From Trebouxia sp. TZW2008 (taxonomy: Eukaryota > Chlorophyta > Trebouxiophyceae > Trebouxiales > Trebouxiaceae), in assembly GCA_002118135.1 (NCBI GenBank), contig BDIU01000064.1, forward strand, positions 1-64,000: DNA of 64,000 nucleotides. Direction: 5' to 3'. Below the pieces are notes generated by a model. The model did not search any database and was not told where the DNA came from. It saw nothing but the letters and a program-made list of their open reading frames with translations. This document shows, piece after piece, positions 1 through 64,000 of this stretch. Each line of letters begins with the position of its first letter. Positions within the stretch are counted from its first letter, which is position 1. The position numbers and the translations under genes were made by a program.

Positions 1-316
1 TCAGTGAGAAAGCAAGTGGCCGCTTCGTCACTATACGTCAAACGAAATACGGACAAGCCCTCTGACTTGTCAGCCGGAGCTCCATCTGAACACATGTTCG
101 CGCGCGCAGTACGTCACCACAAACCAAGCACAGAATTGCTCGGTCTCGGAAGCGAAATTGAAAAACCTCCGATGACCTTTGACCTCTAGGAAACTTACTT
201 TGACCTCTACAGACCTCCAATCCAAAAGACAGCTCAGCCTGTCAGGGGGTCGTCTTCAAAATTGTCCTCCAAGCCGGAGTGCGCACCGCAATGAAGGGCT
301 TGCAAGCGACTTGACG
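1..316. other. Sequence upstream of the SET-domain gene
   Basis: No coding exon can be supported here. Two copies of TTTGACCTCTA lie near 177-210. This is the likely promoter and 5' leader of the gene that begins at 317, though an upstream exon outside the window cannot be excluded. Confidence 0.4.
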
Positions 317-3300
317 ATGATGCGGCACTGGCCTATCCTTCTGTTGTGCGCACATTGTCTACATGTTGCACTTGCACTTCCCGTCGAACCTTGTCCGGTC
401 GATGGACCCACTACCAAAGACTGCACAGGTGAAGAGCATGTTGCTTCACGCTTGTGCCCGCTCTGTGCGTTGGCGCACGATCAGCTCGGGCACATGTAGT
501 TGCCAGCGAGCAATTTTGACCTTTGTGGTGCTCCCTAAGGCCCTGCGACCTCGTGACGTTATGGCATGCCATCTGGCACGCAAACAATTAATGATTGCTT
601 TATGCGCAATCGCCTGAGATGCATGTGTCTCCACTGCTAACACAATCGCAGAAAATCGTGATGCTGCATGATGCTAGCAGACAACATTTGTAGACAGTCA
701 GCACTGCTAGTCTTGTGATGAGCATTTTGACATATGCATGATGAAGTCACAAACATAATTCTATGACTGTGCAGACAGTCGCATAGACAGCTTGCTAAGA
801 TGGTCCAAAACAAAGGGCATTCATGCACCCAATGTGCAAGCAGGGCAATCAAATGGCATGCGGGGTCTGATTGCAACCAAATCCATCAAGGAAAACGGCC
901 TTTTGTTGAGCATTCCCAGGAAAGCTGCCCTGATTGTTCATGATGGTGATCCCTCGCCCTTCCCACATCTTGTTGAAGAAGAGGAATGGGCTCAGCTACC
1001 CCAGTAAGGTCTGCATGCTTCCTGTTGTCAAGCGTCAGCCTGTGTTCCTCGTCATGTTTGTGTTAGTGACGTTGAGCGCAGCATGAACTCAGCCCTTCAT
1101 TCTTCTCCTGAGCACGGTAGCTTCACATGAGCCTCTAGCCTAGTCTGCAAATCTCAAGGATCAAACTGCTGCTGCAACCTTTGCCTTGCCAGCATGTGAG
1201 AATACATAGTGCCCCCTGATCCTTGAGTCTGGTACAGATGCGCAGTACTTGCAAGAGTGACGCTGATTTGCCACCAATTCACAAGCAAGTGTATACACCA
1301 AGCTGTCAGCTGCGGTATATGCATACTGCATGTCCCTGTCTCATGCCTGCCTGTTTGTGGCAACTATGTAGCAAAGTCACTGTCATGCAGGCTGCTGCAG
1401 ACAAACCTCCTCCTTTTGCAGCAGCAATGCATCAAGCATCACTGTTTTGCAGGCTGCTGCAAACAAACTTCCTCCTTTTGCAGCAGCAATGCATCAAGCA
1501 TCACTGTTTTGCAGGCTGCTGCAAACAAGCTTCCTCCTTTTGACGCAGCAATGCATCAAGCATCACTGTCATGCAGGCTGCTGCAGACAAACTACCTCCT
1601 GTTGTGGCATGCCAAGCGTGGCATAAATTCTCCATTCCATCCCTGGATCCAGTCTCTGCCAACATCTTATGACACTCTTGTGCACTGGACTTCATCCCAG
1701 CTAGATGAGCTGCAGTTGGGCATAACATCCACAGAGAAGCAATTCAGGACAGATGTGAGATTCTGATCGCTCATGTCTTCATCATTTTCTGCTTCTCTTT
1801 TCCTTCACCTACCAGCATGGCCTCAAGTATTTCCTAGTATGTTTATTCAAAGCAGTGGTGATATCAGGGCAATTTTGGGAGGCTCTCTAGCTGGTTTGTT
1901 GGGGTTCATTCACACAGCTATCATCAGCTTTGACAGGGCATAGCGTGTGCACTGCTGTGTCTCGCCTTCACCCATGCAGCCTTCATTGTGCTGAGCAACA
2001 TCTGCATCTAGCTGTCCTGCTTCCTACAAGCGGCTATCTTGTTGCCCCTTACGCACAAGCAATATACAGGGTGACAGCCACAGAGATGCAAGCATGGTTG
2101 GCGCTCCACACTATAGTACTGCATGTTTTCTTATGCCCTGCAGTGGCATGGATGATGTGCGATATCTTGCACCATGTTGTACAGGTTGAGAGCGCAGCAA
2201 GGGACTTGCCACAGCTGTATGCCCATTATCAGCAAACCGCCTTTTACAGGCAGCTGAACATCAGCCTTGAGGACCAGAATTGGGGTCTGGACTGCATCAA
2301 CAGTCGCTCTGTGTCTGCCCCGCAGCTCATTAGTAAGACCCGGTGTCTCACATCCTGCCAGCCTGTATTGTGACTGCTTTTTTGAGGGTGCAATGCATGT
2401 GCATGCCTGAGAGTCAAATACTGAGCAGCATAGCTGAAACGTGATGAGAAAAACAAAGTCAGTGCAACTGTGCAGAAGTTGCTGTGTGATATTCTGGCAA
2501 TCAAAACCGCTGTCTGAGCGATTGTGATTGTTTGCCTGTACCATCCCCCTGATGCAACAGAACACACCGTGTGGATCACACAGGCCATCTTTGGCCAGCC
2601 CCCTTTTGCTTCTTGATGCAGCTGTTGCTCAAGCAAGGCTCATGTTGATGGCATGCAGAATGGACACAGCCGCTGGTCACAGCTCTTCTTCTCATTGGCG
2701 GTGGTTGTGTATTTGCCTTCAGCCCATTGCGGAAGTCCCCCAACAGCAAGCCTATGTTGTGGCTTACTCTGTCAGCTGCGGTGTGTTGCCCTTGCATCTG
2801 CACTTGCCACTTAGTATGAGAAATTTGTTGAGCTTTTGATGATGTCCCATGCAAGACAAATCATTGACTGGAATGTTGTCAACCCCAAAGCTGCAAACAC
2901 AAAGTCGGTTCAGATAACCTTAGATGGAATCCTTTACTGGCGCTGCAGATTTTGCCAACTGGACAAGACACCTGACCATTTCTATAAACAACAAAGAGGT
3001 GGCTGCAAAACTTGTGTAGCTGAATGTGGCAGGCTATCCTTTTGACTTCTCACACAAATACATGCTGATATTTAGTAACTTTTGAATCCTCATCGTCAAA
3101 AAAAGATAATTGAATGTATCCGTCTTGATTTTTTTGAGTTTTGAGCAGACGATCAATGAATAAGCTATATACGTCTCCGGAACTATGAGCCATATAATTT
3201 TGCAAAACAGGATGACAAATCCATCCATCTCGTGAAAGCTCCTCAGCTTTTTGAGTCCGCAGTCGTGTTTTATGTTGATTGAACACTGGTTGTGCAGGCA

Positions 3301-6300
3301 AACACTGAAACAAAACTGCCGGGATGCTCTGAGCATTATACGGCATATCATGCTTTCTAGGCATGCAATGACTTTTGCCATATATCTTTAGCATTTGCGC
3401 TGGCTCACTGGCTCATGACAGTCTCATGCGTTCACAACTGATACCTATGTGATTGTGTGCATTGTTGTATTATTGTCATCAAAACTTTTGCTGTCGTTAT
3501 GGTCATCGTGTCATGATCATTGTGACAAGTATCAATGCTACTGCCATTGTCATTGTGACTGATGCAGACACTATCATTGCTGCAGGTGTTGACCCTAGGG
3601 CCGTGGGTATGGCAGTTTGCCCTGAATGGGGCTGCTCAGCCTGGAGGGCAGTCTGACACAGCCCTGCTGCCCCTCTTTGACTTGCTCAATCATGACAGCC
3701 GGCATGAGGTCAGCCAATGCTGCCTTGCACGACACCTGACACTGTATAGTATGGGCATTGGTCATTGAGGTCTTGCACCATGGTTGACATGCAGCAGGGG
3801 CGCTGGCACAGCAGGAGTCTGCTACCAGAGGACAATATGGCATTTCACTTGCTTACATCGCATGCTGGCAGCCAGCCTTGCTTTGACAAGGCCACTGGGC
3901 TGTCACTCATGACAAGCCCTGCAGCTCTGACTAAACAGCATGAGCATCGCCACATGACTGTCGCAATTTGGCCATCACAGCATGATCGCCAGAACCACCT
4001 GTGTGCTGTGCTTGTTGTCATGGTGCTCATCATCTTGTGCTGTTGGAGCTTCATCTCAAAGGTTTCCTTGATGTGGTATTGCCTGCGACATAGCACCAAC
4101 GCCAGGTTATGCACAGGTCGAGAATATCTTACAACATGAGGTCTGGTGTGGTCTGTAGCTGAAACTATATCTGTTGCATTTGAGCTGTGTGATTGCGAAG
4201 TGCTGACTGAGTGCTGTTGGGGCTGCAGGGAGCATGGCTGACATCCAGCTGGACAGGCAGCCACATTCACATCACTGCAGCAGCTCACGGCTTTGATGCT
4301 GGTCAGGAGGTACTGAACTTCTTCCTCATCTGTCTAGCCTTATTGTCAGTGCATCAGTCAGCTCATTGATAAACACTTGACAGTCTGATTGCCCCATAGC
4401 ATGGACACTGCCATTCAATTCATGTATTGACACGACACAAGCAAATTCACTTCACTGCAGCGGCACATGGCTTTGATGCTGGCCAGGATGTGACTGTATT
4501 TCTTTTATTTGTCTAGCCTTGTTGTTAGCCAAGCTCTTCTTGGCTGTTGCTAAGACTGTTGACTGTTACAGGACTGTCTGCATGTCATCACTCCAAAGAA
4601 CGCAGGAGTGAAACAAAGGTTTTGAGCCTCGGAGTATCCTCCGGTAAAAGATTTGGAGTAGTTTCCAGTTCGTCCATAAATTAATTATAGTCTATCTTCT
4701 GCCCCACGACAAAACACATGGATTAAGACTCCAACACTGCTCTTTAGCAGTCATCCTGGTTGATGGCACAAACAGCAAATTGTCAAGTCTCCTCAAAAAC
4801 CCATGGAGCAGGTCATTCTCTGAGGGGCAAGCGAATTTGCACTGCAATGTTTCTCAGTAGCTGTACAGCGTTGCACACTCTCACATGGGCAGCGTGTGAT
4901 TTCATGCAAGATGAGTTTGAACTCGGCTCATCTGTGCAGCTACTATTGCTGGGCTGACATGCCATCACAATGACTTTGGTTAATCGCTGCAGGCTCAAAT
5001 CAGCTATGGCAAGAAGACCAGCGAGACCTTCTTGCTGAACTACGGCTTTGTGGACACAAGCTATCAGTTTGATGCGTACAGCGCAGACCTGCTCGAGCAT
5101 GTTCAGCAGCGCTATGTCATTCCTTTGCAGCGAATATACACTCTACAGAGCAGCAGGAAGCTGTTCAGTGCTGTACAGTTGGTACGTTTGGTCGGCATCG
5201 CAGCATATGCTTATTGATAGTTCTGCTTGTACGTCTATGTCCATAAAGTGTCATTGTACAAGTGTTGACAGAAGCACATGCAGCAATGGCTTTTCTTCAT
5301 GTCATTGCACATATGCCTGCCTGTCCCCCTGTTGGTCTTTCTGTCTGCTTGCCTGTCTATCTGATGTCCAAATGCCTGTCTGTCCTAACGCCTGCCTGCC
5401 TGCCTTCATGTTTGTCTCTGCCTGCATGCCTGGCCCTTTTATGCTCATATATGAAGCTAGCTGTCTTGCTGTTCACGCCACCAGATGGATCATATTTGTG
5501 AAATCAGGCGTTGATAAAAGAGGTGCTGACAAGGATGTGTTGAGGGCACTGCACTGCCTGCTGGCGTCTGATTCACATCTGCAAGAACCTGGCTGTCTGC
5601 TATCTATCCGTTGCTGTTCCTGCTGTCAAATAAACCATTGCTGTGAAAAGAGATGTCGCTGAAGGCGCTGATCAAGACGTCTTGAGGGCTTTGCATTACC
5701 TGCTGGGATCTCAACAGGAATTACTAAGACTGTCTAAGTGCCTGCTGCCCTGCAGGCCTGTCTCATCTGTCTATCAGTTTGCCTATCTCTCCGTCTTGAA
5801 CACATGACCTCTTCCAATGCAGATGTCGCTGAAGAAAGGCGGTGCAGATGAGGACGTTTTAAGGACACTGCGGTACCTACTGGCATCAGAACAAGAACTG
5901 CAAGAGATAGAGGAGCAGGCACAAAGCCTTGGGCAATGGCTTTCAGACTTCATGGAGTACAGAAAGCGGCCTACAGCGTTGACACCCTTCCAATACAGAA
6001 GACTGTCTGATGCCACAGAGCAAGCAATTCATGAGGTGACTTGTTGCTGCTTCACCACAAAGTAATGTTTGATGTAACAGCAAGCGATCCATGAGACAAG
6101 TCAGCGCAGCCTATACCCCAAGCAATGTTGTACTTGGCATGATACACTATGTTGAAGGGCAAGCGCAGCAGCCTTCACGAAACAAGGCAAGGTACACATG
6201 CACAGCATAGTTGTGCATATTATGCAGCGGACACGCAATACACATAAGCTGGGATTAGACAGCCTGCATGACATGCTACTGTTCTGAGTGCCCATGCCAA

Positions 6301-6792
6301 TACTTGCAGCTGCAACAGTGCATCCCTTGTTTTGAATGATTGATACTTCAAAGTACTTACGTATTGCAAATCATGTATTGGTGTCATTTTTTTGCACATT
6401 TCACAGTTTGCACCGTACCTCAGCGTATCCTACTCTCAAACACCATGCATTGTGAGTCACATACTGCGTATTGAGCATGACGAATGGTGATTCACTGAGG
6501 TGCAACATGGCATAGTTTTCACAGCGCTCATCATGCAAACTGATGTACAATTTGATCTGAAGATGCATGTCTGCAGGTGCTGCACAGCTTCTGCAAGTCG
6601 ATCCTTGACGGCAAGCCAACAACTTTGAAAGCGGATCAAGCAGACTTGACTGATTTGAGCACAAAGCAGCAGGATAGCGAACAGCACAGGCGTAAACTGC
6701 TTGCGCTCCAGTTCAGAATAGGCAAAAAGAGGATTTTGCAGTCATGTGTCAGAAAGCACCAACGGTTGACCAGTCAGTATATCACCCAATAG
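317..6792 (+). CDS. SET-domain lysine methyltransferase, Rubisco LSMT/SETD3-like, multi-exon, with secretory-type leader
   Basis: A SET plus Rubisco-LSMT-substrate-binding protein, a family that methylates lysine or histidine side chains using S-adenosylmethionine. Exon 1 (317-428) starts MMRHWPILLLC and looks like a cleavable ER signal. It joins in phase to exon 2 at 775, which holds the GMRGLIATKSI strand that opens SET domains. Later exons carry SPFHPWIQSLP (about 1590-1700), the inserted helical region (about 2186-2330), LLPLFDLLNHDS (3586-3710, the LxPxxDxxNH motif), AHGFDAGQE (about 4280-4310) and ISYGKKTSETFLLNYGF (about 4994-5182), the catalytic NY region. Exons at about 5822-6034 and 6577-6792 form the C-terminal substrate-binding helices. 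The junction after about 1005 is not resolved, because the open frame meets a stop without an obvious donor. Several introns carry degenerate exon-edge copies. Family assignment is firm; substrate and compartment are unknown, and the secretory leader is unusual for this family. Confidence 0.85.
1387..1612 (+). repeat. About 57-bp tandem repeat copying the acceptor and start of a SET exon (4 copies)
   Basis: Units near 1387, 1447, 1504 and 1570 each carry GCTGCTGCA(G/A)ACAAAC followed by CTCCT. The last unit runs into the real exon, reading TNYLLLWHAKRG. Earlier units repeat the TGCAG acceptor and the first codons (TN.LLL) and then diverge into a poly-Gln/Cys-like frame. It is a duplicated intron-exon boundary rather than a simple satellite. 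Confidence 0.75.
2836..3045 (+). pseudogene. Zinc-knuckle fragment inside a SET-gene intron
   Basis: A 69-codon open frame in the long intron between the SET exons near 2330 and 3586. It reads CRFCQLDKTPDHFY and then GGCKTC, the CxxC...FY...CxxC pattern seen at the start of endonuclease VII/HNH-type proteins of phages and large DNA viruses. It lacks an obvious partner catalytic region on this strand. The surrounding block is more A/T-rich than the host exons. Probably a broken foreign insertion; function not claimed. Confidence 0.4.
3050..3394 (-). pseudogene. NUMOD4/HNH-endonuclease-like remnant in a SET-gene intron
   Basis: A 114-codon open frame on the strand opposite the host gene. Its second half reads SSGDVYSLFIDRLLKTQ followed by NQDGYIQLSFFDDED and ends at KYQHVFV. 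This matches the pattern of NUMOD4-type DNA-binding modules (strand, Ser-x-x-Gly-x-Val, Leu-Lys, Gly-Tyr, terminal His-x-x-Val) that precede the HNH nuclease in homing-endonuclease-like proteins. It stops where the HNH core would begin, so it appears truncated. It converges on the zinc-knuckle fragment at 2836-3045. Family match is by pattern only. Confidence 0.45.
4279..4496 (+). repeat. Two copies of a short SET exon (AHGFDAGQ)
   Basis: The segment around 4265-4315 (acceptor ACTGCAG, AHGFDAGQE, donor GTACTG) is repeated at about 4450-4496 (acceptor ACTGCAG, AHGFDAGQD, donor GTGACT). Both copies keep acceptor, frame and donor, so either could be used. The following intron stretches, with TTTGTCTAGCCTTGTTGT-like sequence, are also repeated. 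Confidence 0.75.
5506..5872 (+). repeat. Three copies of a SET C-terminal exon start
   Basis: The real exon near 5822 reads MSLKKGGADEDVLRTLRYLL. A related copy at about 5506-5590 encodes KRGADKDVLRALHCLLAS. Another, at about 5652-5735, begins ATGTCGCTGAAGG and carries a frameshift and a stop. Spacing is roughly 150-170 bp. The region before it (5290-5440) is a CCTGTCTG/CCTGCCTG simple repeat. Confidence 0.75.
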
Positions 6793-6983
6793 ACCATCAT
6801 CATGTGGTAACACAGCTGCATAAGGACCAGTTCTCAAACTTTAAATTCGCTTTGCCAGCTTGCTTGGGTTTGCTGACTTTTGCTTTGTCTCGCAAGGTAT
6901 GCATCATCCTTGTATGCCCCCGTAAACAATGATCAGGTGTAGTTTCAGCAAGTACCCCGTGGCAATGCTATGACACCAAACTC

Positions 6984-8110
6984 TCACAATGCAAAAGGGA
7001 ATAAGTTCTGCAGCTCAATTTTGCCTGTCATTATAGAACTTGTGGCAGCCAAAGCAGAAATGCCAAAGCAGTCACAGCACCCTGCTGCGATGTTTGACAA
7101 GTGTGCCAGACACAAACTGGTCACATGATGCAAAGCTCAGCTTTTTGTTACTTCGGTTCCTGCTACTGCGTTGAAAGGCTGAATTGTCCTGCAGCACCCA
7201 CTCACTGTCAGTCAAACAGCGTTGTTATGCAGATGGGCTTGCATGCAGTCATATCATGCCAACACAACAAGTGGCTTGTAAGCAGCCTTGCCTTGTGCAC
7301 CCTGTGTATTGTGCAACTTGGCGCAGTGATCGGACGGAACCCAACTGACAACATATGCATGGCGCAACATGATACAAATGCAGTGCACATGATTGCAGAA
7401 TGGCACAACACTGCAGGGGGCAGCATGTTGCATGACTGGTGACTCCAATGATGTTGTAGCCAGTCTTGGTGCAATATACAGCTCAAAGAACGGGCAAGAC
7501 AGGGAAGGTGAGAAAGCACTTGCCAGCCATTCACCAGTTTCTCAGTAACATACACATCATTTTTCACAAACTCTTCCACTTCCTGCACATCAATAAGATC
7601 GTGTTGATGAGATTCATGTGCAAATAGCATGCATGTAACATGTCACTGTCTGCACTAGCTCACACATGCATGTATGTGCATCAGGCAAATGTCATGCAAC
7701 TTGGCCATGGGATGATTAAAACAGCGTCAGTTTCAAAACTTGGCAAAATTACCTGTTTTGTCACATCCTTGAAAATGAACAAGCCTCCATCAACAGGATC
7801 GCCAACTGCTCCAGCAATCAAAAGCTTGCCAGCTTCTGTCTAAGTCAAATGCAAACACTGAAGTCAGCCAAGTTTACATCGGCAACATGTCCTGTCAGAC
7901 TCTGCTGTGACACGCTGTACTGAGTCATACTTGGAGCATGAAGACGACTTGCCGCGCGCAAACACAAAGTGGGCTGTGAGGGGCATCTAGGGTAATTACC
8001 TGCTTACGAGCAGCTGCCAAATGACCTTCTCTATGAGGCCCGCGTTTCTCAAGTATGTCAGGCACATATTGGTAATGCAGACTGTAGTACTTGCTGCTCT
8101 GCGCTGCCAT
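6984..8110 (-). CDS. YciI-like (YCII-domain) protein, four exons
   Basis: A small stand-alone YCII-family protein; the fold is ferredoxin-like and members are mostly of unknown function. Exon 1 (8110-8000) reads MAAQSSKYYSLHYQYVPDI and continues to the EHL-like REGHLAAARKQ. Exon 2 (7839-7753) reads GKLLIAGAVGDPVDGGLFIF, the diagnostic central strand pair. Exon 3 (7582-7520) reads EVEEFVKNDVYVTEKLVNGW, the family's xxFVxxDPYVxxGLVxxW helix. A last exon at 7007-6984 (NLFPFAL, stop) is tentative. With it the four exons total exactly 95 codons including the stop, typical for the family. If the last intron is wrong, exon 3 would run on with no family resemblance. Start chosen at the ATG at 8110; an upstream in-frame extension lacks ATG. 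It is divergent from the gene at 8679. Confidence 0.75.
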
Positions 8111-8678
8111 TGCCTGCAGAGAGCGCGTGATCAATACTGGTCCTATCCAGATTCGCGACAAGTGAAAAGCTCGCGAGGGCAGAGCACACCACTATCGGCA
8201 CGCGGCTTCGAGTACTGAAACGTCTGCAGATGGGCTGTCGCAATGCCAAGCTGCCAAGCCTGAGCACTTGCAACATTCAGCAGTCTGCGCGCTGTGCTCT
8301 GTCACTCGCACAGCGATGACACCAGAAAGATGTTGCTGGAGGGCAATGTCAAAGCGCAATGTCAGAGCGCGTGTTAGGTCAACGCAGTTCTGTGTTGTTA
8401 GGTCAACGCAAATTTGAAAGCCCGGAAGCAACAGCCACAAGCTAAACTGTGAGAGGCCTTGCATGTAAGGTTGGCATCTAGCATCACTAAAACGGTGCCA
8501 ATCACATCAGCATGTGTCGGGTGTATCGAAAGTAATCCATCTCAGCTGTGTGCGTTTGCACCCAAGCGCTTAAGACTTCTCGTGATCCGTACATCTGTGA
8601 GGTCCGCCTGCGGACTGTAGCAGCGGTAGCCTTGATATGCTGGCGCATAGTTTGAACGGTAAGCAATATCCATTGCGC
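8111..8678. promoter_or_regulatory. Divergent promoter region between YciI-like and saccharopine-dehydrogenase-like genes
   Basis: About 570 bp without a supported exon. The 14-bp sequence GTTAGGTCAACGCA occurs twice as a direct repeat, at 8373-8386 and 8397-8410, 24 bp apart. That is the best candidate regulatory element. Confidence 0.4.
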
Positions 8679-11600
8679 ATGCCGGCCAGCCATGACATCA
8701 CGCACGTCTGCCACACGTCCCTTTATTCCACACATGTGTATACAGGCACTGCGTGCAACCACGCTGGTTGTTATACCCCCAGATCAGCGTGCGCTGGTTC
8801 AATAAGCAAATCTCATGTCAAGCCTCGCGCTGCGTCTTCCCCTGTGCATCGCCAAACTCCCCTCAACTCTTTCTCAGCAGTCAAAAGTCACAGGCACGGC
8901 ATCAGCCAAGCCAGCAGGTGTAGGCTGTGTTCAATGAGGTGTCTTGCAGCACAGCAGAGCACAGAAAAGCAGCACTCTTCAGCAGTCTCACCAGATGTTG
9001 GCAAAGGAAAGAAGCTGCTGATCATTGGAGGAACAGGCAGAGTTGGGTCATCAACGGCAGCATCCCTTCGAGAGACTCACCCAAACCTAGAAATCATACT
9101 TGGCAGTCAAAGTAGGGAAAAGTTCGATGCAGCCATTGAGCACAGACCGTCTCTGAAAGGCTTGCAATACAAGAGGGTCAACAGGGATGACCTGCAATCA
9201 CTGCTGTCAGCGCTTGAGGACTGCGACATGGTTCTTCATACTGCTGGCCCCTTTCAAAGGAAGAAAGACTGCCTTGTGTTGGAAGCAGCCATCCAAGCCA
9301 AGAAGCCATATATAGGCAAGCAACCTTGCATGCACTGAACATGATTTGCATGCGTCATATCCTGGCGAGCTTGCTTTCTCAAGCAAACATGTCACACACG
9401 TCATGACACAAGCAGGTGCATGCCCTGCTGTCCACTGAAACAAGCGCACAAAAGACGTATTTGCATCTGTGCTGCATCACAGCACTGAACCACTGTGTCC
9501 AACATTGTGAGATTGGCGTCAACTGACATTGTTGTGGTTTTTTAAACATTGTTGCAATGTGCATTGTTAAGAACGATGTGTTAGCCTGCCCTTTTCTTTG
9601 CGCAGATATGTTTGATGACAATGACTACGCTGCCAAAGCTAAAACGGACTACCATGAAAAGGCTCGAGCGGCAGATCTATGAAGTAGGACTGACTCCCTT
9701 TCCCTCTGCAGATGTGTGTGATGACAATGACTACGCTGCCAAAGCCAAAGCAGACTACCATGAAAAGGCTCAAGCAGCCGGTGTGCCTGCCATCACATCA
9801 GGCGGGATCTACCCTGGTGTCAGCAACGTCATGGCAGCGCATATGGTCTCCACAGCCAGAAGGGAGTATGACAAAGATGGCAAGTTTGTGGGAAAGGATG
9901 GGGAAGACAAGAGTAATGCTGTGGAACCCAAGAAGCTGCAGTACTTCTACTACACAGCAGGCACAGGTATGCAACATGTCCTGCTTGAACTACTGATCAG
10001 TGCTACAATTGTTTTGACTGTCTGTTATTGACCCACTGTACACTTGAACTGAATCTCAGTCTGTCACCTGTTGGATGCACCAGCCTACCAACCCATTGCT
10101 GTGTTGCCACAATGTCAGCAAGTATGCAGAAGGTGGATGGCACGTCGCCATGAAGACAATTTGCTTGCTAGTTGGCATGCCATTGCCACTTGCTGATTGC
10201 AACAATGCAAGAGGCAAAGCCCATGAGACAACTGCTCTGCTGTCACACCATGTGACTTGCATGCTAAGCACTGTGAGTATGCAGGTGGTGTTTGGCCTAC
10301 TACCATGAAAATCGGCTACTTGCTAGCCGGCACACCAATCATTGCGTGTGCTGATGGCACACAGCTCAAGGCAGGATTATCAGCCAATCGCTTTATTGCT
10401 CTATGACTTCTCGTAGGGTACAATTTAAGGTGTCAGGGGCCGCAACCAAAGCAGTGATCTGCATACAGGTGGTGTTGGGCCCACAATCATGGAGACAAGC
10501 TACTTGCTAGCCGGCACGCCAGTCATTGCCTATGCTGATGGCAAGCAGATAGAGGCCAAGCCCATCAGCCAGCCAATCACTGTGGACTTTGGCAAGGGCT
10601 TGGGCCGCAAAACAACATGGCTTTACAACCTGCCAGAAGTGGAATCAGCCTTCAAGTATATGAAGGTGCCCAATGTCAGTGCCCGCTTCGGCACAGACCC
10701 TGGTGAGTTGCCATTACATCCTGCCACATCACAGTGTTCTTACATCACTGTCTTCTCACATAACGTTGTACTTGGCTGACAACAGGCATCTGCAGTGTCA
10801 ACTGTGCTTGTGGGTTGGTTTCAAGTACATGAAGGTGCCCAATGTCGGCGCCCAATTTGGCACAGACCCTGATGAGTGTCCGTCTCTGCAAGACCATATA
10901 GCCATGTCACATAAGAAAGGGGATGCATTTGAAGCCTTTGCTGTTGATACTGTTGAGTCCTCTGCTGCAGCATCATGCAGTCATGTCGTGCAAGCAAAGA
11001 GACAAAGGAAAGGTCGAGCTATTGGGCATCTTGCAGGGATCCTGCATACCAGCAGCCCGTCTCGATGCTGTGCCATCATTGAACGCAATGCAATGCACTG
11101 CAGTGCAGCCCTGTGGGATCTGTTGTGTTCCTGGTGACCTGAACTACGGATGCTATGTTATAGGTTGTCAAACTTGTGGACTGTCAAATGTTGCTGCGTC
11201 TATCTCATGCAGTTTTGCACATCAATATCACTGTGTGGTACCATATGCTCTGATGCTTGCTGCAGCATTTTGGAACTGGGCAATGGTGGCCACCGCTCGC
11301 TTCCTGCCTGTCAAGATTATCACAGACAGAGACAAGATCCGCAAGTTTGCTAAAGCCACCAGCCCAGTCATCCGCTTTGTGGACCCTCTCATTGGGGAAA
11401 AGGTCATGTGTGCTGCAATTAGACTGTGGTGTCAGCAATGTCAACTCAGTATTGTAATGCTTGTGTTCCTGACAAGCTGTGCTACTTGATGCTATTGTGC
11501 TTACTTTCTGCGACTTTGGTTTGAAGTCAGCATAGCGGTTGTGTCTTTGATACTAAAGCTGCTGATTACGTATAGGGTGTTGCCCGAATTAGCACCTGAT

Positions 11601-12657
11601 TTGGGACCACTGACATCTGCTGATGTGTGAACTTGCAACTGCCTCATGCATTCAATGAAAGATGAACAGCAGTTGGTGGCTCTGCATGATGTTGTGACTG
11701 TGCCAGCATGACATTATGTCAGAGCTGCGTTCGCATTGTATTTCTGTGATGGCACTACCAGCAGCTGCTCATGTAGCTTTCACTGAGTTTTGCCAGAGTC
11801 AGCTGCTGCTGCTGAATTGAATGCAGTTGTCACGAGCTGGCTCAAAGTCTTGGAGAGAACCAAAACATGTGCAAGTCTACATGAACAGGTGGTGCATGCA
11901 CATACATGTTGTGACTGGCTACCCTGTGCAGGTTGGCATGAGGGTGGACTTGGAGCTCGCAGATGGTTCGAAAGCATGTGGCGTCTTCATTCACAAGAAG
12001 CTGTCTGACAGTGCAGGGTAAGTGTCTGAGGTTTTCTTTGGTGTTTTCTAGCAACATGCATTGGCACCTATGTGGGCTTTGGTCATCTGCCTTGTGTATG
12101 CAATTTTGCCACTGCAGAGGACCCCCTGAAACTGCTAACAGTAACATTGGCTTGGCTAATGCATGGGACACTTGCCTTGGTTGAACCTGTGCCCGTAAGC
12201 CCCTGATCATCGCTCATTGCAGATGCTGTCCTGCTTGTGATAGACAGAAGATGACATGTTGAGCAACCTATGCGGGCATTGCATAGCTCCATTTGTGCTT
12301 GCAAGCCCTTGCATTCATTGCTGCTGGAGATAAGAATGTGACGAGCTGAGCAACCTGTGCAAGCATTGCATAGCTGCATTTGTACCCATGAGACCTTGCT
12401 TTCATTGCTGCTTGAGACAAGCAGAAGGTGACAAGTTGAACGATCTTTGCAGGCATTGCATAGCTGCATTTGTGGACACGATGCTACAAGGAGGGACCAA
12501 GCCAGGAGTTTGGTTTCCTGAGGAACCTGGAGCAGTAAATGATCGAATGAGGCTATTAGAGCAATCCGCACAGGGCTGCATCAGGTTTGAGCTAAATCAG
12601 CCGCCATGGAAGATTGAGTCAGATGCTAAGCAGATGGGCATGGGTTTTTATTGGTGA
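8679..12657 (+). CDS. Plastid saccharopine-dehydrogenase-like oxidoreductase (At1g50450-like), six exons
   Basis: An NAD(P)-binding protein of the saccharopine-dehydrogenase-like family; the reaction of the plant chloroplast relatives is not established. The first ~100 residues are rich in Ser, Arg, Ala and His and resemble a plastid transit peptide. The Rossmann motif IIGGTGRVGSSTAASL follows, then VLHTAGPF, ITSGGIYPGVSNVMAAHMV, DFGKGLGRKTTWLYNLPEVE, FWNWAMVATARFLP, MRVDLELADG and PGVWFPEE, in the order known for this family. Exons 8679-9315, 9712-9966, 10469-10702, 11266-11402, 11932-12017 and 12453-12657 join in phase to 517 residues. The first intron appears to start with GC (9316). Four exon edges have decayed tandem copies in adjoining introns. 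TGTAA lies near 12872, about 215 bp after the stop. Confidence 0.92.
9606..9776 (+). repeat. Duplicated 5' end of exon 2 of the saccharopine-dehydrogenase-like gene
   Basis: A copy at about 9600-9685 (acceptor GCGCAG, then DMFDDNDYAAKAKTDYHEK) precedes the real exon at 9712 (DVCDDNDYAAKAKADYHEK). The upstream copy keeps acceptor and phase but reaches a stop after 24 codons, with no donor before it. Confidence 0.85.
10278..10570 (+). repeat. Duplicated 5' end of exon 3 of the saccharopine-dehydrogenase-like gene
   Basis: The copy at about 10278-10395 (acceptor TATGCAG, GGVWPTTMKIGYLLAGTP) precedes the real exon at 10469 (GGVGPTIMETSYLLAGTP). The copy stays open for about 40 codons and then stops. 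Confidence 0.85.
10645..10880 (+). repeat. Duplicated 3' end of exon 3 of the saccharopine-dehydrogenase-like gene
   Basis: The real exon end (FKYMKVPNVSARFGTDP, donor GTGAGT at 10703) is repeated downstream at about 10818-10880 (FKYMKVPNVGAQFGTDP). There the donor has become ATGAGT. The decayed copy is downstream, unlike the two acceptor-side cases in this gene. Confidence 0.85.
12225..12480 (+). repeat. Three copies of the 5' end of the last exon of the saccharopine-dehydrogenase-like gene
   Basis: Units of about 95 bp at about 12228, 12325 and 12420 share GAGCAACCT(A/G)TGC..GCATTGCATAGCTxCATTTGT. The last unit is the real exon start (12453, HCIAAFVDTM). The first two have lost the canonical TTTGCAG acceptor. 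Confidence 0.8.
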
Positions 12658-13126
12658 CTTTTGTGTTGCATAAGTCTTGCAAACTCTTGCAAGATTACTC
12701 AGCAAATTCAAGTAATTGTTGAGTGTATTTGATTAATTTAATGCGACAATTGCTGCATACAGCTGCTGCCTCTGCGCACATTTGCTTCGTGGTGTTTTTG
12801 CAGGCAGATCTGTGCATATATGCTGCCAGACGTCTGCCACAGTAAGGGTCAAAAACGGTAGAGACCCCAGCCTGTAATGAGAGAATGCTGACCTCTGTGA
12901 GATTTGGCACCTTTGCGACATGTATTTATTTATGGGCATCTACTTTGCAGCACTCCAGGCGCTACAAGTGGTTTGCCGTGCATCACTGTGTGCGAAATTC
13001 GCAGCGTTAGACTCAAGCGTACTGACATTATAATTCAAGCAATGATTTGCTACAAACCTTGCACTTCATGATGTCACGATGCCTAAACGCCGTTGACCTA
13101 AGGGAACTACAGCTAGACTTGAGCAA
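12658..13126. other. 3' untranslated and intergenic sequence
   Basis: Noncoding as far as I can see, fairly A/T-rich. It contains TGTAA near 12872 as a likely polyadenylation signal for the plus-strand gene. Confidence 0.4.
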
Positions 13127-13584
13127 ATGGATATGTTCAGTCTGGTTGAGTTTGCACAAGCAAATGGCATAATTTCAAACGCTACTAGCAAGCCAAATTC
13201 TGCAAAAGAAATGGAGTCTACAGAACGCTACCCACACAGTACTCTCTGTACTTGGTGCTACACTCTAACAGTCCTAGGGGCAAAACCGAATCGTGCTTGA
13301 ATTACAGCAACCCTAAAGAAGAAGCTACTCAATCAACATCCCGACACAATGCATCATCCATGATGCAGCAAATATCTTCACTACACAGACAGAAGGCACA
13401 ACAAGCAGATCATCCTAAGGTACAGCAGAAATTGGGGCAAAACCCTGACTCTCATGTTGACACTACTCTATACTACAGCAAAATGCACGTGTATGTGCGC
13501 AAAGAAGTATCATACCACCGCTCATTCATAGCAAACGCCCTAGCACACCTCGAGACTTTGCAAGAGACTGACAAACAACTTTGA
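13127..13584 (+). other. Two overlapping short open frames of unknown nature
   Basis: An ATG-started 57-codon frame (13127-13300, beginning MDMFSLVEFAQANG) overlaps a second 110-codon frame (13252-13584, ending ALAHLETLQETDKQL) in another phase. The block is A-rich, polar and Gln/Ser-rich, unlike the neighbouring genes. Together they could be one frameshifted small gene or transposon debris. No family recognised. Confidence 0.25.
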
Positions 13585-13865
13585 TAGCCAGCTCTTATAC
13601 TGCTCTGATGCTTGTTTGCTGCCTGCCGCATGAGCAACCAGCAAATGGTGAACGTTGTGTACATTTTGTGTAACGACCTGTCTTGGCTCCATGACTCATG
13701 ATGGTACATTGCTTACTCACGCCTGCAGCAAGCTGCTCTCCCTGCGCAGACGCTGACACGCACAGGACGGCTTATTTCTGAGTATTACGCGCTCCAGAAA
13801 TGACCCTTGATGGACTTGAAAGGGCGGCAGAGCTCTCAAGACATGTGCCAGAGGGCAAGATTCAT

Positions 13866-16800
13866 TCAGTATGGCCTATAGCCATGTTTCATGCGGTCTG
13901 TGGGATGGTGCCGGTCTGGTCCCAACTCCAGAACTACTGCTGGGTCCAGGCCAGCTGTCATGATGCGCCGCTTTAGCATGGCTGCATCATCTGCCATGAT
14001 GCGGTTGCCGTCAGGGTCACGGCGAGGAACAGCAGAATCAATTGCAACCACAGAGCCCCTGCAGCCATTCAAACAAATCAGCAAGAGGCCAGCTGTCAGT
14101 ACAGAAGCTGTAATGACCACTTAGGTTTGAAGATCAGTCTCTGTGGGCTTTTGCAAGTCTGAGAAGCAATGCCATGGGAAGAACAACAGCTGTTGGTGAC
14201 ACTGGCCATGAGGCATGACACCCTCCACTCCTTTATGGACACAACTTCTGGATTGTTGCAAAGTCAACAGTGCAGCAAGCATGATAACTGATTGGGTGCA
14301 AAGGCCATTGTCAGCTATTGGGGCTATACATCATGTTGCATGGCAGTCTTGCGCCTTCAGAACACTATGGAAGCGCTGCATTGCAGCTAAACATGTGCAC
14401 AGCTATTGCTCAACACCTTGCTCAACAGTTGTAGTATGGTCCTCTGAAGAAAGCATTGCCTGACCTGATCATGTGACCGCCGTAGCTTGCGATCCTGATG
14501 ATAGCTGCTTCTGTCTCAAAAGTGACAAACCCAAAGCCGCGGTGCTCAGCTCTATTCATTCTGTCTCTTGGCATATAGACGTCCATCACATACCTGCACA
14601 GCCCACATTCCACATTGTCAGGATATATCTGATACATGGATGTGGTATGATAGCCATGTGTGTTGAGGCATGTTTGCAGAGGCGCGTAATGCAGTGCCAT
14701 CATGCAATGCATTGCTGGACGGCCCAAAAGGCAGGAAAAGGCATGTCTGTTGCATACTTGAAAGCCGCAAATGGGGCCCAGGCAACAGACGCAATGCAAA
14801 ATTGATGGACAATGATATGCTTAGGACCACAGGCCACATCCAGAAGTTGTAGCAAGTCAGAGCATGAGTTTATGCCAGCGAACTTACCCAAATTTGGAGA
14901 AGTAGTCCCTGACATCACTCTCAGTTGTGCCCCTGACCAGCTTGCCAACAAAAATGCGGGGTCCAGCATCGCGCGCGGAGCTGCCTGCTGGACCATCATG
15001 GTTTGCCAGCTGCCTATCTGGTACAGCCAAGTGACTGGGGGACTGAGGAACAGAATCTGGAGAGCTGTGTGGGCCGAGCCAGTTGGACACATACCCAGAT
15101 GACATGCCTGCAGCAAGCAGGAACCTTCGTTTGAGCTCTGCACCATTGTGCTCCAATCCTGACAGTCACTACAAATGTGTACTGGAAGGGGCAACTTCAG
15201 AGCATTGGGTTGGGCACAGCATGATGTACAGATGCCGACCCATTCTCTGTGAACAAGCTGAAGGAGCAAGCTGCAGGGACTCAGTCAAAGACTGAGATGG
15301 TATCAATGCAACAAGGCAACAAGCAATACAAGCAGCTCAGGCAACGAAGCTATCAAGCAGGGTGACCAAGCACAAAGGTTCATGTCCTGACATACCTGTG
15401 TCCCTCTCGTTGCCTGATGCATAGCCTGTCTGCATCCCATTGAGGTGGCCAGCAAGCAGCCCATTGCTGGTCATGGCCTGCTGTGCACTCAGCTGGGCTT
15501 GTGCACGTGCTTGAGCCAGTTGCTGAAGCCCAATGCCAATGCCAATGCCAGTGTCAGAGCCTCTGTACCCAGGTAAGCCTTGCACAGCCTGCACCAGAAT
15601 TGTTTCAGAAATAAATCTGGATGACAGCAGTAAATGTCATTGCTTCAAACAAATGCCAAACAAGCAGCAATGGCTCCTGCAGCATGACGATGCGAACAAG
15701 AGTCAATGAGCATACACGATGCATTGCGCAAAATGCTGCAAGCTACGTGCAGTCAGCTGGAACAGTACATGAGCTGACAAGGCAGGCAGGCAGGAGCCTT
15801 GAGGGGTTGGCTGAAACGAGCAACTGTGCCATTGTACCTGCAGTGCAGAGTTGTTATTGCCATTGCCATGCATGTCCAGCCCAGCCAAGCCTTGCAGGCT
15901 CATCAGCATCTCAGGAGTCAGCCCAGCACTAGTGTAGGAGTTGCTCTGCATGTTGCCCACCAGCCCAGATGTAGCGTTGCTGCTGGTGGGGCTGTGGGTG
16001 TCACGTGGGCTGCCATGCTGGGGGGCTCTGGCTCCAGACAGGCTGTCGTAACCAAAGGGCGTGCCTCCCGTTGAGTAGCCACTGTGAGACAAGCTGTGGC
16101 TGGGCGACAACACACTGGCAAGCTGTTGCTGGAGGCTAGACCTGAAGCTGAACTGCGACTGGTTCTGCCCTGGCTTCTCCTTGGGTGTTGCACGGTCAAT
16201 GGCTAGCTCTTGACCACCAAGAGTATGGGTGCCTGCCATCACTTGCTCAACCGGTTCCACTGATGCATATGTGACAAACCCAATGCCTCTGTGCCCCTGC
16301 TTGAAAGCGTCCTTTGGCATGTAGGCATCTTGGACAACGCCAAAGTGCTCAAAGTATGAGCGGAATTGCTGATCTGTGACTGTGCTTGGGATTCTTGCGA
16401 CAAAGATGCGGGTGGTCTTGTTTGGGGCATTGTTGCCTCTGGGTAGGGCAAATTTGGCCTCACAGCGGCGCCCATCAACCTGGTGCTCTGACATGGCAAC
16501 ACGCTGTGCATCAGACTGATGCAGATAGGTGACAAAGCCAAAGCCACGTGACTTGTGGGTGGTTCTGTCCTTCATGATCACTGCCTCTTCCAATGCACCA
16601 TACTGGGAGAAGTGTTGCTGCAGAGTCTCTTCATCTGTCTCCCAGGGCAAGCCAAGCACAACCAGCTTGCGGTTTTCAAGACCTTGTCCATGTCCATTTG
16701 CATACTCCGCTGGTGACTGAGATGACGGCTCTGATTGATGCTGATGCTGATGCTGCTGTTGCTGCCAGTGATTCTGACTGATGTCCCCTGAAGACCTGAG

Positions 16801-16908
16801 CATCTGAGATGGCTGACTAATAGCTGATTGCCATGCTGGCTGCTGTGACTGCAACAATGGTATGTGCAGCAAGGACTTGTCGAAACCTTGAAGGACTTCT
16901 ACTGACAT
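13866..16908 (-). CDS. Three-RRM RNA-binding protein, TDP-43/hnRNP-like, five exons
   Basis: Predicted to bind single-stranded RNA or DNA. The first ~75 residues are Gln/Ser/His-rich. RRM1 follows (KLVVLGLPWETDEETLQQHF, then RGFGFVTY), with the VLGLPW RNP2 typical of TDP-43 RRM1. RRM2 is RIFVARIPSTVTDQQFRSYF with GIGFVTY. A Ser/Gly/Gln-rich linker leads to RRM3 (RIFVGKLVRGTTESDVRDYF, VMDVYMPRD, HRGFGFVTF), whose VMDVYxP resembles TDP-43 RRM2. The C-terminus is short and charged (MADDAAMLKRRIM). Exons 16908-15838, 15588-15396, 15107-14888, 14593-14465 and 14058-13866 join in phase to 601 residues. No exon-edge duplication was noticed in this gene, an exception here. It has the domain count of CELF-type C3, but the RNP sequences favour the TDP-43/hnRNP side. 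Confidence 0.92.
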
Positions 16909-17571
16909 CAGTCAAACAGCAGCTGTGCTCTGCACAGATTTAAACATTATATGGTTCAGCCTGCAGCAGCAAAACGAATGGAATGAGTCTTCAGGCAACT
17001 GATGCCTAAACAAAATTGACAACTACTACTACAGCCTCTTGACATCTGCCTGAGCAAATGTCTAGCAAGCAAGCAGACACCCAGAATGCTGACTGCAGGC
17101 GAAGCTGCATAATGCCTTCATTAGTCACTGGCCAAAGCGCAAGCAGATTTATAGGTCAAAATGCAAGGGCGAATCTGCACATCACGTAAAAAGCTACAAG
17201 ACCAACACTGCATTTAAGCATTTGCACGCTGCACCATGCTCTGAAAAGGTACCACGCAATTGAATGGGAAAACAGCATTTCGTCACGCTATGCGCAAGAC
17301 AGCGGACATAGTGCGTACTGCGATGCAATGACTCGTGGCTTGCGGCAGCCGCGATCAGGCTGTAGTACCTGATACTAGTATGAAGGCCACACCGCGCCGC
17401 TAAAGAACGTCTCGGCTTCCGCAATCACAGAAGGCAAAGATGCAAGCAGTGACCTGAACAAAACGCAGGAAACTGCGCTTCCTGCGCAGAGTGCCGATGT
17501 GGCGCCTTCTGAGTCCCGCCTAAAATCCTGGCCTTGTCAGTACCCTTGCAATCACAGCCAAGCTTGATACT
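16909..17571. promoter_or_regulatory. Upstream region of the RRM gene
   Basis: About 660 bp between the RRM start codon and the end of a possible small gene on the same strand. No exon or clear motif seen; presumed promoter of the RRM gene. Confidence 0.35.
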
Positions 17572-17840
17572 AGGGTTTGTGGGCAGCCGGAATCAGAATC
17601 TGGCTTAGAAGCCGTCGGAGAAGCCAAAGTTTGCAGGTCAAGCCTGAAAGTCGCCCATGTAGACCTAGGAACATGCTGTCAAGCTTATGCTTTGCAACAT
17701 TCCAAGCCTGCTGAGCAAATTGATTGCATGCAGAGCTCAGCCTACCCTCTTGGACTCCCTGTTCCCACTTGTCAAACCTGTGCCACGCTTGATGAGTACG
17801 TTGTGACACGGTGTGACAGATTGTTTTAGGCAACAGAGAG
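17572..17840 (-). CDS. Possible C-terminal exon of a small unrecognised gene
   Basis: An open frame of about 87 codons ending at a TAG near 17572. It contains HTVSQRTHQAWHRFDKWEQG and AQQAWNVAKHKLDSMF and ends with a basic, Leu-rich helix (KLWLLRRLLSQILIP). It reads like a helical protein tail but I recognise no family. An upstream exon could lie around 18000-18090, where an ATG-started frame reads MPMSAPLWQDPG; the junction is not resolved. Could be chance. Confidence 0.3.
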
Positions 17841-18130
17841 GGCAGCTGCCTGCATAGCAGCCTGTGCTGCAGAATGCATTTGCCCCGTGCCCTGATCCAA
17901 TTTCACATTGTGAGCAGCAGGTGATTCTGATAACAGTGAGCCCCCAGGACAGGCTGTGTTGCAGCACGTGCAATGCAATGCACTCGAGAGCTCTGACAGC
18001 CATCAAATGAAACGCTACAGCGTTGTGTTTGATGCTGAAAGGAACCGACAATCTTGCCTGGATCTTGCCATAGTGGTGCGCTCATAGGCATCTCATCACA
18101 GACAGTACCAGCGGCGACGTCACTGCTCAA

Positions 18131-18563
18131 CTGCCGTGCTTGCCTGTAATGCTGGAGTCATGTCATGTCCACAATGTCTGTCTGTGACTTTCAAAGCTCG
18201 TGCACGAGATCACGTGGGTGCCACGGACGGCAGCTGCATGTGCCATGTGATCAGTAGCGTGCACAATACGATCGGCGTGAGATTTTAATCAAGCGAGATA
18301 TTCCTCGAGCACATGATCGACCGCAGCAGCATGCTCGACGATAAGAGTGCGAAAAAGCGAGGCTGATCGTCACCTCAGCGGTCTTCAGATCCGACCAGTC
18401 GCCTGACGCTCCCAGCTATGGGCTACAGGTGTAATGCGGGCGCAGTGTCGGGGGCATCCGGCGTGAGTACAGAGACGGCTTGGTCCAACTGCGTGCCTGA
18501 AAACTTTGTCGCCGGGGCGAGAGCAGGATGATTTTGGAGTAACTCTCGTCGCATTTCTCAGCT
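18131..18563 (+). promoter_or_regulatory. Promoter region of the CCA1-like gene with G-box and CCA1-site-like motifs
   Basis: About 430 bp just upstream of the CCA1-like start. It has a perfect G-box CACGTG at 18211-18216, AGATTTT at 18280-18286 (reverse of AAAATCT, the core of the CCA1-binding site) and AGATATT at 18296-18302 (part of an evening-element-like sequence). These suggest clock or autoregulatory control but are short enough to occur by chance. Confidence 0.45.
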
Positions 18564-21500
18564 ATGACAGCAAGCGGCGCTGACAAGCATGGCGGATCGC
18601 ACAGTCACACGGGACTGGCAAGGCTCAACTCGGTGTCCAAGGTGGTCACCCTTGACTTGACGAGTCGTGCGTTTTGACGGAGACGGGTTTTGACACAATT
18701 TTGGCTCGCGCAGGCCCGTAAGCCGTACACCATCACAAAGCAGCGGGAACGCTGGACAGACAGTGAGCACGACTTGTTTTTGGAGGCTCTGAAGATGTAT
18801 GGTCGCGCATGGAAGAGCATCCAAGGTGCGTCATCTGGCCGCTACGCAGCCCAGCGTCTTCGTGTTGATCGGCTATCGAATCGATCCATCCTTGAAATCG
18901 GCTTCATGATTGCAGAGCACATAGGCACCAAGACCACGGTGCAAATTCGCAGCCACGCACAAAAATTCTTTTCTAAGCTGGACAAGCAAAACACTACAAA
19001 AGGGGCAGGTGAGCTGCGGACCCTTTGTCATTGTACTCATCTTGACAGGCTGCCTTTTCAACACTACAGCTAAACGGTTGCTGCATTGCACAGCTGACCT
19101 CTGCATTGGGCAGCCCCAAATGCTGCAATTGCAGTGAGCTCGATCTATATGTATTTGCATACATCAAGCTCGTTGACAGCAGATGCAGTGTCTCTTGCAG
19201 CAAGCCATTCAACGCTGACTATCACATAGCAGTACCAAAAGTAGCAAGCTCATTGACAGCACATGCAGTGTCTCTTGCAGCGAGCTACTTGACGCTGACC
19301 GCCGACGCATTACCAAAAGTCACTGATTAGCTACTTGTTCACTGCAGAGGAGATGGACATTGTACCAGACAGACACAGGTCCAAAGCCAAGCATGGGTCA
19401 CTGGTGCAGCCTCTCGCACGAAATGTCTTGAACATGCCATTGACATCGTCAGCAGCTAATCAGGTTGCAGTGGCCAAGCAGCAGCAGACAGCTGCTGATG
19501 TGGCAGCTGCAGCAGGCGCTGTGGCAGCTGCTGCTGCCTTGCAAGTCATTCATGCAGCTGGGGAGCAAGTGCAGGCCCAGCTTCAGGTATTCGTCAAATT
19601 TTGTGCATCAGTAGTCGCGTGTTTGCATGCTGCTAGGGCATGACCTAGAACAATGAGTGCTGACGGTCATTGCCTTTTGTATTTATACCGCGTAGCCAAC
19701 TCTTCTCAGACACAAGATGGCAGCTGCGGTTTCACATGAAAGCCATTGGCTTGATGTTGCCCCTCTGTATTGCTGTCGAGCATGTGTTCTTGAAGCTGAT
19801 GCAGTATGTACCATCTGTTCAGTATGTAAGGTGACACAGCAATAATTGTCAATAATGCCAATGAGACCTAAAGTTCATGCTCGTGAACATGTAAAGGGTT
19901 GATGCCACAAAGATATGCTCATTGCCACAGCTGCAGTGTCTTTGTGATACAACACAATCCGCATGTGACATGGCAGCCACGTGATGCAGGAGACCCCCCC
20001 ACAGGGCTTCCCTTTCTTTGGCATGACCCCAACAGCGCTCTCCAGCTTGAGTCATGCAGAGCTGCAGAGCCTTAGTAAGGCTGGAAGCTGCTCAAGCGCC
20101 ATCCCCAACAGTCTATTGCAGTCAGCACAGCTGTCTGTGACTAAGTCCACAGGCCTCCAGCTTGCTGCTCCAGGGTCTGTCAACCCTGTCGTAGACCCTA
20201 CGGTCCCACGCTTGCCATCTATGGGTGGTGCAACCATTGCTCAGGTGTGTGACAAGTTTAGTCAGTAGGCCTGATAGCTGTTCATGTGTTGCGCAGCATG
20301 ATGAATTCAGATTACTTGATGCACTGCTGCTGTCTCTATGCATTTGTCCTCCAGTCACTGCCCAGCTTTTAATTTTGCTGCTGATGTGGTTTGCTACAAA
20401 TGTGTTGCTGTCACTGTGCCTTTCTTCATGTGATGCATGTCATGATCACAACCGATTGCGTAACGTGCTGCTGCTGCGGTTTTTTGAATGCAAGTCGACT
20501 CAAGCTTTGCAATTGCTAGTTCTTTGCTTGTAGGGCTGTGCCTGCTCCTTGCTAGACAATTGAAGCCTTCAGTAATATTCCATGGTGACACGAGCTGCGC
20601 AATGGCAAGAAATACAACATGCATGCTGCAGTCATGTTACAGACCCTACACTGGGAAGTGACATACGAAACTGCAAGAACCACAGCATGCCTGATGCAAT
20701 GAATTCAGATATGGCACAGTTGAAAGTGACACATGCAGGTTCAGCAACTTGCACACAGGGCTTGACAACGCCGTACAGGTCCAGCATTGCAGCAATGCAC
20801 CGCTGAGTGGCTCGATCTTGCTGCAGGCTCACGGCTCAGGCGACAAGCTGAGCACAGTCTCAGGCGTGCTGCCCACCTTGGCTGTGGCCACAGCTGCGGC
20901 AGACAAGGTGGCTGCCCAGCAGAAACAAAATGGCCTACACAGCAGCACTGGCCGTGCCTTGAAGCACATCGGCAGCGGCAAAGGCAGCAATGAGCTTGAC
21001 ACAGTCGTCAACAGGGTGTTGTCTGCAATCCACAAGGATCAAACCACAGACTCAGCTGATGCCAAGAGCAACTCTGGCCAGACCACCACTCACTCAGGCA
21101 CTGAAGGGGGCGTCACTGCTTCAGCAGGGGGTGGGGGAGGGGGGAGCCTCTCGGGGGGCAGCGCAGATGCGCACTCCAACCAGGCACAGTCTGTTGACTG
21201 CACTGCCAACGACAGCAGCAACGCCTACTGCAACACTCAAACAGGGCGTGGCAACCAGTCCATGGGAGACTGCCAGACTGGTGAAGCGCCAGCTGTTGTT
21301 CCTGGTAGCGCTGAGGTGTATCTGCAGCAGTCTCACCATGGTATGTGCTTCTGCTGTGGTCTCCTGCATGGTTGCTACCAGACTTGGCCAGTACAACCAT
21401 CAATGCTGTAGGTGGCTGTAACTGCATGCACGATGCAGAGCAGCTGTACGTCTCTGCAGAAGTGTCAATATGGTATGTGTTATTGTTGTAGTCCATTGCA

Positions 21501-24212
21501 TGAATGCTATCAGACTTGGCAACCCAACAGCAACCATCAATCCTGCATGCAGCTGTTCTGCGCAAATGGTAGGTGTGACCAGGGTCATGCAACTGGTCTG
21601 CGCTGTAGTCTGTTGCATGGTTGCCATCAGACATTGACAAGCCAATTCAACCACCAATGGTGCAAGTGGCTGTGACTGCACACAACCTGCAGAGCAACTG
21701 TGTGCATCTGCAGCAGTCTTACCACAGTTCGTGCTGTTGCAGCTGCTGTGATCTGTTGCATGCATGCCATTCAAGTGCAGAAGAGTGCATCAGTTTGTGC
21801 TGTTGCGGCTGCTGTGCTCTGTTGCATGCAATCCCAGCGCAAGTGCAAAAGCGTGTGTTCCCACTTGTGCAAAGCCTCTGTGGGGACTGCATGTCTAGAT
21901 GCCTAGCAAACTGTTCTAACTTCTGCTTGTTTAGCACCTGGGCGTCGAGTGAGAAGTGCTGTTTGCCGCCTGCAATGTTTTGAACCCTCTGACTATCTGA
22001 ACTTTTTATCAAAGCGCTGCATTCTAGTCCAAACCTCAGCGCTTTGATGAGCTTCAAACAGTCAGAGGGTTCGAAATATTGAAGGTGGCAAACAGCATTT
22101 TCCAGTCAACACCACGATGCTGAACACGCAAAAGTCGGAGCAGGTGACTAGGCAACCAGACATGCATTTTGTTGCTTTCAGACTTGCCTACATGATAGCA
22201 AACATCAGTGCTGCATGCAACTGGTTGTGGTTTGACCATGCGACTGGTGCCTGTGATGCTTTTGCACAACTGGCACGCGCTGTAGTCTATTGCATGGTTG
22301 CTTTTGAACTCAGCAAGCTAATGCAATGGTCAGCATGGTACATGCAGCTGTAGTCTACTGCATGCTCGTTGTCAGACTTGCCAACTCGACAGCAACTAGC
22401 AATGTTGCATGAGACTGGGACATGCAACCAGTGCACGCGACTTTCACGTGCTGTAGTGTTTTGCATGGTTTCTCTTGACCTTGGCACGCCAATACAGTCA
22501 TCAACGCTGCAGGTGGCTGTGACTGCACGCGCGCTGCTGAGCAACTGCATGCATCTGCAGCGGTCCCACCGCGGTACGTGCTGTTGCAAATGCTGTAGTC
22601 TGTTGCATCGCTACTCTCACGCTTGCCAATCTCACAGCAAACATCAATTCCGCGTGCGCTTGATACGTGCGACTGTTTGGTGCTATAGTCTGTTGCATGG
22701 CTGCTGTCAGACTTGGTAAGTGAAGCATCAACTCTGCAGCTGACTCTCAGTGCATGCAAGCTGCAGAGCAATTGTGCACATGCATGCAGCAGAGCAGTGA
22801 CACAGCTGGCAATGCGCACACTGCAAACGAGCCTTCAACACGTCTCCTTGTTGACAGGTATTTGACGTACCCAGCTGGGCCTGCTGAGCTTGTCTGGCAG
22901 GCATGATGAAAGAACGAATGAATGACTTCATCTTTTATGCAGGTAGTGAGGCCATTCAAGCTGCTGCCCAACTGCTGGCCATGCAGCAAGCAAGCAGCTA
23001 CCCTTCTCCTACCCCCCTTGCACCCCCACCCCCCCTGCCAGCACTGTACCCCCAGCAGATGCAGCAGGCCATGTCCATGTGGGGACCTTACCTAGCCATC
23101 TATCAGATGCAAGCCATGATGAGTGGGATGGGTGGGATGGCCACCCCTGCCCTCTACCCCCCCACCCCTGCTGGGGTGCCCACTCTGTACCCCCAGCAGC
23201 CTGGGGCCTCCAACATTGCTGAGGCCCACATGCTTCAGGTCAGTTGCATAGTCATGAAAGACCGCAGTCTGCTTCACTGCACAACAGCTTTTACACTGCG
23301 CATCATTGCACTATGTCACTTTCGCTATCTGTGAAGTGACCCTCTGACAACTGAGCTGGCGGCAGTCAGTCTGTTTTGGGCCGCCTCCCAGCATTGGCTA
23401 GACGTGTGCACTTGCATGCACATAGGAACAGCAGTCATGACGGTCAAACTAGTCATGCCTGCAGAACAATGAAAATGAACGTGATGCAGGCTCAGCAGGC
23501 CCTGATGGCTGTAATGCAGCAATCTGCAGCAGCAGGGGAGGTGCATGCCATTCCAGGAACAGTCCCTCATTCCCCAGTTGCCTTGCCACAGTCTCTACCA
23601 ACTGTGCCTCAGTTGCCAGCTGTGCCTCAATCCTTTGGGATTGCCCTTGCCAGTGGGGCAGGGCCCAGACAGGGGACCCCCCCTGCAGCCCCTGTAGTGT
23701 CCCCCGCCTCCCCAGGCCTGCCAATTGCAGGTACAATCAAATCTTGTCACGCTGTTGCATGCTATAGGGACAACTGCTGTGTTATATTGTGCAGTCAGCA
23801 TTGAAATCAAGCACTGCTGGTGATCACGGGTGCGTGCGTCTGATATGGTAACGTTGTCAATTGCAGATATAGTAAGCATTGAGCGTAGGCAAGCTTAAGG
23901 GCTTTGTTGGAGACTTGACCCGCTCGTGCGAGCTGTCACAGTTTCGCGTACATGCCAGACTGCTTGGATTACCTTTACGTATCACAATGCAATGCTCAGC
24001 GTGAAAACAGCATCAAGCAGTGATCTTGGTACACAGGTCTGGTGAGCACTCGGTCATCAAGCCTGCCAGCTCTGCAGTCCACCTGGCTCTCATCTGGGAG
24101 CGGGGGGGCTAACCCTTTTGGGGCGCCCGTACCCCCCTCCTCAGTCAACCCCTCATGGCTGGCCCCACCCAACCAGCCTAGCACTGCTGGAGCCAAGTCA
24201 TCCTCCACATGA
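18564..24212 (+). CDS. CCA1-like: CCA1/LHY/RVE-type single-MYB (SHAQKYF-class) transcription factor, nine exons
   Basis: A circadian-clock-type DNA-binding protein. The MYB domain runs across exons 2 and 3: [49 protein letters not shown], i.e. the SHAQKFF signature of the REVEILLE/CCA1/LHY class. The rest is low complexity: Ala-rich ([14 protein letters not shown]), Gly-rich, then Pro/Tyr/Met-rich ([18 protein letters not shown]) with two ALYP/TLYPQQ elements, typical of a disordered activation region. Exons 18564-18641, 18714-18825, 18916-19008, 19348-19586, 19990-20244, 20779-21340, 22943-23238, 23490-23730 and 24037-24212 join in phase to 683 residues. The 1.6-kb sixth intron is filled by degenerate tandem repeats and a long hairpin. 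The MYB assignment is firm; a clock role is inferred from the family. Confidence 0.93.
21310..22720 (+). repeat. Degenerate tandem array copying the exon 6 end and donor of the CCA1-like gene
   Basis: About ten units of roughly 70-150 bp share a core like GCTGTAGTCTGTTGCATGG...CAGACTTGG. Several also carry GCATCTGCAGCAGTCTCACC followed by GGTATGTG, which is the last codons and donor of exon 6 (ending 21340). Donor-like copies occur near 21470, 21720 and 22575. The array is interrupted at 21850-22200 by the long hairpin. Reading frames within it are accidental Cys/Leu-rich frames. Confidence 0.75.
21954..22100 (+). repeat. 65-bp inverted repeat, possible small-RNA hairpin, in an intron of the CCA1-like gene
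   Basis: The left arm (about 21954-22019) and right arm (about 22037-22100) are reverse complements with a 17-nt loop. Arms share GCTGTTTGCC, GAACCCTCTGACT and ATCAAAGCGCTG. Almost all mismatches would be G-U wobble pairs in an RNA of the plus strand, with one small 2-nt bulge. A foldback microRNA-like precursor or a short inverted-repeat element are both possible. Confidence 0.7.
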
Positions 24213-25037
24213 TCTTCACATATTTTTCACATGACTTCCACATAACTGTGATGTTCTGGCCGAGCCAACGGCCATCTTGCTTCTTGGGCTTTATACTTGG
24301 CTTGCACCACCCAGTCAGTCTAACGCTACAGGGGCCACTCCACACAATTGCAATTTATTGGCCTCCAAGAATGAGCGCAAAGACAAGTCTATGACAGTTG
24401 GTGGTGTTGTTGCCAGACTTTATGTATTTAGTGGCAGCTCAAGCTCCAACCCATCATCTGCAAGAGTTTGGTCGCACTGTGAACACCTCTGCAGCCAAGC
24501 TCTTGACAGCTCAAAGTCTGACAGGACAGAATTCGCAGGCAGGCCACAACAGGACAGTCTGACAGCGTTGTATGGCACAACAAGTCGGTGACATCTCCTA
24601 TGACTCAACAGGACATTAGCATGTCGTGCAAAGCATGCACCTCGGTGATGGGCAAATGTGCTCTGACAGCACAGTCTGACAGCGTTGTATAGCTGAACAA
24701 GCTGGTGACATCTCCTATGCCTAAACCGCATGTCAGCATGTTGTGCAAAGCATGCATCCAGATTGGTGGGCAAATGCGCTCATGGGTGCGTGTCGTAGGG
24801 TAATTTCTGAGGGTATCTGGCGTGAATAGAATGAGGGCTGAAGATCACAAGAAAACTCTTAGGAACATGATGCTTTTTGATAGTTCACAAAAGTTGCAGG
24901 TGTGGTTCTCAGGCTTCCAATGTGTTGTCCACAGAACCTACAGACTTTGATACAGTCTGCCCTGTTGCTGCTCTTATCTGATGCTTTTGCTGAGTCATCT
25001 CTTTTCAACTCACTCTGGGATCGTGTCTTTTCCTTAG
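24213..25037. other. Intergenic region downstream of the CCA1-like gene
   Basis: Contains the 3' end of the CCA1-like transcript and a 125-bp tandem repeat (24545-24790). A possible upstream exon of the following gene lies near 24832-24900 (MRAEDHKKTLRNMMLFDSSQ, then a CAG/GT donor), but it cannot be joined with confidence. Confidence 0.35.
24545..24790. repeat. 125-bp tandem direct repeat, about two copies
   Basis: ACAGTCTGACAGCGTTGTAT begins units near 24551 and 24671. Each unit continues through GGTGACATCTCCTATG, CAGCATGT.GTGCAAAGCATGCA and GGGCAAATG. Copies differ at scattered bases. Confidence 0.85.
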
Positions 25038-25362
25038 GAAACAAGCTTGCGAGTGCGTGAATGACTATGAGCAACGCTATCAGGTTTGGATCAAAGCATG
25101 GGGAAGTGTTGCAGAGTTTCAGCTCAAGGGTCTTTATATATGGCTCAAAGTGCTTGCCCAGCTTGTGCTGCTTCGGATTCTGATGCCAACTTTTTGGCAG
25201 GCAGCTTTATTATTCTTTGCATTGTTCTGTCTGTTTTGCTTTTTGGCAGCAGCGATAGTGATTAGGATGTATAGGAGGCGCATATTTCTGGGTGTTAGGA
25301 CAGCATGCACGCCACAGTCTGGACATGGTCGTGACTTCAGAAAGACGTTTATTAAATTTTAG
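25038..25362 (+). CDS. Terminal exon of a small single-pass membrane protein (5' part unresolved)
   Basis: After an acceptor CCTTAG at 25032-25037, a frame reads KQACECVNDYEQRYQVWIKA. It continues with an amphipathic stretch and a strongly hydrophobic segment FWQAALLFFALFCLFCFL, then the positive cluster RMYRRR and a short basic tail to a stop at 25362. The pattern fits a membrane anchor near the C-terminus. No family recognised. Upstream exons are not resolved, so the coordinates cover only this exon. Confidence 0.45.
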
Positions 25363-25479
25363 AGGGTGGTGCTTGCATGAACTGGTTGCTTACAGTAAAA
25401 TTACTCTGTCTAAGTACTGTACTGCGCTTCTGATGCATCAGATCTGCTCACTGTTCTGCCACACAGCAAGATGTAGTCC

Positions 25480-25970
25480 ATGACGAACTAGTATGTGTGG
25501 AAAATTGTTCACACAGTAACATGTAGTTCATGACAAACTAGTACGTGTGGAAAGTATTCATGCAAGGCTGTAAAAGCCTGTGTTACAGATGTAGCTTGCA
25601 AATAGCTCGTGCCAATGCTACCTAATAGCTCGTGCCAATGCTACCTGATAGCTCGTGTTAATGCTACGCGGCTGCTACATTACACTCAAGTGTGGAAGTG
25701 CCATCGTGATGCATCACATGTGTTGCATCTGTTCCCGGAATACTTCTTGTCTGACCTGCAGCAGCTGCAACAGTGTCCGATGCCTTGAGGAGACAGTGTC
25801 TGCAATCACGCTAAGATCACAATTGCTGCTATCTTACTACCAAGTGTGGCAGTGCTATCATGATGCGTTGCATGTGCTGCACCTGTCGCCTGAAATCTTG
25901 TTGTCTGATTTACAACAGCTGCACCAGTGTCTGATGCTTCAAGAAGGAAATGCAATCACGCTGTGATCAC
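25480..25970. repeat. Cluster of three different short tandem duplications
   Basis: Two ~56-bp units at about 25470-25580 share CATGACxAACTAGTAxGTGTGGAAA. Three 24-bp units at about 25600-25665 read ATAGCTCGTGCCAATGCTAC. Two ~165-bp units start near 25672 and 25838; each encodes a related frame (QVWKCHRDASHVLHLFPEYF and QVWQCYHDALHVLHLSPEIL) followed by LSDLQQL. The last pair looks like a duplicated exon, but I cannot assign it to a gene. Confidence 0.7.
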
Positions 25971-26363
25971 AGTGATGCTGCAGAGCCGGTACGATAGCAA
26001 CTGTATATCAGCTTGTAGTGGAACCTGTTATACTTTGTGAGCTGAATAGCATTTGAGGCTGTCTCTGGGGCTTGACCAAACAAGGCATGCATATTTTCGT
26101 GCATCACAAACACGACAGAATTGCAAGGTCCTTGCTCTTACATCTAGGCAAGTAGAGCAAGCAAAACACAAAATGCAGCTGAAATGTCAGAGGAAAATCA
26201 GACTTCAAAGAGCCTGGAAGCGTTTTTAAAGATCACAACACACCCTTGAGGAAAGCGTTCATAAAGCAATCCAAGAGCAAGGTCTAGGTGACTTACTACA
26301 CACATTTGCAATGAATTCAAACACAGCATGGACACCTGCTAGCAAAGTATCTCATCGAGGGCT
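25971..26363. other. 3' region of the NEK kinase gene
   Basis: No exon seen. TTACA near 26136 is TGTAA on the minus strand and could be the polyadenylation signal of the kinase gene, about 230 bp past its stop. Confidence 0.35.
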
Positions 26364-29300
26364 TCACTGGTAGACAGCATTTTCCAGCAGCAGCAATTTG
26401 TTGATGCTGTGCGCCAAGTGCATCTGACTGCCAAGAATGTGCTCCAGAGCTGCTTGTGTGTTTGTGTCGTCCTCTGCTGCATTCTGAACTTGAGTCAAGT
26501 ACCTGCACACATACTCAGACCTGACCACAAAGTTTGCCATATCAGCACACTGGTAGACACGTGAGCATTGTAGCATGTGTTGTGATACAATGCTCACGTG
26601 TATGTGACCCATCAGGTGTCATGTGCATGCATGCCTGTTATTGCACGCCACAGATGTCACACCCTAGGCAGCACTTGCTGCTGCTGCTTGCACTCCACAC
26701 TTCAACAGCTATATGCTAAAGAAGTGAACTTCGATATTGCAACCATGACACCAGCTGCTGTGCAAATGCTGCCTCTGCAGTTTTGGAAATCTGCTTCCAG
26801 ATCACTAAGTAAATGCTGCCTCTGACAGACTGACATGCAAGGCTGCTGGGGCACATCTCATCTCATGCCATGCCATGGCAAATCAGTTTGTCTCAAAAAG
26901 GTTGCGGGATTGACCTGTGAGCTGCCAGAAGCCTGGTAGGGCCCAGCTGCTGCTCCAGGGTCAGTCTGAGCTGCTCTACTCGGCCAGCTGTTGGCCCTGT
27001 GTCCAGCTGATCCTCGCACCCTGCATCATCAGTGGTAAAGTTTAGTGTTAAATGGCAAAAGTAGGCGTAGAAAACCATTTGAAACACAAGCACAATGTTG
27101 TTGTTAGAGGCAGCTAGCACTGCCCAAACAACAGCAGTAGACTGTTGGCTTGATGGCTGGTGACTGACGCTGATAAAATGGTGAGATGCACAGAGTATAG
27201 AAAGTAACAAAACCAAATAACTACACAGTGCCATGGAAGCAAGTGGGATGGCAGTAATGTCCATTGAATTGGTAGCATTCAACAGATCAACTTGTGTGCT
27301 CTGGCACATCTCATAACATCTCTCAAATGCCGACCGAGTGATTGTGCAGATTGTTGGCCCAAAATTTTCAACAGGCTGGAGGTAAACTTTGTAAACAGCA
27401 TATCATTCATGCAGCATACCTGACAGACTGTGCTTCAATGTGATCTCTCCTTCCAGCACATCCTGCAGCAATACCACAGCTTGTGTGTAAGAGCTTGCTG
27501 CTTGTGCCCAAGATCACGCTGGCAGGCATCCAGGCAGGCTGGCAAAACAGACAGACAGCCCAACAGGCAGGCCAACTCTGCATTGCAGTTGCCCACACTT
27601 GGCACATCAGCCCCAATTGCCTTGCTCAAGAAGCGTGCATCTCAGCATGTCACGGAGGGACTGTCAAGAGCACAGTGGCAGGCATTGACTTCTCACACCT
27701 CAATGTCTGTCAGAATGCATGCATCTTGGGCGGCACAGATAATGTGAGAGATCGTTCAATGCAGTTTGTAACAGGGTCCCACATGAGTTGATGAATTCAG
27801 ACTATTTGAACCATCCAGTTACGTGTCATACTGTAACAGATGCAGGCAGGGACCAGACACACCTCAATGTCTGTCGTAAAAGATGCATCATGGATGGCAC
27901 AGCGGTTCAGTGCATGCACTGTCAAATGCACAGATCTGTGACAGGGTAGCACATAAGCTAATGTTATTTCAATATACTGATTTAGCTTAGTGAAACCAAG
28001 TAATTACATGTAATGTTATAACAGATGCAGGACACACCTCAATGTCTGTCAAGACTTCTAGCACTGCCCCTGACCCCTGCTGCCTCTGCAAGGGAGGCTG
28101 CTGCTGCTCTGCTGCACCATGAGGTAATGCTGACTCCAGAAGGCTGCTTGACACAGCCCCAGGGTCACTTCCAACTGATCTGTGATTGCTGTCAAAGGCC
28201 TGAGGGGTGCTGCCAGCAGCCCCAGGCGACTGCAGTCCTGTTGACTGTGTGCTATTCCATACTGCTGCTGCTGCTGCTGCTACTGTTGGTGCTGGGTTGG
28301 CACTGCCGACAGCCTCTATCAAGTCTGTACCTGGGCAAAACACCTGCACGTTAGGGAAGACTGCTGCACTGCCAGCTGCAGCAGAGGCTCTCTTCTGCTG
28401 CTTGATCCAGTCTCTGAGACCCATGCCAGGTGGCGGTCCTTGCTGCTGACTCAGCGCCTCGCCACCGCTGGTGCTAGCTGTGGGCTGTGGCCTGTTGGCC
28501 GAGGCAAGGGTCTGCATCTGTGGCTGAGTGAGGGGGGGCTTGGGGTGTGGTGAAAGGAAAGGGCCAAGGGATTGGTCATTGCCTGAAGAAGAAGGCTGGG
28601 CGGCCTCCACAAAGAGCACTGCTCTGTCTGAAGCGTCACTGCCACTCTGCAGTACAGGGAACACAGCTCAACATTTGCACATGTAAGGCATCTTAGCAGT
28701 GAGGCAAAATGACACAAAATAAAGGCTTAGACGTTCAATCCAACCCAGCAACTAAGGAAAAGGGTGCTGCCACAAAGCATCTAAAGCAATTCTGGTGTCA
28801 TCTGAGTAGCCCACTCATTGCAAATACTTGCGCACAAGAGGCAACACATGTTTAAGGTAAATCGCACATACTGCATCTCGAAAGCGGATGCTTGTGATCG
28901 AACACATGGTATGTCTTCTGATATGCTCATGTCTCACCTGGAGCCTAGCAGCAAAAGCCTCCCCCAGGCTGTGCAAGGCGGCCCTGTCAACACGTGTCTT
29001 GGCTGCTCTGACGCCCTGCCTATGAGCTACCATGCGCTGCTGCACCTCCTGCTGCTCCTGAATGCGGGCTTGCTCCCTGTCTCTCCTTGCCTGCTCGGCT
29101 GCAGCTGCCTTGCTGGCTTTCTCAAAGTCCTGCTCTGCCACCTCTCTCTTGTGCCGCTCCTGCATTGTTTACACAGACTTGGCCAGAGCGCATGATGTCA
29201 GCTTTGCCAACACACATTGCCACAGCCTGTTGCTGTAGGGCAAACAGGGTCGCATGCACATGGGCATCTGATACAAGAATCCTGCTGGGCTAAAATTTGA

Positions 29301-32300
29301 TGCAATATTCCCGCTGCCTCCCAGAGGGTGCGTGAGAGGCTTACCATGGACTGGCGGCGCACCAAGGACTTGACTCGCTGCATCTCTTGCACCTCCATCG
29401 CTTTCTGGGTGGCATGCTGCTTTCGTCTATCCCTCTCCTGTCATGGGCAAATCCAGCAGCTCAGCAGGCAGGTCCAAGCAAGGACATCTGGAAAGCATGA
29501 TGTCTTGACGGGTGCATAGCAATCATGACACAGCATTGGCCACAAGCTGGCAGCGAACATGACAGGAGAAATGAGCGTCTATTAAACAGTGCTTCATTAT
29601 GGTGGCAGGATGCTCTGCTCAGCAGATTATTTGAAATCAAAATTGTGGTTGAGGTGCTGCCGTGCAAGAGTTCTTTTGCAGATGCTGAGCACTGACTGTG
29701 GGGTATGTCACCTGCTGAATGACTGCTTGCTGCCTTTCCAGCTCCTTGTTCTGCTGCACAGCAACTGAGAGGGTGACCTTGCTAATGGGCGCCAGCGCAA
29801 CCCTGCTGAGAGCATCACACACTGAGGCGGTAGCTTGTAGAACAGCAGCGCAGCAAGATAACAAACTTCCGAAGTTTGGTGGTGAAGGGCTATGGCAGGA
29901 TGATGGCAGCATGTGCTGTCACACGTCAACAGGCGCTGCCCTTGGCAAGGCAGAGTGGTTCATGGCCACAAAGATTTGTCAGCAAGACTGGAAGCAAACT
30001 ATACTGCAACTCATTGCTGTATCGCAGACAGTTTTGACAAGATCTTTGACATGCTATGGAAACAGTTCAAGAAGGACTAGCACAACATTTTGTCAGGTGG
30101 CAGCATGCAAAACTTGCTTGCCATAGGCCCTGCAAGTGTTGCAGGCAGCTTGCAACCCAACTGGAGGGCAGTGTGACCAAAACAAAAAGCAATCAATGCT
30201 TGATGCAGAGGAATGCAGTGCGTTGGTCACTACAATGTACTGAGCAAGCCAGCCTGTTGATAGTCGCCGACATCTTCATTGCCATGCCTATGCAGAAGCC
30301 TGATACCACGGCAGTGACTAGCATTTAGGATACCTGGGCTCATCATCAGGATTTTCTGCAGGGATTGCATCATTGATATCTGCAGAGGCTGGTGCATTGT
30401 CAGCATCTGCCTGTTCTTGGCACCTGTCGGTGTCTGCAGGCGCAGGCTGCTCAACAGGCTGCCTGCCCCTTCTGACACACTGCTTGCCCAGTGCAGCCTG
30501 CAACCCCTCCAGCTCTGCAGACTGCCTGATTGCCCAAGTGGAATCAGGGCCAAGCCTGCGCCTCCTGCCAGGTGGATGCGCCTCAACACCGTCAGCACCT
30601 CCACCACCAGCAACAGCTGAGGCAACTGGAGACTGTGCTGAGCCAGTACATTGGCTTCCAGCACCAGAAGGGCTGGTATCAGTAGGTGGAATGATCAAGT
30701 GCTCCTGATCAGTAGCCAGGGATTCAGTCTCAGCAGTACAGGCTGGATTTGTTGAAGTGCCTGCTGGTGCACTGCTGAGACTGCTTGACGCAGCAGGCCT
30801 GCTGGTATCTTCTGATAAGAAGTAATTCACTGATGCGGATGGTTTGGTTGCATGTGCTGCAAGATGCTGACCGCTAACATCAGTCTTGGGCTTTGCTACA
30901 GGCGGTGCAACTGATGCAGCAGCTTGGGCTCTGCTTGCTGCAGCTGCCTGAGCCGGAGGTGCATCTGACTGGGCTGAGCTGACAGCTTGTGATGGCTGAT
31001 GGACAGACCTGTGCATTCACAACATGTCTTGATACAGAAATAATTCTCAAACGCATTAGTCACAAGATAAATAAGGCCCATGAATCCATGCTGATTGCTC
31101 GTCAAGAACCAGCATCAATAAAGTATATGTCTCAAAACTCTGTACAATATATACTACACCAGCAAGGTCTCATTGAAGCATTCTGTCTTGTTTGGCAGGA
31201 AAAGAAGCATTCTGTCTTGTTTGGCAGGAAAAGACGTGTATCAAGGCAGGTTGCAGCATGGTTCTGCCTGAGCCAAAAAAACTGGAGTCGTTGATTGTCA
31301 ATTCATCCCTTTGTAGGCAACAAGACAATCCATGGCTACACTGTATGGCTGCAAAGGCTGAGCTCTCCCAGACACCATGCAAAACCTGCCTGAATGCAGC
31401 CAACAGCATCAGGCTATCGGTCACTGTACATTGTCTACTCTGCAGTGAACAGGTCAAGCCATGGGCGCCTAAAGGGCTGTTGGGGTTCAAAGTCTACCTG
31501 CGCATCTGCTTTACAAGTGGCAGCTTGTCCAGGTTGAGGGATGGTATGTAGCCATCCTGTTGAGGCAGCTGCATGACTTGCTCTGCATACTTCTGGATGT
31601 ATTGGCTCACATACGGCATACACAGCAGCTCCTGAACTGAGGGCCTCAGCTGCAGCAAATGACAGGTGGTAAGCACATCAGGCAATGTCATCTAAGCATG
31701 ACAGTGTAGCGACAGAAACAGGGACGCAGCAAACCTGGCTACGACAAGGTCTCAGTTTGCTTTGCCTGATGAATGCTCCTGGTGAGCACAAGGCAGCACT
31801 TCTTTGCTTCAGTTTTAGCATGCAGTCCACCAGGCCCTACAGACAGCCACTGTAGCATGCAGGCAGAAGCTTGATTCACAGCATGCACTTCGCAAACCAG
31901 GTTTGAGTGTGACTTGAGCATCACAGCGCACCTCAGGTTTGGGTTTGAGCAATCCACAAGGCTGTTCAGACCGCCATTGTAGGGTGCAGGCAGGGTTTTG
32001 GGCTTGGCTGCAACAACTTCAAGTATGAGTCCAGTACCAATAGCAGCACACCTGGGGCTTGAGCTTGAGCATGCAGTCCACAAGGCTCTTCAAGCTGCCA
32101 CTGTAGCGTACTGGAAGGGGCGGATACTTGCCCCGTAGGATCTTGAGCACCAGAGCTGGCAGGCTCTGCCCATTGAATGCCCTTTTCAGTGTGGCTATCT
32201 CGTACAGGATGCAGCCAAGGGACCAGACATCGCTCTTGTGGTCGTAGGCCTTGTCCTCACAGATCTCAGGCGACAGGTAGTAAGGTGTGCCTACCTGCGA

Positions 32301-33222
32301 TGGAAGGGGGGCAATCTGTCAACATGGGCGTTATGGACCCTTGTGCGGTACTGTAGCGATGTAGCTGTACTGTAGCACGCTGGAGCTTTTGATATAGCAT
32401 ACTCGAGCTGTTTATATAGCACTGTAGCATGGTGTAGTTGAAGTTCTCATGAACTTGTTGCGGACTGTATTTTGGCTGTGTATTACAGCTGCAGCATACA
32501 CTCAGTGAATGCAAGATCATCAGCTCACATGCGTCTCACCGCAGTATGTGCCAGGGAGGATTGGCTATTCAAGCATCTGGCAATGCCAAAGTCCCCCAGT
32601 TTGACAAGATTGCCTGTGAGACAGTAGGGCAACTTGTGTTGATTGCTGCATTTTAGAGTAGAACAAAGGTGCAAGATCAAGGCTTCACAGACCCTCTGTC
32701 ATGAAGATGTTCTGTGACTTCAGGTCCCGGTGCAATACGTTCTTGCCATGCACATGCCACAACGCCAGCAACATCTGCACAAACCTGCAATGATTGCCTC
32801 ATCAATCATGACCAAGCTCATGCTCACAAACACACGTGATCAGGTGTGGCATACCAGTTCATAATTTCTGCCTCTGTGAATGGTCTGTTCAATGCAGCTT
32901 GGGTCTGAATCATTGCTGCCAAGTCTCCTTGGTTTGCATGCTCCATGACAATATGCAAAAGGTCGTTCTCTGTGAAACAAGTATGATAGCGTATGATGTT
33001 CACATGGTCGAATCTGGACAGAACAGCTACTTCATTCAGAGCTGCAGCTTTCTCGTGCTCCTCTAGCTCGTTCAAAGCAACTTGTTTGATGACAAGAAGC
33101 TGTTGGTCAGACTTGCGGTTAACGAGCAGGGCTTTGCCATATGTGCCTCTCCCGATGGTCTTCAGCACATCATACTCGGCAAACAATATACAATTTGGCA
33201 CAGACAGACCAGCTTCGACCAT
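26364..33222 (-). CDS. NIMA-related (NEK) serine/threonine kinase with long coiled-coil tail, multi-exon
   Basis: NEK kinases phosphorylate Ser/Thr and act in cilia, microtubule and cell-cycle control. Exon 1 (33222-32855) has the glycine loop [12 protein letters not shown], the ATP lysine in VIKQV, and [11 protein letters not shown]. The next exons give [12 protein letters not shown] (catalytic loop, about 32700-32780), [13 protein letters not shown] (DFG, about 32560-32620) and [20 protein letters not shown] with [11 protein letters not shown] (about 32060-32300). [13 protein letters not shown] closes the domain near 31500-31650. The tail has a long Ala/Ser/Pro-rich exon (about 30337-31006), coiled-coil exons (about 29690-29810, 29350-29440, 28940-29165), another disordered exon (about 28045-28650) and short exons ending at 26364. 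The kinase part is certain. The order of the last small exons (27435-26364) is tentative. Exon-edge duplications occur at 31760-32115 and 27680-28050. Confidence 0.85.
26557..26601. repeat. Perfect 16-bp hairpin in the 3' part of the NEK gene
   Basis: ACACGTGAGCATTGTA at 26557-26572 is perfectly reverse-complementary to 26586-26601, with a 13-nt loop. It lies in or next to the last intron of the minus-strand kinase gene and includes two CACGTG palindromes, one per arm. Confidence 0.9.
27680..28050 (-). repeat. Three copies of an exon end and donor in the NEK tail
   Basis: The real exon end near 28045 (minus strand) reads LTDIE followed by GTGTGTCC. Copies near 27870 and 27702 read ..TTTTACGACAGACATTGAG-GTGTGTCTGG and ATTCTGACAGACATTGAG-GTGTGAGAAG. 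All three keep ACAGACATTGAG plus a GT donor. Confidence 0.75.
31760..32115 (-). repeat. Three copies of a kinase-domain exon end in the NEK gene
   Basis: The real exon end ([16 protein letters not shown], near 32060-32115) is followed on the minus strand by copies near 31965 (GGLNSLVDC, with indels) and 31825 ([10 protein letters not shown] after a frameshift). Each is preceded by a TACAxTGGC block. Spacing is about 120-140 bp. Confidence 0.75.
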
Positions 33223-33359
33223 GCTGGCACAAAGACGCCAATTGCCAAAAAACACAAACGCGGATGGAGCGGAGCAACCTCAGTCGGGGGAGCAAACTTG
33301 GTGTATTTGTAGTGTGAAGAAGAAGTCGAGAGATGCCAATGCAGGCATTGTGCTGAACC

Positions 33360-33397
33360 ATGCGACGCTGTCAGCTTTTTGGCTGACAGCGTCGCAT
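33360..33397. repeat. Perfect 16-bp hairpin between the 100-aa gene and the NEK start
   Basis: ATGCGACGCTGTCAGC (33360-33375) and its exact reverse complement (33382-33397) flank the 6-nt loop TTTTTG. It is 140 bp upstream of the NEK start codon and about 60 bp past the stop of the preceding same-strand gene. It could be an end-of-transcript structure, a 5' leader structure, or the footprint of a mobile element. Confidence 0.92.
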
Positions 33398-33455
33398 CGA
33401 TCTGATTGCTGCGCAGCACAACATCAGAGCTACATCATGCCTCAGGGTATCGTGC

Positions 33456-33809
33456 TCAGCAATGCCAGACAGGAGATAGCGCATGTTGCAGCTTTTGTTC
33501 CCGCATCAGCAGCATCAACCTGACCAGTGCAGAAATAACGCCATGCATGTGCACCATCATGGTCTCACACAACTTGTGTGAGGCATTCAACATGCAGCTG
33601 CACAGCTTGCTCTGAAGCTGCTCAGTGAGTACGCTGCAAGGTATGAAGCTGTGTAGCCATCACATGATGCTGGCCGCAACTTGCCGTAATATATGCTGAC
33701 TATGCTTGAACACCATGTCTTGCATTACGGTCCAACTGCTACTTATGCACTGTCGCACTGTCTGCACTGCAGTCATGCCGACACTGCAGGTTGCCGCATA
33801 GGTGCCCAT
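33456..33809 (-). CDS. Small helical protein, 100 residues, two exons joined by a GC-AG intron
   Basis: Exon 1 (33809-33685) starts MGTYAATCSVGMTAVQTVRQ and continues with MQDMVFKHSQHILR. Exon 2 (33633-33456) reads VLTEQLQSKLCSCMLNASHK, then MMVHMHGVISALVRLMLLMR, and ends HALSPVWHC. The donor is GCAAGT and the acceptor TTGCAG; the two exons total exactly 101 codons including the stop. The protein is predicted to be nearly all amphipathic helix without a signal peptide. It might be a small scaffold or complex subunit, but no family was recognised. It precedes the NEK gene tail-to-head with about 230 bp between. A further 5' exon is possible, because the frame is open upstream of 33809 without another ATG. 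Confidence 0.5.
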
Positions 33810-34641
33810 TAGTTGAAGCTGGCATCGGCAAGGGATGCTGGCATTGCCTGATGACAGCAGCAACAACAGGGGGTCGCTCTGGCTCTCACCATGCACCCTG
33901 ATCACAAAGTTGTTCGGCAGTTCTGTCTTGTTGCACCTGACAATATAGCTTTGATGTTGTGTTTACTCCTAAGACGTTGGATCAGGTGTGCATGCACATT
34001 GGAACTTGCTGATTGTCAGATGCACCCACAGCAACAAATTCGCTGTTCCTGCTCTGTGCAAAACATCAAAGAGGAAAAGGGCTTCCCTTCTGACTGCAGT
34101 AACTTGCGGTCACTGTTATTTGCTGTTGTCGTACCCGGTAAAAATCTGTATTTCACTGTTGAACAGCTCACTGCAGCTTGTTCGCCTTCAGCTCGATTGA
34201 TTTCACCGGCTGTCTTACAGATCAGATCTGCCTCCCTAGTGACTGTCGTCTGTGCCGTGCCGGAGGTGCAGCCTGGAAGTGGTGTGCTGATATCGGCTTG
34301 TCGTACTACAAGTGGCGATGGCAGTGCGCAGTCAGCTGCTCTGACATTTGCGCGGATGCACTGCCAATCGGGTGCAGGCAACGGCAGCCAATGGCAGGTT
34401 CACTGGCAAACATTCAAAGCCATGCAGCACCGTTAGTCATGTTTTCGGGTCACATGACGGACTGACAAGCACTCCTGCACGGGCGGCAGTGCTCTCACTG
34501 CAATGTCGCGCACGTCCGCTGGGCTGAGCGTACGTCAGATCAGCATTGGAAGGATGGCAGCATCGCTCAGACCTCCTGATGCTGGCATGCGCGATGCGTA
34601 CTTGCGTTTCGTGGTCGCTGCTGACTAGCGTTTAAAGGCTA
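33810..34641. promoter_or_regulatory. Divergent region upstream of the O-GlcNAc transferase gene
   Basis: About 830 bp between the minus-strand small gene and the OGT start. A minus-strand open frame at 34016-34381 exists but lacks ATG and family resemblance, so I treat the stretch as promoter sequence with the possibility of an extra upstream exon of the small gene. Confidence 0.35.
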
Positions 34642-37600
34642 ATGGCCAACGCAACCGGCTTGCATCCCCACGCGCTTCTGTCACCCTTCATGCAGCAGAG
34701 TCAGGACTCTGGTGCAAACCAACAGGTAAGTCGGCAGGGTCCTTTTGCTGCATATAGGCGCAGTGCAACAGGCTCCCACGGCAGCACTGATTTGAACTCC
34801 TGCAGACACAGTACGACGCATGGCGGAGCGCAGAGGAGGCATCAAGGCTGCACAACGGCAGGCACATTACCAATAGCAATGCTGCCTACGATCCCGGCAA
34901 CCAGACAGGCACGCCATGGCTCAACTGTACTCAGACCTTGTCGATGTCAAGGCTTGTAGAGTGTCTTTGCAGAAATTGCAGCCTTTCTCTTGTGCCATTG
35001 GCTTGATTGCTTTGCTTCCCTCCCAGCAACTCATCTTCGTTGTCCACAGGTTATGCAAGCAGCCCTGCCCCTCTTACAGCTTCCAGAGGCAATGCAGTCT
35101 CAACAGCTCACGCCTATCAGCCTCACTACTCTGCAGCATCAAACTTTGCTTTTCCTCAAGCGATGCCTCAGACAATGCAAGCAGCTGCACCAATCAGCAA
35201 CGCTGAGTATGAGTCCCTGAGAAATCAAGCTCATGAGGCATACAGAGCAGGAGACTTTCACAGAGCTTTGCAGCTGTGTCAAACGGTACAGACGCCTTTC
35301 CAAATGTGCCAAATTGAACAGATGGCACTGCAATGCATGGCAGCAGCTCAGTGGCCTTGATGTCACAGTCTGTGGCAGGAGCTACAATATAAGCAATGCC
35401 AATAGAGTGTCAGATTGTGCACAGTGCACCAACATGCATCATGCAGAGCATGTTGCTGTCTACAGTGATCCTGTCCTGCATTTGCCGCCATCATCTGCAC
35501 ATGTTGCACCTTTTGCATCCTGTCAGTTGCCAGACAGCTCGAAAAGGCATATTTGTAGCACATGCTGCTGATGCTGCAGGTGTACCTTGTCAATGCGAAC
35601 AAGACTGATGTTTTGCTGCTCATTGGGGCTATATACTATCAGCTTGGCAATTATGAGCAGTGCATAGCTTTTAATGACAGATGCATCTTGCTGGACCCTC
35701 ACATGGCTGAGGCCCATGCCAATTTGGCGAATGCCCTGCAACAGCTTGGCAATTTTGACATGGCTGTCATCTACTATCAGGTGAGTCATCACAGCTTGAG
35801 CTTGAGGCGTTAGATGCTTTCATGCTCTTGTACATGGTGAACATCTTGTCTCACTATACAAGGAGCTGCCATGAGAACCTGCTCCACAATTGAATGCTCT
35901 CATTGCACACAGCACTGCACTTAGCAAAAGGCTGCAGCATGCAAACATCTGGAAGGAGTCGTCATAGGCAACTACCTCAGATTGTTGCTGCGATGAACAT
36001 GCTTCTGCATGTTGAAATCAACATGAGCAAGTATTCCATGTTGTTGCTGCCCTGACCATGCTGTTGACTGCTGCTGCCCTGAGCACGTTGTTGATTGAGT
36101 CTGTTTTCGCTGCGCTGAACATGGCATTGAATGTACTGTTGGTTTAATCTGCAGTCAGCATTGCGGCTCAAGCCTAGCTTCACAGATGCGTACAATAACA
36201 TGGCCAGTGCGCTGGTTCAGAAAGGGCTCATACCTCAGGCTGTGGAATGCTACAATGCAGCTTTGCAGATTAACCCAAACCTGGTATGTATTTTCGCACC
36301 CTGTTCAAGCATCCAGTGCATTCTGTGTGAGAGCCTTACCTTATGCTGCTCGCACACACTGCATGTATTGTACTGCTGCAGAGGATTGAGACTGTATGCT
36401 GCACAGAATGCAACCACTTGCTTATGCAGCCAGCGCTGTCGTCAAGTGGCACCCGCAACTGCAGTCCTGCTTTGTAAACAGTAGCTTTTGGCATGTACCT
36501 GGCTTGCTAGCTTGCTCAGCACAGCACTCTTTTTGCAGATTGCTCATGAGCTGACGAATGTGTTCCCTACAGCAAATGTTTCAACTGTCCTTGTACTGAA
36601 ATCCTTCAGGGTGCGATTGATGACACAGCCAAGCGCTCGTTCTTCTTGTTGCTGAACAGATGCCGTGTTTGATTGCAAGCATGCAGTGCGCATGTCATAG
36701 TGTCATCCAAGCTGCTCTTCCTACTAGAGTCGCGGTAGAGTGCATCTAGCCACAGGCGGGTGACGATGGACAGCCTGAGCTTGAGCAAGCACACATGCTC
36801 ACAATCATGTGCTGAGCAGGTTGACGTCCAGAACAAGCTGGTTCCATTTATGCGATGCACTTGCCTTCCTTGTGTATCAGTCATCATCATTTCAGCAGTT
36901 GTCACAAACTGTATGATTGGCAGGTTGATGTGCACAACAATCTGGGGGATTTGTGGCGGGCGCAAGGCCAAGTCGGGCGGCAAGCAGCACAGCAGTGCTA
37001 CAGCGAAGCTCTCAGGATTGACAACAGCTATGCGCCTGCCTGGCGAGGGCTGGGTGACATGTTCAGGGAGAACAATGAGCATCAGCAGGCTGTCACTTGC
37101 TACCAGGTAGTCAGCAGTAGACAATGCCATCAACAGTGCTGCGTTTCACCAGCATGTTGTCCCCTGCTGCCAGATGCTGCACAGTGTTCAGTGTTAATGG
37201 AAGTCTTCAATTTCAACTTGCTGCATGTCGCACACTAATCAAGGTCATGGTCATTTGACATCGGGCAGATAAGTTTGATACCCTGTTTGTGGCTATGGGC
37301 CATGGACAGGCTGGCAGCAAGTTTCCAGACCAATGATTATAATGTTTGACGCACGTATTACCTGAAGCATAGCCCTGTTGACACCTATCAACAATGAGGT
37401 CTGGGTGGAACATCAGCAATCCTTGCATACTTGAGTGCTACAAGTTGACTGCATTCTGCAGTCATAGACAAACAGGTCCTGCAGCTGTGTTGCAATCTGC
37501 AGTCATAGTCCAAAACATTTTTGCTGCAGGTGTGTTGCAGTTTGCAGTCATAGATGAGCGTACATATGCTGCAGGAAAGTGTTTGGCATAAGGCTAGCTT

Positions 37601-40600
37601 TGCAGATGCATATCTACTTCACTCAGCAATTTAAGTAAGAGGATGTGTGTTGCAGGAAGCTGTGCGGCATAGGACTAGCTATGCAGATGCATACACTGGC
37701 ATGGGAGTCAGTCTGAAGGAGCTGAAAAGGAAAGAAGAAGCTGAGCAGTGCTTTGCCCAGGTTGTGCGTTTGCGGCCAGGCTGCGCTCTGTCTTTGGGCA
37801 ACTTGGCAGGTGCGCACTTTCACAGCCACAGGCATTGCACAGACATCCTTGCCTGCATACCACTCATGACTCATTGTCAGGCCCTCGGGGCTCCTCGCAA
37901 AGTACACTCTGCATGTCACGGTTTGCCAATCACACCCTGTGGCTAGTACAGCTGCTGTGTTCAAGTCAAGTGAGCTGGTCACATTAACTGCTTTGTTGAA
38001 GTATATGGCCTGATGGCTTAGGTAATACATATTATATTGTGTGTGAGGTTTGCACAGAGGTGCTCAATCTCTGAGTTCAGCTGTCTGGCAAGTGTCTCCT
38101 TTGCACTCACACTTTCTGCTCGTGTGAGCATGATCGTGCGTGGGTGGTTCTGTACAGTATCTGAGCTATATGTCTGGTGCATATGAGGGTCGTATTAAGG
38201 CAAGAGCTTTCAAATTTCAGCTGAGTTGCCGACAGTGTTATCAAAAAGAGGTGATGCAACACCACAACCAATCACAATCAAAAATCTAGGTCTCCAGCAC
38301 CCGATCCAGAGGCCACAGACTGTGTGCATGGCCTGTTAACAAGCTGCTGACTGTGCTTCATGCCCTGCTTGTGACTGGCTGAAGGGGTGTACTATGAGCA
38401 AGGCAAGCTGAATGAGGCCATTCAGTCCTACCAAGAGGCCATTTCCAGGGAGCCAAACTTTCCTGAGGCCTACAACAACTTGGGAAATGCGCTCAGGGAG
38501 GCCAGCAGGCCTGACGAGGCCATTGCATGCTACACAATGTGCATCCAGCTGCAGTTCGCCCGCCCTCAGAATGCTCAGATGGCAAGGGCCATGCAGGCCA
38601 ACCCCCAGATGGCTGCCATGCAGCAAGCGCAGCGCCTGGGGGTTGCCTATAACAATCTTGGCGGGATCCTCAAGATGCAAGGCCGAGCGGCGGAGGCCAT
38701 TGCCTGCTATGAGCATGTCGCACTGCTGCAGCCGGATTCTCCTGAGGCGCATGCCAACCTCGCGTCTGCCTACAAGGACGCGGCGCGGCAGGACACGGCC
38801 ATCGCGTCGTACCGGCGAGCGCTGCAGCTGCGGCCGGACTTCCCTGAGGCCTTCGCAAATCTGGTCCACAGCTTGCAGTGCATCTGCGAATGGCAGGACA
38901 GGCAAAACTTGTTTGTCCGGCTGGAGGCCGAAGTGCGGCGGGAGCTGGCAGCGGACAGGCTACCGCCTGTGCAGCCCTTCCATGCCATGGCGTATCCATT
39001 CTCTGCTGAGCTGGCGCTCAAGATCAGTGCTAAGTATGCCGAGTACTGTGCGGTGACAGCTGCTAGGATGGCTGTGCCTAAGCTGCCACATCCCCCTGCT
39101 CACAAGCTACAGGTGATTTGCTGCTGTGCGTTGCATGGGCCTAGCTGGAGCGGATTGCTTTGGCTGGCCCAGCATGATATGAGAATCACCATGTGCTCCA
39201 GTGATTGTTTGCAGAAGTGGGAGTGTGTATCAAGATACCCCTTGTTCATGTACAAAATTCTGTAGATGTGCGTCTGTGCCTTGCTGATCACCGACATTGC
39301 TGTGTATTGCGTCTGCATCTGTCTTGTGCTGTGTCTGTGCTGCCTGGCTTGTGTGCCTGGCATGCAAAATCTGCCGGACCACTTTGGAGCTGCAGGTTGC
39401 ACATAGTGTACTCACAACTTCAGCTTAGCACTTCAACTTGGCTGCAGGTTCTTGACAGCCTTGTCCTGTGAGTTGTATCATTTCTGCTGCAGTTCTGTGT
39501 CAGAACTTCCTGCAGCAGTGTGTATGCAGTACAGAATTCACCTCTTTCAGGTTGCCATATTTGTGCATCTTTGCTGTGCTCACAGCAGCTCATTGGCCTG
39601 CAGGCTGGGCAGCGGTTGCGCATAGGATATGTCAGCGGTGACTTTGGCAATCATCCCTTGTCACATCTGATGGCATCAGTCTTTGGTGGACATGATCGAT
39701 CTCGCCTAGAGGTCTTCTGTTATGCACTCAGCCCTTCAGGTAACTTTGTCACAGAAACAGCTTAAGTCAGTGCCGCAAAGCTCAGGAAAACTTCTGGTGG
39801 CTGGTGCTCTGGTCTTGTATCATGCTGTTGCAGCAGTCTTCCAGCCCACAACAGCTATCAGCAAGTGCCGCCATTGCTTCTCACCAAGCACATCATACTC
39901 ACCCAAATCAGCCTTGCAAAGTTACACAACACAGTCACGCTGTCTGCTGCTGCAATGATGATAATCATCTTGACGAGAACTGCCTTAAGCCACACATGCC
40001 TGGTGCCTGTGCTGAACTGTGAAATCTATCATTGTTATCATCTTGGCTTGATGCAGATGGGTCAGAATGGCGACAGCGGATCGAGCAGGAAGCAGAACAC
40101 TTCTTGGATGTGTCAGCATGGTCTGTGGGTGACATTGCTGGCAAGATCAGCTCTGATGAGATCCAGATTGCCATCAATCTGAATGGCTACACAAAGGGCG
40201 CCCGCAATGAGATCTTCGCCCTGCTGCCTGCGCCTGTGCAAACGTCTTACATGGGCTTCCCTGCAACCACTGGTAATTTCTCAGGAATGCTGTTTGTATT
40301 GACTGCCATCTGCATGGTTGCAAATGCTCAGGGAACTGCTTGTATTGATCATGGCTACCCCAAGGGTGCCCGCAAGGAGATCTTTGCCCTGCTGCTTGCG
40401 GCTGTGCAGACATCCTACATGGGCTTCCCTGCCACCACTGGTTATCTCTCAGGACTGCTGTTCACATTGGCTGCCATCTGCATGGTTGCAAATGCTCATG
40501 GCACTATTTGTATTGATCACGACTACACCAAGGGTGCCCGCAAAGAGATCTTTGCCCTGCTGCCTGCGCCTGTGCAGACGTCCTACATGGGCTTCCCTGC

Positions 40601-43600
40601 CACCACTGGCGAGCCTTCAGGGATGCCTTTGCAATTGCCATGCGCCCTTTTCACCGAGAATGCAATCAAAGTGTATGTTAAGAAAGAGAGGGTTGGTTAT
40701 GTGTCAAGGCTGTAGACAGCTGCAGCACAGAGCAGTGCACATGACATGAACAGCAGCTGATGCAAGTGCTTCTGACAACACAATCAAGCACATATGTTCT
40801 ACAGCAGCATCGCTGGATATGATGCGTCTTGCAACCAGTATGCATATCTTGACTCTGAAGCTTATTGTGCATGGTTTGTGTTATCTCACCATGGTGTGCA
40901 GGTGCTCAGTTCTTGCCATACCTGATCACAGACCGGGTTGTGGCGCCTGAAAACTGCCAGCACTGCTACAGCGAGAATCTGGCCTACATGCCCAACTGCT
41001 ACTTTGTAAATGACTACAAAGCAGCACACCAAGACGTCTTGGATGAGGCTAACCTGCCCACACGGTGAGACTTGTATTGTGTCAGTCAGTATGTACCATC
41101 TGACCCTTGTGAGCACTTGGAGCGAGTGGACGCAGAATGCAGCTGAGCGTGTATCTTATGAAAATTTATGAATCATAAGGTACACACTCAGGACGTGCTG
41201 CATTTTGCATGCATTCACTGCAACTGAGCCACATAGCGATGAGGGATCAGCTTTGCCTCATGTGATGCTCCAATCTTTGCAGTACTGTCTGGCAAAAGCA
41301 GTGCTTTGTTCATGCCTGGCTCAAAGACTGCCACCAGGACTGCGACACCGCACTCAGCGCGTAAATTTCAGTTTCAGCAAGACAGTTGTTTGCTGCATCG
41401 TATTGCCTGTTGTCCACTAGTCACTGACCAGAGTAGTAACAGCCGAGCCGTCCTGAACCTTGACAGACCTGCCATCTTGTGTTGATTCTGAATGCTTGCA
41501 AAAAGCAGCAGTATCACATCTGCCATGCACAAAGGGTCAAGTTTGTTTGGAAAGGCCCACCTTCTCGTGCTGCGCCTGACTGGTGTCACTAGAGTGGCCC
41601 TGTCTCAGTTGCCATGCACCACAAGCAGGGTATGCAAAGGGCTGCCTGTTGTTAATGCAGGACTGAGAATGGCCTGCCAGAGAACCGAATAGTATATGCC
41701 TGCTCCAATCAGCTGTACAAGTATGACCCAGAGACCTTCAACTCCTGGTGGGTTTTGCTTCTTTGCTTTCCGCAATCAGTATGTCAAGCATGCTGTATGG
41801 GCATAAAAGACCCCTGCAGGCTTTTTCTGCTTGCTTGATCAGCATCCAAGCTTTGCTGGCGTTTTTAACAATTCAGTCCTAAACGCTCTTGAGCACGTTT
41901 GAGGTGCATCCATGTCTGGAGGATGACCCTGCCACTGTTTCAACAGATAAGTTTGTACATTTTGTGTAGGACAGACTTTTCAGCTCAGACTATCAATGAG
42001 CATTAAGAGCATACTCTGTCCCTGTACCTCAAATGTGCAGGTGCAATTTCTTGCAGCATGTGCTAGACAGCGTGCTGCTGCTGCTTGACTGCTGCTGTAA
42101 TCTGTCATTTGTGCCAGAATACCTGTTTATTCGCAATCATAACCACAATGGCAGCAATATGTTGTCTGACATGTGCAGGTGCAATGTCCTGAAGCGCGTA
42201 CCAGACAGCGTGCTGTGGTCGCTAAGGACCCAGCTGTTTTCTGTGCAAGCTTACTTGCTCCAGCTCTGATCATAAGTAAAAGCGGCAGCACCGTGTGTCC
42301 TCAAACGTGCAGGTGCAATGTCTTGAAGCGTGGACCAGATAGTGTGCTGTAGTTGCTGAGGATCGTAACTGCTGCCGTTTGTGCAAAAAGTACCTTCTTC
42401 AGCTGCAATCACAGATACACTGGCAACGAGCTTTGTCCTTGGCCATGCAGGTACAATGTCCTGAAGCATGAGCCAGACAGCATGCTGCAATTGCAGTTGA
42501 TCCCAACTCCTGTCATTTGCGCCAGGACACCTGCTCCATTTGCCGGCAGCACCACATTGCCTCATATCCCTTATTGCCTCCACCAGCAAACTAGCAGCAC
42601 CACATTGTCTCATATGTGCAGGTGCAATGTCCTGAAGCGCGTACCAGACAGCGTGCTGTGGTTGCTGCGCTTTCCTCCATACGGCGAGCCCATGATCAGG
42701 CAGGAAGCAGCAAACAGGGGAGTGGATCCCAACAGGATCATCTTCACTGATGTAGCCAACAAGCCAGTCCACATCCGGCGAAGCGGCCTTGGAGATGTTT
42801 TCTTGGACACTCCACTTTGTAATGCTCACACAACAGGTCAGACATAATCTGTATCAACAACGCCCCTGAATTCTGCTCATGAGACTGGCAAAAGCAGTTC
42901 CTCAGCTCAGAGAGCATGCCCTTGCTCTATTTCAGCATAGCAGAACATGTCCTGGCCAAAGCGTCGTGGCGATTCTGTTTTGTTCTGACTGCTTTTGAAT
43001 GCTGACTAGAGCTAGTGAACAGGGTCCAGACTTGGGAGTTTTGTGTGCAAGCTGTGATGTACCTGGGGAAAATTGATGCACGGTGACTCTGCCCGTTGAA
43101 AGCAATGCGCCATTCAAGTTCTGTTGTTTTCACGCGTTTCTGAATTTTGTGTAGGCTGTGATGTGCTGTGGGGCGGCTGCCCAATGGTGACCCTGCCTCT
43201 TGAGCGCATGGCATCCCGAGTGGCTGCCAGCCTGTGCTATGCAACTGGCCTGGGCCATGAGATGGTGGTCAACAGCCAGCAGGTTAGCCCATGCCTTACA
43301 TGCTCTGCCACCTACTGCATGAGTCATCACATCCCATACATGCATAAGAGGACTACATTTCACATGCAACTGGGCTTGGCCATGAAATGGTCGTCAACAG
43401 CCAGAAGGTCAGTCCTCTTGCAAGTCTGATTAAGACAAAGCCAGCTATTAACAGGCGTGCGCATTTGCAGTCTACCCTAGAATGAATTCCTTGCCTCTTT
43501 GCATTTTGCATCAGTCGACCTTTTAGCTTTTGTGTAGTCATCACAGCTCATGCATGGGCCACGACAGCCTTTGCAGCCTTGTCAGCTTCATCACAGTGTG

Positions 43601-44223
43601 TTATGCAAGTGGGCTGGACCACGCGATGGTGCTCAACAGCCAGCAGGTCAGCTCATGCCTTCACATTTTGCAAAGTTCTAGCAAACTAAGCACAATTCTA
43701 GCAAACTCGTGCGCTGAGCAAGCTATTGCATGTGTCAACACACGCAATGCAGCCTTCCAAGCACTGCATGCTTCATGTGATGTTACTGCCGGTTGGGCTG
43801 AAGTATGCAGGCTTGATGTTGAGTCTGACACCTTTTTTGGAATCACATCAAGCCTGCATACTTAAGCACAAAGTTAGCAATATCCTCATCATTCGTTATG
43901 CAATTTTGGCTCATGAGTTGGAACATGTCATCATAGTGTTGCAATATACAAGCGACACGCAGACTTTGCCTTCTATTAGGTTTTGCTCCAAAGCAGGAGA
44001 TATGATGTTGGAGTTGCTGTTACAGGAGTATGAGGACAAAGCAGTTGAGCTTGGTTTGAATCACAGCAAACGTCTTGGCTTGCGGCAGCGCTTGAAGGAT
44101 GTAAGGCTATCTTGTCCGTTATTTGACACCACGCAGTGGGTCAAAGACCTGGAGAAGATTTACTTCAAGATGTGGGACATCCATTGCGAAGGACAAGGTC
44201 CCCGCACATTTGATGTTGTCTAG
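34642..44223 (+). CDS. OGT/SEC-like: O-GlcNAc transferase (GT41, SECRET AGENT-like) with TPR superhelix, multi-exon
   Basis: Transfers GlcNAc (possibly another sugar) from a nucleotide sugar to Ser/Thr of nuclear and cytosolic proteins. A Ser/Gln/Pro-rich N-terminus (from [15 protein letters not shown], exon ending 34725) leads into TPRs such as [20 protein letters not shown] (35.6 kb), [20 protein letters not shown] (36.2 kb), [12 protein letters not shown] (36.9 kb) and several in the large exon at about 38385-39110 ([22 protein letters not shown]-type). The GT41 core has [19 protein letters not shown] (39.6 kb), [20 protein letters not shown] and [10 protein letters not shown] (40.2 kb), [13 protein letters not shown] (40.9 kb), [16 protein letters not shown] (41.7 kb), [16 protein letters not shown] (42.6 kb), [15 protein letters not shown] and [20 protein letters not shown] (43.2 kb), then the terminal helices to the stop at 44223. 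Segments TTG.PMVT and RVPxSVLWLL are GT41 hallmarks. Four exon edges are tandemly duplicated. Confidence 0.93.
37563..37690 (+). repeat. Two copies of a TPR-exon start in the OGT gene
   Basis: The real exon start near 37657 (GAAGCTGTGCGGCATAGGAC, then AGCTATGCAGATGCATA) is preceded near 37573 by GAAAGTGTTTGGCATAAGGC and AGCTTTGCAGATGCATA. Both have a TGCAG acceptor. The upstream copy has an in-frame stop. Confidence 0.75.
40185..40612 (+). repeat. In-frame 168-bp triplication in the OGT catalytic region
   Basis: Codons Tyr-x-Lys-Gly-Ala-Arg begin at 40188, 40356 and 40524, spaced exactly 168 bp (56 codons). Each copy runs to [10 protein letters not shown] and is followed by a ~94-bp spacer that is also repeated. 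The frame stays open through all three copies to 40712. Donor-like sequences after ACTG are GTAATT, GTTATC and GCGAGC. The known family continues from the copy's GG into AQFLPYL, which is the exon at about 40912. Confidence 0.9.
42040..42662 (+). repeat. Five copies of an exon start ([13 protein letters not shown]) in the OGT gene
   Basis: GTGCAGGTGCAAT(G/T)TCxTGAAGC blocks occur near 42038, 42176, 42307, 42447 and 42616. The last leads into the real exon ([20 protein letters not shown]). Earlier copies degrade after 12-15 codons; one reads [15 protein letters not shown] before diverging, and another has a stop at the Trp codon. Confidence 0.88.
43240..43650 (+). repeat. Three copies of an exon end ([13 protein letters not shown]) in the OGT gene
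   Basis: The real exon ends near 43281 ([17 protein letters not shown], donor GTTAGC). Copies near 43367-43410 (ACTGGGCTTGGCCATGAAAT.. GTCAACAGCCAGAAG-GTCAGT) and 43600-43650 (GTGGGCTGGACCACGCGAT.. CTCAACAGCCAGCAG-GTCAGC) keep donors. Confidence 0.85.
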
Positions 44224-45125
44224 ATCTAGCCTGACAAGATTTTGGCCTTGTTGCTTTTGAAAAGAAAATTCTATGCTGTTAGGCGTCATACCTCTGTGTG
44301 TTGAGGCAGCCGGACATTGTTGCTTTTCATCAGTGAGTTTGCTTTGCGTGAGTTGTCAGTAGTGAGCGTGCTAACTTCTGCAGCTGTTGCCTCTGTTCAA
44401 GATCCCTAAGTTGCTTGAATTTGATAAGGTCTTGAGTCTGCTGAGCTTTTCCAGGTTCTCAGCAGCACTGTTGCATGATGAAGCTGCATTGTATGAAGGT
44501 CTGTGAGTAGCTGGTGTTTGACTGTTGGGTTAGGATGACAGTTCAACGCTGGAAAGGCCTGGACTCTGCCTGTCTGTATAATGATGCAAAGTTGCGTGAA
44601 GTGCTTGAAAGTAGTGTGTAAACCTGAGCTCGCATTTACACCCTTGAACTCAGGATTAGGCAGCAGACGCTTCATCCATTTTGCATAAAGCCGTGTTGCA
44701 TGGCTAGCAAGCAACAAAGCCCATGCATGATGCCAAGCTGGACAGAAAATTAGTCACACAATGCAGCGCTTCATTAGCACAGTGACATGCTTTTTGTACA
44801 GGTAACTTTGGTGCTTGCAGACCCCTTCATCATTCTGTGGTTTGTGCCTCGAAACTGACCATGGTTTGCAACTGCAGTCAAGCGATCAATTTCACTACAA
44901 AGCGCGCTGCCTCGGCAACAGTCCAAATGCTCATGTCGCAAGGCCTTGAAACAGATGACAATCTTTGATCTTTGTGCAAATTGGATCAGCAAGGTACTTG
45001 TATATGCAGGGTTCTCTGAAGGGTGCTGTATAGCCCCTTTGGGGTCCCCCATTCATGCTGGGGTTTAAACTCTGCAGAAACAGCTCAATGCTGTTTTCTG
45101 AAGCGGCATAATGGACTGACGGCCC
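44224..45125. other. Intergenic region between OGT and the plastid-type gene
   Basis: No supported exon. It holds the OGT 3' end (TGTAA near 44614 is a distant candidate signal) and the promoter of the next plus-strand gene. Confidence 0.35.
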
Positions 45126-48100
45126 ATGAACGCTGCTGCACACAAAGCTGCAACGTGCCTGTTGGCAGCCAAGCATTGTCGACCGGCTGGACAGCAGAAG
45201 TCCGCTGCAAAACGCGCAGGTACGCGTTAATGTCCAGAACTGTACGTCTGCCGTGCTGCGCTTTGCAAAGGACATAGAGTGAGGTTCCCACGCTGTCAAC
45301 ACATGCAGGTTCCAGAAGGCTATGCAGCACGGTTTCCGCCTCACCAGGTCCCTCTGACAAAGACCGCAAGTCTCAGGAGCTGCAGGCTAAAGCTAGGCTG
45401 CTGCGACGACAACAGGAAAAGCTTGCCAGGCAACTTGCAGAGCTCGACAAAGAGTCACAAGAGTTGTCAGACCAAGACCAGAAGCTTGTCAAGGCTGAGC
45501 TGACTGGTCAGGTGAGGGCTCGATTCTCCTCAGGCGTTGTCCATGCTATGGCTTGTGGAGCCAAGCTCCTGCAAGCTGTAAAGCCGCTGCCACCAAGTTC
45601 CTGCATATTCAGCATCAGACGCACTCCTGCTGCCATAGTACCCATGGATTTTGTCCTGCTGTGACAGGACACAGCAGCATCCCCAAACCAAGACTTACCA
45701 GATCCGATCAAAAAGCTACTGAACAGTGCTGGCGTTCTTGATGCTGTGCCCTGGGATGGGCCAGCCACAGGCACTGAGCCTGTTGACACCTACTTTGCCG
45801 CCCCGGAAGGCCGGCAGGACTACGACTTGGATTATGACGCCAGTGATTTGGATGAAATCTTTGAGGGACCTGAACCTCCGCCGGACCTTCAGGTCGGCGA
45901 ACATGTCTGAACTTTTCTGTGCAACATGCTTGTACAGTACCTTCTCTTTGTAAGGACACTCAATGTAAAGACGCTCTTGTTGTAAGGACATTGCAATTGG
46001 TCACCAGTCACTGCATTCTGACTGCAGTGGTACCTCTGAGTAAGGATGCTTTTGTGTATGGACAAGCTTCTTGGGTACCAGCGCAGCCGTAACACAGAGA
46101 GATTACTGTAGCATGCCAACACCAGTGGGAAGGCAGCTTGAAGGGCCAACTAGTCCTCATGCATTCCATGTAGGAGTGCATGTCACGATGGCATTGTTGA
46201 GTACAGCAGAGGGAGCAGATTGCTTCAGCAGTCTGCACTGTTCCATGCCGACTTGGGAAGGCTCAAGGCTCTGTCAATGACACCAGACGGCATAGTCCCT
46301 TCCATATATCATATGATGACAACATTGAATATGTGTGCCATTTTGGAACACGACACTGCTCAACACTGTTCTGTTCAGCCTTAGTGTCAATCCTGGAGCA
46401 GCACACCTTTGTCAGTGAAACAAAGCTGCTGTTGACAGCGTTTGCACCTACAGAGCATGGTCTATCCTGATTGATTCAGCACTGAGAGTGCTTCTGATGA
46501 TGATCAAGGCTTTTGAAAGGATAGGCTCAATGATGATGACTGGCACAAAGCTGCTGTTGATATCATGTGTGTCTGCAGGTCTTGATGGTCCAGTCAGCCC
46601 AAGGTTTGAAACGCTACTTTGCACTTCCACTTTCATGCAGTGCATATGGCCAATGAGATTTACCGAGACCCAGATAAATGTCTCTGATGATGCAGAAGGG
46701 TTTTCAGAGGATGAGCAGCACTTTGAGCCTGGGAAGGGAGTCGAGCACTTGTTGTTCTGGACTTCTCAGGACGCATATCACCATGGGAGCTGAACATTTT
46801 GATCAATGCATGGCCTGATTCAAAGCCACAGATGAGCGGGCTTGTGATCTGCAGGACTTGGTTTACCCAGACCCAGAATGCGTCTCTGATGATGAAGAAG
46901 GCTTTCCAGAGGAAACGAGCACTTTGAGCCCAGGGATTGAGTGGAGGAAATGCTGTTCTGGTTTGGTCAGGATGCATGTCACCATGCGAGCTTAACATCT
47001 TGATCAGCGTACAGTCTGCCATGGATAAGGTGGCTTGTGATCTGCAGGATTTGGTTTGCCCAGACCCAGAGCGGTCCAGCACTGAAGACGTTTCACATGA
47101 TGAAGCAGGCTTCCTACAGGATGAGGATCACTTTGAGCCCGGGGAGGGAGTGGAGGAAATGCTGTTCTGGTTGTTTCAGGATGCATATCACTGTGCGAGC
47201 TTAACATCTTGATCAGCGCATGGTCTGACTCAAAACCACGGTTGAGCAGGCTTGTGTCCGCAGGGTTTGGTTTACCCAGACCCGGATGATGTCTCTGATG
47301 ATGAGGAAGGCTTTCCAGAGGACAATGAGCACTTTGAGCCTGGGGAGGGAGTGGAGGAAATGCTGAAGATGCTGGAAGAGGGCGGAACCCTACCTGACAT
47401 TGAGGGACTCATTGCTGCTGAAGACCCAAAGGTATGCCTTATGCAGTCACTGCTGCAGCGCACAGTGGCAGCATTGGATGTTGTGCTGGATACTACCCCT
47501 ATACCCTTATACCCCTATACCCCTCTACCCCAGAGGGGGATTGGATACTACCCCTATACCCCTATACCCCTTTGGGACCCTCGCAGACAATATGGTTGCC
47601 TGCGAGACAATATGGTTGCCTCAAATGCAGCGCGGCCTTGCAGCACCCTGTGCAGTCCCAGCCCCAAGGTCTGCATCATGCAGCGCAAGTGACAGCTGTG
47701 GACAGTATGCACATGCGCACATGCACAGCATGACAGCCCTGAGTGCATGCAGCCTGACACTGAGGGGCTTGTTGCTGCTCAAGACGCAATGGTCTGCCTC
47801 ATACAGCACCAACATGCTTTTTATGTGCAGATTGGTGTAGATATACAATGCACAGGCAGAGAGTACGGCTGCATTCACCACATGTTTGAGTGACAGTTTC
47901 AGTGACAGTTTCAGTGACAGTTGCGAGCGGCATGCACATGCAGATGGTATGACTGCACCAAAAGCAGGCAGCTCAAACCACCATAAAGCATCAACAGCAC
48001 CTTTGATGGTGCCAACACCACTTGCCCAGCAACTTGGCTCAATCTGTTGCAGGAGTTCCAGCAGCGTGTTCAGAAGCTAGTGGACCGATATGAAGATCGC

Positions 48101-51100
48101 TTCCGCAAAAAGAAGGACCAAAAGGTATGCAATGGCAGAATTTGTGCATCAACTGCTGTTGCGACTGCACATCCCAGGTTGAAACTTGGTCTTGTCACAG
48201 CAATTGATAAGGCTTTGCGGCCTAGTGGATCCTGCTGGCGTCATGCTGCATCATGAGTAATGTGCTGCAAGCACATCCTGCGCGTAAGTCTCATTGACAC
48301 CTTTGTTCCTGACCCTTTCACATCAAGCAGGTGCATGCAATGCATCTGTTCTGGACAATTTCATCTCTCAAGGGCAAACAGCTGCACGCAATCAATAATC
48401 TCTGAGTCACTCTGTCTACCAATGGTGAGCAGCTCTGTGCAATGCACAAGGCTGGGATGTTGCTTTGTATCAAGGGCATTCTGTCAATGCAGCTGAGCAC
48501 AGAGGAAGTGAGGAAGATGGAGGAGGAGGAGGCATGGGAGTCCACTGATCATGTGCCCATCATTGATGAGGATATCACAGAGGCATGCTTCTTCTTCTGA
48601 CATATCTGCACCGCTTTTACTACAAAGCACTGTGCTTGCAACATTTATGCAATCACACCTGTGCAAATCACAGGCTTAAGTGCTTACAGAAATGTATGTC
48701 TGTATGCTTGATGGCATCTATAGTTCAGCATTGCAGCAGTGCCTTGAGGACTGCCTTGTTACTACACACACATATATCGTATATACACGTATCACAGTAT
48801 GTTCTGACCATGCCATCCTTTGGAATGCAACTTGATGATGAGGCCAGCTGTAGCGCTTTTCACATTTCTTTCATCAGCAGTATGACACGACGCAGCACTG
48901 CTGCTATCTGCTCCCTGTTGCAGCGTCGAGTGTGGTGTCAACCACAAACTCTGACACACTGCTGTGCAACAAGCGGGGACATTACTAGCCATCCCAGGGC
49001 CCATTCAGCAGCATTACAACATCCTGCCAAAAAGGCAGCATTGGCGCACATAGTCAAGACGCTACACACACTGTAGTTCACCAGTTGTGACATTTTGATA
49101 TTCAACAGGTGAGGCCAGCACCAGCGGTTCCAGAGCCCATTCAGCAGCAAAACACTGCCCTGCAACACTGCTGCTACCTGTCAGCTGATTGCCAGTGCTA
49201 GTGCACATTCTGACGCCTCGGTGTGCAACAGGTGAGCCCAGCACCAGCGCTTCCAGAGCCCATCCAGCAGCAGTATGATACTCTGCAGCACTGTTGCTAC
49301 CTGCCAAGGAGGGCACATCTCAGCAGCAAGCCTGATTAGCCTGTGCAGGCCCTGGCGTCCACTAGATTGGTAGACTTGCAGGATGTTTTGGTCTGCCAAT
49401 GTTGACTTGTGTGCGTGCAACAGGTGAGGCCAGCACCAGCACTTCCAGAGCCCATCCAGCAGCAGTATGACACCCTGCAGCACTGCTGCTACCTGCTAAG
49501 GAGGGCCCACCTGAGTGGCAAGCCAGATGAGCCTGTGCAGGCCCTGGCGTCCACTAAATTGGTAGACTTGCAGGATGTTTTGGTGTGCTGATGTTGACTT
49601 GACTGCGTGCAACAGGTGAGGCCAACACCAGCGCTTCCAGAGCCCATCCAGCAGCAGTATGACACCCTACAGCACTGCTGCTATCTGCTGCGGAGGGCCC
49701 ACCTGAGCGGCAAGCCAGATGAGCCTGTGAAAGCTTTGGCGTCCGCTGGATTGGTGGACATGAAGAAAGTGCAGTTTGACGACCCCATGATTTGCTCCAT
49801 AGGCATTCAACCCTGGCTGAAGTACATGGAGGTACAATCTCCCGCCCCCCTGTTGTCATGTCTTGTGGTGACTGATTGAAACAGGACTCGTTGCGCTGAC
49901 TTTGGCTGTCAATCAGTCAGCATTGAGTTCCATTGTGAGCGTTTAGCACATGCTGCGATGAGCTCTCTTTCCCCTCCTTTCCTTTCGGCGCTGCCGTTCT
50001 AACAATCGTCTCCAAAGGGCTGTGACTTCTGTGGCAAGCGACTGCCACTGTGCTTGCTGTATAGCCTTTGTTGAATATCTCTGCACCCGCCCTCTTTTAT
50101 ACAGGGCACAATCGCCAATGCAACCCGATCCAGCGCTGTGACTGCAAGGCTGTCAATGCTGCAGGCTTTGAAGGTGGCTGGTGCTTGGACTCAGGCAGAG
50201 CATGTCTGGGCAGAGGTCTCTGACGACAGGTCAGTCAACAGTCTGACAGCTGGCTGCATGCATGCTCTGTTTGCGGCTGAAGTGTCTGACAGCTGACTGC
50301 ATGCATGCCCTTTTGGGCAGCTGAAGCGTCTGACAGATGGCTGCATGTCTGCACTGTTTGGTGCCTGGATTGTCCGGCAATTTGCTGCATGCATGCACTT
50401 GTTGGCGGCTGAAGTCTGACAGCTGACTGCATGCACGCCCTTTTGGGCAGCTGAAGCGTCTGACAGATGGCTGCATGCATGCACTTTTTGAGTGCCCGAT
50501 TGTCTGGCAATTGGCTGCATGCACGCACTTGTTTGCGGCTGAAGTGTCTGGCAATTGGCTGCATGCATGCACTGTTTGGTGCCTGGATTGTCTGGCAATT
50601 GGCTGCATGCATGCACTTGTTGGCGGCTGAAGTGTCTGACAGCTGAATGCGTGCATGCACTGTTTGGTGCCTGGTTTACTCCACAGCTTGCTGCGAGCAG
50701 GCAATGTTTGGCATCTTGAAAGTGCCTCCGGAACATCGTGGACCATTGTTGCCGACATTAGTCTGGTAGGCATCAAACAGGCGCTGCATGCATGCGGCTA
50801 TACAGTGAATGCAGGGTCAACACCACAGTATTTGCTCACATATTACTGTTTCACTATCATTGATGTTGCTCATTGCACTTGGTTCAGACAGCTGTTTCAA
50901 CTGCAAGACCCCCTCATGCCAAGACGTGAGTTTTGGAGTGTTTCCATGTAATCACTTCACAGAGTAAAGGGGGCTATATTTCAACACTATGCAAGCCTCG
51001 TTGCCTACATGGTTTGCTGCATGAGTCATGACCCAATCTTTTTGACAAAGCTTTAATGTCTAGTCAAGTGCTTGCAGCTGCTGTCATTTGCTGGGTTTAT

Positions 51101-54100
51101 CTATTTTCAAACAGCTGACTTGACACAGAAGTGTGTGTGCCAGGCTTGACTGGTGTGAAATGGTATGCAGGCCAAATCCAGAGTACACTGTGTATGTGGA
51201 CCAGTTTGTGAACCTACCGTACCCCAAGTGGTATTACCGCTTCCTTACAGACAATGCTGACCATTATGGTGCACGCTTGAGATCAGGTAACACGTGTCAT
51301 TGCTGTTCTTTACAGGAAGTGCAAAACAGGCCAGACTGACAAAACATCCATTTAACACCCGAGCTAGAACATCGTATGCCAGGTGCTAACTAATACGCTG
51401 TTCGTATAATCTAGCTCAGGTGCTAAATAGTGCCATGTACTTACAATATTTTGTGTATTTTAGCTCAGGTGCTAACTAATGTCTTGAACATATGGCTCAG
51501 GTGCAGGATCATGTGTTATAATGTACATATAGTGTATTGTCGTCAATGATGATGTCCCTATGTTGCTTACAGGGTGATATTGCTTGCAAGTTGCTGTTAC
51601 GTAAGCTGCTGTTGCTGAAGCTGCTCTCGCTTTTACACTTGGTAATGCAGCACTGTGTTGCTGCCACAGCTGTGGGATCATGACAGCATAAGTTGTCATT
51701 GCTTTTGCTGCATTGACTCACCACTTGTTGCAAGATGCAGCAGTTGAATCAGGGCGCAGATATGGCTGTTGCCGTGGTTGCTTTGTGCCTGTGCTACCTT
51801 TGTGTGCAAGCCTGACTTACTGCTGCTGCTGTGATGCTGCTGCAAGTGAGCATTGAGTCATAGCCATCAAAATAGGGCTCTACACCCCCACTTCCCCTGG
51901 CGGGGGAGCTGGGTGCGCGCGCCCTGCGGCCCACACAAAATTGCCTCAATATCAGTGCATCACTAGTGTTGCCCACACATATTGCCTTGCACTCTCCACA
52001 AAGTTGTGCACCTAATGCGGGCAGCCCCCGAGTTTTCAGAGCTGCTGTAGACCCTGTGAAGTGCCATGCTGTCAGTGACCACAATGCTGCAGCTCAGACG
52101 ATTTGTCTGCTTACTGCCAGAAAGTGCACTCACGCATCGAGCAGTGTTTCTCATACGACTTGGGCAACACATTCCTAGCTTTTGTGCTGGCACATATCAC
52201 AATAAGTCGTGTGCACACCTTCAGGCGAACCAATAAGCCTGCTGTATGGCCTAAAGAAACAGATGGAGGCATGCCTATTACCTACCTCGCATTTGCGCGA
52301 GCACAGGTGTCAAGTCAAATCAACAAACATGTCACAACGAGCGCTGCTGCCATCATCACCATCATGGTCGCGATTACTGCTTCTCATGGTCTTTTGTGCT
52401 GGTGGCAGGGCTTATAGATGAAATCGAGATGGACGCAATCATGGCAGTCCATGAAAGCTGCCCTAAGGACCCCTCAATTCCTGTCCAATCCTTTGACCCG
52501 CCACCTCCCACCAAGAAGTTCTGGTTTGAGAACATTGGACCCAACGCCATCTTCAATACCAACGAGGCAGGGGAGAATGATCACAATGAAAGATATGCAC
52601 GTTTTGCCGCCAGTGAAGCTAACTTTGACCCTGATGGAGCGGTGATTCTCTCAGATCAGGAAATCTATCGGCGGCTTGCAATGGCAACACATGATCCTGA
52701 CACAGACAACGCCTCTGTCTTGGGTGCTGCTGATAGTGCTCAGACTGAGGCAACTGCCAATGCAAGCGCAGCAGCCGAGAAGGGTCCAGCAGATGCATCA
52801 CAAGGCGACCCTCGGGGTAGTGCTCGCTTGCGGGTGGCTGTCAGGATAGCGGCGGCCGAGACACGGAGCAAGGCTAAGCCTAGTGAAACGGTCAACAGGG
52901 CCGGCGAAGTGGTCACAAAGCCCAAGAGCAACATGCTGGGGCGCCTCAGGGGCTTACAGCACCATGCTGTGTATGATAAGAAGATCCAGAAAACAATGCG
53001 CGACGTGGTGAAAAACAAGAGGTACACTGGGAGCTCATTGTATCTAGGGACTGAACATGGGCTTGTCCCAAGGGTGTTGCTTGCTGATGACATTCCCAAG
53101 AAGGCTGAAGAAGATGCTCAGGAAGCCAGGGAGCAAGAAGTCAAAGCAGCACAGGATGCAAAGAACGCTCCCAGCAGCAGTGAAGAAGAGGGATGGTTTG
53201 TCGGCAGCAATGAAGAACGGGGACCTGGCCTCAGAATGCGAGCGGCTCAGCGCCGAAAGCGCTACAGCTTGAAGAGCAAGATCATGGTTGGTGCAGCAGC
53301 TAGGCAAACAGCACGAGCAGATGACAAGCCAACATCTGGTGCATCAACTGAGCAGCCAGCACAAGCAGGTGACCAGGCAATGTCTGGTGCATCAGCTAAA
53401 CAGACAGCACAAGCAATTGACAAGGCTACAGCGACTCCTTACGACAGCAAACCCCTGCCAGGCATTGATTTGCTAGCCCAGTTTGCCTCTACACATCAGA
53501 GCAGCACAGACAACAAGGAGATGTCAAGTGTATCAGCTAAGCAGACAGCACAAGCAGCTGATAAAGTGGTATCTGGTGCATCAGCTGAGCAGACAGCACA
53601 AGCAGGTGACAAGGATGTACAGACCCCTGGTGACAAGAGTCCCCTGCCAGGCATCGATCTGCTAGCCCAGTTTGGCACTTCAAAGCAGAGCAGCGCAGAC
53701 AACTCAGCTGACACTGCTGCCTCTTCAGAGGCTCAAGCAACCAGCAGCAAAGACACAGTCCCTGAGCTGCCAAACATTGACCTGCTGGCCCAATTTGGCA
53801 GTCCACAACAGCAGTCTAGTCAGGTTTCAGCAGACTTCAAACAGACTCAAGCAAGTAGCAGCACAGAGGATGATGACGAGTATGGCCCAGCCTTCTTGCC
53901 AAGCCTAGACCTGCTGAGTCAGTTTGGCGATGCACAACAGCAGTCTGGTCAGGGATCACCAGACACCATCGCTCCCACACAGCCTCAAGCAAGCAACAGC
54001 ACAGAGGATGATGATGATTACGGCCCTGCCTTCCTGCCAAGCCTTGACCTGCTGAGTCAGTTTGGTGGGTCTCAATCAGATGCTGCTGCAAACCCATCAG

Positions 54101-54780
54101 CTGCCATTGAAACTACCAATGCAAAGCCTGAAGATGGTGATAGCCAAGACTCAGCCCCTGCTGTCGGCCTTCTCTCAGGTCTTGACCAACTTGCTCAGTT
54201 TGGAAGCAGACAGAGTACGACTCAAGATGCCCTAACAAGTAAACCTGATGCTGAGCTCAAAGCGAGCACTGGATCAGGGATGAATGAGGAGACTCAGATG
54301 AGTACTGAGGATGCAGCAACAAGTGCGCCAAATGCTGAGCCGAAAGCAAGCCCCAAGTCTGGGACAAACGCAGGCTCAAGGAAAAGCAAATCTGAATCAT
54401 CTGCCAAACCTCAGGCAGGTGCTAGTACAAATGAACATGGCAAGTCAGAGTATGACAGTGAACGGAACAGGTATGAACAAATGAAGCTGAAGGGCTTTGC
54501 CAATGACAAATTTTACGGTGCCCCAACTGTGAACCTAGATGGTGCTCAAGTGCTGACGCCAGATGGTTGGCAACGGGTCACCCCAGGAAGCAAACCTGGA
54601 AAAGCTTGGGAGAAAGGCAACTGCATGACACTTAGCATCAGCACAGTGTACGAGCTCAATGCAGTTTCAGGCAAAATTGTTCGTGTCACATCTGGTTGGA
54701 GCACCGTAAATGCTCGTGCATGGACACTGCAAAATGTGGTGGACCTGTGGATTCAGTGTGCTAAGCTTGGTGATTTGTAA
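45126..54780 (+). CDS. Large unrecognised protein with plastid-type leader, coiled coil and repeated DLLAQFG motif, multi-exon
   Basis: Exon 1 (45126-45219) begins MNAAAHKAATCLLAAKHCRP, rich in Ala, Lys, Arg and Ser without acids, like a plastid transit peptide. Exon 2 (45309-45511) is a coiled coil (RLLRRQQEKLARQLAELDKE). Exon 3 (45668-45892) is acidic (DYDLDYDASDLDEIFEGPEP). Later exons: FPEDNEHFEPGEGVEEMLKM (about 47265-47430), RVQKLVDRYEDRFRKKKDQK (about 48054-48123), EEVRKMEEEEAWESTD (about 48492-48585), ALPEPIQQQYDTLQHCCYLL (about 49617-49830), AVTARLSMLQALKVAGAW (about 50106-50230), AGNVWHLESASGTSWTIVAD (about 50690), YVDQFVNLPYPKWYYRFL (about 51171-51285), YCQKVHSRIEQCFSYDLG (about 52100) and a 2.35-kb last exon (about 52418-54780). 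That exon has six copies of a DLLAQFG-type motif in disordered sequence and a folded-looking C-terminus (YGAPTVNLDGAQVLTPDGW). Phases agree where checked. It could still be two adjacent genes. Confidence 0.6.
46655..47430 (+). repeat. Four copies of an acidic exon (DDEEGFPEDNEHFEPG)
   Basis: Units of about 190-215 bp start near 46655, 46850, 47043 and 47262. Each has TTTACCCAGACCC (or variant), TCTGATGATGAxGAAGGC and CACTTTGAGCCxGGG. Only the last keeps an open frame to a good donor (AAG-GTATGC). The others have indels (46905, 47090) or run into spacer. The spacers GAGCTTAACATCTTGATCAGCG are repeated too. Confidence 0.88.
47490..47575. repeat. CCCCTATA simple repeat with a palindromic centre
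   Basis: ACCCCTAT-type units occur about eight times, split by CTACCCCAGAGGGGGATTGG. The repeat is intronic. It is not a canonical telomere repeat. Confidence 0.8.
48870..49830 (+). repeat. Six copies of an exon start (PIQQQYDTLQHCCYLL)
   Basis: CAGCAGTATGACACxxxGCAGCACTGCTGCTA-type blocks occur near 48877, 49005, 49140, 49260, 49456 and 49650. The last four are preceded by CAACAGGTGAGxCCAGCACCAGC, an acceptor plus VRPAPALPEPI. The last copy continues into the longest open exon with donor at about 49831. The fifth stays open for about 45 codons and then stops; the first two are badly decayed. Confidence 0.88.
50231..50690. repeat. Minisatellite of about eight 55-bp units
   Basis: Units share TGTCTGACAGCTGGCTGCATGC followed by ATGCACT(G/T)TTTGG and GCTGAAG. 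Alternate units replace the CTGACAG block with CTGGCAATTGGCTG, giving a higher-order pattern. It lies in an intron of the plus-strand gene, and the long minus-strand frames across it are artefacts of the repeat. TGCATGCATGC blocks are self-complementary. Confidence 0.85.
53455..54225 (+). repeat. Six-fold repeated DLLAQFG motif in the last exon of the plastid-type gene
   Basis: The encoded motifs are PGIDLLAQFAS (53457), PGIDLLAQFGT (53648), PNIDLLAQFGS (53770), PSLDLLSQFGD (53900), PSLDLLSQFGG (54040) and SGLDQLAQFGS (54177). Spacing is about 40-63 codons. The linkers are Ala/Ser/Thr/Gln-rich upstream and acidic (EDDDEYGP) around copies 4 and 5. The conserved hydrophobic core in disordered sequence is what a multivalent binding motif looks like. 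Confidence 0.85.
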
Positions 54781-55244
54781 AAGTGTCACTGTTTAGTTAT
54801 GTCTTTGATTACTTGTCAATTTGCTTCTTTCATTGTGTGTTGGACATAAAAGTCATTATTTGGATTTTTTTTGTTTCTTTCATTGGTTGTCTGTTTTGTT
54901 GTTTGCAGAACAATGTTCGCGGGATATGGCACCAGTGTAAGACGGCATCTGTACGAAGAATCGTGGACGATGTTGTCAATGTTACAGTGTGATGCCATGA
55001 AAAGGACATGTCAAGCGGCAGAAACTTGAATAACAAAGCGTGCTTCAGCACCACGGAAATCGATTGCATGTGCTTGGCCCTCTCTTCTGGAGTGCAGTGA
55101 CTGTCAATGATATACATAACTAACGAAGCTAGTCAAGCTAGAAAAGTTCTGGCAAATAAAAGCTAGACTGACTTGTACACGATGGAACCTGCAGTAGAAA
55201 CAGCAATCAAAATGAAATTGCATGACAAGCAGATTTGTTTTGGG
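54781..55244. other. Convergent 3' ends of two genes
   Basis: A T-rich stretch follows the plus-strand stop. TGTAA occurs near 54936 (plus strand) and TTACA near 54984 (TGTAA for the minus-strand gene). A hydrophobic 69-codon frame at 54783-54992 is explained by T-richness. Confidence 0.45.
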
Positions 55245-58200
55245 CTATTGATTTCGTTTCAAACCCCGTGCCTGAGCGCGCAGCTGAAGATCATGTTTGT
55301 AGCTGGCTTGCGATTGCGCAAACTGCTCTATACAGTCCTTGACGAAGTGACCTATGAACAGTAGCATTATGAATCCCCAAAGGCTGGGGACTTGTGATTG
55401 CAGCCACAATTTTGCTGCGCCCCAGCTCGTGAAGCTGTCTAGCATCTTCTGAAAGAACCACCTGCAGCAATCATACGAATCTGAACAAGAAAAGTTATAT
55501 GGCAAATATGACAATGCACAGTGCAATGAGACTTATGTTGTTTTGCATGGAAGCAGTTCAATGGCTTCCATCATGTCCTGTCAGAGTCTGAAAGGATCAA
55601 CTGCAGCATGTGTCAAGCCATGTCAAGCAAGAAGTGATGCACTTGCCATGCAACACACATTTTTGCGCATTGGGAGCAATCAAGTGGGTGTTGAACGCTT
55701 TCGGTTTACAAACAACGTGTCTCATACTGACTCCTACAGGACATCTTTTTGACATCGTGCTTACTTGTGCATGCCCTGTAGGGACAGCACGGAGCAACGA
55801 GCTGTGCAAGCATGATTGTCAAACTGCAGCTTGTCTAGAAAGACAAGAAAACAAAAGCGTGACGCCAACAAGGGGCATTCAGTGATGCACCAGGCTTCCA
55901 GACACATCTAAAAGGCTTTTGAGGGGGAGGGGAGAGGGGTAATCAATACAGCTTATGTACCTGGGGTCGGTACCCCGCGCTGCAGCCCTGCTGTCGACGC
56001 CATCTTTGAAGGTGTCAATCCTGTAAGTGATGAAGGAGTGCAGGATAGCGGCTGGCGTTTGCTGAAGATGAAGACCAGGTATGCTTCGAGGCAATACCCA
56101 CTCCACCCATTGCATGATGGCAGCTCTGGTCTCTCTTCTGAACAGCGCAAGAAAGAAGGCAGCCTGTGCATTTGCCTGCAGGACACACAACATGCTCTTA
56201 GATCATGCAAGCTGTTTCAATGGTGAACGTGTGACATGGTCAATGTGAATTGTATTGATGGTTCCTTGACAAATTCAGCACAAACAGTGTTGTCACGTCT
56301 GCAAGACTCACCCCCATGCAGGGCTGCACATGTGTGTAAGGAGCAGCTACTGGTTGTGTACGGCACAGCTCTTCCTGTTTGTTTGAGGCATAGCTGTTGC
56401 TATAGAAAGGATGTCTCTGCAAAGTCGACATTTTCATTCAGTCAGGATGATGCACCAACGTGCAGTGATGATGCGCGTATGTGCGACCTCACCTTGATAA
56501 GTGCTTTGCCAATGAGAGTGGCTGCGTAGACATCCCAGAAGGATCAGGAAGTGCCTTATCTGCAACAGCAAGGTGCTCCATGTGCCAAACTCACCTTGAT
56601 AAGTGCTTTGCCAATGAAAGTGGCTCCAAAGAAGTCCCAGAAGGGCATCAAGAAGTGGCCGCAGCAGATGCCGCACAGGTCAAAGGCAGCATTGGGCCAG
56701 GCTGCCAACAGCAGGATGCCCACAAAGCCATGCCTGCACCATGCAAGCTGAAATCGCAACCATTTCAATGCTGTTCCTACAACCTGCATTTGCAGCTTGC
56801 AGTCCAATGCTGTTGCAACCAAGCTGCTATCTTGCATGAATGCACTTATGTCAGCAACTCGTCTCTGCTGTATATGTGCGCCATTCTGAATTGCGCTCAG
56901 CACCTTAAGTTTGAGCTGAAATATGCTGCTGGTCAGTGGGTCAATCAGTCAATATTCAACAGATAGCAGGTAGCAAAGGATGCCATTAAATCTGGCCAAA
57001 CTCATTGGACAGGACCCCACCTCTTGATGAAGTCAAGCATCCAGTTCTTCATGCGCAGAACAATGTGCCCAATGAAGCCATTTTCAGCGCTTGTGGACTG
57101 CATGCCAAACATCTTTTCCAGCTCCTCGTTTTGCTTGCCAGCTTTTGCAGCATGGTAGCTGAAAGCATAGGGCGGCACCTCTCCTAAGGCAGTGCCAGCA
57201 CCCCAAAGCATGGCAGATGATGATACCTGCAGATTCATTGTGTTTACAGTCACTTGAGGCAGAGACTGTTTGTGCACAGTCGTGGTACAGTTGATAGAAA
57301 CAGCAGAAGCAACAAGGTTCAGTGTCCCACAGCATGGCAAATGATGACACCTGCAAAATAAGTATCAAACTGACAATACATGTTAAACGTGCCACCACCA
57401 GGGCTTGGTGTGTGTGACCCAAGTGTTTTCAAGCCATGCCTGCTTGCTTTGGCTGCCACAAGGACGTGTGATGTTCAGTCACTGTATATTGCAGCACTGT
57501 TAGACAGAATCATTGCATACAGAGCTGTTACATAGCACAACCAGCGGTATGTCATCAAAGTCACGCAAGAAGCAGCCCTGCATATGACGTCCAGGGGCAG
57601 AATCCACATCTGACACCGTGAATGAGGTGCAGAACAGAGCCCAGTCCAAAATGTGCTGCATAGGGTCCTACAGATGTTGGACATGCTACGTGCAACAAAA
57701 TCAATGCATGTGAAGCACACATACCTTTCTCAGTATATCCCAGAACGCAATGGAGCGCTGCGCACTGGAGTTGCAGTATAGGCCCTCAGAGCTGTTCCAC
57801 ATGTCATTGCGCACATCAAAATTAAGGTTGCCACATTTCTCAGCAGCCAAGCACACCTGTATGCCATTGCATTGCTCAGGTGTGTGCCTTGCACCTATGC
57901 TTTTGCTTTCAACGTAAAGCCAATGCCTGCAAGTAACCGCATTAACCTCAAAGCTCTACAGATCACAGCACATCCTCAACGACACAAACTTAACCAGCTT
58001 GCTTTCAAGCACCTTTTGGGTATTGCAGTGAATTGCAGTTGCATTTTCATGCAATGCCATGCATTGGTGGCATAGCACATACTGGCAAATGTGAGAGTGA
58101 AGCAGCATTCCAGCACAATCTGGAGGGGGCAGAATTTGGACACAATGATGGCTGTTTGATGAAATGATGACCTTGAGCATGTGGGGAAACAGGAAAAGGA

Positions 58201-59195
58201 GGCCTGAGTGCATCCCCGAGCCAAGCCCCACTGAGGATAGAACGCCCAGCCCCACCCACCAAATTACATACTGAATCCATGCTTCTGCTTCAGAAACAAA
58301 GCTCTCTGCGATTCCTGCAGCATGACCAGTCCAGGTATCTGGATGGGTGATGTTGGTCAACTTTGAACAAGTACTGCTTGCTGCAGTAGAACAAGACTGT
58401 TCTGCAATGCCTGCTGCATGATCACCTCTTGTGGGTGTAGTTTGCATCACAGCTGTGTTCCCATAGTCCTGGCAGCTATCTGTGGGATCAACATGACTTG
58501 TTTCGCATGTTGTGCATGCAATGCTGTAATCACTTTACTGTGCATGCCTCTCTGCTGATGTAACAGATGCAGCCTTGATGCTATTGCAGCAACCTGAACC
58601 AAATTCCATGAGGGTTTCTGACCACTAAAGCATCTAGATGGTGCACAATGCTCGGTGACTTAGCCTCCCACAGTGCTGGAAATTTTACAACAACAGCTAG
58701 GCAAGCAAGCAACATGGCAGCTTCAATGCTGCAATGCACATGCCAGCACTGCCTTGTTGCATATGTGTCTAATATGTGTCTAGATTTACTACGGGAGCGT
58801 GGAAGACCCATGGTGGCCCAGCAGCATGTGGCGTGGCCAATCACAGCATGCCTGATTTGTGTCTTTACCTGTAGGCTTCACAGCAGCGTATGATGCTGCA
58901 AGGGGAATGACACACCAGAGCATCACAGGATGGCGCGAAGACCACTGCAACCCTCTCCAGGCTGAGGTTGCAGCACATTCAGCAAAGTACCACAAGGTGC
59001 TGAGTGGATGCCAAAACAGCAGCAGTTGGCGTCGCTGCATGGCAAGCTGTGCACCTGCCTGCACACGCTAGCACTGGGTAAATCACAGTGCATCACAGTT
59101 TGTATGCACATCACACACCCCCAAACCTGCTCTATGATCCTTTGATCCTGTGGTTCCAGGCCAGCCATGATTAATTGCAGAGAGTCCTCCTCCAT
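55245..59195 (-). CDS. VMP1-like: VMP1-like (vacuole membrane protein 1/KMS) multi-pass ER protein, multi-exon
   Basis: VMP1-family proteins sit in the ER and act in autophagosome formation and lipid scrambling; plant homologues are the KMS proteins. Exon 1 (59195-59127) reads [20 protein letters not shown]. Exon 2 (about 59060-58850) has [14 protein letters not shown] and a second hydrophobic segment. The hallmark [20 protein letters not shown] lies near 58180-58280. [14 protein letters not shown] follows (57.8 kb), then [20 protein letters not shown] (57.2 kb), [40 protein letters not shown] with [20 protein letters not shown] (56.6-56.7 kb), [12 protein letters not shown] (56.1 kb) and a last exon with [19 protein letters not shown] and a basic tail to 55245. 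The order matches the family exactly. Three exon edges are duplicated in introns. Confidence 0.9.
56480..56650 (-). repeat. Two copies of an exon end ([12 protein letters not shown]) in the VMP1-like gene
   Basis: CTCACCTTGATAAGTGCTTTGCCAATGA is present at about 56598-56625 (the real exon end, FIGKALIK then GTGAG on the minus strand) and again at about 56489-56516. The second copy reads [15 protein letters not shown], also with a GTGAG donor. Confidence 0.9.
57205..57365 (-). repeat. Two copies of an exon start (VSSSAMLWG) in the VMP1-like gene
   Basis: On the minus strand CTGCAGGTATCATCATCTGCCATGCT opens the real exon near 57230. A copy near 57352 reads TTGCAGGTGTCATCATTTGCCATGCT and degrades after VSSFAMLWD. 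Confidence 0.85.
58290..58435 (-). repeat. Two copies of an exon start (HAAGIAE) in the VMP1-like gene
   Basis: The stretch encoding [17 protein letters not shown] (about 58275-58330, minus strand) is preceded by a copy at about 58385-58430 encoding [16 protein letters not shown]. The second part of the copy has diverged. Confidence 0.7.
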
Positions 59196-59824
59196 CGTGG
59201 TGATCTAGATGTCCACCTTTGCCGCGATGCAAAAGGCTTCAGACGCCTGTTTCAGACAGCATGCCAGTTGTGAACGCTCTGAAAACAGTAGTACGAGCAG
59301 TGTCTTAGCATACAGGCATATTCGACCAGTCGAGGCAAGAAGCGGACACCTGCGCCGATGGGCACTGGCGCAACGCCTGCTGCGGCTTGTTACGTTATAT
59401 GTAACGATCTATCCTCCTCCGAAATTGCAAGCTTGTGTCGGTGTTTAGTTGCCCTCGAAGCATGCATGCTATGGCAGAGCCTAGCGAGGTGCCATTCGAC
59501 GCGTGGGCTTGCAGTGCACGGCAGGCGCACTTGGACTACGTCCACTATCAACAAGATCGTACCCTTTGCGCACCCTCGTTTCGATGACTTCGCTGTGCCA
59601 GATGTGCGAAGCACGTCGCGAGCAAGAAGAGCGAATGGAAGGCAGTGTCAGCTTCAGCTGTTGACTCAGCCTAGGAACCTTGCTACTGTCGGCAACATTC
59701 AGCAGCGAAACCGGCAGCTTGCGCAAACTTCAACATCTGAAAGGAGTCAACTTACCTGTCGTCAGGCTGCAGGCGATACCAGGACGGAAGAGAAGCAACA
59801 AGTGCTGCTGTGACATAGATACGT
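59196..59824. promoter_or_regulatory. Shared divergent promoter of the VMP1-like and VAMP7-like genes
   Basis: About 630 bp between two divergent start codons, with no supported exon. A small inverted repeat GTTACGTTATATGTAAC lies near 59388. The arrangement could allow coordinated expression of two endomembrane genes. Confidence 0.45.
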
Positions 59825-61253
59825 ATGCCAGATCAGATCTTGTATTCGGTGGTCGCCAGACAGACCGTGGTTTTAGCTGAGTTCAGGTAATTCAGATTTA
59901 CAGCGAAATGCGATTTCATGTAGATTTTTCTTGCATTACCGGCTATGTTGTCCTGTTGGGCACTGATCACGCTTATGCCTCTGTATCGTAGCACTGTAAC
60001 CGGCAACGCCAATCTTGTCGCTCACCGCATTTTGGAGAAGCTCCCTGCCGAAGACAGGTTTGTGGATTCAGTTGCTGCACTTGCCACCCGGTTGATCTGC
60101 TTTGACTTGCCAGGGAACTGCGCAAAATCACTAAATAGTCTGTGTGTGCATGCAGCCGAGTGTCATACACACAAGAGCGCCATGTCTTCCATGTCCTTGT
60201 CACTCATGGACTTGCATTTGTATGCATGGCAGAAGAGGTACGCCCAGACATGTATGCAATGTGCTGCCTATATACATGCAATGTGCTGCCTATCCATACT
60301 TGTAATGCGCTGCCTCTACATACATGCAATGTGCTGCCTATACATGCATGCATCTTGTTGCCCAATCCTGCGCTGCAAATGGTTCGCTGCTATCCCAGGC
60401 AGGTTGGTACAAGCACAACTGCCACATATATAGCGCAGACAATATACATGTCTGTACTGCAGGCACTGGGGCGCAGAATACCATTTGCCTTTCTGGATGA
60501 CATCAAAGAAAAGTTTCTGGGCGCGTATGGCCCAGAAGCAGCCCAATATGCCGTCGCATACGAGTTCAACACAGAATTCAGCGGTGTGTTGCAGCAGCGC
60601 ATGCGATACTTTGCAAATGACCCAAATGCAGATACCATCAGCAGAGTGCGTGGTGGGGTTGCTGAGGTCAAGAACATCATGGTAGAAAACATTGAAAAGG
60701 TACAAGCACAACACATACATGCATCTTTTCACAGGCAAGTTTTGGGTTTGGCAAAGTGCCAGCACACGTATCATCACAAATTGCTTCGTCATGTCACAAC
60801 CGCCTGCTGACAAGGTCAACACATACAGTTCACAATGAAAACAGATGGCTGGTGTCGTTGTGTGTTTTGTGATTTCTGCCATATAAAGGAAACAGTTCAA
60901 AACCCAGACATTGTCTGCAGGTCTTGGGGCGAGGAGAAAGGATTGAAATGCTTATCCTTATCGACAAAACAGATCACCTGCCTAGTTTTGTCCTAGAATT
61001 TTGCCATGCAAACAAGCAGCCTGAAGTTTGACATTATCTGCAGGTCTTGGAGCGAGGAGAAAGGATTGAGCTACTTGTTGACAAAACAGATCACTTGCAA
61101 AGCCAGTCCTTTGCCTTCAAGCGAGATGCCCGGCAGCTGAAACAGAAAATGTGGTGGTCCAAAATACGCTGGTGGGCTGCTCTTGCAGCTGTAGTTCTCG
61201 TCATCATCTACATTGTACTTGCAATCTTCTGCGGCCCCAAAATGCACTGCTGA
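59825..61253 (+). CDS. VAMP7-like: R-SNARE of the VAMP7 (longin) family, five exons
   Basis: A membrane-fusion protein of late endosome, vacuole or plasma-membrane traffic. The longin domain reads MPDQILYSVVARQTVVLAEF, then ANLVAHRILEKLP, RHVFHVLVTHGLAFVCMAEE and IPFAFLDDIKEKFLGAYG. The SNARE coiled coil is VRGGVAEVKNIMVENIEKVL, with the central-layer Arg in ERGERIELLVDKTD, then LQSQSFAFKRDARQLKQKMW. A C-terminal anchor WWAALAAVVLVIIYIVLAIF ends the protein. Exons 59825-59886, 59992-60057, 60156-60237, 60463-60699 and 61044-61253 join in phase to 218 residues, the usual size. The start of exon 5 has a decayed copy in the last intron. It is divergent from the VMP1-like gene. Confidence 0.95.
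60905..61100 (+). repeat. Two copies of the last VAMP7 exon start
   Basis: The copy at about 60915-60990 (CTGCAGGTCTTGGGGCGAGGAGAAAGGATTGA) precedes the real exon at 61044 (CTGCAGGTCTTGGAGCGAGGAGAAAGGATTGA). The upstream copy has an insertion after that (ATGCTTATCCTTATCG versus CTACTTGTTG) and later a stop. Both have acceptors; the spacer AACCCAGACATT/TTTGACATT before them is also similar. Confidence 0.92.
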
Positions 61254-62084
61254 GTCAGAAGTAGTGCAGTGCAAAGTGATGGTGAAGTCACAGCTGCTAA
61301 TGCGGTGTGTGCAATCCAGTGCCCCTTTTAGCATTGTCAGATGCTGCAACATCAGTTCAGTGCTGTTGTTCAGCTTCAGTGTGAGGTCCAACCTGCAGAA
61401 AAAAGAAAAAAAGAAAAGTCTACGCCGTTAGGCGTCATAGCAAGAGCCTCTGACTAAAGAGGCAGCCCGGGATCCAACCTGCCATCAGTGTGTAATTATA
61501 ATTGTATGGGACAATGCAACCGACAAGTGCAGGCAGCCATAGATGTTTGAGCTCATTTTTCCAAGACGGAATTGCTCTGTGCTATTCCAGTGTACAAGGT
61601 AGATGACTAAGCAGACGCTCACTATCTTTGAACTGTCTTGTTCTCTGTTCACGTTAACGTAGTGCGCAATCTGAGTCACCCTCATGAACGAGGCTCGCCT
61701 TCATTGTGCATTGGGATGGTGGCTTGCTTACGCTTTTGACTGCATCATTTGGCTGCCAGCGATGGATTGTTGCAGCCTGTGACAGTATGCGTTGCAACAC
61801 CCATCAAGCTCACAATGGCTTCACTCATGATCGCGTATGAACCATATCCAAAAACATGCGTTTCAGGACGAGGACACTTGGAGTGGTTTAACGCTCCAGG
61901 GTAAAAGCAGGAAGCGTCCGTTACGCAACGTCAGTTACGTCCGGCTTCCGACCTGGCGTTTCGTGTAGGCGTTTCGTTTGTGCAATGCTTCAAACACCAC
62001 TTGCGTGCGCAAAAGCCACGATCGGCAGATTGCAACGTCTGGACGCATTGACAGGTAAAAGGTATCTATCAGCAAAACGCCAGA
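61254..62084. other. 3' region of VAMP7 and promoter of the Ala-rich gene
   Basis: No exon seen. TGTAA near 61490 is a candidate polyadenylation signal. Close to the next start, GTTACG and GGCGTTTCGT motifs are each repeated twice (about 61919-61980). Confidence 0.4.
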
Positions 62085-64000
62085 ATGGCAAGCTTCGTCG
62101 GTCTGGTTGCGGTTTTGATCCTTGGCAGCGTCTATTCGGAACCGGCACTGGCTATCGTCATTCCAAACCCCGCACCTGCCGCAACAGCCTCTCCTGCTGT
62201 AACCATGCTGGCTGGAACACTCGCAGACGGTATGACGGCTTCGAACGCGACATTGGTCGCGTCCCTTGTGCGTGGATCAATAGCCAAAGGTACTGTGCAA
62301 GCCGCGCACACCGCATGTTGTCAATGCGTGCCCTTGTGTATGTTGTGAGATCCTTATGCGCAACTTGTAGGCAACGCTTCCGCGCTGGCACAGACAATCA
62401 TCTCCAGTGTCGAGCAAGCAGACTCAGCATATGCTCAAAGTCACTCATCAGGACCGGGCCCGGACCTTGTGGTTCGCGGCGCGCCGTACAGGCCATACAA
62501 TCACGCAGCAGCAGCAGCTCGGGCTGTTGCGCTCGGGCAAGGTATATTAGAAGCCGGAGTTTCGCGTAGTGATCAGGCTGCTGCGTATGCTGAAGCCTTC
62601 ACCCAATCCTTCTTGCAGCAGACATCACCTTTTCAAGGGTTGTATGGTGGTTTTACCATTGCAACACAGGCCTTGCTGGCTGCTCAAGCTGGAAATCAGA
62701 CTGCAGCCTACAGTCAAATCTTCACACAGGCATGCCCGCTGGCCAAGCATATACTGCCTGTAACGTGTCACTGATCCTGCTCTGTGTTTGAATGCCACAA
62801 ATGGTCTGGACTAGCCTTGCTAGGCAAAAAAGCACACATGGGATATTGCCTTCCAATTGCACTGCTCCTGTGACAGCTGTCTGTGCTCATGCTAAACTGT
62901 TGGCATGGTGCTGGAACCTGGTCTATCCATTCATTCTGCTCTCCTGTCACAGCTCTCAGTGCTCACGCTAGAGTGCTGACATGGTGCCTGCAAATTGTGT
63001 TTAGCACTGCATGTTTGATATTTATCAGTCTCTTCAGGCCTTTCCGGCAACAGCTAGTAAATGCACGTACTCTATGTGACAAGATTGATACCTGCATCAT
63101 GTCAGATTCCTGCCATGAAGTATGCAATACTCCTGAATATACAATGCCACATTGTTGGCGATGCATGAGTACTGCATGAACATTGAGCTTTGCAATGGTG
63201 CAATTTGGTCGTTTACCTGCTGGCCCCAATGACCACAAACTGAACATTTGAATGAATGCACTGCAGGCCAGGGCTGCCAATGTCACTGTCCAGAATGTGG
63301 CGTCAGTCCTAGTGACTCAGGGCATAGATATCCCAGTGGGTGGACCAGCTGCACTGGAGGCAGCCAACACAGTTTATGGAGCCACAGCAACCTCCCTGGC
63401 TGCAGTGTCAGGTGAGAGACAACGTAGATGAACAGCAGTATCCAGTGTTGCAGTAACCGGTGAGAAGTGGTGTCATACACAGAAAGGCTTGAACAGATAT
63501 CTTTTGCTCATTTTCATAGCAACTGTTGCACTTGAGGCGGCCAACAGTGTGTATGGAGCGTCAGCAACCTCCCTGGCTGCAAGAACAGGTGAGGGCTGAC
63601 AGGCAGACAGAAAGTTCAGGTTGACAGGGGCTGTTGCCTGCATGATTACCAGATGAGACACAGTTTAGGTGAACCGAAACGCTGTGCCAGACATCTTTGC
63701 TCAGTCTTGAACTTGCTGTTGCACTTGTGGCAGCCACTAGTGTGTATGGAGCCACAGCAACCTCCCTGGCTGCAGTATCAGGTGAGGAGTGATGTAGAAA
63801 AGGCCCGTTTAGACCCCTTTTGTGGCTCACAGGGGTTCATGCAACAACTGTTGTGTTGGGAAGAAGAAAGAAGCCGGCATCATGGTTGTCTCTGCTGTGC
63901 TTTGCTGCCTCTGGGTGACTTGTGTCAAGAGCAAAACACATGTTCAACACACTATTTCTGTCTGACGTACCCAGCTGTAAAGATGTAAGCCTGCAAGCCT
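62085..64000 (+). CDS. Secreted Ala-rich repetitive protein, incomplete at the window end
   Basis: Exon 1 (62085-62289) begins MASFVGLVAVLILGSVYSEP, a clear signal peptide, followed by Pro/Ala-rich sequence and MLAGTLADGMTASNATLVAS. It joins in phase to exon 2 (62371 to about 62729): ALAQTIISSVEQADSAYAQS, then AAAAARAVALGQGILEAG and AAAYAEAFTQSFLQQ. The donor may be GC (GCATGC) or a little later. A third exon near 63269 reads NVTVQNVASVLVTQGIDIPV and VYGATATSLAAVS. Two further related exons follow at about 63522-63590 and 63715-63781, and the array may run past the window. Ala, Ser, Gln, Thr and Val dominate. Such composition suggests an extracellular matrix or cell-wall structural protein. 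No domain recognised. Confidence 0.7.
63320..63795 (+). repeat. Tandem exon array in the Ala-rich gene (three copies in the window)
   Basis: GCAGCCAACACAGTTTATGG, then GCCACAGCAACCTCCCTGGC, recurs near 63357, 63538 and 63733, each ending in a CAG/GTGAG donor. Frames are ALEAANTVYGATATSLAAVS, ALEAANSVYGASATSLAART and ALVAATSVYGATATSLAAVS. All three stay open and keep donors, unlike the decayed copies elsewhere. Confidence 0.9.

Follow-up and report, generated by a model that had tools for sequence, protein, structure and literature searches.

Short pieces of DNA are often copied nearby in a Trebouxia genome and are most easily seen as decaying extra exon ends within introns

Duplicated exon ends along the window

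The window, by which we mean the whole 64,000-nt stretch analysed, comes from the nuclear genome of a Trebouxia-like alga. Its genes include SET, saccharopine-dehydrogenase-like (SDH) and O-GlcNAc transferase (OGT) genes, in which exon ends recur as spare copies in the adjoining introns, and the following repeats were located along it.

1377..1604, plus strand: SET gene, acceptor array, 62-bp unit in about four copies; exon starts near 1577 (homologues P0241/P0242)
4262..4528, plus strand: SET gene, donor-edge duplication; real exon end 4262-4309 plus intron, copy 4442-4528
5516..5905, plus strand: SET gene, acceptor-edge copies; spares 5516-5586 and 5651-5720 upstream, real exon from 5823
9602..9778, plus strand: SDH-like gene, acceptor-edge duplication; spare 9602-9672, real exon from 9712
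10149..10571, plus strand: SDH-like gene, two acceptor-edge spares, 10149-10230 and 10279-10386, upstream of the real exon near 10466
10651..10877, plus strand: SDH-like gene, donor-edge duplication; real exon end 10651-10702, spare 10820-10877 downstream
12231..12474, plus strand: SDH-like gene, 87-90-bp tandem array across the last-exon acceptor, from repeats and homologue alignment
19165..19320, plus strand: CCA1-like gene, 80-bp direct tandem pair within an intron, short of the called splice site on the gene-finder map, its only basis
24549..24781, no strand: 116-bp direct tandem pair beyond the called genes, where the gene finder may have overlooked a gene
31806..32119, minus strand: NEK-like kinase gene, donor-edge copies; real end 32044-32119, spares 31924-31995 and 31806-31856
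40183..40609, plus strand: OGT gene, 168-bp unit in three copies at a donor edge; real end 40183-40272, spares 40351-40441 and 40523-40609
42027..42667, plus strand: OGT gene, acceptor-edge copies 42028-42085, 42151-42223, 42281-42358 and 42446-42487; real exon downstream from 42622
43233..43666, plus strand: OGT gene, donor-edge duplication; real end 43233-43282, spares 43364-43415 and 43597-43666
50241..50677, no strand: 44-bp unit in about ten copies (130-bp higher order), beyond the called genes, from the repeat scan and gene-finder map
56479..56657, minus strand: VMP1-like gene, donor-edge duplication, 56479-56553 a copy of 56580-56657; gene-finder exon only
60907..61098, plus strand: VAMP7 gene, acceptor-edge duplication; spare 60907-60981, exon from 61044; gene-finder exon only

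Alignment of the SET, SDH and OGT genes to Trebouxia proteins confirms the exon-edge copies that a preliminary description had reported in them: all ten clusters lie at an exon edge, with one to four extra copies each, acceptor-side copies upstream and donor-side copies downstream of the real exon, as that description had it. The SET donor copy is also matched by tblastn at 4454-4498, and the donors of the OGT 168-bp unit read GTAATT in copy 1, GTTATC in copy 2 and GCGAGC in copy 3. In the SET array at 1377..1604 it is the last copy that contains the real exon start. The cases reported in the NEK, VMP1-like and VAMP7 genes are likewise located by repeats, but their exons come from the gene finder or Pfam rather than from alignment to homologous proteins, the NEK-like exon being placed by a Pfam kinase match that ends at 32052.

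To these three genes, picked by the preliminary description, were added eight from an independent 200 kb (the C273 sample, which brings the sampled DNA to 264 kb), aligned to PDB chains and including TTLL-, Sec61-, PRPS-, ORC1 AAA-, SMC2-hinge, UV-endonuclease- and NNRE-like models. The resulting 11 gene models hold 130 splice sites, with 18 clusters at them: 18 of 20 clusters take in at least 10 bp of exon beside a splice site (19 of 20 at a threshold of at least 7 bp), with the spare lying in the intron next to it. The splice site lies at least 5 bp inside the aligned copy in 16 of the 20 (15 by the best pair), the aligned copy beginning just 3-4 bp ahead of the acceptor in two SDH cases. 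The ten clusters of the eight other genes comprise eight with 10 bp of exon or more, one with 7 bp (the TTLL-like gene) and one with none, which lies wholly within an intron of a gene completely aligned to PDB 2dg2; the NNRE-like gene has an intronic cluster only, and no cluster was found in the Sec61-like and PRPS-like genes, whose models each lack a short piece, so that one exon is missed there. The claim that nearly every gene is affected was thus too strong, an exon-edge cluster being present in seven of the 11 genes, or eight if the 7-bp TTLL-like case is counted.

The choice of genes for this set was not blind, the SMC2-like and UV-endonuclease-like genes having been picked since their predicted proteins were visibly doubled. 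Some exon ends were placed by us, namely that of ORC1 near 49050, the UV-endonuclease acceptor near 174480 (with weak PDB support) and, from 99700, the Sec61 exon. Left out of the aligned counts are C273-sample clusters 52928, 54840 and 77077, whose exons are unaligned, and clusters beyond the 12 stretches.

Abundance, locality and size of the copies

Short pieces, mostly of up to about 200 letters, are often copied nearby in this genome, and the most easily seen copies are decaying extra exon ends within introns. A local repeat scan with a cut-off of at least 36 bits finds, in the 264 kb, 234 forward pairs forming 84 clusters (one per 3.1 kb) against 12 inverted pairs, that is 83 + 151 forward and 5 + 7 inverted pairs in the window and the other 200 kb, whereas a single dinucleotide shuffle per sequence leaves 0 + 0 forward and 0 + 5 inverted pairs. 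Comparing the window with itself yields 4 inverted and 70 forward pairs, of which 69 fall within 2 kb; for the independent 200 kb the same comparison yields 19 inverted and 120 forward pairs, of which 107 fall within 1 kb. The tandem copying of exon edges described earlier is therefore real, consisting of local, direct, non-random repeats. Its description as a genome-scale habit holds in that the copying is pervasive and recurs in the 200-kb sample beyond the window, but the specificity for edges is only partly borne out, base coverage having no peak there. Apparent extra copies of an XPG_I segment occur on another contig.

Copy identity is mostly 65-92%, with changes independent between copies. 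Clusters are contiguous within 10 bp in 37 of 84 cases and gapped in 47; the spacer resembles its flanks in only 9 of the 41 gapped pairs tested, 6 further pairs being too long for the test, and therefore some gapped pairs may be spaced insertions or have undergone later deletions. Gapping is not clearly commoner among exon-involving pairs (28/41) than among neutral ones (17/37; P 0.066).

Unit length falls near 200 bp, the size of an Okazaki fragment or of a nucleosome repeat, with 23 clusters at 155-204 bp and 2 at 205-254. This drop appears in k-mer lags, cluster periods and TRF (scan-corrected P 0.012); it would connect an evolutionary pattern with the biology of the lagging strand or the nucleosome, and any assembled Trebouxia genome would allow a cheap check. 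Just four two-copy arrays are near-perfect, extending 2, 2, 0 and -1 bp past one unit, too few recent copies for a breakpoint signature or microhomology to be read. The Ku, XPG_I and DNA_pol_A families are all present in the genome and do not discriminate between mechanisms.

Exon edges and the fate of the spare copies

The aligned clusters were compared with a simulation of random tandem duplication, purifying selection and decay, in which unit lengths are drawn uniformly from 30-200 bp, events lying wholly within exons are excluded, and the rates of substitution and of indels are our choice. Clusters touching at least 10 bp of exon number 18 of 20 (90%) as against 54-65% simulated (P 0.0006-0.012), and those with the splice site at least 5 bp inside the copy 15-16 of 20 (75-80%) as against 43-49% (P 0.001-0.017). 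Dropping the ORC1 cluster leaves 17 of 19 touching an exon (P 0.001-0.016). An excess over the simple random-duplication model is thus present, and the genes that carry it vary with the criterion: by exon contact the three preselected genes lead (10/10 against 8/10 in the other eight), and by the splice-site criterion they trail (7/10 against 9/10, P 0.003-0.009 for the latter, or 5/6 once the SMC2-like and UV-endonuclease-like genes are removed). The excess is therefore not simply due to the preliminary choice of genes.

The gene-finder map gives a different picture. Here 33 of the 84 clusters span a splice site as against 27.1 +/- 4.1 in rotated placements, on a map whose exons are miscalled at copies, and repeats cover 12.6% of bases in exon interiors, 11.8% at exon edges, 10.7% at intron edges, 13.4% in intron interiors and 7.7% of intergenic DNA (intervals overlapping, classes from the same map). 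Clusters at splice sites thus exceed the simulated share in the aligned genes, and show no significant enrichment in the gene-finder counts. The gene finder called only 2 of 7 SDH and OGT clusters splice-spanning where homology puts all seven at an exon edge, and, of the ten clusters in the three window genes, it placed four in introns or intergenic DNA. Since it is misled by the copies, its enrichment test, on the face of it a clean negative, is not relied on by itself.

Differences between real exon ends and their copies amount to 12.6, 10.1 and 21.8% at codon positions 1, 2 and 3. The ratio of 1.9 compares with the 1.7-2 expected where the spare evolves freely and changes in the real exon are for the most part silent. 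Frameshifting gaps interrupt 9 of 28 real/copy pairs and the OGT copy at 42314-42361 has a stop in its reading, so that the open frame and coding constraint of alternative or mutually exclusive exon duplications were not found in these pairs. From their sequence the spares look like neutral debris, and the suggestion that they supply decoy or alternative exons finds no support in this near-neutral divergence. Of 52 copied sites, as located by the gene finder, 35 fall on the intron side and 17 do not. Acceptor AG is retained in 28 of 31 rows as against 70% for ordinary dinucleotides (P 0.010), in a comparison where the gene finder, which supplied the sites, may favour copies with an AG and where one site can stand behind more than one row; donor GT is retained in 12 of 23 (P 0.11 against control).

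Origin of the copies and comparison with known systems

We consider it somewhat probable that random short local duplication, followed by selection and decay, makes exon edges look targeted, a general copying error together with natural selection accounting for much of the pattern. The genome would accumulate direct duplications that are short (roughly 15-200 bp) and local, largely regardless of genes. A duplication spanning an acceptor or donor would be harmless if the intron-side copy is spliced out, and so would be kept; one wholly within an exon would usually be purged. As the real exon edge would be constrained while its spare drifts, an exon/spare pair should stay recognisable for longer than an intron/intron pair, in which both drift. 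At the level of DNA, the cause could be staggered nicks that are filled in and joined, or lagging-strand pieces that are joined wrongly, and both would fit a limit near 200 bp. To local, direct, non-random copies, intronic spares in the genes followed and near-neutral spare divergence, all of which are observed, this model adds random placement, which we infer. It predicts that pairs of at least 85% identity are denser in exons than in introns because one copy is constrained, and such pairs cover 5.0% of exon interiors, 4.6% of exon edges, 1.6% of intron interiors and 1.2% of intergenic DNA. Below 75% identity the opposite bias is only weak, which speaks against the model: such pairs cover 9.3% of intron interiors and 5.7% of exons (intervals overlapping), but 4.4% of intron 30-100 bp from a site and 4.2% of intergenic DNA. 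The similar gapping of exon-involving and neutral pairs and the few spacers that resemble their flanks also count against it. Median aligned lengths on the exon and intron sides (51/20 bp) are close to those simulated under one setting with indels (58/22), the other two settings giving 61/60 and 56/37.

The exon-edge excess by both criteria counts against random placement and favours duplications truly targeted to exon edges, for instance by breaks or nicks tied to transcription, R-loops or the exon-intron junction itself. This is possible, though on present evidence unlikely: repeats also lie within introns and beyond the called genes, coverage on the gene-finder map is flat at edges, and the excess was measured in genes not chosen blind, with some exon ends of our own placing, against assumed rates. 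It is also doubtful that these are ordinary minisatellite-like repeats, about as dense as in intron-rich genomes generally and noticed because exons are easily read. In the human genome, small insertions are described as being most commonly tandem duplications, and such duplications as arising from break repair in human and Arabidopsis cells (PMC5730883); in the accessible parts of the Trebouxia genome papers, repeats make up about 9-16% of the genome, with unclassified repeats and LINEs prominent (PMC11523091, PMC12712428). Against this, 84 clusters over 264 kb, with 18 at the 130 splice sites of the aligned models, seem many, judged in the sampled genome alone. Selective retention as alternative exons or regulatory decoys, for which the kept acceptor AG would speak, is very improbable given the frameshifts, stops, codon pattern and poorly kept donor GT. 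An assembly artefact is scarcely credible: the assembly is in 527 contigs of unknown technology, but copies at 65-92% identity with independent changes are not misassembled duplicates, and the canonical exon is intact beside them in OGT and SDH.

Short tandem duplications reportedly arise when staggered nicks, or breaks with protruding ends, are repaired (Vaughn & Bennetzen 2014; Schiml 2016). The Trebouxia copies resemble the nick- and break-repair duplications of the accessible part of PMC5730883 in being direct, adjacent, tens to hundreds of bp long and of any sequence family, as expected where at least two direct, neighbouring copies define the class, but they read as old and decayed, appear dense, fall off near 200 bp and have unreadable breakpoints. 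A potato RdRp duplication that crosses the 3' end of an intron and the start of the next exon (PMC4974935) has the same anatomy as the acceptor-edge clusters. In FEN1/RAD27-deficient yeast, insertions between direct repeats are tied to the processing of Okazaki fragments of about 200 nt (PMC5677150), a link that our clusters may share and a size close to their drop in unit length; Trebouxia has matches to Ku and to the XPG_I domain, of the family that contains FEN1, and no sign of deficiency, and whereas the yeast also enlarges palindromes, inverted pairs are rare in our sample. Introner elements too place repeats inside the introns of many genes, but as dispersed families according to the accessible part of PMC9860276; the copies here are almost all local, and within the 264 kb no one sequence was found at many unlinked introns.

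Tandem duplication is also said to create introns (Gao & Lynch 2009). In Trebouxia, by contrast, the spare appears merely to lengthen an existing intron, the original introns sufficing to explain the canonical protein in OGT, SDH and SET as judged from sequence. Among the papers listed in our literature search none describes a duplication of exon edges across the Trebouxia genome, and the word 'tandem' is absent from the accessible main text of both genome papers. A bolder reading, which we advance only tentatively, is of an unusually active duplication process whose pieces stay within about one Okazaki fragment or nucleosome repeat, which has left a decaying exon-edge copy at about one in seven splice sites, perhaps with a true preference for edges, so that introns have partly grown from neighbouring exons and many splice sites have at some time competed with their own duplicates. 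If the pattern is general, it would offer a DNA-level source of intron growth and, in their hundreds, dated natural tests of the ways in which genes tolerate or silence a second acceptor or donor. Gene finders err in such genomes, our own HMM having merged or misplaced exons at copies. The annotated sister-species protein P0243 seems to include such a copy.

Local direct repeats in the window and beyond

The O-GlcNAc transferase of the window is 94% identical to a Trebouxia sp. C0009 protein, and Trebouxia gives the best match among named organisms for the saccharopine-dehydrogenase-like and SET genes. These matches place the window, from an assembly of 527 contigs (68.5 Mb), in the nuclear genome of a Trebouxia-like lichen alga. 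When the window (64 kb) is compared with itself, 70 forward pairs appear, 69 of them at most 2 kb apart, along with four inverted pairs; in an independent 200 kb sample of a second contig (C273, 200001-400000) there are 120 forward pairs, 107 of them at most 1 kb apart, and 19 inverted. A local scan at ≥36 bits finds 83 and 151 forward pairs in window and C273 sample, respectively, and 5 and 7 inverted pairs, the same scan of a dinucleotide-shuffled control (one shuffle per sequence) giving no forward pairs and 0 and 5 inverted. Clusters built from forward pairs at most 1.5 kb apart number 84, one per 3.1 kb. Local copying is pervasive and, in line with the genome-scale habit of the preliminary description, extends beyond the window: 27 of the clusters lie in the window and 57 in the C273 sample, and eight further loci of the genome (28 kb) add six (in three of the eight loci; 12 forward pairs, no inverted). 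What looks like the same duplication pattern is apparent on another contig, C57, where XPG_I search matches cover nearly the same part of the domain three times (178778-179254, spaced 155 and 172 bp), two with stop codons.

In a long intron of the CCA1-like gene, 21318-22792 holds a complex set of local repeats, spaced by as much as 1.3 kb, and an imperfect 280-bp palindrome (21888-22166). A TACCCCTA repeat (8-bp unit, 4.8 copies) lies within a gene-finder exon at 47494-47531.

Exon edges and splice sites

Window exon edges were compared with homologues, those of the O-GlcNAc transferase being placed with a Trebouxia protein as query.

Exon edges of three window genes and their spare copies (duplicates in the adjoining intron)
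O-GlcNAc transferase, donor edge: exon end near 40272, two spare copies after the exon
O-GlcNAc transferase, acceptor edge: exon start 42622, spare copies before the exon, one with a stop
O-GlcNAc transferase, donor edge: exon end 43282, spare copies after the exon
Saccharopine-dehydrogenase-like, acceptor edge: exon at 9712, spare copies before the exon
Saccharopine-dehydrogenase-like, acceptor edge: exon near 10466, spare copies before the exon
Saccharopine-dehydrogenase-like, donor edge: exon end 10702, spare copies after the exon
Saccharopine-dehydrogenase-like, last acceptor: crossed by an array (self-comparison)
SET, acceptor: near 1577, array across the acceptor
SET, donor edge: exon end 4309, one copy after the exon
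SET, acceptor edge: exon at 5823, two copies before the exon

PDB alignments of the SMC2-like, UV-endonuclease-like and ORC1-like genes of the C273 sample reveal spare copies fused into the models of the ab initio gene finder; the SMC2-like alignment runs from GLEVKV to GFGDVWKQ, skipping the copy between them. TTLL-, Sec61-, PRPS-, ORC1 AAA- and SMC2-hinge models were aligned later. Throughout the homologue-aligned genes acceptor copies lie upstream of the real edge and donor copies downstream, as first described; by gene-finder sites across the whole sample 35 of 52 copies are on the intron side.

P0243, an annotated SET-like protein of Trebouxia sp. C0010, contains HSRSVEIPKPF and, 46 residues on, HIRFVETPHPF; in this sister species a duplicated donor edge seems to have been annotated as coding. 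The matching SET exon has no local repeat cluster in the window.

The claim that duplication favours splice sites in nearly every gene is only partly supported. With exons called by the gene finder, a splice site falls within 33 of the 84 clusters, where 1000 rotated placements give 27.1 ± 4.1; 22 clusters are intergenic (30.0 in rotated placements), and repeat coverage has no edge peak (exon interior 12.6%, exon edge 11.8%, intron edge 10.7%, intron interior 13.4%, intergenic 7.7%). This test is weakened because the gene finder errs precisely at copies. The homologue-aligned set (11 genes, 12 stretches, 41.6 kb, 65 introns) holds 20 clusters, of which 18 take in 10 bp or more of exon, another takes in 7 bp, and the last is wholly intronic, in a gene whose exons align throughout with PDB 2dg2; by a stricter criterion, a splice site lies at least 5 bp inside a copy in 16 of 20 (15 by best pair). 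Random tandem duplications were simulated for these genes, dropping wholly exonic events and constraining the real exon; among detectable pairs they predict 54-65% exon-touching and 43-49% splice-spanning, both exceeded by observation (P 0.0006-0.012 and 0.001-0.017, respectively). The three window genes taken from the preliminary description and the other eight score 10/10 and 8/10 for exon content, and 7/10 and 9/10 for the splice site, in a gene choice that was not blind, doubled predicted proteins having drawn attention to two of the eight. Constraint and decay account for much of the exon-edge dominance; the simple random-duplication model nevertheless leaves an excess of exon-edge clusters unaccounted for, and a true preference of duplication for exon edges is possible.

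Fate of the copies

Across 28 real-versus-spare pairs, differences at codon positions 1, 2 and 3 are 70/557, 56/556 and 121/556 (12.6, 10.1 and 21.8%), a ratio of 1.9 that is near our expectation for a free spare copy with constraint on the real exon alone; nine pairs have frameshifting gaps. In the O-GlcNAc transferase, amino-acid changes relative to the outgroup fall in the spare copies, except one common to exon and copies. Relative to intron interior or intergenic DNA, exons are enriched about 3-4 times in pairs of at least 85% identity. Among pairs below 75%, coverage is higher in intron interior (9.3%) than in exons (5.7%), but in intergenic DNA (4.2%) it is not. Median aligned lengths are 51 bp on the exon side and 20 bp on the intron side, in agreement with the first alone of three simulation settings (58/22, 61/60 and 56/37). 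Gaps occur in 28 of 41 exon-involving and 17 of 37 neutral pairs (P 0.066). Of the rows for copied acceptors 28 of 31 retain AG, and of those for copied donors 12 of 23 retain GT (Fisher P 0.004), a contrast that would fit greater harm from decoy donors. It is a lead only, since the gene finder supplied the sites and some of the rows refer to one and the same site.

Known duplications and unit length

Small tandem duplications are described as frequent break-repair products (PMC5730883), tandem duplication of exonic segments counts as an established way for introns to arise (PMC3443670), and in a potato gene one duplication crosses an intron-exon boundary (PMC4974935). The pattern in this genome therefore belongs to a familiar class, of which it is an apparently dense example. 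Two Trebouxia genome papers, whose main text lacks the word 'tandem', give repeat contents of ~9-16% (PMC11523091, PMC12712428).

At lags up to 1200 bp there are 3452 exact 12-mer matches, where an order-3 Markov sequence has 84, and independent clusters per 12-bp lag bin average 12-14 at 12-200 bp, then ~5 at 200-400 bp. Of the smallest strong cluster periods 23 lie at 155-204 bp and 2 at 205-254 bp, and of the best-pair periods 25 and 4, a drop near 200 bp with scan-corrected P 0.012 against an exponential. When TRF is applied to this DNA as a second method, 10 rows fall at 160-199 bp and no row at 200-259 bp; 12-mer lags, cluster periods (84 clusters) and TRF concur on a sharp fall in duplication unit length near 200 bp. 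At the eight extra loci the best-pair period is below 200 bp in five of six clusters and 230 bp in one. No description of a ~200-bp limit on duplication size was found in the literature searched. In size the limit resembles a nucleosome repeat or an Okazaki fragment, the latter given as about 200 nt (PMC5677150). The genome has members of the Ku, XPG_I and DNA_pol_A families, so no repair defect is suggested.
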